Source: Parvularia atlantis (lineage: Eukaryota > Opisthokonta > Rotosphaerida). Taken from it: a stretch of 27,671 nt of DNA. A model generated the notes under the pieces. The model was given only the letters and a program-made list of their open reading frames with translations. It made no database searches and had not been told where the DNA came from. Location of the stretch: contig CALSCO010000951.1 of NCBI GenBank assembly GCA_943704415.1, forward strand, positions 1 to 27,671, written 5' to 3'. Within the stretch, counting starts at the first letter, position 1, and every line of letters begins with the position of its first letter. Made by a program: the position numbers and the translations under genes. Below, one piece after another: positions 1 through 27,671 of this stretch.

Positions 1-358
1 TGACCATTCGTGCAGCCTTCCCTCACTCACAAGATCACCGGCAAGGCACACACTGCACACCGTGTCCGACCCGGATCGGGCTCTGAACCGTGAGTGACTA
101 GGGCCTATACCCCGAAGCAAAAGGTGCGCTCCTTTTGAAACACGGACAGGTACTGACTCCTTTCCTGTGGATGTTGAATGAACGTGAATGAACTGAATGT
201 TGTTTCTCATCCATTTTGTACTCAGGGGTAAGCGGCACGCGCGCAAAAAAACAAAGTAAGCAACCGTCAGGGAGGGCGCTGGGCGAGAGCAGGCGACACA
301 AACGAGAGGGAGGCTGAGGGGGGAGGAAGAGGGCGACGGAGGGCGGTCGCAGATGCCG
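1..358. other. 3' flank of the RasGAP gene, no convincing gene
   Basis: This 358-nt stretch lies downstream of the RasGAP stop codon and is less GC-rich than the rest, especially at 100-260. A 67-codon minus-strand reading frame (98-301) shows no recognisable protein similarity. On the plus strand an intron-like set occurs: a GTGCGC at about 125, a TACTGAC at about 151 and a CTCAG near 227. This could be part of an untranslated exon of a neighbour outside the window, but its spacing is unlike the introns of the real genes. I found no tRNA A/B boxes. Confidence 0.5.
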
Positions 359-3300
359 TCAGTGCTTGAGGAACGTCTTGTTGAGCAGGTGCAGCATCTT
401 GTTGACGTTGAACTGTACATACTCGAGGTCGAGCGTCTGGTCGTTGACCTGCTGCTTCTCCAGCAGGTCGTCCAGCTTGAGGTCGAGCTCGAGGATGGCC
501 TTGTCGCGGCCTGGCGCACACGGCGTGAGCACGCGGCACCCGGGCCGCGGCGCATGCGCATGCGCACCCTTGTAGTGCAGCGCGATTACAAACGAACCCG
601 GCAGCGGCGACATGAAGTTGAAGAAGATGTTGTTCCGGCTGGCGCACGCAACGACGTCAGCTCTGAGCAGGCCCAAGCACCAGCCGCACACGCACCGGTT
701 CTCGGGCACGTCGCTCTCGACGATCACGCCGTCCTTCTCCAGCTGCGAGTGCGTGAATTTGAACGGTCCCAGGAACTGCGCACGAGTCAGCGTGCGCGCA
801 CAGCCCGCGAGGCTCACACACCTGCGGGCCCTTCTTGTTGCCCGACGAGCGCACGGTGTTGCCGCCCGACTGCATGCGCACGTTCTGCAGGTACGCGCGG
901 TAGCTCTCGAGCTGGCTCCGCAGGTAGTTGTTGTGGTCCTTGATCGTCTGGTTGATCGCCTCGAGCGACTCGAGCTCCTGGTGCACCTTCTCGCGCACGC
1001 GCTCGAGGTCCATCAGCTCCTGCGCGGGACGTGAGTGCGCGTCCACGGCCCGACAGCAAGCGGCGCGCACCTGCGCCACCTCGGCCGTCAGCGCGGCGTA
1101 GTTGTCGGCGACCGAGATTATGCCCTCGGCCTCGAGCTTCCTGAAGTTCTCCTGCGTCTACGAGCGCACGGGTCAGCAGTAGCGCGGGCGCGGGCGCGGC
1201 GCAGGCGTGCCTTCTGGCCCCGCTTGACGACGGTTGGGTTGGTGCGCATGTTGACTGCGGCGTCGAGCACGGCCTGCGTGCGACGCGGCAGTGAGCAGGC
1301 GCACGCGCGGCGCGGCGTCGTGCACACCTGCAGCGACAGCGCGCGCGTCTTCATCGGCGGGATGGACCGCAGCAGCTGCACCAACAGCGCCTTCGTCTCT
1401 TGGTAGAGCACGTCCATCGGCGTCTCGCGTTTGCCCTGCAGCGTCTTGGAGAGGTCTGTCGCGCGCGCGCGCGGCATGAGCACGGTCCGGGCGCGCACGT
1501 TCGTGCGGTCGCACCCTCGTTGATCGGCGTCTCCCACCGCGAAAACAGCGGCAGCTGGATCGGCTTGTTTTCGCCTCGCGGCAGCTGCTTTGGTGCCGGC
1601 CCGAGCTCGGCCAGGATCACGCGCACGTGGTCGTCCTCGTTGGGCATCTGGCGCGCCGCCGTGTCACGCCTCGCAGACGGCGGCACAGCGCACGCGCACC
1701 AGCTGGTCCATGTAGCGCAGCAGCAGCTCCTGCGTGTTGTAGATCTCGTTCAGCGTGATGTTGAGCGAAAGGTCCTTCTTCGTCAGCGCAATGTACTGGT
1801 CGATCTGGGCGCTCGCAGCTGAGCCGTCTGCGCGCGCAGGCGCAAGCACACGCGCGCACCTCAAGCTGCTCGTAAAAGTCGTCCACCTCGCACAGGTCGT
1901 AGAAGAACTTGTTGATGCGGTGCTTGTTGTCCTCAACAAAGTTGTTGAGCGGCAGCATAAAGCTCTCCTTGGCGTAGTTGGGCTTGTTGGTGAGATTCTG
2001 CAGCATCTTGGCGATCTGAGCGACGACGTGTGTGAGCCGACCTGCGCGCACCACCGCCGCTACATCGAGACGCACGAGTGTGATCGACCGCCGCGCAAAC
2101 GGCGACGGCGGCTGGTCCACGAGCATGTACGCCTGCGGCGTGACGATGGCCGGGTTGAGGAAGCGCAGCATGAAGAAGGCGCCAATGAGCGAGGCGACGG
2201 CGTAGTCGTTGGCGTCGGCGAACTTTTGCTGCAGCGAGAAGACGATCAGCGGGTCAGCGGCCGGGGGCTCACGCGCGCAGGCCAAGGCGAACCTTGGTCA
2301 GCGTGCGGATCTGCTTGCAGATCCACCTGATGCCGTACGGCACCGTGTTGAGCGACGCGATGATCGTGTCGAGAAACACGCCAGCCCACTCGCGCAACCT
2401 GGCCAGGCGCGGCGCGATCAGCTCCTGCGCGCGTTTGGCCGGCGCCGTGAGTGCACGCTTTCCGCTGTGTGGCCCATGAGCACACCTGCACTTTCTCGTT
2501 GAGTGCGGCGTCCTCCGCCGTCACCGTGCGCGGCAGCATGCACGTCGCGCCGGTCTCGACCTCGATGTCGTTGATCATCTGCTCGTAGACCTGTCGGCGC
2601 ACGGGTCAGCGCTTGATGCGCCGGCACGGGGTGCGCGCGCGCCTTCAGCGGGTTGATCTCAAGGTTCTCGTTGGCCTGGATGACCTTATTGATGCAGTCG
2701 GCCACGCACGTCTTCAGGTACGACTGGCCGGGCCCTCGTCTGCGGACGCCGCGGCGTGAGCCCAGGAGAACATTGCGCGGCGCAAACACACCGTGTGTAC
2801 GTCGTCATCATGCGCGACACGGGCGTGTTGGCGCGCATGAGCGTGCCCATCTCGTTGTCCTTGATCTCGTCAAACTGCGCCGCCAGGACCATCTGTCGCG
2901 TCCGTGTATCAGCCGCCGTCGCAGGCCAGACCCCGGGCGCACCTGGAAGACCGACAGCAGCAGGTGCTCCTCGCGCGACTCGTACTGGTTGCCGTACAGC
3001 GTGAACATGACCGTCTGCAGCAGCGTGTCGATCTCGGCCATGTTGACCTGGTGCGCGCGCACGGGGCATGAAAATGACCATAGGCGGGCTCAGCGGGCTC
3101 GCGCGCGCGCACCACGCGCGTCAGGCTCGCGATGTACTTGGGCTCGGTCTGCAGGATGAAGAACAGGTTGCCGTAGTTCTACGGCGCGCACCGGGGCGGT
3201 CAAGGCTTTGCAGAGAGGTGCGTGTGAGCGCGCACGCACTTGTCGCTTGCGCTCGTCCGGGATCGAGCCCGTCGTCAGCTCGGCCTCCTCGAGCGAGTTG

Positions 3301-3747
3301 GCCAACTCCTGCTGCTCACACACACACGCACACACGCGGGCGGCCGTGTCGGCGGTCGGCGGCGCGGCGCGGGCCGGGCGACCGCGCACCTCCGCGTCCA
3401 ACGCCGAGCGGTGCTGGATCAGGAGGGCGATACGGCTGTCGAGGTAGCGCACGTCGCGCTCGAGCACAAAGTTCTTCTTGCTCTGCGTCGAGATCTTGGT
3501 CTTGAGCAGCTTGAGGCGCTTCTGGGCTGGAAGGGCGCGTGAGCGGGGGGAAGGGGGCGGGACAACGTCAGTTTGTGGTTGACGTCGTCGTCGTCGTCGC
3601 GGCCGCACCCTTGCTCAGGTCGTCCTCCACGTCGTCCTGCTGCTGCTGCTGCGCCATCGACATGAGCGCCGTCACGCTGACGCGGCGCAGCTCGCGCAGC
3701 GATCCGGCCACGGGCGCCCCGAGTGCGCTCGCGGCGGCGGCGGCCAT
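359..3747 (-). CDS. IQGAP-type Ras GTPase-activating protein (fungal gapA/sar1-like)
   Basis: Predicted 756-aa GTPase-activating protein that should speed GTP hydrolysis by Ras-type GTPases at the membrane. The spliced model has 20 exons, read from 3747 down: 3747-3609, 3526-3390, 3308-3240, 3178-3113, 3047-2943, 2892-2792, 2739-2643, 2590-2486, 2424-2293, 2228-2076, 2015-1860, 1804-1700, 1647-1515, 1455-1328, 1273-1211, 1151-1071, 1019-822, 775-696, 638-568, 510-359. It sums to 757 codons. An Ala/Gln-rich N-terminus with a run of five Gln is followed by a coiled coil (about 47-115), a RasGAP domain (about 130-480) with [13 protein letters not shown] (putative arginine finger R192) and [11 protein letters not shown] (about 338-348), then a RasGAP_C domain (about 590-756) containing [13 protein letters not shown]. 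There is no calponin-homology or IQ motif, so it is a short IQGAP relative. Two introns (1152-1210 and 2591-2642) need GC donors. The start is the first ATG in frame with the coiled coil; a later in-frame ATG is possible. Confidence 0.93.
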
Positions 3748-4089
3748 GCGGTTTGCGTTTGGTCGAGGGCAGCGGCTTGTCTGCGGTTGCGCGTGAGCGC
3801 GTCGCGCGTGAGCGCGTCGTGCGTGAGCGTCAGCGTCAGCACGGTTAGGCCGGGTTTGCGCGGCGCCCGCGAGGGCGTTGACGGGACGCGAGGGAGAGGC
3901 GCAAGAGAGACGAGAGGCGCGCGAGCACAACAAGGCAGGCACGTGACGAGCGATCAAACGTGGCCAGACATTGTGGCCAGCCGCTCTGCTGCTCGACGCG
4001 GACGCTCGACGTTGACGCGCCGGTGCACACAGCCGTGCAGCCCCTGTTCAGCCGGACGCGGACGCGACGCCCGCCGACCGGCCGCAGCG
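3748..4089. promoter_or_regulatory. Divergent promoter region, RasGAP / VPS39
   Basis: The 342 nt between two divergent start codons must hold both 5' UTRs and promoters. No TATA box is apparent. The part nearest RasGAP is a short tandem repeat (3789-3840). The middle is purine-rich on the plus strand, and CACGTGAC occurs at 3940-3947. CACGTG is an E-box core, which in animals and yeasts binds bHLH factors, some of them controlling vacuole/lysosome genes. A link to VPS39 here is speculation from one motif. Confidence 0.55.
3789..3840. repeat. Short minisatellite, 15-bp unit
   Basis: Two perfect copies of GCGCGTGAGCGCGTC (3789-3803 and 3804-3818) are followed by a degenerate copy and a GTCAGC repeat up to 3840. 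It lies in the divergent promoter, about 40 nt upstream of the RasGAP start codon and therefore probably in its 5' leader. Confidence 0.85.
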
Positions 4090-7000
4090 ATGCACACGGC
4101 GTTTGCAGTCTCGACGCTGGTTGAGAAAATGTCGTTGACGATCGTCTGCCTTGAGTCGTACGCGCACGGTGCGGGCGGCGCGCGGCGCGTGCGCTCGACC
4201 CCAGGCAGCTGAGCGCGCGCGCAACACAGGCACAAAGCTGCTCGCGGGCACGAACGAGGGCGTGCTGCTGGCGTACGACGTCACACCAAGCGACAAGCCT
4301 GGACAGGCGTTCAGCGCCGAGCTCACCACGTCCAAGCGCACGTTCGCGCGCAAGGCCATCGAGCAGCTGCAGGCGATCGAGGAGCTCGACCTGCTGGTGC
4401 CGCGCATGCGCCTCTCTCTCTCTCGCGCGCGCGCGACACCGCGCTTACCCTCGCCTCGCGCCGCGCCCGCGCAGCTGAGCCTGTCGGATGGCGTCATCAG
4501 CCTGCACGACCTGAGCACGCTCAACCCGCGCAGCCAGATCGCCAAATCCAAGGGCGCGAACCTCTTCGCGCTCGACGTTCCGCCCAAGGCCGCGCCTGCC
4601 GTGTCGCCCATCCAGTCGCTCACGGGGCGGCCGGCGCCGGGCGGGTGCGCATCGCGCCGATGCGTCCGGCCCGCGTCGCTCACGTGTGTGCGCGCACCGG
4701 GCCCGCAGCAGCGCCGGGGGACGCTCCTCGACGCCGCAGAGCGCGACGCCGCCCGCGTACCGCCTGTGCGTCTCGGCGCGCAAGAAGCTGCTCCTGTTTG
4801 AGTGGAACGGGACCGAGTTTGCCGAGGGCAAGGTGTGGCAGCGGCGACCGCGCGGACGGCGCGTGGCCGTGCTCATGCCACGCGCGCGCTCGTAGGAGTT
4901 CCCGGCGCCGGACAAGGCGCGGACCATCGTGTGGCACAACGACAAGGTGCGCAGTGCCGAGCGCCCCCGCACTGCCCTCACGCTCGGTGCGCAGCTCTGC
5001 GTCGGCTACGCCAAGGAGTACAACATTGTCAACACGACGACCAGCGCCGTGGCCGAGCTGTTTGCGATCAAGCAGGGCAAGGCCATCGCCGCCAAGCTCC
5101 CGCGCAACGAGATCCTGCTCAGCAAGGACAGTGCGTGCGCTGCGCCGTGGCATCCGAGCCGCGCCGCTAAAGCCGCGCACAGCCTTCAGCATCTTCGTGA
5201 ACGCCGACGACGGCAAGCCCACGCGTAAGTTTGGGCTCAACTGGAACGATGTGCCGGAGACGTTTGGTGCGAGCCGTGTCCGAGACTGTCGGGCGTGCAG
5301 GCTGAGACGCGCGCGTGCGCCAGGCTACTGCTTCCCGTACATCGTCGGCATTATCCCGCGCGGCGTCGAGGTGCGCACGATCGAGACGCAGGCGACCGTG
5401 CAGGTGGGGCGTCCACGCCGCTGTGCACGCGTGCGATGCCTGATGCCAGTGGCTGCGTAGTCGCTGCCGCAGCTGGCCAAGGCGCGCGTGATGACGACGG
5501 GGGAGGTCATCTACATTGCGGCGGCGTCGTACATCTGGCGGCTTGTGCCCGTCTCGCTGGCGACGCAGGCGCGTGCGAGACAGCATATCGCATTTTGCCG
5601 GAGCGCGGCTGACGCGGCCGCGCGGTGCCGCAGGTGGAGGAGCTCGTGACCAACAGCGAGTTTGAGGAGGCCATCGCGCTGCTTGACCAGGTCACCGACA
5701 TGCCGATTAGGCAGCGGGTGCGCCTGCCGCCACAAACACCTGGCGAGCCGTGACCGAACGCATGCGCGCACAGGAGGACAAGCTGCGGAGCGTGCGCCGG
5801 CAGTACGCGTACCACTCGTTCGCGAAGAAGAACTTTGAGAAGGCGATCGTGCTGTTCCAGGAGATCAACGCCGACCCCGTTGAGGTGCGTGTGCATGCGC
5901 GCGCCTGTCGTCGCTCATTTGCCTTGTCCAGGTCATCAGCCTGTACCCGTCGTTCGCGACCGAGCTGCGCACGTCGTTCAACGTGCCCATCCGGCCGCCG
6001 CGGCTCGGTGCGCGCGTTTTTTTTCTGCCGTGTGGCCCTCGCCGCCGCTGAGCCGCACGCGCGCGCAGAGGGCCCGGACCTGGAGAAGGCCACTGTGGCG
6101 CTGATCAAGTTCCTCACGGACCGGCGCACGATGTTGTCCAAGCTGAGCAAGCAGGACGAGGAGTCGTTCGTGGAGCAGGCACAGCAGCAGCTGCAGGCGC
6201 AGGCCGAGCAGACGGCGCAGAGCAGTGTGTGCGCGCGGCGAGGCGCACAGGCGCTCACCGTCGCCGGCGGCGCAGACGGGCGAGCGCCGGCCGTGATCAA
6301 GCCGTACACGGACGAGGCCGCCGCGGGCGCCGCGCCGCCCATGTCGACCTCGCTCAAGGAGATGGCACAGGCACGCGGCACACTGGCACACGGGGCGCAG
6401 CGCTCACACCCGTGCAGATCATCGACACGACGCTACTTAAGGCGTACCTAGCCACGAACGCCTCGCTGGTCGGGCCGCTCCTGCGCCTGCCCAACCAGTG
6501 CAACCTGGCCGAGAGCGTGGCGCTGCTGCAGCAACACAGGGTGCGCGGCCGCGTGCTCTCGCGCGACCGAAGAGCTGACAGGCCGCCGCCGCAGAAATAC
6601 AACGAGCTGGTTGAGCTGTACTTTGGCAAGGAGCTACATATGGATGCGCTGCAGCTGCTGGCCAAGTGCGTGCCCCTGCTCGCTCGTGCGCACAGCTCAC
6701 CCGCCGCGACAGGTTCGGCCAGACGCCGAACGGGCCGCTCAGCGGGCCATCGCACACGGTCGCGTACCTGCAGCGGCTAGGTGGTGCAGCGTCGGGCTGC
6801 GGGCGGGCGCTGACACACACGCGCGTGGCGCACAGGCGGCCAGCACGTCGACTTGATCCTGCAGTTCTCGACGTGGGTGCTCAAGTCCGACATGGAGGAG
6901 GGATTCCGGGTGCGCGACCAGGCGCGCGCTCAGCCCCGGACGCGCTCGCTGGACGCGCCGAGCACAGGTGTTCACGGAGGACTACCCGGGCAGCGAGAAG

Positions 7001-8202
7001 CTGCCGCGCGACGTCATCCTCAATCACCTGTATCAGAACGCGCCGTCGCTCACGGTCCGCTACCTGGAGCACATCGTGCTGCAGCGCAAGGACAGGGTGA
7101 GCGCTGCGCCGGCGTGACCGGGTGCCCTCTCATGCGCGCGCACTCCGCAGACGCCCGAGTTCCACAACCAGCTGCTCTCGCTCTACATCGACGCGGCCAA
7201 GGGCGAGCTAAGCACGGCGGGCCCACAGGGTGCGTGGCGAGTCTGGCCCACCGTCTCGCTCACGCGCAGCGCTGCCGCCGCAGACAAGCCGTCCGCCGCG
7301 CGCCAGAAGCTTATCAACCTGCTTGACCATTCGACGTCGTACGCGCCCGAGCGCATCCTGCCGCGGCTGCCCGACTCGGGTGCGCGACAAATGCGCCGGT
7401 GTGGTCGAAGCTCACCACGCTTGCTGGTACAGCACTGCAAGAGCGCGCGATTCTGCTGTCGCGCCTGGGGCAGCACGACGCCGCGCTGATGATCTACGCG
7501 TACAAGATGCGCAGCTTCAAGATGGCCGAGGAGTGCGTTGCGCACGCGGGCATGCGCGTGCTTTTGCAGCCGCTTAGGCATACGCGCGCGCGCGCTCAGG
7601 TACTGCCAGAAGAACTACGACCCGGAGCGCGAGGACGCGCGCGACGTGTACCTGTCGCTGCTGCGCGTGTACCTCAAGCCCGAGGGCGAACCGAAGGACA
7701 TTGCGTCGCTGATCGAGCCCGCGCTCGAGCTCCTGTCCAAGCACTACAGCAAGATGGATGCGGCCAAGGTGCGGCGCCGCCCGCAAGCGCGCCCGCGGCC
7801 ACCTGAGCATGCCCGTCTGTCCCTTCGCGCAGGCCCTCGAGCTCCTGCCGCCCACGCTCAACGTGAGCAAGCTGTTCCCGTTTATCAAGGCCGTGCTGCA
7901 GGAGGACAGCCGCCAGCGGCACGACGGCCTCGTCATGCGCAACCTGCTCAAGTCGGAGCACCTGCAGGTGCAGGAGCAGCTGATCCACTACCGCTCGCGG
8001 CGCGTGCGCGTCGACAAGGACACGATGTGCCCCGTCTGCAACAAGCGCATCGGCAACAGGTGCGCGGCCGCGCGTGAGCGCTGCGTGTCGCTCACTCGGC
8101 CGCGCAAGTGCGTTTGCGAGCTTCCCGAACAACTCGGTCGTGCACTACATCTGCGCCAAGGTGCAGCAGCGCGCGGCGCCGGCGAGCGGGCCAGGGCAAT
8201 GA
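4090..8202 (+). CDS. VPS39: VPS39/Vam6, HOPS complex subunit
   Basis: Predicted 916-aa tethering subunit of HOPS, which captures Rab7/Ypt7 membranes for fusion with the vacuole or lysosome. Exons: 4090-4168, 4230-4396, 4475-4644, 4709-4832, 4896-4946, 4995-5130, 5183-5266, 5324-5403, 5461-5568, 5634-5717, 5774-5884, 5932-6007, 6069-6224, 6276-6370, 6418-6540, 6595-6665, 6713-6780, 6836-6909, 6968-7096, 7151-7229, 7284-7379, 7433-7532, 7600-7768, 7833-8059, 8109-8202. The total is 917 codons, close to animal VPS39 (about 880 aa). The N-terminus MHTAFAVSTLVEKMSL matches the VPS39 start, which fixes the ATG. It opens a CNH beta-propeller (about 1-290). The middle carries IIDTTLLKAYL and YLEHIVLQRKD of the clathrin-repeat region. 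The C-terminus holds the zinc-binding CPVCNKRIGN and FASFPNNSVVHYICAK. Introns 5569-5633 and 6371-6417 need GC donors; the intron ending at 4708 has a CAGCAG acceptor that could shift by one codon. Confidence 0.97.
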
Positions 8203-8278
8203 TGTGTGTGGGGCAGACAGAACACATGATCAGACGCTGATAATATTCGACTCAAGACCTTCCACAAGGTCCGGTCGG
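8203..8278 (+). promoter_or_regulatory. VPS39-ORC4 spacer, probable ORC4 promoter and VPS39 3' UTR
   Basis: Only 76 nt separate the VPS39 stop from the ORC4 start, with both genes on the same strand. Near the middle is an AT-rich patch, CTGATAATATTCGAC (about 8237-8251), rare in this GC-rich sequence, that could be a TATA-like element. The VPS39 3' end and the ORC4 promoter must overlap, or the transcript must be shared. Confidence 0.45.
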
Positions 8279-9952
8279 ATGGCATCGGCGCTTCTGCGCC
8301 AGCGCGTCACGGCGCGTGTGCCGGCGGCGGGCCTGCTGGAGAACGCGGCCAAGCAGGCGCGGTGCGGCTGCTTCCGCCGGGGGGAGGGCAGGCCGATGCG
8401 TGCCCGCCTGACGCTGGCGCAGCGATCTGGCCGAGCTGCTGGCGCGCACGATTGAGCACGCCGAGAGCAACTCGCAGCTGATCACGGGCCCGCGCGGCAG
8501 CGGCAAGACGGCGGTGCGCGCGCGGCCGGCGGTGCAGCGCAACGGCGGGGCTCACGCACAGCGGCGGCAGATCGTCGAGACGGCGCTGCAGACGCTGCGC
8601 GAGCGCTACGCAGGGCAGGACGGCCGGGCGTACCTGGTCGTGCAGCTGGACGGGCTCGTGCTCACGGACGACCGGGCGGCGCTGCAGGAGATCGCGTGGC
8701 AGCTCGCGGTGGAGCAGCAGCTGGAGCAGCGCTCGTTCGTGTGTTGGACTGCAGGACCGGGCGTGCCCACGGCTTCCCGCTCACTGCGCGTACAGGGCTC
8801 GTTTGCCGAGACGCTCGCGTTCCTCCTGACGACGCTGCGCACGGGCGACGCGCGCACGACCACGCCCATCGTCTTCGTGCTGAACGAGTTTGACCAGTTT
8901 GCGCTGCACCCGAAGCAGACCCTACTCTACAACTTGTTCGACATTGTCCAGTCGCAGAGCAGCCCGATCGCCGTCGTCGCCGTGACGTGCCGGCTGGTGC
9001 GGCCGCGTTGTGCCCACGGCGCCGGTGCTGCGCTGACGGGCTGAACGGGGCCGCACAGGACGCCGTCGAGCTGCTCGAGAAGCGTGTCAAGTCGCGCTTC
9101 TCGCACCGCAGTATGGACGTGCGCCCGCTGTTGAGCCTCGGGTCGTGCCTAGACCTGCTCGAGCGCACGCTCACGCTGCCCGAGAGCGCTGCCAGCGCGC
9201 GCTTCGTCAAGCGCTTCAACGACAGTGTCGCGGTGGGCGACGCCGGCGACGCGCCGTGCATCGCTGACGCGTTGCGCGTACAGAAGCTGCGACACAGCGA
9301 CGACTACGTTGCGGTCGTGCGCGGCGTGTTTGAGCTCGGGCGCGACGTGTCGGCCCTGATGCGCCTCGCGGTGCGCGTGCGCGGGGCCCAGTCGGGCGGC
9401 GGCGCTGACGTGGGATGCCAGTACCTCGTCGTCGCTGCGCTCGGGAGCGACGAGCCCGCGCTGCCCAACCCCGCGCACTTCCAGACGGCCGCGGCCACGC
9501 TTACCCCCGACCCCAAGGTGCAGGCGCTCGTGGGCGCGTCGCTGCTCGAGCTGTCGCTGGTGATCGCGATGGGACGCCTGGTCGACAAGCGCGAGCAGAC
9601 AGCGTTCAACTTTGAGATGGCCTACGACGAGTACCGCGCCTTCATGGCCAAGAACACGTCGGTGACGGTCGAGCTGTACAGCAAACCCGTGGCGCTCAAG
9701 GCGCGCGCGCGCTGTTGCTGTGTGCGCGGGAGGGGCGACCGCTGACCGCCTTGCACGCAGGCGTACGAGCGACTGCTGGTGTGCGAGCTGGTGCGGCCGG
9801 TCGGCAGCGGCGCCGCGGCGGCGGGCGGGGGCCACCGCGAGTTTGCGCTCGTGTCGCTGCAGGTGGTCAATGCGCAGATCGAGGCCGCGATCAACCGGCG
9901 CACCGACTGCCCCGTCTTCATCAAGCGCTGGGCCACGCAGTGGACCGAGTGA
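8279..9952 (+). CDS. ORC4: Origin recognition complex subunit 4 (AAA+)
   Basis: Predicted 441-aa ORC4 (human 436), the AAA+ subunit that packs against ORC1 in the complex marking replication origins and loading MCM helicase. Exons: 8279-8361, 8423-8513, 8571-8738, 8796-8996, 9059-9370, 9422-9700, 9761-9952; total 442 codons. Visible motifs are LLRQR near the start, HAESNSQLITGPRGSGKT (Walker A), TPIVFVLNEFDQF (Walker B region), QTLLYNLFD, SPIAVVAVTCRL and LLEKRVKSRFSHR, the arginine-rich stretch that contacts ORC1. FNFEMAYDEY and the last exon belong to the winged-helix end. The Walker B aspartate is Asn (codon AAC). Intron 9701-9760 needs a GC donor. Introns 8739-8795 and 9371-9421 are multiples of three without stops; removing them restores alignment to other ORC4 proteins, the second less certainly. 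Confidence 0.96.
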
Positions 9953-9990
9953 GGCCGCGCTGTGGTGTACATGTACATTGACGATCCCCA
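9953..9990. terminator. Convergent ORC4/FCF1 3' ends
   Basis: Only 38 nt lie between the stop codons of two genes that face each other, so their 3' UTRs must overlap as antisense RNA or be extremely short. A GTACATGTAC palindrome (9967-9976) is the only structure seen. No AATAAA is present. Confidence 0.5.
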
Positions 9991-10991
9991 TCACGGCAGC
10001 GATGCTGTGCGCGCGTGTGAGCTGTGCGCAGCAGTCACGTGCGGGCCCGCGCACCGCCCCCGAGCACGTCCGGCAGGCGCTCGACGCGGTAGCGGTGGTT
10101 GCTGATGTACATGATCGGCACACCGGGCACCTTGCGCAGACGGCGCTTGAGGTCGCGGTCGTTTGTGGCGACGATGTAGATCTTGTGCTACGTGCACCGG
10201 GCCGCGCACGGGCGTCAGGAACGGCGCCTGCAGCAGCGCCGGCGCACCTCGTTGACGCGCTGCACAAGGCAGTCATCGGCGTAGTCGCCCTCGTGCGTAC
10301 ACGTGAGCCGCTCGAAGCGCGGGTCCTTTGCGATGCTGGTGCGCCGAGCGGTGAGCCCGCCGATGACCAGCGCACGCGCACGCCGGCAAGGGCGCACCGC
10401 AGCGCGAGGCGGTACTTGGGCCCGAGCTTCTCGAGCTCGGCCATGACGCAGTCGGTGACGCAAGGGATGCCTTTGGCGCAGCAGGTCAGCAACGGGGGCG
10501 CGTGCATAGGCCGACGAACACTTGGCGTAGAGGCAGTCCATCATGGCCTGGACGATGTCGAGCTTGTTGGAGATGGAGAAGTTGATGAAGTTGGTGTCGA
10601 TCAGGACGTGGTACGGCGGCCCCAGCGCCGTGTTGTACTTGAAGAAGAGCGACGACGCCACCTGCGGACTGCGCGCGCGCGGTCAGCAAACGGCACGGCG
10701 CGGCATGCAAGCGCGCGCGCACATGTGCTTGACCGCGTCCTGCGCCTCCTTCTCCTGCTTCTCCTGCGCCTTGTCCTGGTTCGCCCGCCTGCGGTATCAC
10801 GCGTGTGAGCGGTGCGGCGTCGCACGGACCAGAGGGGCGGCACGCACAGCCGCGGGTCGCGCGGGCTCAGCAGCCGCTTGACCTCGGCGAAGCGTCGCGT
10901 CTTCTTCGCCTTGCCCTGGGCGCGCGCGGGCGCCGCGGCGTGAGTGCTGCAGGACGCGGACGCGGACGCGGCGCAACGGCTGCCGCACCAT
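9991..10991 (-). CDS. FCF1: FCF1/UTP24 PIN-domain rRNA-processing nuclease
   Basis: Predicted 197-aa protein (human FCF1 198), the PIN-domain endonuclease of the small-subunit processome that cleaves pre-18S rRNA in the nucleolus. Exons from the start: 10991-10989, 10915-10848, 10788-10723, 10668-10520, 10470-10398, 10335-10248, 10187-10055, 10004-9991; total 198 codons. The start is MGKAKKTRRFAEVKRLLS, followed by a Lys/Glu/Gln-rich linker and YHVLIDTNFINFSI (first catalytic Asp). Next come DCLYAKCIPCVTDCVMAE, IAKDPRFERL, YADDCLVQRV, ATNDRDLKRRLRK and PGVPIMYISNHRY, keeping the acidic PIN residues. The first exon is the ATG alone. The last is a 14-nt exon encoding ASLP; if intron 10005-10054 were retained, the protein would instead end a few residues later at a TGA inside it. 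Divergent from exportin-T and convergent with ORC4. Confidence 0.96.
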
Positions 10992-11275
10992 ATGAGCCAC
11001 GAGGCGCGCGACGCAAACATCGCATTGCCATCGTGGCCGCTGAGGTCGCTCTCTCTGTGCGCCTCACCTTCGCGCCTCGCTCCGCCGCCTGCCGCGCGCC
11101 CTCGGGGAAGGGGGGGTCGCCCCGGGTGTCTGTGCCTGTGCGTGCGCTGGTCTGCTGTGCGGACTCGTGCATGCCGAGTTAGCTGCCGACTCGCCTCCGG
11201 CGTGCGCTCGTTTCGCGCACCGCGTTGTGCAACCCGCAGTGCTCCCGCGCTGGTGCTCGGCAGTGCTCGGTGTGT

Positions 11276-11306
<31 letters not shown>

Positions 11307-11459
11307 TGCGTGGGTGGCTGACGTGGTGGCGGCCGAGCAGGCCACCGCCGCCGCGACCACCGCGGGACCGCGCATAGTGACCGTCGCGTGCGCCGCGCGG
11401 GACGCACAAGAAGCACCGTCGCGCACCCCCGGCGCTGAGGGCGCGTCGCGGGCGGCGCC
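10992..11459. promoter_or_regulatory. Divergent promoter region, FCF1 / exportin-T
   Basis: The 468 nt between divergent start codons hold both promoters and leaders. The striking element is (TG)10 joined to 17 consecutive G (11271-11306), about 154 nt upstream of the exportin-T ATG. The rest is GC-rich with no TATA box and no reading frame resembling a protein. Confidence 0.55.
11271..11306. repeat. (TG)10 plus G17 tract
   Basis: Ten TG dinucleotides (11271-11290) run directly into a homopolymer of 17 G (11290-11306). On the other strand it reads as a C-run followed by (CA)10. The sequence can form Z-DNA or G-quadruplex-type structure and is prone to slippage and sequencing error, so its true length may differ. 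Confidence 0.95.
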
Positions 11460-11788
11460 ATGAACACGTTCGAGGACAGCCTGCAGCGCGCCGTGCAGTG
11501 CTGCGTCGACCCGAGCGTGCCGCCAGGGCTACGCAGCCAGGCGCGCACGCGCGTGCGTCGCAGCCAGCGCACGTGAAGACTGACATGCGCCGCGCACACG
11601 CAGGCGATCGAGTACCTGACGCAGGTCAAGAGCGCGGCCGGCAGCTGGCGCCTGCTCATTGACTTTTACTACCAGTGCCCCGGGGCCACGGTCGAGAGCA
11701 AGTTCTTCGCGCTGCAGGCGACCGAGGAGACCGTGCGCCAGCGGTGCGTGCAGCACGGCCGCCGCGCTCGCCGCCCACTGACGCGCCT

Positions 11789-11821
<33 letters not shown>

Positions 11822-14800
11822 GGGCCGCAGCCACATGTCGCCCGAGGATATCGCCGTGCTCCGCGGGTCGCTGCTCGTGTTCCTATCCAAGGACTACGCC
11901 GCGCGCAGCCAGCTCGAGACCGGCGGTGCGCTGGCCCCGCTCTCCGCTGCAATGCGGCTCACGCACGCACGCGCAGCCACGCGCAACAAATTTGCGCAGA
12001 TCATCGTTGGCCTCTTCGGCGCCGGGTACCTCTCGACGTGGCAGAGCTTCTTCGACGACCTCATACCGCTACTAGACCAGGGTGCGGCGTCGCGCGGGCA
12101 GTGACGGCGACGCGACCGCTCACACCCCGTGCGCGCCGCAGGGCCACCGCTGGTCGACATGTTCCTGCGCATCATGCGCACCATCGACGACGACCTCATC
12201 TCGCGCACGATCCTGCGCTCGGACGCCGAGGCCTTGCACGCGACGCAGCTGGTGCGTGCGTGTGCGGCTTGTGAACGCAGGCACTCACGCGCACGCGACC
12301 GCCGCCGAGCAGAAGGACGCGATGCGCGAGCGTGACATTGTGCGCGTCGTCGACGTGTGGTACAACCTGCTTGTGCAGTACTACCGCGATCACCCGGACC
12401 TCGCGACGCAATGCCTCGACGTCGTCAAGGTCTACGTCGGTGCGGCTGGCCTCGGCGTGCGATACCGCTCACAGCCCCTCACGCGGCATCGCAGAGTGGA
12501 TCGATGTCAACTTGATCGTCAGCAAGCGCTTCGTCGACGCCCTCTTTACATTCCTCAACAACATGCAGCTGCGCGAGGCCGCTTGCGAGTGTGTCAACGA
12601 GGCACGTTTACCCGACGCGCCGCCAGCACGACGCTGACGCTCTCTCGCGCGCGCGCACGCCAGATCGTGCTCAAAGGCATGAAGCCCCTGGGCAAGATTC
12701 AGCTGGTGCAGGCGTTGCAGCTGCCGAGGATACTGACCGAGTTTGTGGTGCGCTCGGTGGACGCACGACGCGCCGCCATGGGTCAACGCCCTCTCCCGCG
12801 CCCGCGTGCAGGAGGCCACGCCAGACCAGTACGACAGGTTCTTGCTCAAGGTCGCGCACCTGTTCAACGACCTCGGCGTGGTGCTGGCCGGGTGCGCCGT
12901 GCGCGTCACAACTGTGTGAGGACCGCGCCTAACACGGACGCGCAGCTGCTGGGCCGAGCTCGGCGAGGGCGAGTTGACCACGTCGTCGGGCGGCCCATCA
13001 ACGCCGTCTGGCCGCAGCGTGCCGCAGATGCCGGCCAACGCCGCGACGGTGACCAACGCGAGCGCGATGCAGGCGGTGCGCGCGCGCGCGGCCGGTGTAC
13101 GTGGCCGTCGTTGACACACCCGTGCAGCGTCAGGCGCAGGAGGACTGCTACACGCTGCTGGCTGAGTGTCTGCCGGCCGTGTTTCGTCTGCTGGGCAGCG
13201 AGAACGAGAACGTGGCGCGCACCGTCAGCCCGTTCACGCAGGCGCTGCTGGGCATTGTGCGTCGCCCGCCGTTGCCCGCGCGTGCGCTGATCGCCGGCGC
13301 CGGCGCAGTACAAGCAGGAGAAGCGTTCCGGGCGACCGCTCGCGCAGCCCAAGGAGCAGTCGCTGGCCCAGCTGCTGCGCGTGCTCATCGGACGGCTGCA
13401 GTACTCGGACGACCTGGGCCTCGCTTTGCCCGACAACCCGTCCGGCACGGCCGACGGCGACGAAGAGTCGGAGTTTGAGCAGCTGCGCAAAGTGCGTCGC
13501 CAGATGCACGCGCACACACTCCTGCTCACGCTCGGCGTCCAGATGCTCAAGGCGCAGGTGGAGACGATTGCGGCGCTGGACGATGCGCTCGTGTACACGC
13601 TCGTGTCGGACATTTGCATGCAGGCGCGGCGTGTCGGCATGCCCGCGCGCGCGTGCTGACGCCCGGGTGGCAGGCTATGGCCGACCTGCGCAGCCAGGGC
13701 CTCGCGCGGATCGAGTTGGTGCTGTACCTGCTCAACCTCCTGGGCGACAGCGTGCGCGGGCAGATCAAGTACGTGCGCGACCCCGCCGTGAACGCCGAGG
13801 GCTCGCGGCCGGTGGAGGTGCGCCTGAGTGCGTTGCTTGCGGCGGTCATCGCCAGCGGTGCGGGGACGTGTGCAGAGGGGCGCTGCGCGCGGCTGACAAT
13901 GTGCCGGTGCAGACATCGCGGCCTGTCCGAACGCGGTCATCCAGATGTCATACATGGACACGCTCGTGCGCTTCAGCCGCTACTTTGAGGTCGTGCCAGA
14001 GGTGCTCGACTCTGCGCTGCGGGCGTTTCTCGACGCGCGGTGCGGCGGGCTGTGCTGTGTGGAAGCACGCTGAGCCGACCCCTGGCAGCGGCCTGCACCA
14101 CAGCAACCAGATTGTGCGGGGCCACGCCATGCGCCAGTTTGTCAAGTTTGTGCGTGCGCTCAAGCCGCGGCTGCAGCCACAGATCGGCACGATCCTCAAC
14201 ATGATGCAGGTGCCCAGTGCTCGCTCGCGCGCGCGGTGAGCGCTCACGCGCAGCCCTGGGGCGCAGGACCTGCTCAACGTGACGGCGACCATCGCGCCCG
14301 CAAATAGCGCCTACAGCGGGCAGGCCTCGCCGACGCTGAGCTCGCTGCAGACAGTGCGGCGCCGGCGGTCGTCGTCGTTCAGCGACCAGGGCATGAGCTG
14401 GTTCACGGAGCAGCTCAACCTGTTTGAGACGGCGGGCATGCTCATCTCGCACGAGCTGCTCGATAGCGGGGAGCGCGTCCGGCTTGTGCAGGTGCGCGGC
14501 CGCCCACGCCGGCCGGGGATGCTTACGGCCGCGCAACCCAGGCGCTCCTGTCGCCCATCCTCGACCTCATGCAGCGCACACTCAAGCAAGGGCTGTACAA
14601 GCTGGACACGGAGGACAACCCGTTTCACATCCTGTCGCTGCACCACGCCATCTTTGCCGTCGGCGCCGTGGCCAAAGGTGGCCATGCGCGTTCCGGGGCC
14701 GCAGCGGTGCTTGGCTGAGACGGCGCCCCGCTCGCGCAGGCTTCCCCGTACACGCAGGCCAGGTCGGCGGCTGGGAGAACACGTTCACGGCGTGCCTGCA

Positions 14801-16094
14801 GCTGACCCTCGCCACCCTCGACAGCCTGCCTGACATTGTGCTGATCAAGGAGGCGGTGCGTTGCCGCGCGCCCGCATGGGCCCGCGCACTCACGCCCGTG
14901 CGTCAGGCCCGCTTTCAGTTTCAGCGGCTTGTGCCGGCCGTGGGCAAGGAGATCCTGCCGCTGCTGGCGCCGTCGGTCGTGCGGCTGCTGCGGGACGCGC
15001 AAATGCGCGACGTGATTGACTTTGTGCCGCTGCTGTCGCAGCTGATCTACCGGTTCAAGGCACGCGCGCGCGCGCGGTTGGCCTGCCTCGCACGCACGCC
15101 TTACACGACCCGCCGCCGCGCAGGCCGACATCGCGACGGTGCTGGACGAAGTCATCACGGAGCTGCTCGAGCGCGTGTTTGGCTTCTTCGGCGCGATGAC
15201 AACCAACGGGACACACGGTGCGTGTCCCCCGTGCTGCCTCTGCTGCCGGCGCCCTAACATGCGCGTGTGTGCGTGCGCAGTGCCCACGGCGGCCATCGCA
15301 GTGGCCATGGGCACCGCGGCCGGCAACTCATACGAGGCGCTGCTCATGATCGACCTGAAGAAGGCCTACCTGAGCCTGCTGCTGGCCATCCTCAACAACG
15401 ACGTCGGGCCCGTATTCACGACCGAGCGCAACCGGCGGCACTTGGACGCGATGCTCAGCAGCGTGATCCAGATGGCGTCGTCGCTCGACAACGACGTGCA
15501 GGTGCGCGATGTGCAGGCAGCGCGACGGCGCGACCTGACCGGGCGGTGTGCATCGCCAGGTCGTCAAGCTGTCGATCATGGCGCTGATGAAGATGGTCGA
15601 CGTCTTCACATTCTCGGGCTTTGAGGACTTTGCGCTCGAGCGCATCCTGCCCATCCCGTTCCTCCTCCCGAGCTCGCCATCGTTCAACGCGCAGGACGCC
15701 CAGACCGCGCTGCTGGTGCGCGCCCGTGCGCCGCGCTATCCTGCGCAGCCGCCTGAGCGTGTGCCCTGCGCGCAGGTCGTGAACGAGCTCGCGGCGCTGC
15801 AGCGCCACGTCGTGCTCCGGTTTGGCCAGCGCGCGCTGGACCTCGTCGCGGGGCAGCTCGCGTTCATCGGCCTGCAGCCGCCAGCAGTGCAGGTGCGCAC
15901 GCCCTGGCCGCAGGGCTCGGGCCGCTTGTTGAGCGCGTGCCGCACGCGCAGGAGTACCTGCAGGCCGTCGTCGCCAGCGATCCAAAAGTCATCAAGAATT
16001 GTGCGCGCTGCCCGGGCAGCGCCGCCCGCGCACCGCTGACAACGCGGTATGCGCGCGCACAGACTACCGCGCCATCCTGTCGGGCCGAAAATGA
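11460..16094 (+). CDS. XPOT: Exportin-T (tRNA exportin, Los1 family)
   Basis: Predicted 1070-aa karyopherin that carries mature tRNA out of the nucleus with Ran-GTP (human 962, yeast Los1 1100). Exons: 11460-11540, 11604-11743, 11831-11925, 11977-12081, 12142-12251, 12313-12439, 12495-12601, 12664-12747, 12812-12891, 12946-13075, 13134-13256, 13309-13623, 13674-13857, 13913-14039, 14104-14209, 14267-14491, 14542-14677, 14740-14855, 14907-15059, 15124-15217, 15281-15501, 15560-15715, 15776-15892, 15952-16000, 16063-16094; total 1071 codons. Family signatures are AIEYLTQVK, RNKFAQIIVGLF, TWQSFFDDLIPLL, KDAMRERDIV followed by VWYNLLVQYY, HAMRQFVKFVRALK, DFVPLLSQLIYRFK and the ending KVIKNYRAILSGRK. 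The protein is built of HEAT repeats throughout. Compared with human it has a Gly/Ser/Thr/Pro-rich insert near residue 340 and a Ser/Arg-rich insert near 670. Four introns (11541-11603, 12602-12663, 13624-13673, 15060-15123) need GC donors. Confidence 0.95.
11791..11819. repeat. (CA)14 microsatellite in exportin-T intron 2
   Basis: Fourteen CA units plus one C lie inside intron 11744-11830, between the branch-site-like CACTGAC (about 11776) and the acceptor. At 87 nt this is the longest intron in the window, and the repeat accounts for the excess. Confidence 0.95.
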
Positions 16095-16273
16095 GGCTTC
16101 AACTTTCTGAGGGGACCTCTTGTGTGCGCGCGCCGCGACCTGAACATAAACTCACACGAAGCCTGATCGTTCAGCTCTAAGAGCGAGTTGTCTTCATTCC
16201 GGGGCATTGGGACACACGGAGATAAAGGAGCCATATCACATGCACGCGGCCGGAGCGCTGGCGCCGAGGCGCT
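16095..16273. other. Convergent 3' region, exportin-T / FAS1 protein
   Basis: The 179 nt between two facing stop codons are less GC-rich than the coding DNA and contain no reading frame with recognisable similarity. ACATAAAC near 16144 is the closest thing to a polyadenylation signal for exportin-T. Nothing else stands out. Confidence 0.5.
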
Positions 16274-17344
16274 TCAGAGCTTGAAGTACTTGCGCTGCGA
16301 GGTCGGGATGAGGACCTCGTCGATCACGTGCACGACGCCGTTCGACACGAGTACGTCCGGCAGGGCCACGTTGGCGTTGTTGACCTGGACGCCGCCGCCC
16401 GAGAGGGTGATGCGCACGGTGCTGCCCTGGAGCGTCTTGACGACGAGGCCGTTGGTGAGCGTGTTGGAGTAGGCGACCGCGTCCGGCACAACGTGGTAGA
16501 GCAGGACCTGGGTCAGGGTCTCGATCGGGAGCGAGCGCCAGCCGACGGCCTGGAAGGCCTCGTTGGTCGGGGCGAAGATGGTGATGCTCGGGAGCGAGTT
16601 GACGGCCTCGACCAGGCCGGCGGCGCTCAGGGCCGCGACGAGCTCGCTCAGGCCGGCCTCGGTGGCGATGACCGAGGGGACGGGCGGGATGAGCAGGACG
16701 AGGTCGACGATGTGGATAATGCCGTTGGAGCAGTCAATGTCGGCCTGGGTCACGCGCGCCGTGAACGAGGGGCTGCCGGGGATGCCGAAGACGATCTGGA
16801 CGCCGTTGTTGTTGCGGATGACTTCGAGCACCTGGGGCACGCCGTCGCCGAGGTTGACGAGGGTGTCGTTGGCCATGAGCGTCCTGGGGCGACGGGGTGC
16901 GTTTCAAGTTAGCGCGCAGGGCGCGGGCGCGGTCGGGCCGCCACACGCACGGGGGGAACTGCAGCGGCGTGAGGCTGGTCGAGCGGACCTTGACGCCGAG
17001 GACGTGGTAGTAGAGGATGGCCAGGAGCGTCTCGTACTCGGGCACGGCCGGCAGCTTGGCGAAGGCGTCGTTGCTCGGGGCGAAGAGCGTGAGGTTGTTG
17101 CGGGGGTCGTTGAGCGCCGCGAGGACGTTCTCGTAACCGGGCGAGGCCACGATCGAGACCAGCGTCGACAGCTGCGGCAGCTCGAGCGCGTTCTCGACGA
17201 TCGTGTTGCGCGGGCTGGTGGCGCGCGGTCAGGTCGGCGCGGCGCACACAGGGCGCGGGCGCACGCAGGGCGCGGGCGCACGCACTTGGTCTGCGCGGCG
17301 GCGGCGCCGGCGAGGGCGAGGAGGACGAGGGCGAGGACCTGCAT
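16274..17344 (-). CDS. Secreted protein with two fasciclin (FAS1) domains
   Basis: Predicted 310-aa secreted or surface protein; FAS1 domains mediate cell-cell or cell-matrix adhesion. Exons: 17344-17286, 17214-16951, 16883-16274; total 311 codons. The first exon encodes a classic signal peptide, MQVLALVLLALAGAAAAQ, likely cut near residue 18. FAS1 domain 1 (about 22-165) shows TLFAPSNDAFAKLP and ILYYHVLGV. Domain 2 (about 172-306) shows ITIFAPTNEAFQAVGW, LLYHVVPDAV and GVVHVIDEVLIP, the standard FAS1 boxes. The C-terminus ends QRKYFKL with no hydrophobic tail, so a GPI anchor is unlikely and the product is probably soluble or wall-bound. It has only two introns, far fewer than its neighbours. 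Its promoter probably lies in the spacer shared with the spatacsin 3' end. The exact ligand cannot be told. Confidence 0.94.
17249..17282. repeat. 17-bp perfect tandem duplication in FAS1 intron 1
   Basis: CAGGGCGCGGGCGCACG occurs twice head to tail (17249-17265 and 17266-17282), inside intron 17215-17285 next to the donor. It suggests a recent slippage duplication that lengthened the intron to 71 nt. Confidence 0.95.
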
Positions 17345-17547
17345 GACTCACGGCGAAAGGTTTGGGGGACAGTGTGGGTGGAAGGCGAACGGGCGCGCAC
17401 TTATGAGGCGGCGGATCGCGCGATCCGCGTCGCGCCGTTCGATGGATCAGATCGGCCGCTCGATCGTCACCGTTCTCTGTCGGCGCCGATCGTTGGCCCG
17501 TCGTTGCCACGAACCATGATCATGCCATGATGGCAACATTGCCTGTC
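17345..17547 (-). promoter_or_regulatory. Probable FAS1-gene promoter, GATC-rich
   Basis: The 203 nt upstream of the FAS1 start codon also hold the spatacsin 3' UTR. Seven GATC sites fall within about 110 nt (17413-17523), several as CGATCG or GGATC, along with an 18-bp perfect palindrome (17411-17428) and CATGATCATG (17515-17524). Such spacing of one short palindromic word suggests protein-binding sites for FAS1 control. This is inference from sequence pattern only. Confidence 0.5.
17411..17428. repeat. 18-bp perfect palindrome
   Basis: GCGGATCGCGCGATCCGC equals its own reverse complement. It lies about 70 nt upstream of the FAS1 start codon and holds two of the seven GATC sites of this spacer. 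It could be a dimeric transcription-factor site. Confidence 0.9.
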
Positions 17548-20500
17548 TCACTGTGCCGCGGGCGCGAGCTCGTCCACCCCGGGCACCTCGCCCGCGATGC
17601 GCTCGACCAGGTCGAAAAACTTGAGGTCAACCGCGACCCGGTAGACAAAGAGCGCCTCGTTGCAGTACTCGATCACGCGCCGCAGGTGCGTTATGGCCGG
17701 CGAGGCCACGCTGCCCGCGCCGCCGCGTTGGCTCGCCGCGTCCGACCGGAACTTGACGACGAGCTCCTGCGGCGTGCGGCGATGCCTGGCGTGAGCCTGC
17801 TGTGCGACCGCTCACAGCGGCGGCGGCTGCGCGGCCGAACCTGGAAGAAGCTCAGGCCGGGCCGGGCGACGATGCAGTGGTGCTCGGCAAACGCAATGTT
17901 GCCGCCGACGATGGCCTGTGCGTACACGGCGCTGACCTGCCGCCGCCGCCGTGGACCGTGTGAGCGCCGGCGTCGCCCGCCACCAGCCGCCGCCGGCCCG
18001 CACCCATTCGCCCGGCGTGTCGCGCTCGTACGCCTCGGCCACGATGCGCGCGTCCGTGTAGCGCGGGATCGTGGCCATTGTCCGGCGCACCTCGGTCTCG
18101 GTCAGGTTGATCAGGCGCACCTGCGGCATCTGCTCACGGAGGGGCGCGCTGAGCACAGCACGCGGCGCGCCAAAGCAGGGTGCACCTGCAGCTGCAGCGC
18201 TACAAGATTGCCCATGGCCACGCAACGCCCCACTTGCGGCACGCAGTCTTCCTTCGTGTACGCCTCGGCCGCGTCGCTGAACAACTGCAGCGCGCGCAGC
18301 AGGTCCTCGTGCACGCTCGCCACGGGCCGGTCGCGCGTGCCTTCGCGGCTCACCGTCAGGGTGCCAATCGCCGCCAAAGCCCATGCACGCGCACCTCGTA
18401 GCGCGCGCGACGCGACCTCCAGCAGCGTGTCGCCAATCTCGCGGTACATGCTGTAGTATATGTACACCTGAACGCGCGCACACACACACAGCCGTGCCGG
18501 TCAGCTGACACCACGTACATGCCGCCGCCAACACCGCGCGAGATACGCACCATCGTCAGGCGCTCCGTGTCGTTCGGGTGCTTGCGCTGGAGGTAGTCGT
18601 GCAGCGCCAGCTTGAGCTCCGTCTGCGAATGACGGTCAGTGCGGCACACAGACGCGCGCGGACGCGCAGCACACACCTGGCTCTCCTTGTCGAGCGCCTT
18701 GCGCAGGACGAGCTCAAACATGTCGTACTTGATCAGCGCGTCAAACACATACTCCATCTCGCGGTACTTGCCGGGCGTGCATGCATGAGACCAACGCATC
18801 GCATGCACGCGCAATACAAGCGCGCGCACCCGCCGGAACGACGACAGCAGGCGCACGAGCAGGCCGAACCGACTCTCGCTCACGTACGCCTCGACACGCT
18901 CGCGCGTGATTACCAGCACCCGCTCAATGCCCTCAAAGTTGCTCACGAGGCCGTAGCAGTAGTGCGCCCGCACGAGCAGCTCCACTTCGACCGGCGCGGG
19001 GAGCGCACGCAGGCCGAGCACGCCGGCCGACGGCGCGGGTGTCCCCGGCTTCTCCGATGTGTTGGACGGCGTGCGCCAGTGCGGCGTCGACGCGCCGCTG
19101 CTCGACTTGGAGGCAGACGGCGCTGGCAGACCTGCGCGTGCACAACTCGTCAGCTCCGGCTCGTGCACTCGTACAGCGGCGCGCACCGCTTCCCGGCAGC
19201 GTCGGCGTCCCGAAGCCCGTGCTCGCAGGCGAGCCCGTCCCTGCCGCTGCTATCGCGTGCGTCTCATCGTTTGCCGCCGCCGGCGTCGTCGTGCCGCTCC
19301 CGTCCAGCGGCAGCAGCACAAACGGGTTCAGCAGTGGGCGCACGACAAGCTCCACCAGCGCCTGGCCGAGCAGGCCCGTGTCGCCCGGCAGGTTGGCGTA
19401 GCCGATGAACTCGGCCGCGGACCACGACGGGTCGGCCGCCAGCCCGGACGCCTCCGAGGCTGGCACGGCCTCGGGCACGCTCAGCGCGCGGTCTGTCCAC
19501 GCCACACAGCAGTCAGCACAGCATGACGCATCACCAAACCGCGCGCACCACTTGCGGCCTCGCGCTCCAACGACGCCTCGCCCACCGCCCCGCCCGACGC
19601 CGCCGCGGCCACGAGCGCGCGCTCGATGTTGACCGCCACCAAGCGCGCCACCCGCAGCCCGTCCAGCCGGTTCGCCGTCACGAACGCCCGCGCCACCCGC
19701 ACGGCAGCACGCCCGCGCTGGATCAGCTGCTTGAGCACGTCGAACGGCTGCATGGCGACCTGGCCACCACGCGATGCGTCAGACACAGACGTAGCACACA
19801 GCCAGCCAGCGCCGCAGCGCACCACGCCGGTGTAGCCCGTGCCGAGCGTCTGCGCGACTTCGTAGTGCGTCGCGATGCGCCTCACGCACTCCTGCGCCGT
19901 TGGCGCCTGACCCACGAGCTTCTCGAGCACCTGAGCGACCCGCACCCAGACACGTCAGCGGCGCAGGCAGCGCGACGGCAACCGAGCGCACCTTGAGCGG
20001 AGGCAATTCACCGAGCTCGCCCAGCTCGCGCACGACCTCGTCGGGCAGACCGGCCGTGGCCGTGGCCGTCGCCGCACCCTCAGCGACCTGCACGGCGGCC
20101 CGCACGACCTGCGCGCACCCACGCTCAGCCCGCATCCACCGCGCGTCCGCAAGGTCGGCACGCACCAGAACGTCTCTACTGTAGTGCCCAAACTGCACTG
20201 TGAGCGCGACAGCGTGCTTGATCATGCCTGCGCACGCGGTCAGGCGCGCACGCGCCAGCCAGGCACCGAGCCGCGCACCGGCATTGAGCAGGCGCCCGAT
20301 TGCCATCTCGAGCGACTGCACCTCAAAGTCGTTCTGCAGGATTTTCGAGCTCTGCTTCTGTGAGCCAGGCGGGTGAGCAGGCTGCGCGCCTGCCTTGGCT
20401 CGTCCGCACGCACAGCCTCCTCCGACGTCACGGCGGCGAGCAGTGCGAACGTCGCGCTGCGCAACGCAGCCGCGCTCGGCAGCTGCGGCTCCGCGAGGCC

Positions 20501-23500
20501 CTCTTTGCGCGCGGGCGAGTCACGCCGGCCTCCCGGCCCAGCGGACGGCGGTAGCGCGGGCACAGGCACGGACAAGGGCGCCTCGTCCAGCACAAGCCCC
20601 TGCAGGCCCGTCAGGATCGAGCTGCCGTCGAGCGTCAGCGTGTGCTGCTGAGCGAGCGTGCGTGCCCGTCAACCGTACCTAGAGCCGGCCAGGCCCGGCA
20701 CCCACGTCGACAGGATATTGGCAAGGTCGTCACCGGCCAGAGGCATGCCGAGCTCCTGCCAGCGGGCGTGTCAGCCTTTGCCCGCATATGCAAGCGGGCA
20801 TGTGAGCGCGCGCCTGCGAAATCTCCGAGGCCTCTGCGCCGGCCTTGGTCGACGCGGCGGTCGAGTCGGCGCTGACCGTGACGAGCCACAGGCGCTTTTG
20901 CAGGTCAGTCAGGAACGCCTCAGAGCGCAGCGGCTGCATTTCCCCCCGCAGGCTGTCAGCGCGCCGCCGCACAACGATAGACTAGCGCACCTTGACCTCC
21001 TGCCCGGCCTCGGCATCGCTGAAGGCGCCCTTGAACCACTGCAGCGCGATCATGAGCACCATCGCGCGCTCGGCAAAGTGGTCGTCCTTGAACACGATCT
21101 CGACGGCCTTGCTCAGGAAGAATTCGCCGGCAATCTCCGGGTCGCACCGGCGCTCACGGAAGATGTTGTGGCACTGCGACCACAGCGCCATGCGTGTGAA
21201 CTCCATCTCCCACAGCGACGACTTGCGGAACTCGGCCACATGGAAGTTGACCTCCTTGAGCGTGACCTCGTGCGGCGGGAAGCCGTGCTCTGACGCAAAC
21301 TCGCGCGCGACGTCAAACTGCTGCCGATCCAGCAGCAGCTCCACTAGCGCCCCAGGCTCGATTGTTACGGGGCACTCGAGCCGCGCCGCCTCAATCACGT
21401 TGAGCGTGCGCAGCATCTTGCGGTAGCGCGCGTCCAGACCGGCCCGCACCACCGTCTCGATCAGCTGGCGCCGCTCAAACGCCGTCGGCGTCTGCTCCAG
21501 CAGGTCGAGCAGGACCCGGTCGGCCACGCTGCGCATCCACCGCCCGTCGCCAAATTGGTGCTGCTGCTGCGGCGGCGCCGTCGCTGCCTGGCCCGCGCCG
21601 ACCATCACGAACGACGTCGAGCGGTGCGACCCGCGCGAGTCACTGCGGCTGCGCGGCTCGTCGTCATCGGGCAGGGTCGCGAGCGTGCGCACAAAGCGGT
21701 GCATGCAGTCCTCTGCCACGGCGTAGTCGGCCCGCAGGAACGCGTCGTAGAACTGCACAAACGCCACGAGCGGCGACGCCGGGTCAAAGATGCGCCAGCC
21801 CTCGAGCAGCACCGTCTGGCTCCGCGCCTGGCACAGCGCCACGGTCATCGACGTCAGATCCGCCAGCGACCACCGCCGCCACTCGACCAGCAGACGCTCG
21901 GGTGCGGCATGCGGCGTCGTGCGCGCCGGTCTGCCGGCGTCGGCAGTCTTGGCGGGGCTGTCGGGCGCGGGCCGCGGCGCGAGCACCTCCATGAACTTGA
22001 GCTGGCGCGGGCTGGCCGAGTAGAGCCAGACGCAGAAGCACTCGAGCAGGGTGACCTCGTTCGCGCTCGCCGTCTCGGGCAGGGGCGGCGACGCGGCCAC
22101 AGCCGCCGCGAGCACGGCCAGGAACGGCCGCTGGTCGCCGAGCGCGCGCAGGAGAAGCGAGCGCGAGGGCGTGGGCCCGCGCAGGCACGCAAAGAGCACG
22201 TCAAACATGTCGTCCGAGAGCAGTGTCGGCGAGCTCACAAGCACCGGGCCGCCCGCCGCGCCCGGCGACGCCGACGGCGGCGTGAGCGTGTCGCGCACCG
22301 AACGCGCCTTGCCCGCCGCATCCGCCGCCGCCTCACCCGCCGCGTGGCTCATGCTCGCCTCCATGATCGCGCCGCGCAGGTGCTCCGACACGGGCGCGCC
22401 CCCGAGCTGCTCCTCGACCACGCGCAACACGAGACCCGGCGGGTACGCGTGCTCTTCGGCCGCCCACAGGAACGTGAACGCATCGCTCTGGGCCGCGCTG
22501 TGCTCGAGAAGCCGCCGCGACGGCGGCAGCTGATGCGCGCGGCAAAACATCGCCACGAGATCCCACGCGAGCCAGCGTTGCAGTACCGTCGTCGGTGCGC
22601 TTGCGCCCGCACCCGCGCCCGTCGCTCCCAGCTGCGGCGACAGGCCCGCTGCCGCAGACGGCGCCGACGGCCGCAGCATCGCCAGCGTCGCCGTCTCAAG
22701 CTCCTCGCGCACCTGCAGCAGCAGCAGCGGCGACGCCTGGGTCGACGACGTCGCACCGCCGCGCGACGCCGCGTCGACGCTGCCGGCGGCAGGCCGCGGC
22801 GCCCCCGCTACCACGCCCTGGCTGGCCACGGCCGACGGCGCCCCCGCCGATAGCAGGCCGCTGTGCTCGCTCAGGCGCAGCACGAGCGCGGTGAGCTCGT
22901 CCGCGATCTGGCTGTCGGGTACCGCGCGCTTGAGCGCGCCCTCGCGCAGCGCCGTGCGGTGCTGCAGCAGCCGCCGCGCCACGGCCAGGTCGGCGCGCAG
23001 CGCCTGCGTCGGCACGCCGAGCAGGTCCAGGAACAGTAGGCACGACGAGACGACGCGCGAGTCGGCGAAGCTGCTCGCGGCCAGCCGCACGACCGGGTCA
23101 AACAGCGTGCCCTTCATCGGGCTGGACGACCAGTTGGCTGTCGCCGCCGACGTCAGCGTCACCTCAGCGGCGCGTGCGTACACACACGCACCCGGACGAC
23201 CCGCGCTGCTGTCCTCCGACGCCACGAGCGCGCCCATCTGCGCCTTGGCCAGCTCGTACGCCTTGAGCGGCCGGCCATGCGACAGGTAGTACAGTGCATC
23301 CAGCTGGTCCTCGAGAGCACTGGCGCGCCCCGTCAGCACACGCGCACAAGCTGCGCGCCGCGCCACGACCGCACCTGTTGCCAAGCACGAGCTTCGTGAA
23401 CGTGCGAAAGTCGGCAAAGTCGCCCGGAGCAGCACCCGCGGCGGCGCCGGGCACATCGAGCGCGCTCGGCTGCACCTGGGCTGCTGGCGACGCGAGAGCG

Positions 23501-26500
23501 GCGGTGAGCAGGCTGTAGCGCTGGCCTGCTTGGGCGGCAGGGGTTGAGTGCGCATCTGTCACAGACAAAAGGGCGCCGCGCGCACCGGCCTTGCTCGGCA
23601 GTGGCACGCTCGGCGAGCCCAGCGACGTGCGCGCCATGTCGCCCGTCATCTGCCAGCCGAGCAGCCGGCGCAAGTCGAGGCCCTCGATGTTGGCGTGCAG
23701 CAGCTCGTAGATGGATACGTCGACAACGAGCGGGCCCTGGTGCAGCCGCTTGGCGACCTGCGCGCGAGCACGCTGAGCCACCGCGCCGCGCACACGTTTC
23801 ACGCGATGCGCGCCTTTGCGGCCACGACCTCGGGCGTCGTCGGCTGGGCCGGGCGCGCGCGGCGGAAGAACTGCAGCGTGCGCGCACGGTCGAGCGCTGG
23901 CTTGGGCGCGTCGCCCTCGTCGCCGAGCGCGAGCGCCGTCTGCAGCAGCGGGTACGCCTCGAGCGCGTTGTGCAGTCGGCGGCCTGAGACGGACGCGGAC
24001 GAGGCCGCGGCGGCGACGGGCTGCCCCGCGAGTACGAGCATGCCCACGGCCAGCAGGGGCCGCCCGCGCACGACCACGGCGTTGAGCACGCTACGCTGCG
24101 CTGACGCCGTTGCCGCGGGGATGCCGAGCGAGTACATGGCGCTGGCCATCGCCGCCTCCGACAGACGCTGGCGAACACCGGCGGCCACGGTCGTGGTGGT
24201 GATCGATGGTCCCGCGACGGTCTCGGCCGCGAGCTCCTGACCGACCAGGCGGAACGCGAGCACCATCGGCAGCCAGAGCTGAGCGCCCGGCGCGGCCGAG
24301 CCCGTCTCCACAGCGCCCTCGGCCGGCGGCTGCTCGGTCGCGGCCGCGCTCACGTCTGGCACGGCGGTCTTGACCGGTTTGCTCGCAGCGAGCTCGTCCA
24401 GCAGCTCGTGCACGCGCTCGAACGAGGCCAGCAGGCCGTGCCGGTCGAGATACGCCAGGAGCAGGCGCGGCAGGTCCTGCTCGAGCGCAAAGGCAATCAC
24501 GCTGCGGTGGAGCTCGTGCACTGTCTGGGGCGTGACGAGGCGTGCGGGCGAGGGCGCGGCGGGCGAGGCAGGCGAGCGCAGCGACGCGCCCATGGGCGAC
24601 GGCGGCACACTGCTGCTGACCGACGTCGGAATGCTGACAAACGCGCGCGACGCCGCCGAGAACAGTCGGTGTGCGCGCGCCAGCTGGACGACCGCGCCAA
24701 ACGCCCGCGTCTTATCGTCGGCCGCCATCGCCAGGAGCGGGCTCCACGCCTCGGCGCGCACCAGCAGCGCAGTGAAGATGTCGCGCACGAACGGCGCAGC
24801 GACGCCGTCGAGGTTGGACTGCAGCGCGTCTGCCAGCGCGGTGTCGCTTCGCAGCAGCGCCTAGAAAGGAGCAACAGGGTCAGCACGCGCGCACGCCAGC
24901 CCGCACAACCGCGCACCACAGGCGGGTCGCTCGACCACTTGTCCATGACCGAGACCATGGCGTGCGCGGCGGCGTAGAACCACTTGGCCGCAAACGTGAG
25001 CGACCGTGCCGCGGCCACGGCCGTCTCGTCGAGGGCCGCTGCCGGGCCGAGCGCATCCTGTGTGCACGCGTTAGCACGCACAAACAGCGCAGGGCCGGCG
25101 CACCAGCATCAGCCGCTCGCGCGTGAGGTCGTCCGCCTGGAGCACCCACGCCAGCGGCAGCTGCAGGTAGCGTGACAGGGCGAGGTCGTCGCGGCCGAGC
25201 GCGCTGTTGTAGGCGCGCGGGTACGGCGACAGTGCCACAGACTGCTGTGCGGGGCTGTCGAGCAGCTCATCGCGGTCGGCCACGTCGCCGGTCGGCACGG
25301 GCAGGGAAGGCGCCGCGCCGCCCTCGGCTGCACCGTAGCGCGCTACGCTGTCGCCGATGCGCTGCAGCTCGACCGAGAAGGACGTGTTGGCCTGGACGGC
25401 CTCGAGCGCGGCCAAAAACACGGCGGCAGTGCGCTCGACGTCGAGCAGCTCGCGGCGGTTCTTAAGCTCGTCCAGCAGGAACGTGCGCAGGCGCGGGTCG
25501 AGCGTGTACCAGAAGATCTCACGCAGGGACTGGATCACGCTCGCGCCGACGTTGCTGATCATCGGCACGGCCTGGTCGATGCGCTGGCGCCGCACGGCGT
25601 GGTAGACGAGGGAGAAAGCGAGCGGGCGCAGCACCGCCAGCGAGACCGTGCCGGACGAGCGCCCAGGGGACGTCGCGGGCGCGTCGCTCCCAGCCGCCGC
25701 GCCGAGCGACAGCAGGTTCTCCTTGCGGAAGTAGGCCAGGGCGAGCGAGAGGTAGCCGCGGCGAAGCGCGTCCTCGACGATCTGGAGCGAGTTGAGCGAG
25801 GCCCAGCGCGCAAACAGGCTGGCCGTCTTGGCGTCGAGCGGGAAGTCGGTCGCCTCGAACGGCTCGAGCGCGCGGCCGGCGACCGTGGGCGTGACTGGCG
25901 AGGCGGGCATGTCGGTCCCGCGCATGGTCGGCCGGCGAGCGACCGAGACCGTGCGCGAACGTCCCGCGCTGTCGGAGGCGGCCGGGGCCGGCGCGGCGGG
26001 CAGGTACGCGCGCAGCGACGCCAGCAGGCCCGTCAGCATCGCGATCTCGTGCGCCAGAGCCACAGCTGCGGACGACTGCGCCGGTGCGGCGTCGGCGACG
26101 AGCGGCCGGAGTGCAGCGAGCAGCGTCGCGGTCATCGCCTGTGAGACGTCATTGTTGGCCAGCAGCTGGTCCGCGGCGGTCGTGAGCGCGCTCGCGTTCT
26201 GCGTCAGATCGCCGTTGTCGTCCTTGTCTCGCGCCGCGTCATCCTCGCCCGCGCCCACGAGGCTGAGCAGCTCCACGATGGCGCCGCGCAGGTGCCGCGA
26301 CACAAACGCCATGGTGATCTGGGTCAGGTGCAGCGTGTAGTCGAGCTGCGCGCCCGTGAGGTTCTTGGCGCGTCCTGGTATGGCGGTCGTCGCGGTGGGC
26401 GAGGCGGGCGAGTCGGTCGCGGTCGGGTCGCGGTTCTCGTCATGAAACATCTCAGCCGAGCTGGCGAGGCCGCTGGCGCTGCGGCGCACGGCGTTGAGGC

Positions 26501-27627
26501 ACAAGCGGACGGCCTCGAGGTGCTGGTCGCGCTGCAGGTTGGACAGGGCCTCAACCAGTACGTCCAGCTGTCGGTGCGCCAGGCCCAGGTGCAGCGCGCG
26601 CATGGCCAGCAGGCGCCGGTTCCAGTTGTTGTTGGCGCAGAGCAGGTCCGATGCCGCCGGGTTCTCAAACATGACGACGAGCGTGAGCAGGTGCTGCTGC
26701 GACACACCGCGCAGGCGCACGACCACGCCCTCGGCTTCGCGCAGGACGTACACGCCCAGTGACGGGATCTGCACGACGAGGGCCGTGTGAGTGTCCCTAC
26801 CCGGCCGCGCCAGGAGCGCACCATGTCGTAGAACACCGCAAGCAGTGTCTCGCTCGGGCTGAGCGGGCTCACGTGGCTCGACGCGCCGCGCTGGCCGTGC
26901 ACCCTTGGGTTGCGCGGTCAGCAGCCGTCTGCACACACGCGTCGCGGCGCACCACACGACAGCAAGCTGCGACGCAACCGTCTGCAGCACGACGTTGTCC
27001 TCGTTCAGGGCAGCGATGGCCACCTGGCTCGCGTCCTGGCACACGCTCGACACGTCCACAAAGACCAACCACGACGGCGCGCCACCGGCCTGTCGCGGTG
27101 CGAGACTCAGCACGCTCATGCACGCAGAACGCGCAAGCACACACACCTTTGGCGTCGACGGCGCTGGCAGCCACGCGGGCGTGGGCAAGAGGCGCTGGCG
27201 GAAGTAGGGCACGGCGTACGGTGCGAGGCGCGGGTGTGCGAGGGCCTTGGCTAGCTGCACACGGTCGCCCTCGGTGAGCGTCGTGGACGGCTGTGGTGTC
27301 GCCGTCAGCCACTCTGCTCGATGTGCGCGATTGCGCGGGACGGCACCTGCAGGAAGCTCAGCGGGCCGTAACTGTTTGGGACGCTGGTCTGGAGCGAAAA
27401 ATGCTGGCGCTGCCGCGAGCGCGACGACAGATTCGTCTGTGCGCGTGTCAGCACCGAGCGTGCCTGCAGGAGACAGCACGCGGCGGCTCGCACCGGCCGC
27501 ACGCGCCGCCGGCCGTCCGCCGCGCTCGTGAAGATGTTTGGCGCGTCCTTGTCGGCCTGCGTCACAGCCGCGCCGCCGTCGCCCAGCTCGCTGGGCTGCG
27601 CAGCCTTGAGCGGGCTGTCAAACCACG
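17548..27627 (-). CDS. SPG11: Spatacsin (SPG11), 5' end beyond the window
   Basis: Partial spatacsin, at least 2859 aa (human 2443 in full); with spastizin and AP-5 it acts in lysosome reformation and sorting. Exons: 27627-27503, 27436-27347, 27290-27147, 27089-26953, 26903-26822, 26768-25104, 25057-24917, 24860-23814, 23757-23375, 23319-23192, 23137-20991, 20933-20814, 20755-20702, 20647-20414, 20357-20267, 20227-19992, 19930-19823, 19759-19549, 19492-19187, 19131-18830, 18766-18677, 18622-18551, 18467-18395, 18340-18186, 18129-18004, 17936-17841, 17766-17548. The C-terminal spatacsin domain is clear: LLVRAHYCYG, FGLLVRLLSSFRRYREMEYV, KLALHDYLQRKHPNDTERL, SMYREIGDTLLE, LFSDAAEAYTKEDCV, ARIVAEAYERD and YCNEALFVYRVAVDLKFFD. 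The middle is weakly conserved, with Ala/Ser/Pro-rich loops. Introns 20756-20813 and 23758-23813 need GC donors. Introns 18341-18394 and 20228-20266 (39 nt) are uncertain because reading through them also keeps frame. The first exon shown opens at an acceptor at 27628. Confidence 0.93.
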
Positions 27628-27648
27628 CTGCGCGAGACGAACAGCTCA

Positions 27649-27671
27649 GTGTGTGTGTGTGGGGGGGTGGG
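27649..27671. repeat. (GT)6 plus G-run at the window edge
   Basis: Six GT units (27649-27660) lead into seven G, a T and three more G, cut by the end of the window. It lies within the partial spatacsin intron that begins at 27628, and has the same TG-then-G make-up as the tract at 11271-11306. Confidence 0.9.

Follow-up and report, generated by a model that had tools for sequence, protein, structure and literature searches.

GC-AG introns that follow exon-final AG in the GC-rich genome of a probable opisthokont

Introns that begin with GC are common in this GC-rich genome, and they are almost confined to positions after an exon-final AG. Judged from the sequence, the eleven GC-AG introns reported by an earlier note from the window (the whole 27.7 kb stretch of DNA that was analysed) appear to be genuine, and the observation is confirmed. 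A gene finder that was trained by EM on this genome and then decoded on the window recovered all eleven, ten of them with identical ends; the exception, 1152-1210, was called as 1158-1210. We consider it likely that they are ordinary U2-type introns with C at +2, fed by GC-biased mutation and tolerated after AG.

Five of the seven genes in the window contain GC introns, as had been claimed. The IQGAP-like RasGAP gene (359..3657, minus strand; Pfam RasGAP 1.6e-63, RasGAP_C 3e-29) has two; its stop at 359-361 was read by eye, the decoder having continued to 267 via a doubtful TG intron. The first, 1158..1210 (minus strand), has a donor posterior of 0.995 and a posterior of 0.74 for its exact ends, where two acceptors 6 nt apart leave 1158 or 1152 ambiguous. 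The second, 2591..2642 (minus strand; posterior 0.998), yields the junction PLK^VYE, which aligns without a gap to human IQGAP1 (3fay). Two more are present in the VPS39/Vam6 gene (3662..8229, plus strand, ends uncertain on both sides; Pfam Vps39_1, zf-Vps39_C, CNH and Clathrin), namely 5569..5633 (plus strand; posterior 0.994; ATQ^VEELV ungapped against 7zty) and 6371..6417 (plus strand; posterior 0.82; EMAQ^IIDT ungapped against 7zu0). The ORC4 gene (8279..9952, plus strand; Pfam ORC4_C 3.1e-40) has one, 9701..9760 (plus strand; posterior 0.989), with ALK^AYERL ungapped at the junction against ORC4 (5uj7).

The exportin-T gene (11460..16094, plus strand; Pfam Exportin-T 3.6e-121) has four. 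Its ends, the methionine of MNTFED and the stop after SGRK, were both set by eye; the decoder span was 10992-16180. Its GC introns, all on the plus strand and compared with 3ibv, are 11541..11603 (posterior 0.75; RSQ^AIEYL ungapped), which is the weakest among the eleven, 12602..12663 (posterior 0.98; CVNE^IVLK ungapped), 13624..13673 (posterior 0.96; aligned with a gap of one residue located two residues before the junction) and 15060..15123 (posterior 0.97; RFK^ADIAT ungapped). The spatacsin-like gene (17548..27671, minus strand; Pfam Spatacsin_C 1.2e-76), which extends past the window edge and whose stop at 17548-17550 was read by eye, has the last two, 20756..20813 and 23758..23813 (minus strand; posterior 0.997 each); there is no in-frame GT within 45 nt of the former or inside the latter. 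No GC introns were called in the Fcf1/UTP24 gene (9991..10991, minus strand; Pfam Fcf1 1.5e-35), and the fasciclin-domain gene (16274..17344, minus strand; Pfam Fasciclin 6.6e-50), which the decoder joined to the spatacsin gene, is without an internal one.

Each of the eleven introns starts with GC and finishes with AG, although the finder accepts AG acceptors only, so that the acceptor is no independent evidence. They also bear out the statement that AG precedes and GC[AG]CG opens each of them: all fit [ACG]AG|GC[AG]CG and all are in phase 0. Altogether, twelve GC junctions could be aligned to solved proteins, 11 of them ungapped at the junction and one lying two residues from a one-residue gap. 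Eight of these belong to the eleven of the window (2591 in the RasGAP gene and all those in VPS39, ORC4 and exportin-T) and four to the 32 outside it; the three outside proteins that were searched hold 8 of those 32 confident GC introns, with four junctions alignable, two beyond the alignment and two without a solved relative.

How common are these introns? At posterior >0.5 the window calls comprise 106 GT, 12 GC, one TG and one AT intron. One GC call, 3939-4087 (149 nt, 5' end of VPS39), was doubtful and was set aside; the single TG and AT introns lie at gene ends and were discarded as spurious. The resulting 11 of 117 (9.4%) is close to the hand count of about 11 of 108 given earlier. The wider sample, window included, was 211 kb of the 16 Mb genome; at posterior >0.9 the GC share over 211,416 bases is 41/591, or 43/573 with class-specific profiles, and the confident calls outside the window give 32/494 and 34/479 under the two models. 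Fitted weights put the GC fraction at 10.6% and 8.7%, and summed posteriors at 11.0%. Thus, the GC-AG share over 211 kb is 6.9-11.0%, depending on the method (about 7% by confident calls, 9-11% by fitted weights), which is several-fold higher than 1%. Opisthokonts average about 1% GC-AG introns. The G+C content is 66.3% over the 211,416 bases and 69.1% in the window.

The earlier note also held that frame and conserved protein could be kept only with a GC donor. Removal is indeed needed for all eleven (nine have lengths that shift the frame and the remaining two carry an in-frame stop), but "only" is slightly too strong, since scored in-frame GT sites exist near the introns at 9701, 11541 and 5569. 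This need for removal bears on the possibility that GC donors serve alternative splicing or intron retention and are not tolerated mutations. A tie between GC donors and alternative splicing has been described in human, nematode and Arabidopsis (PMC2490688), but here all eleven window introns are in conserved genes, and leaving any of them in would shift the frame or introduce a stop. In addition, GC and GT introns have like branch scores (p=0.27) and median lengths of 61 and 57 nt (p=0.01), and C precedes the final AG in 38/41 and 506/550 of them, respectively; the finder models branch and acceptor identically for both classes, so that the likeness is not fully independent. We regard a regulated class as quite unlikely.

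The exon-side pattern is the most informative one. The suggestion that many GT donors follow other bases holds, as 31 of the 106 in the window follow AG. When donor dinucleotides of the predicted introns were tabulated by the -2/-1 bases over 211,416 bases, GC was almost confined to AG exons, and the proposed offsetting of a weak +2 by a stronger exon-side match is supported: AG precedes 39/41 confident GC donors versus 136/550 GT donors (Fisher p=4e-20), or 42/43 versus 130/530 with class-specific profiles. By exon end, GC takes 39/175 donors after AG, 0/282 after other G and 2/134 after a base that is not G; across methods, GC makes up about 22-24% of donors after AG and 0.2-0.5% after any other end.

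Compensation by the exon side is nevertheless incomplete as an account, since GC donors lean on the intron side also, at +3A and [AG]CG. A is at +3 in 14/41 GC versus 17/550 GT donors (34-37% versus 2-3% across methods); among donors after AG, +3A goes with 14 GC and 4 GT, and +3G with 25 GC and 120 GT. The intron side [AG]CG follows AG in 37/39 GC versus 91/136 GT donors (90-95% versus 67-69% across methods), and GT donors show a see-saw, with [AG]CG in 91/136 after AG versus 361/414 after other ends. G is at +5 in 40/41 GC donors. For position +2, the natural logarithm of the neutral over the observed C:T ratio is 6.1 without AG and with +3G, drops to 2.4 with AG and +3G, and is lowest, 1.1, with AG and +3A. 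None of the 41 GC donors has A at +4, and so compensation stops short of +4. In predicted U1 duplexes the GC donors average -3.3 kcal/mol, versus -2.0 for GT donors mutated in silico to GC; if only GT donors with AG are so mutated the value is -3.7, and the GC donors are slightly weaker (p=0.04). As modelled, the duplex energy would explain the AG requirement and not the +3A preference. The compensation principle itself has already been published for human GC 5' splice sites (PMC11732430).

Could an altered spliceosome, and not mutation pressure, permit GC? For example, an insertion in U6 or a changed U6 modification might loosen the reading of +2. The sole U6 found has a 48-nt insertion that separates its ACAGAGA region from the catalytic AGC, and C occupies +4 in about 90% of donors despite the presence of METTL16-family and SNRNP27 proteins. 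However, the near absence of GC after non-AG exons implies that +2 is still read strictly, and the U1 5' end, the U6 ACAGAGA and the U5 loop are all canonical, which makes this explanation decidedly improbable. A pattern search for a second U1 with altered positions 5-6 gave one match, the canonical U1 gene. A related suggestion, to which we give a small chance, is that in this lineage 5' splice sites are read otherwise than the Saccharomycotina-derived rule states, with +4C dominant and +4A absent even in GC donors, which need help, despite METTL16-family and SNRNP27 proteins, a canonical U1 and a canonical U6 ACAGAGA; the U6 insertion could contribute to this and could ease the use of GC.

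It is very improbable that the GC donors are an artefact in which nearby in-frame GT sites are the true donors and GCGCG is merely abundant in the genome. Within a 45-nt range, in-frame GT sites with positive donor scores occur at +21 of the 9701 intron (adding seven residues, ARARCCC), at +12 of the 11541 intron (adding four, ARTR) and at -24 of the 5569 intron, upstream in the exon (removing eight), and a nearby intron is split between GT at 6910 and GC at 6922 with a posterior of about 0.5 each. Against this, nine of the eleven have no positive-scoring in-frame GT inside the intron (those inside 2591 and 13624 score negative in the same range), and at 9701, 11541 and 5569 the change would hit protein that aligns without a gap. 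With the GC weight cut to the decoy mean, 10 of the 11 donors keep a posterior >0.6, and 11541 drops to 0.18-0.40.

The EM was also restarted with flat non-GT profiles and an equal 1% weight for each non-GT dinucleotide, the other parameters being inherited from a model that had favoured GC initially (0.07 versus 0.002). The consensus AG|GC[GA]CG arose for GC (-2 A 0.88, -1 G 0.94, +3 G 0.61 or A 0.36, +4 C 0.91, +5 G 0.89), whereas the pooled profile of the 14 other dinucleotides developed no donor motif. The 14 decoys jointly took about 16% of the class weight, and CG by itself 3.8%, and so some donor misassignment exists. Disallowing GC in the shared-profile model costs 244.5 nats, versus at most 9.1 nats for each of ten decoy dinucleotides. 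The restriction to AG exons is also seen without the gene finder. A branch site and CAG follow AG|GC[AG]CG in 16/132 cases versus 18/858 for decoys (p=1e-6), and [CGT]G|GC[AG]CG shows no excess (8/744 versus 88/4720). Contrary to an AG-only reading, a separate pooled "not AG" test gives 352/7371 for GC versus 898/25395, a 1.37-fold excess (p=1e-6); we read this as GC sites overlapping genuine GT donors, since [CGT]G exon ends, the only ones retested, show no excess whether nearby GT is excluded or not. In the AG counterpart of that separate test, individual decoys are not uniformly low (TT 2/17, CC 11/213).

It is highly improbable that a single mobile intron family (introner) bearing a GC donor gave rise to the GC introns, for which Micromonas IE-A1 is a precedent (53% GC donors and the similar donor AG|GYGCGT; PMC3879977). 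The 598 confident introns of the 211 kb sampled from 16 Mb form 78 similar pairs (E<1e-3), of which four are GC-GT and none GC-GC (about 0.4 by chance). Even the most similar of all pairs reaches just 81% over 53 nt, so that near-identical copies are not seen there.

Tolerated C at +2 remains the preferred reading, and for comparison GC-rich algae are better suited than mammals. The reported GC-AG shares are 39.6% in Aureococcus anophagefferens, 22.2% in Micromonas pusilla and 7.7% in Chlorella (PMC3033335); these algae combine high G+C with GC-AG far above 1%, as in the present genome, which belongs to a distant lineage and has a rate near that of Chlorella. For M. pusilla a link to introners is reported (PMC3879977), but none was seen here in 211 kb. 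Emiliania huxleyi is GC-rich too and its authors invoke G+C content; however, GC is its majority donor at 61% (PMC4028052), and here GT accounts for about 90% of GT and GC donors taken together. In human, GC 5' splice sites are described as having G at -1 and +5, with U5/U6 compensation proposed (PMC11732430); a strong exon side and +5G are found here also, but +4 remains C. Micromonas and Ostreococcus, with donors AG|GTGCGT and GTGCGTG and the branch CTGAC (PMC3879977, PMC2483917), have almost the same donor and branch consensus as this genome. They differ from it in that the eEF1A of the present genome is opisthokont-like and its 27.7 kb window holds 117 introns. This eEF1A aligns through an insert, which we take to be an opisthokont marker. 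For alpha-aminoadipate reductase there were fifteen collinear matches on one contig, each under the family cut-off, and 12 of 14 control prokaryotes also had matches under it; the Chitin_synth_2 profile gave no match. On these results we place the genome among the opisthokonts, probably in the fungal lineage. A literature search gave no relevant match on GC-rich fungi or their relatives. High GC-AG rates are already known from GC-rich algae, and what is new here is their occurrence in a probable opisthokont.

We infer that mutation pressure is the source of the GC donors, that pairing with U1, U5 and U6 is the buffer and that the GC introns are spliced. The GC-biased genome (66-69% G+C) would repeatedly convert the T of GT donors to C. 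After an exon-final AG, which pairs well with U1 and the U5 loop, the C at +2 would be tolerated and persist, and after other exon ends it would be purged by selection. A +3A and an intact [AG]CG intron side would aid the survivors. G+C content alone does not fix the GC-AG rate, which is given as 2.7% for Micromonas RCC299 at 64.1% G+C (PMC3033335).

What the predicted introns demonstrate here, namely that GC introns occur, how frequent they are and how they depend on AG, amounts to a quantitative rule in which +2C is almost prohibited without an exon-final AG and is best tolerated with +3A. Gene finders that accept only GT would misread about every ninth to fifteenth intron in comparable genomes. 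The genome is also a natural experiment on how donor recognition is shared between exon-side and intron-side pairing.

All eleven GC-donor introns claimed in the earlier note (1152-1210, 2591-2642, 5569-5633, 6371-6417, 9701-9760, 11541-11603, 12602-12663, 13624-13673, 15060-15123, 20756-20813 and 23758-23813; named below by their start coordinates) were recovered by a purpose-written gene finder, ten of them with the same coordinates. The exception is the first, whose acceptor was revised: of two candidates separated by 6 nt, the finder favors 1158. The finder models codon usage, splice donors, branch sites, acceptors and lengths on both strands; it was trained by EM and run on 211,416 bases, comprising the window and 22 further loci from this genome (assembly of 16.25 Mb in 616 contigs). 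At convergence, about 841 introns were expected, and the consensus learned was donor G|GTGCGY, branch GCT[GC]AC and acceptor GCAG. At a posterior >0.5, the window holds 106 GT, 12 GC, one TG and one AT intron; the TG call, the AT call and one GC call (3939-4087) were set aside as doubtful, which keeps the eleven GC introns and changes their share from 11/108 to 11/117.

The proteins decoded from the window are an IQGAP-like RasGAP, VPS39, ORC4, Fcf1, exportin-T, a spatacsin and a fasciclin protein. One VPS39 intron (6910-6967) has its donor split between GTGCGC at 6910 and AG|GCGCGC at 6922, at about 0.5 each; these options are 12 nt apart and in frame. Within the spatacsin-like gene, the stretch 21000-26800 has far fewer confident introns than the neighboring parts. 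The sequence at 175-208, near the contig start, recurs near two other contig starts (L001:1-34 and L021:300-333; matches in 2 of 29 loci of this genome), which suggests a dispersed or terminal repeat where the assembly breaks. Elsewhere in the genome, eEF1A (L029) aligns with human eEF1A across an insert that we take to be an opisthokont marker.

Removal of all eleven introns is required: nine would shift the frame and two have a stop inside. The claim that only a GC donor is possible stands in part, as nine introns have no in-frame GT of positive donor score inside them, but 9701 and 11541 do have one, and 5569 has such a GT 24 nt upstream of its donor. The junctions of these three (marked by a caret) are ungapped against solved homologous structures, i.e., ALK^AYERL of ORC4 (9701) against 5uj7, RSQ^AIEYL of exportin-T (11541) against 3ibv and ATQ^VEELV of VPS39 (5569) against 7zty. 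Eight of the eleven window junctions lie within alignable protein and seven are ungapped; that of 13624 is two residues downstream of a one-residue gap. Outside the window, the proteins carrying eight of the 32 confident GC introns were searched for homologues, and none of the four alignable junctions, two in an Hsp70-family gene and two in a fatty-acid transport protein, is gapped. With the GC weight dropped to the level of decoys (non-GT, non-GC dinucleotides), the posterior of 11541 is 0.18-0.40 and the other ten remain >0.6; 11541 is the weakest of the eleven.

GC donors account for 7 to 11% of the predicted introns. At a posterior >0.9 in the 211,416 bases, they make up 41 of 591 GT plus GC introns under a shared model and 43 of 573 with class-specific profiles, calls with other dinucleotides (7/598 and 22/595, respectively) being omitted. 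The fitted class weights are 10.6% and 8.7%, and summed posteriors give 11.0%. The share is also high outside the window (32/494 and 34/479) and so is not peculiar to it.

The first model's starting weights favored GC (0.07 versus 0.002 for other non-GT dinucleotides). In a second EM run, the donor profiles began flat and GC had the same 1% weight as each other non-GT dinucleotide, with the other parameters of that GC-favored model retained; a donor motif emerged for GC and none in the single pooled profile of the 14 others, which absorbed about 16% of the weight (CG the most, 3.8%). Omitting GC from the shared-profile model cost 244.5 nats; for none of the ten decoys tried in the same way did the cost exceed 9.1. 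In a count made without the gene finder, a branch site plus CAG followed at intron distance in 30 of 235 AG|GC[AG]CG sites versus 42 of 1422 for 14 decoys; with sites near a GT donor removed, the figures are 16/132 versus 18/858 (p=1e-6). The same count gave no excess for exon [CGT]G before GC (8/744 versus 88/4720 for decoys). A small, 1.37-fold GC excess in a broader non-AG test is read as overlap with genuine GT donors.

The earlier claim that GC donors follow AG, and GT donors often other bases, agrees with the confident introns, in which the GC share is 39/175 after AG, 0/282 after other G and 2/134 after non-G. The last two, with posteriors of 0.96 and 0.92, score poorly at the branch site (-9.4 and -7.5 versus a median of -4.3). 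After AG, 14 GC and 4 GT donors have +3A, and 25 and 120 have +3G. The intron side [AG]CG occurs in 91/136 GT donors after AG, 361/414 GT donors elsewhere and 37/39 GC donors after AG under the shared model (90/130, 352/400 and 38/42 with class-specific profiles). GT donors trade off the exon and intron sides, and GC donors need both. Expressed as a ln ratio relative to intron-internal C:T, the preference for T at +2 falls from 6.1 to 2.4 with AG and to 1.1 when +3A is added. The AG requirement also explains the phase-0 preference of GC introns (34/41; GT introns after AG, 118/136).

The U1 5' end, U6 ACAGAGA and U5 loop are canonical. The predicted U1 duplex would account for the AG requirement but not for the +3A preference, which may therefore reflect a different step. 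The only U6 gene found (L023:1501-1662) carries an insertion of 48 nt that separates GATTAG from CATGG, with the ACAGAGA region on one side and the catalytic AGC on the other; excision would give back GATTAGCATGG, and the insertion ends are not GT-AG. The genome encodes an SNRNP27 protein and a methyltransferase of the METTL16 family, which matches Pfam Methyltransf_10 and carries a typical NPPF motif. Among confident introns of the window and L001-L022, C occupies +4 in 496 of 550 GT donors and 39 of 41 GC donors; A occurs there in 10 and 0, respectively. In Saccharomycotina, passages of PMC10581693 associate METTL16 with +4A; here, +4 is C in about 90% of donors despite both proteins and canonical-looking U1 and U6 ACAGAGA.

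PMC7072748 puts the mean GC-AG share at 1.009% for fungi and 0.983% for animals, and gives 6.67% major non-canonical sites for one yeast, Meyerozyma. GC-rich algae have reported GC-AG shares of 39.6% and 22.2% (PMC3033335) and, in one case, 61% GC donors (PMC4028052), and both sources propose G+C content as the cause. The open-licence literature searched, as far as its accessible text goes, yielded no opisthokont with an equally high share. Compensation through U5 and U6 contacts has been proposed for human GC sites (PMC11732430), and AG|GTGCGT with a CTGAC branch in Micromonas and GTGCGTG in Ostreococcus are on record (PMC3879977 and PMC2483917). Since high GC-AG rates, the compensation idea and similar donor and branch motifs are already published, the present case joins a known phenomenon. 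Its best reading is that G+C-biased mutation at +2 would yield GC donors and that C at this position would be tolerated where exon pairing is strong.
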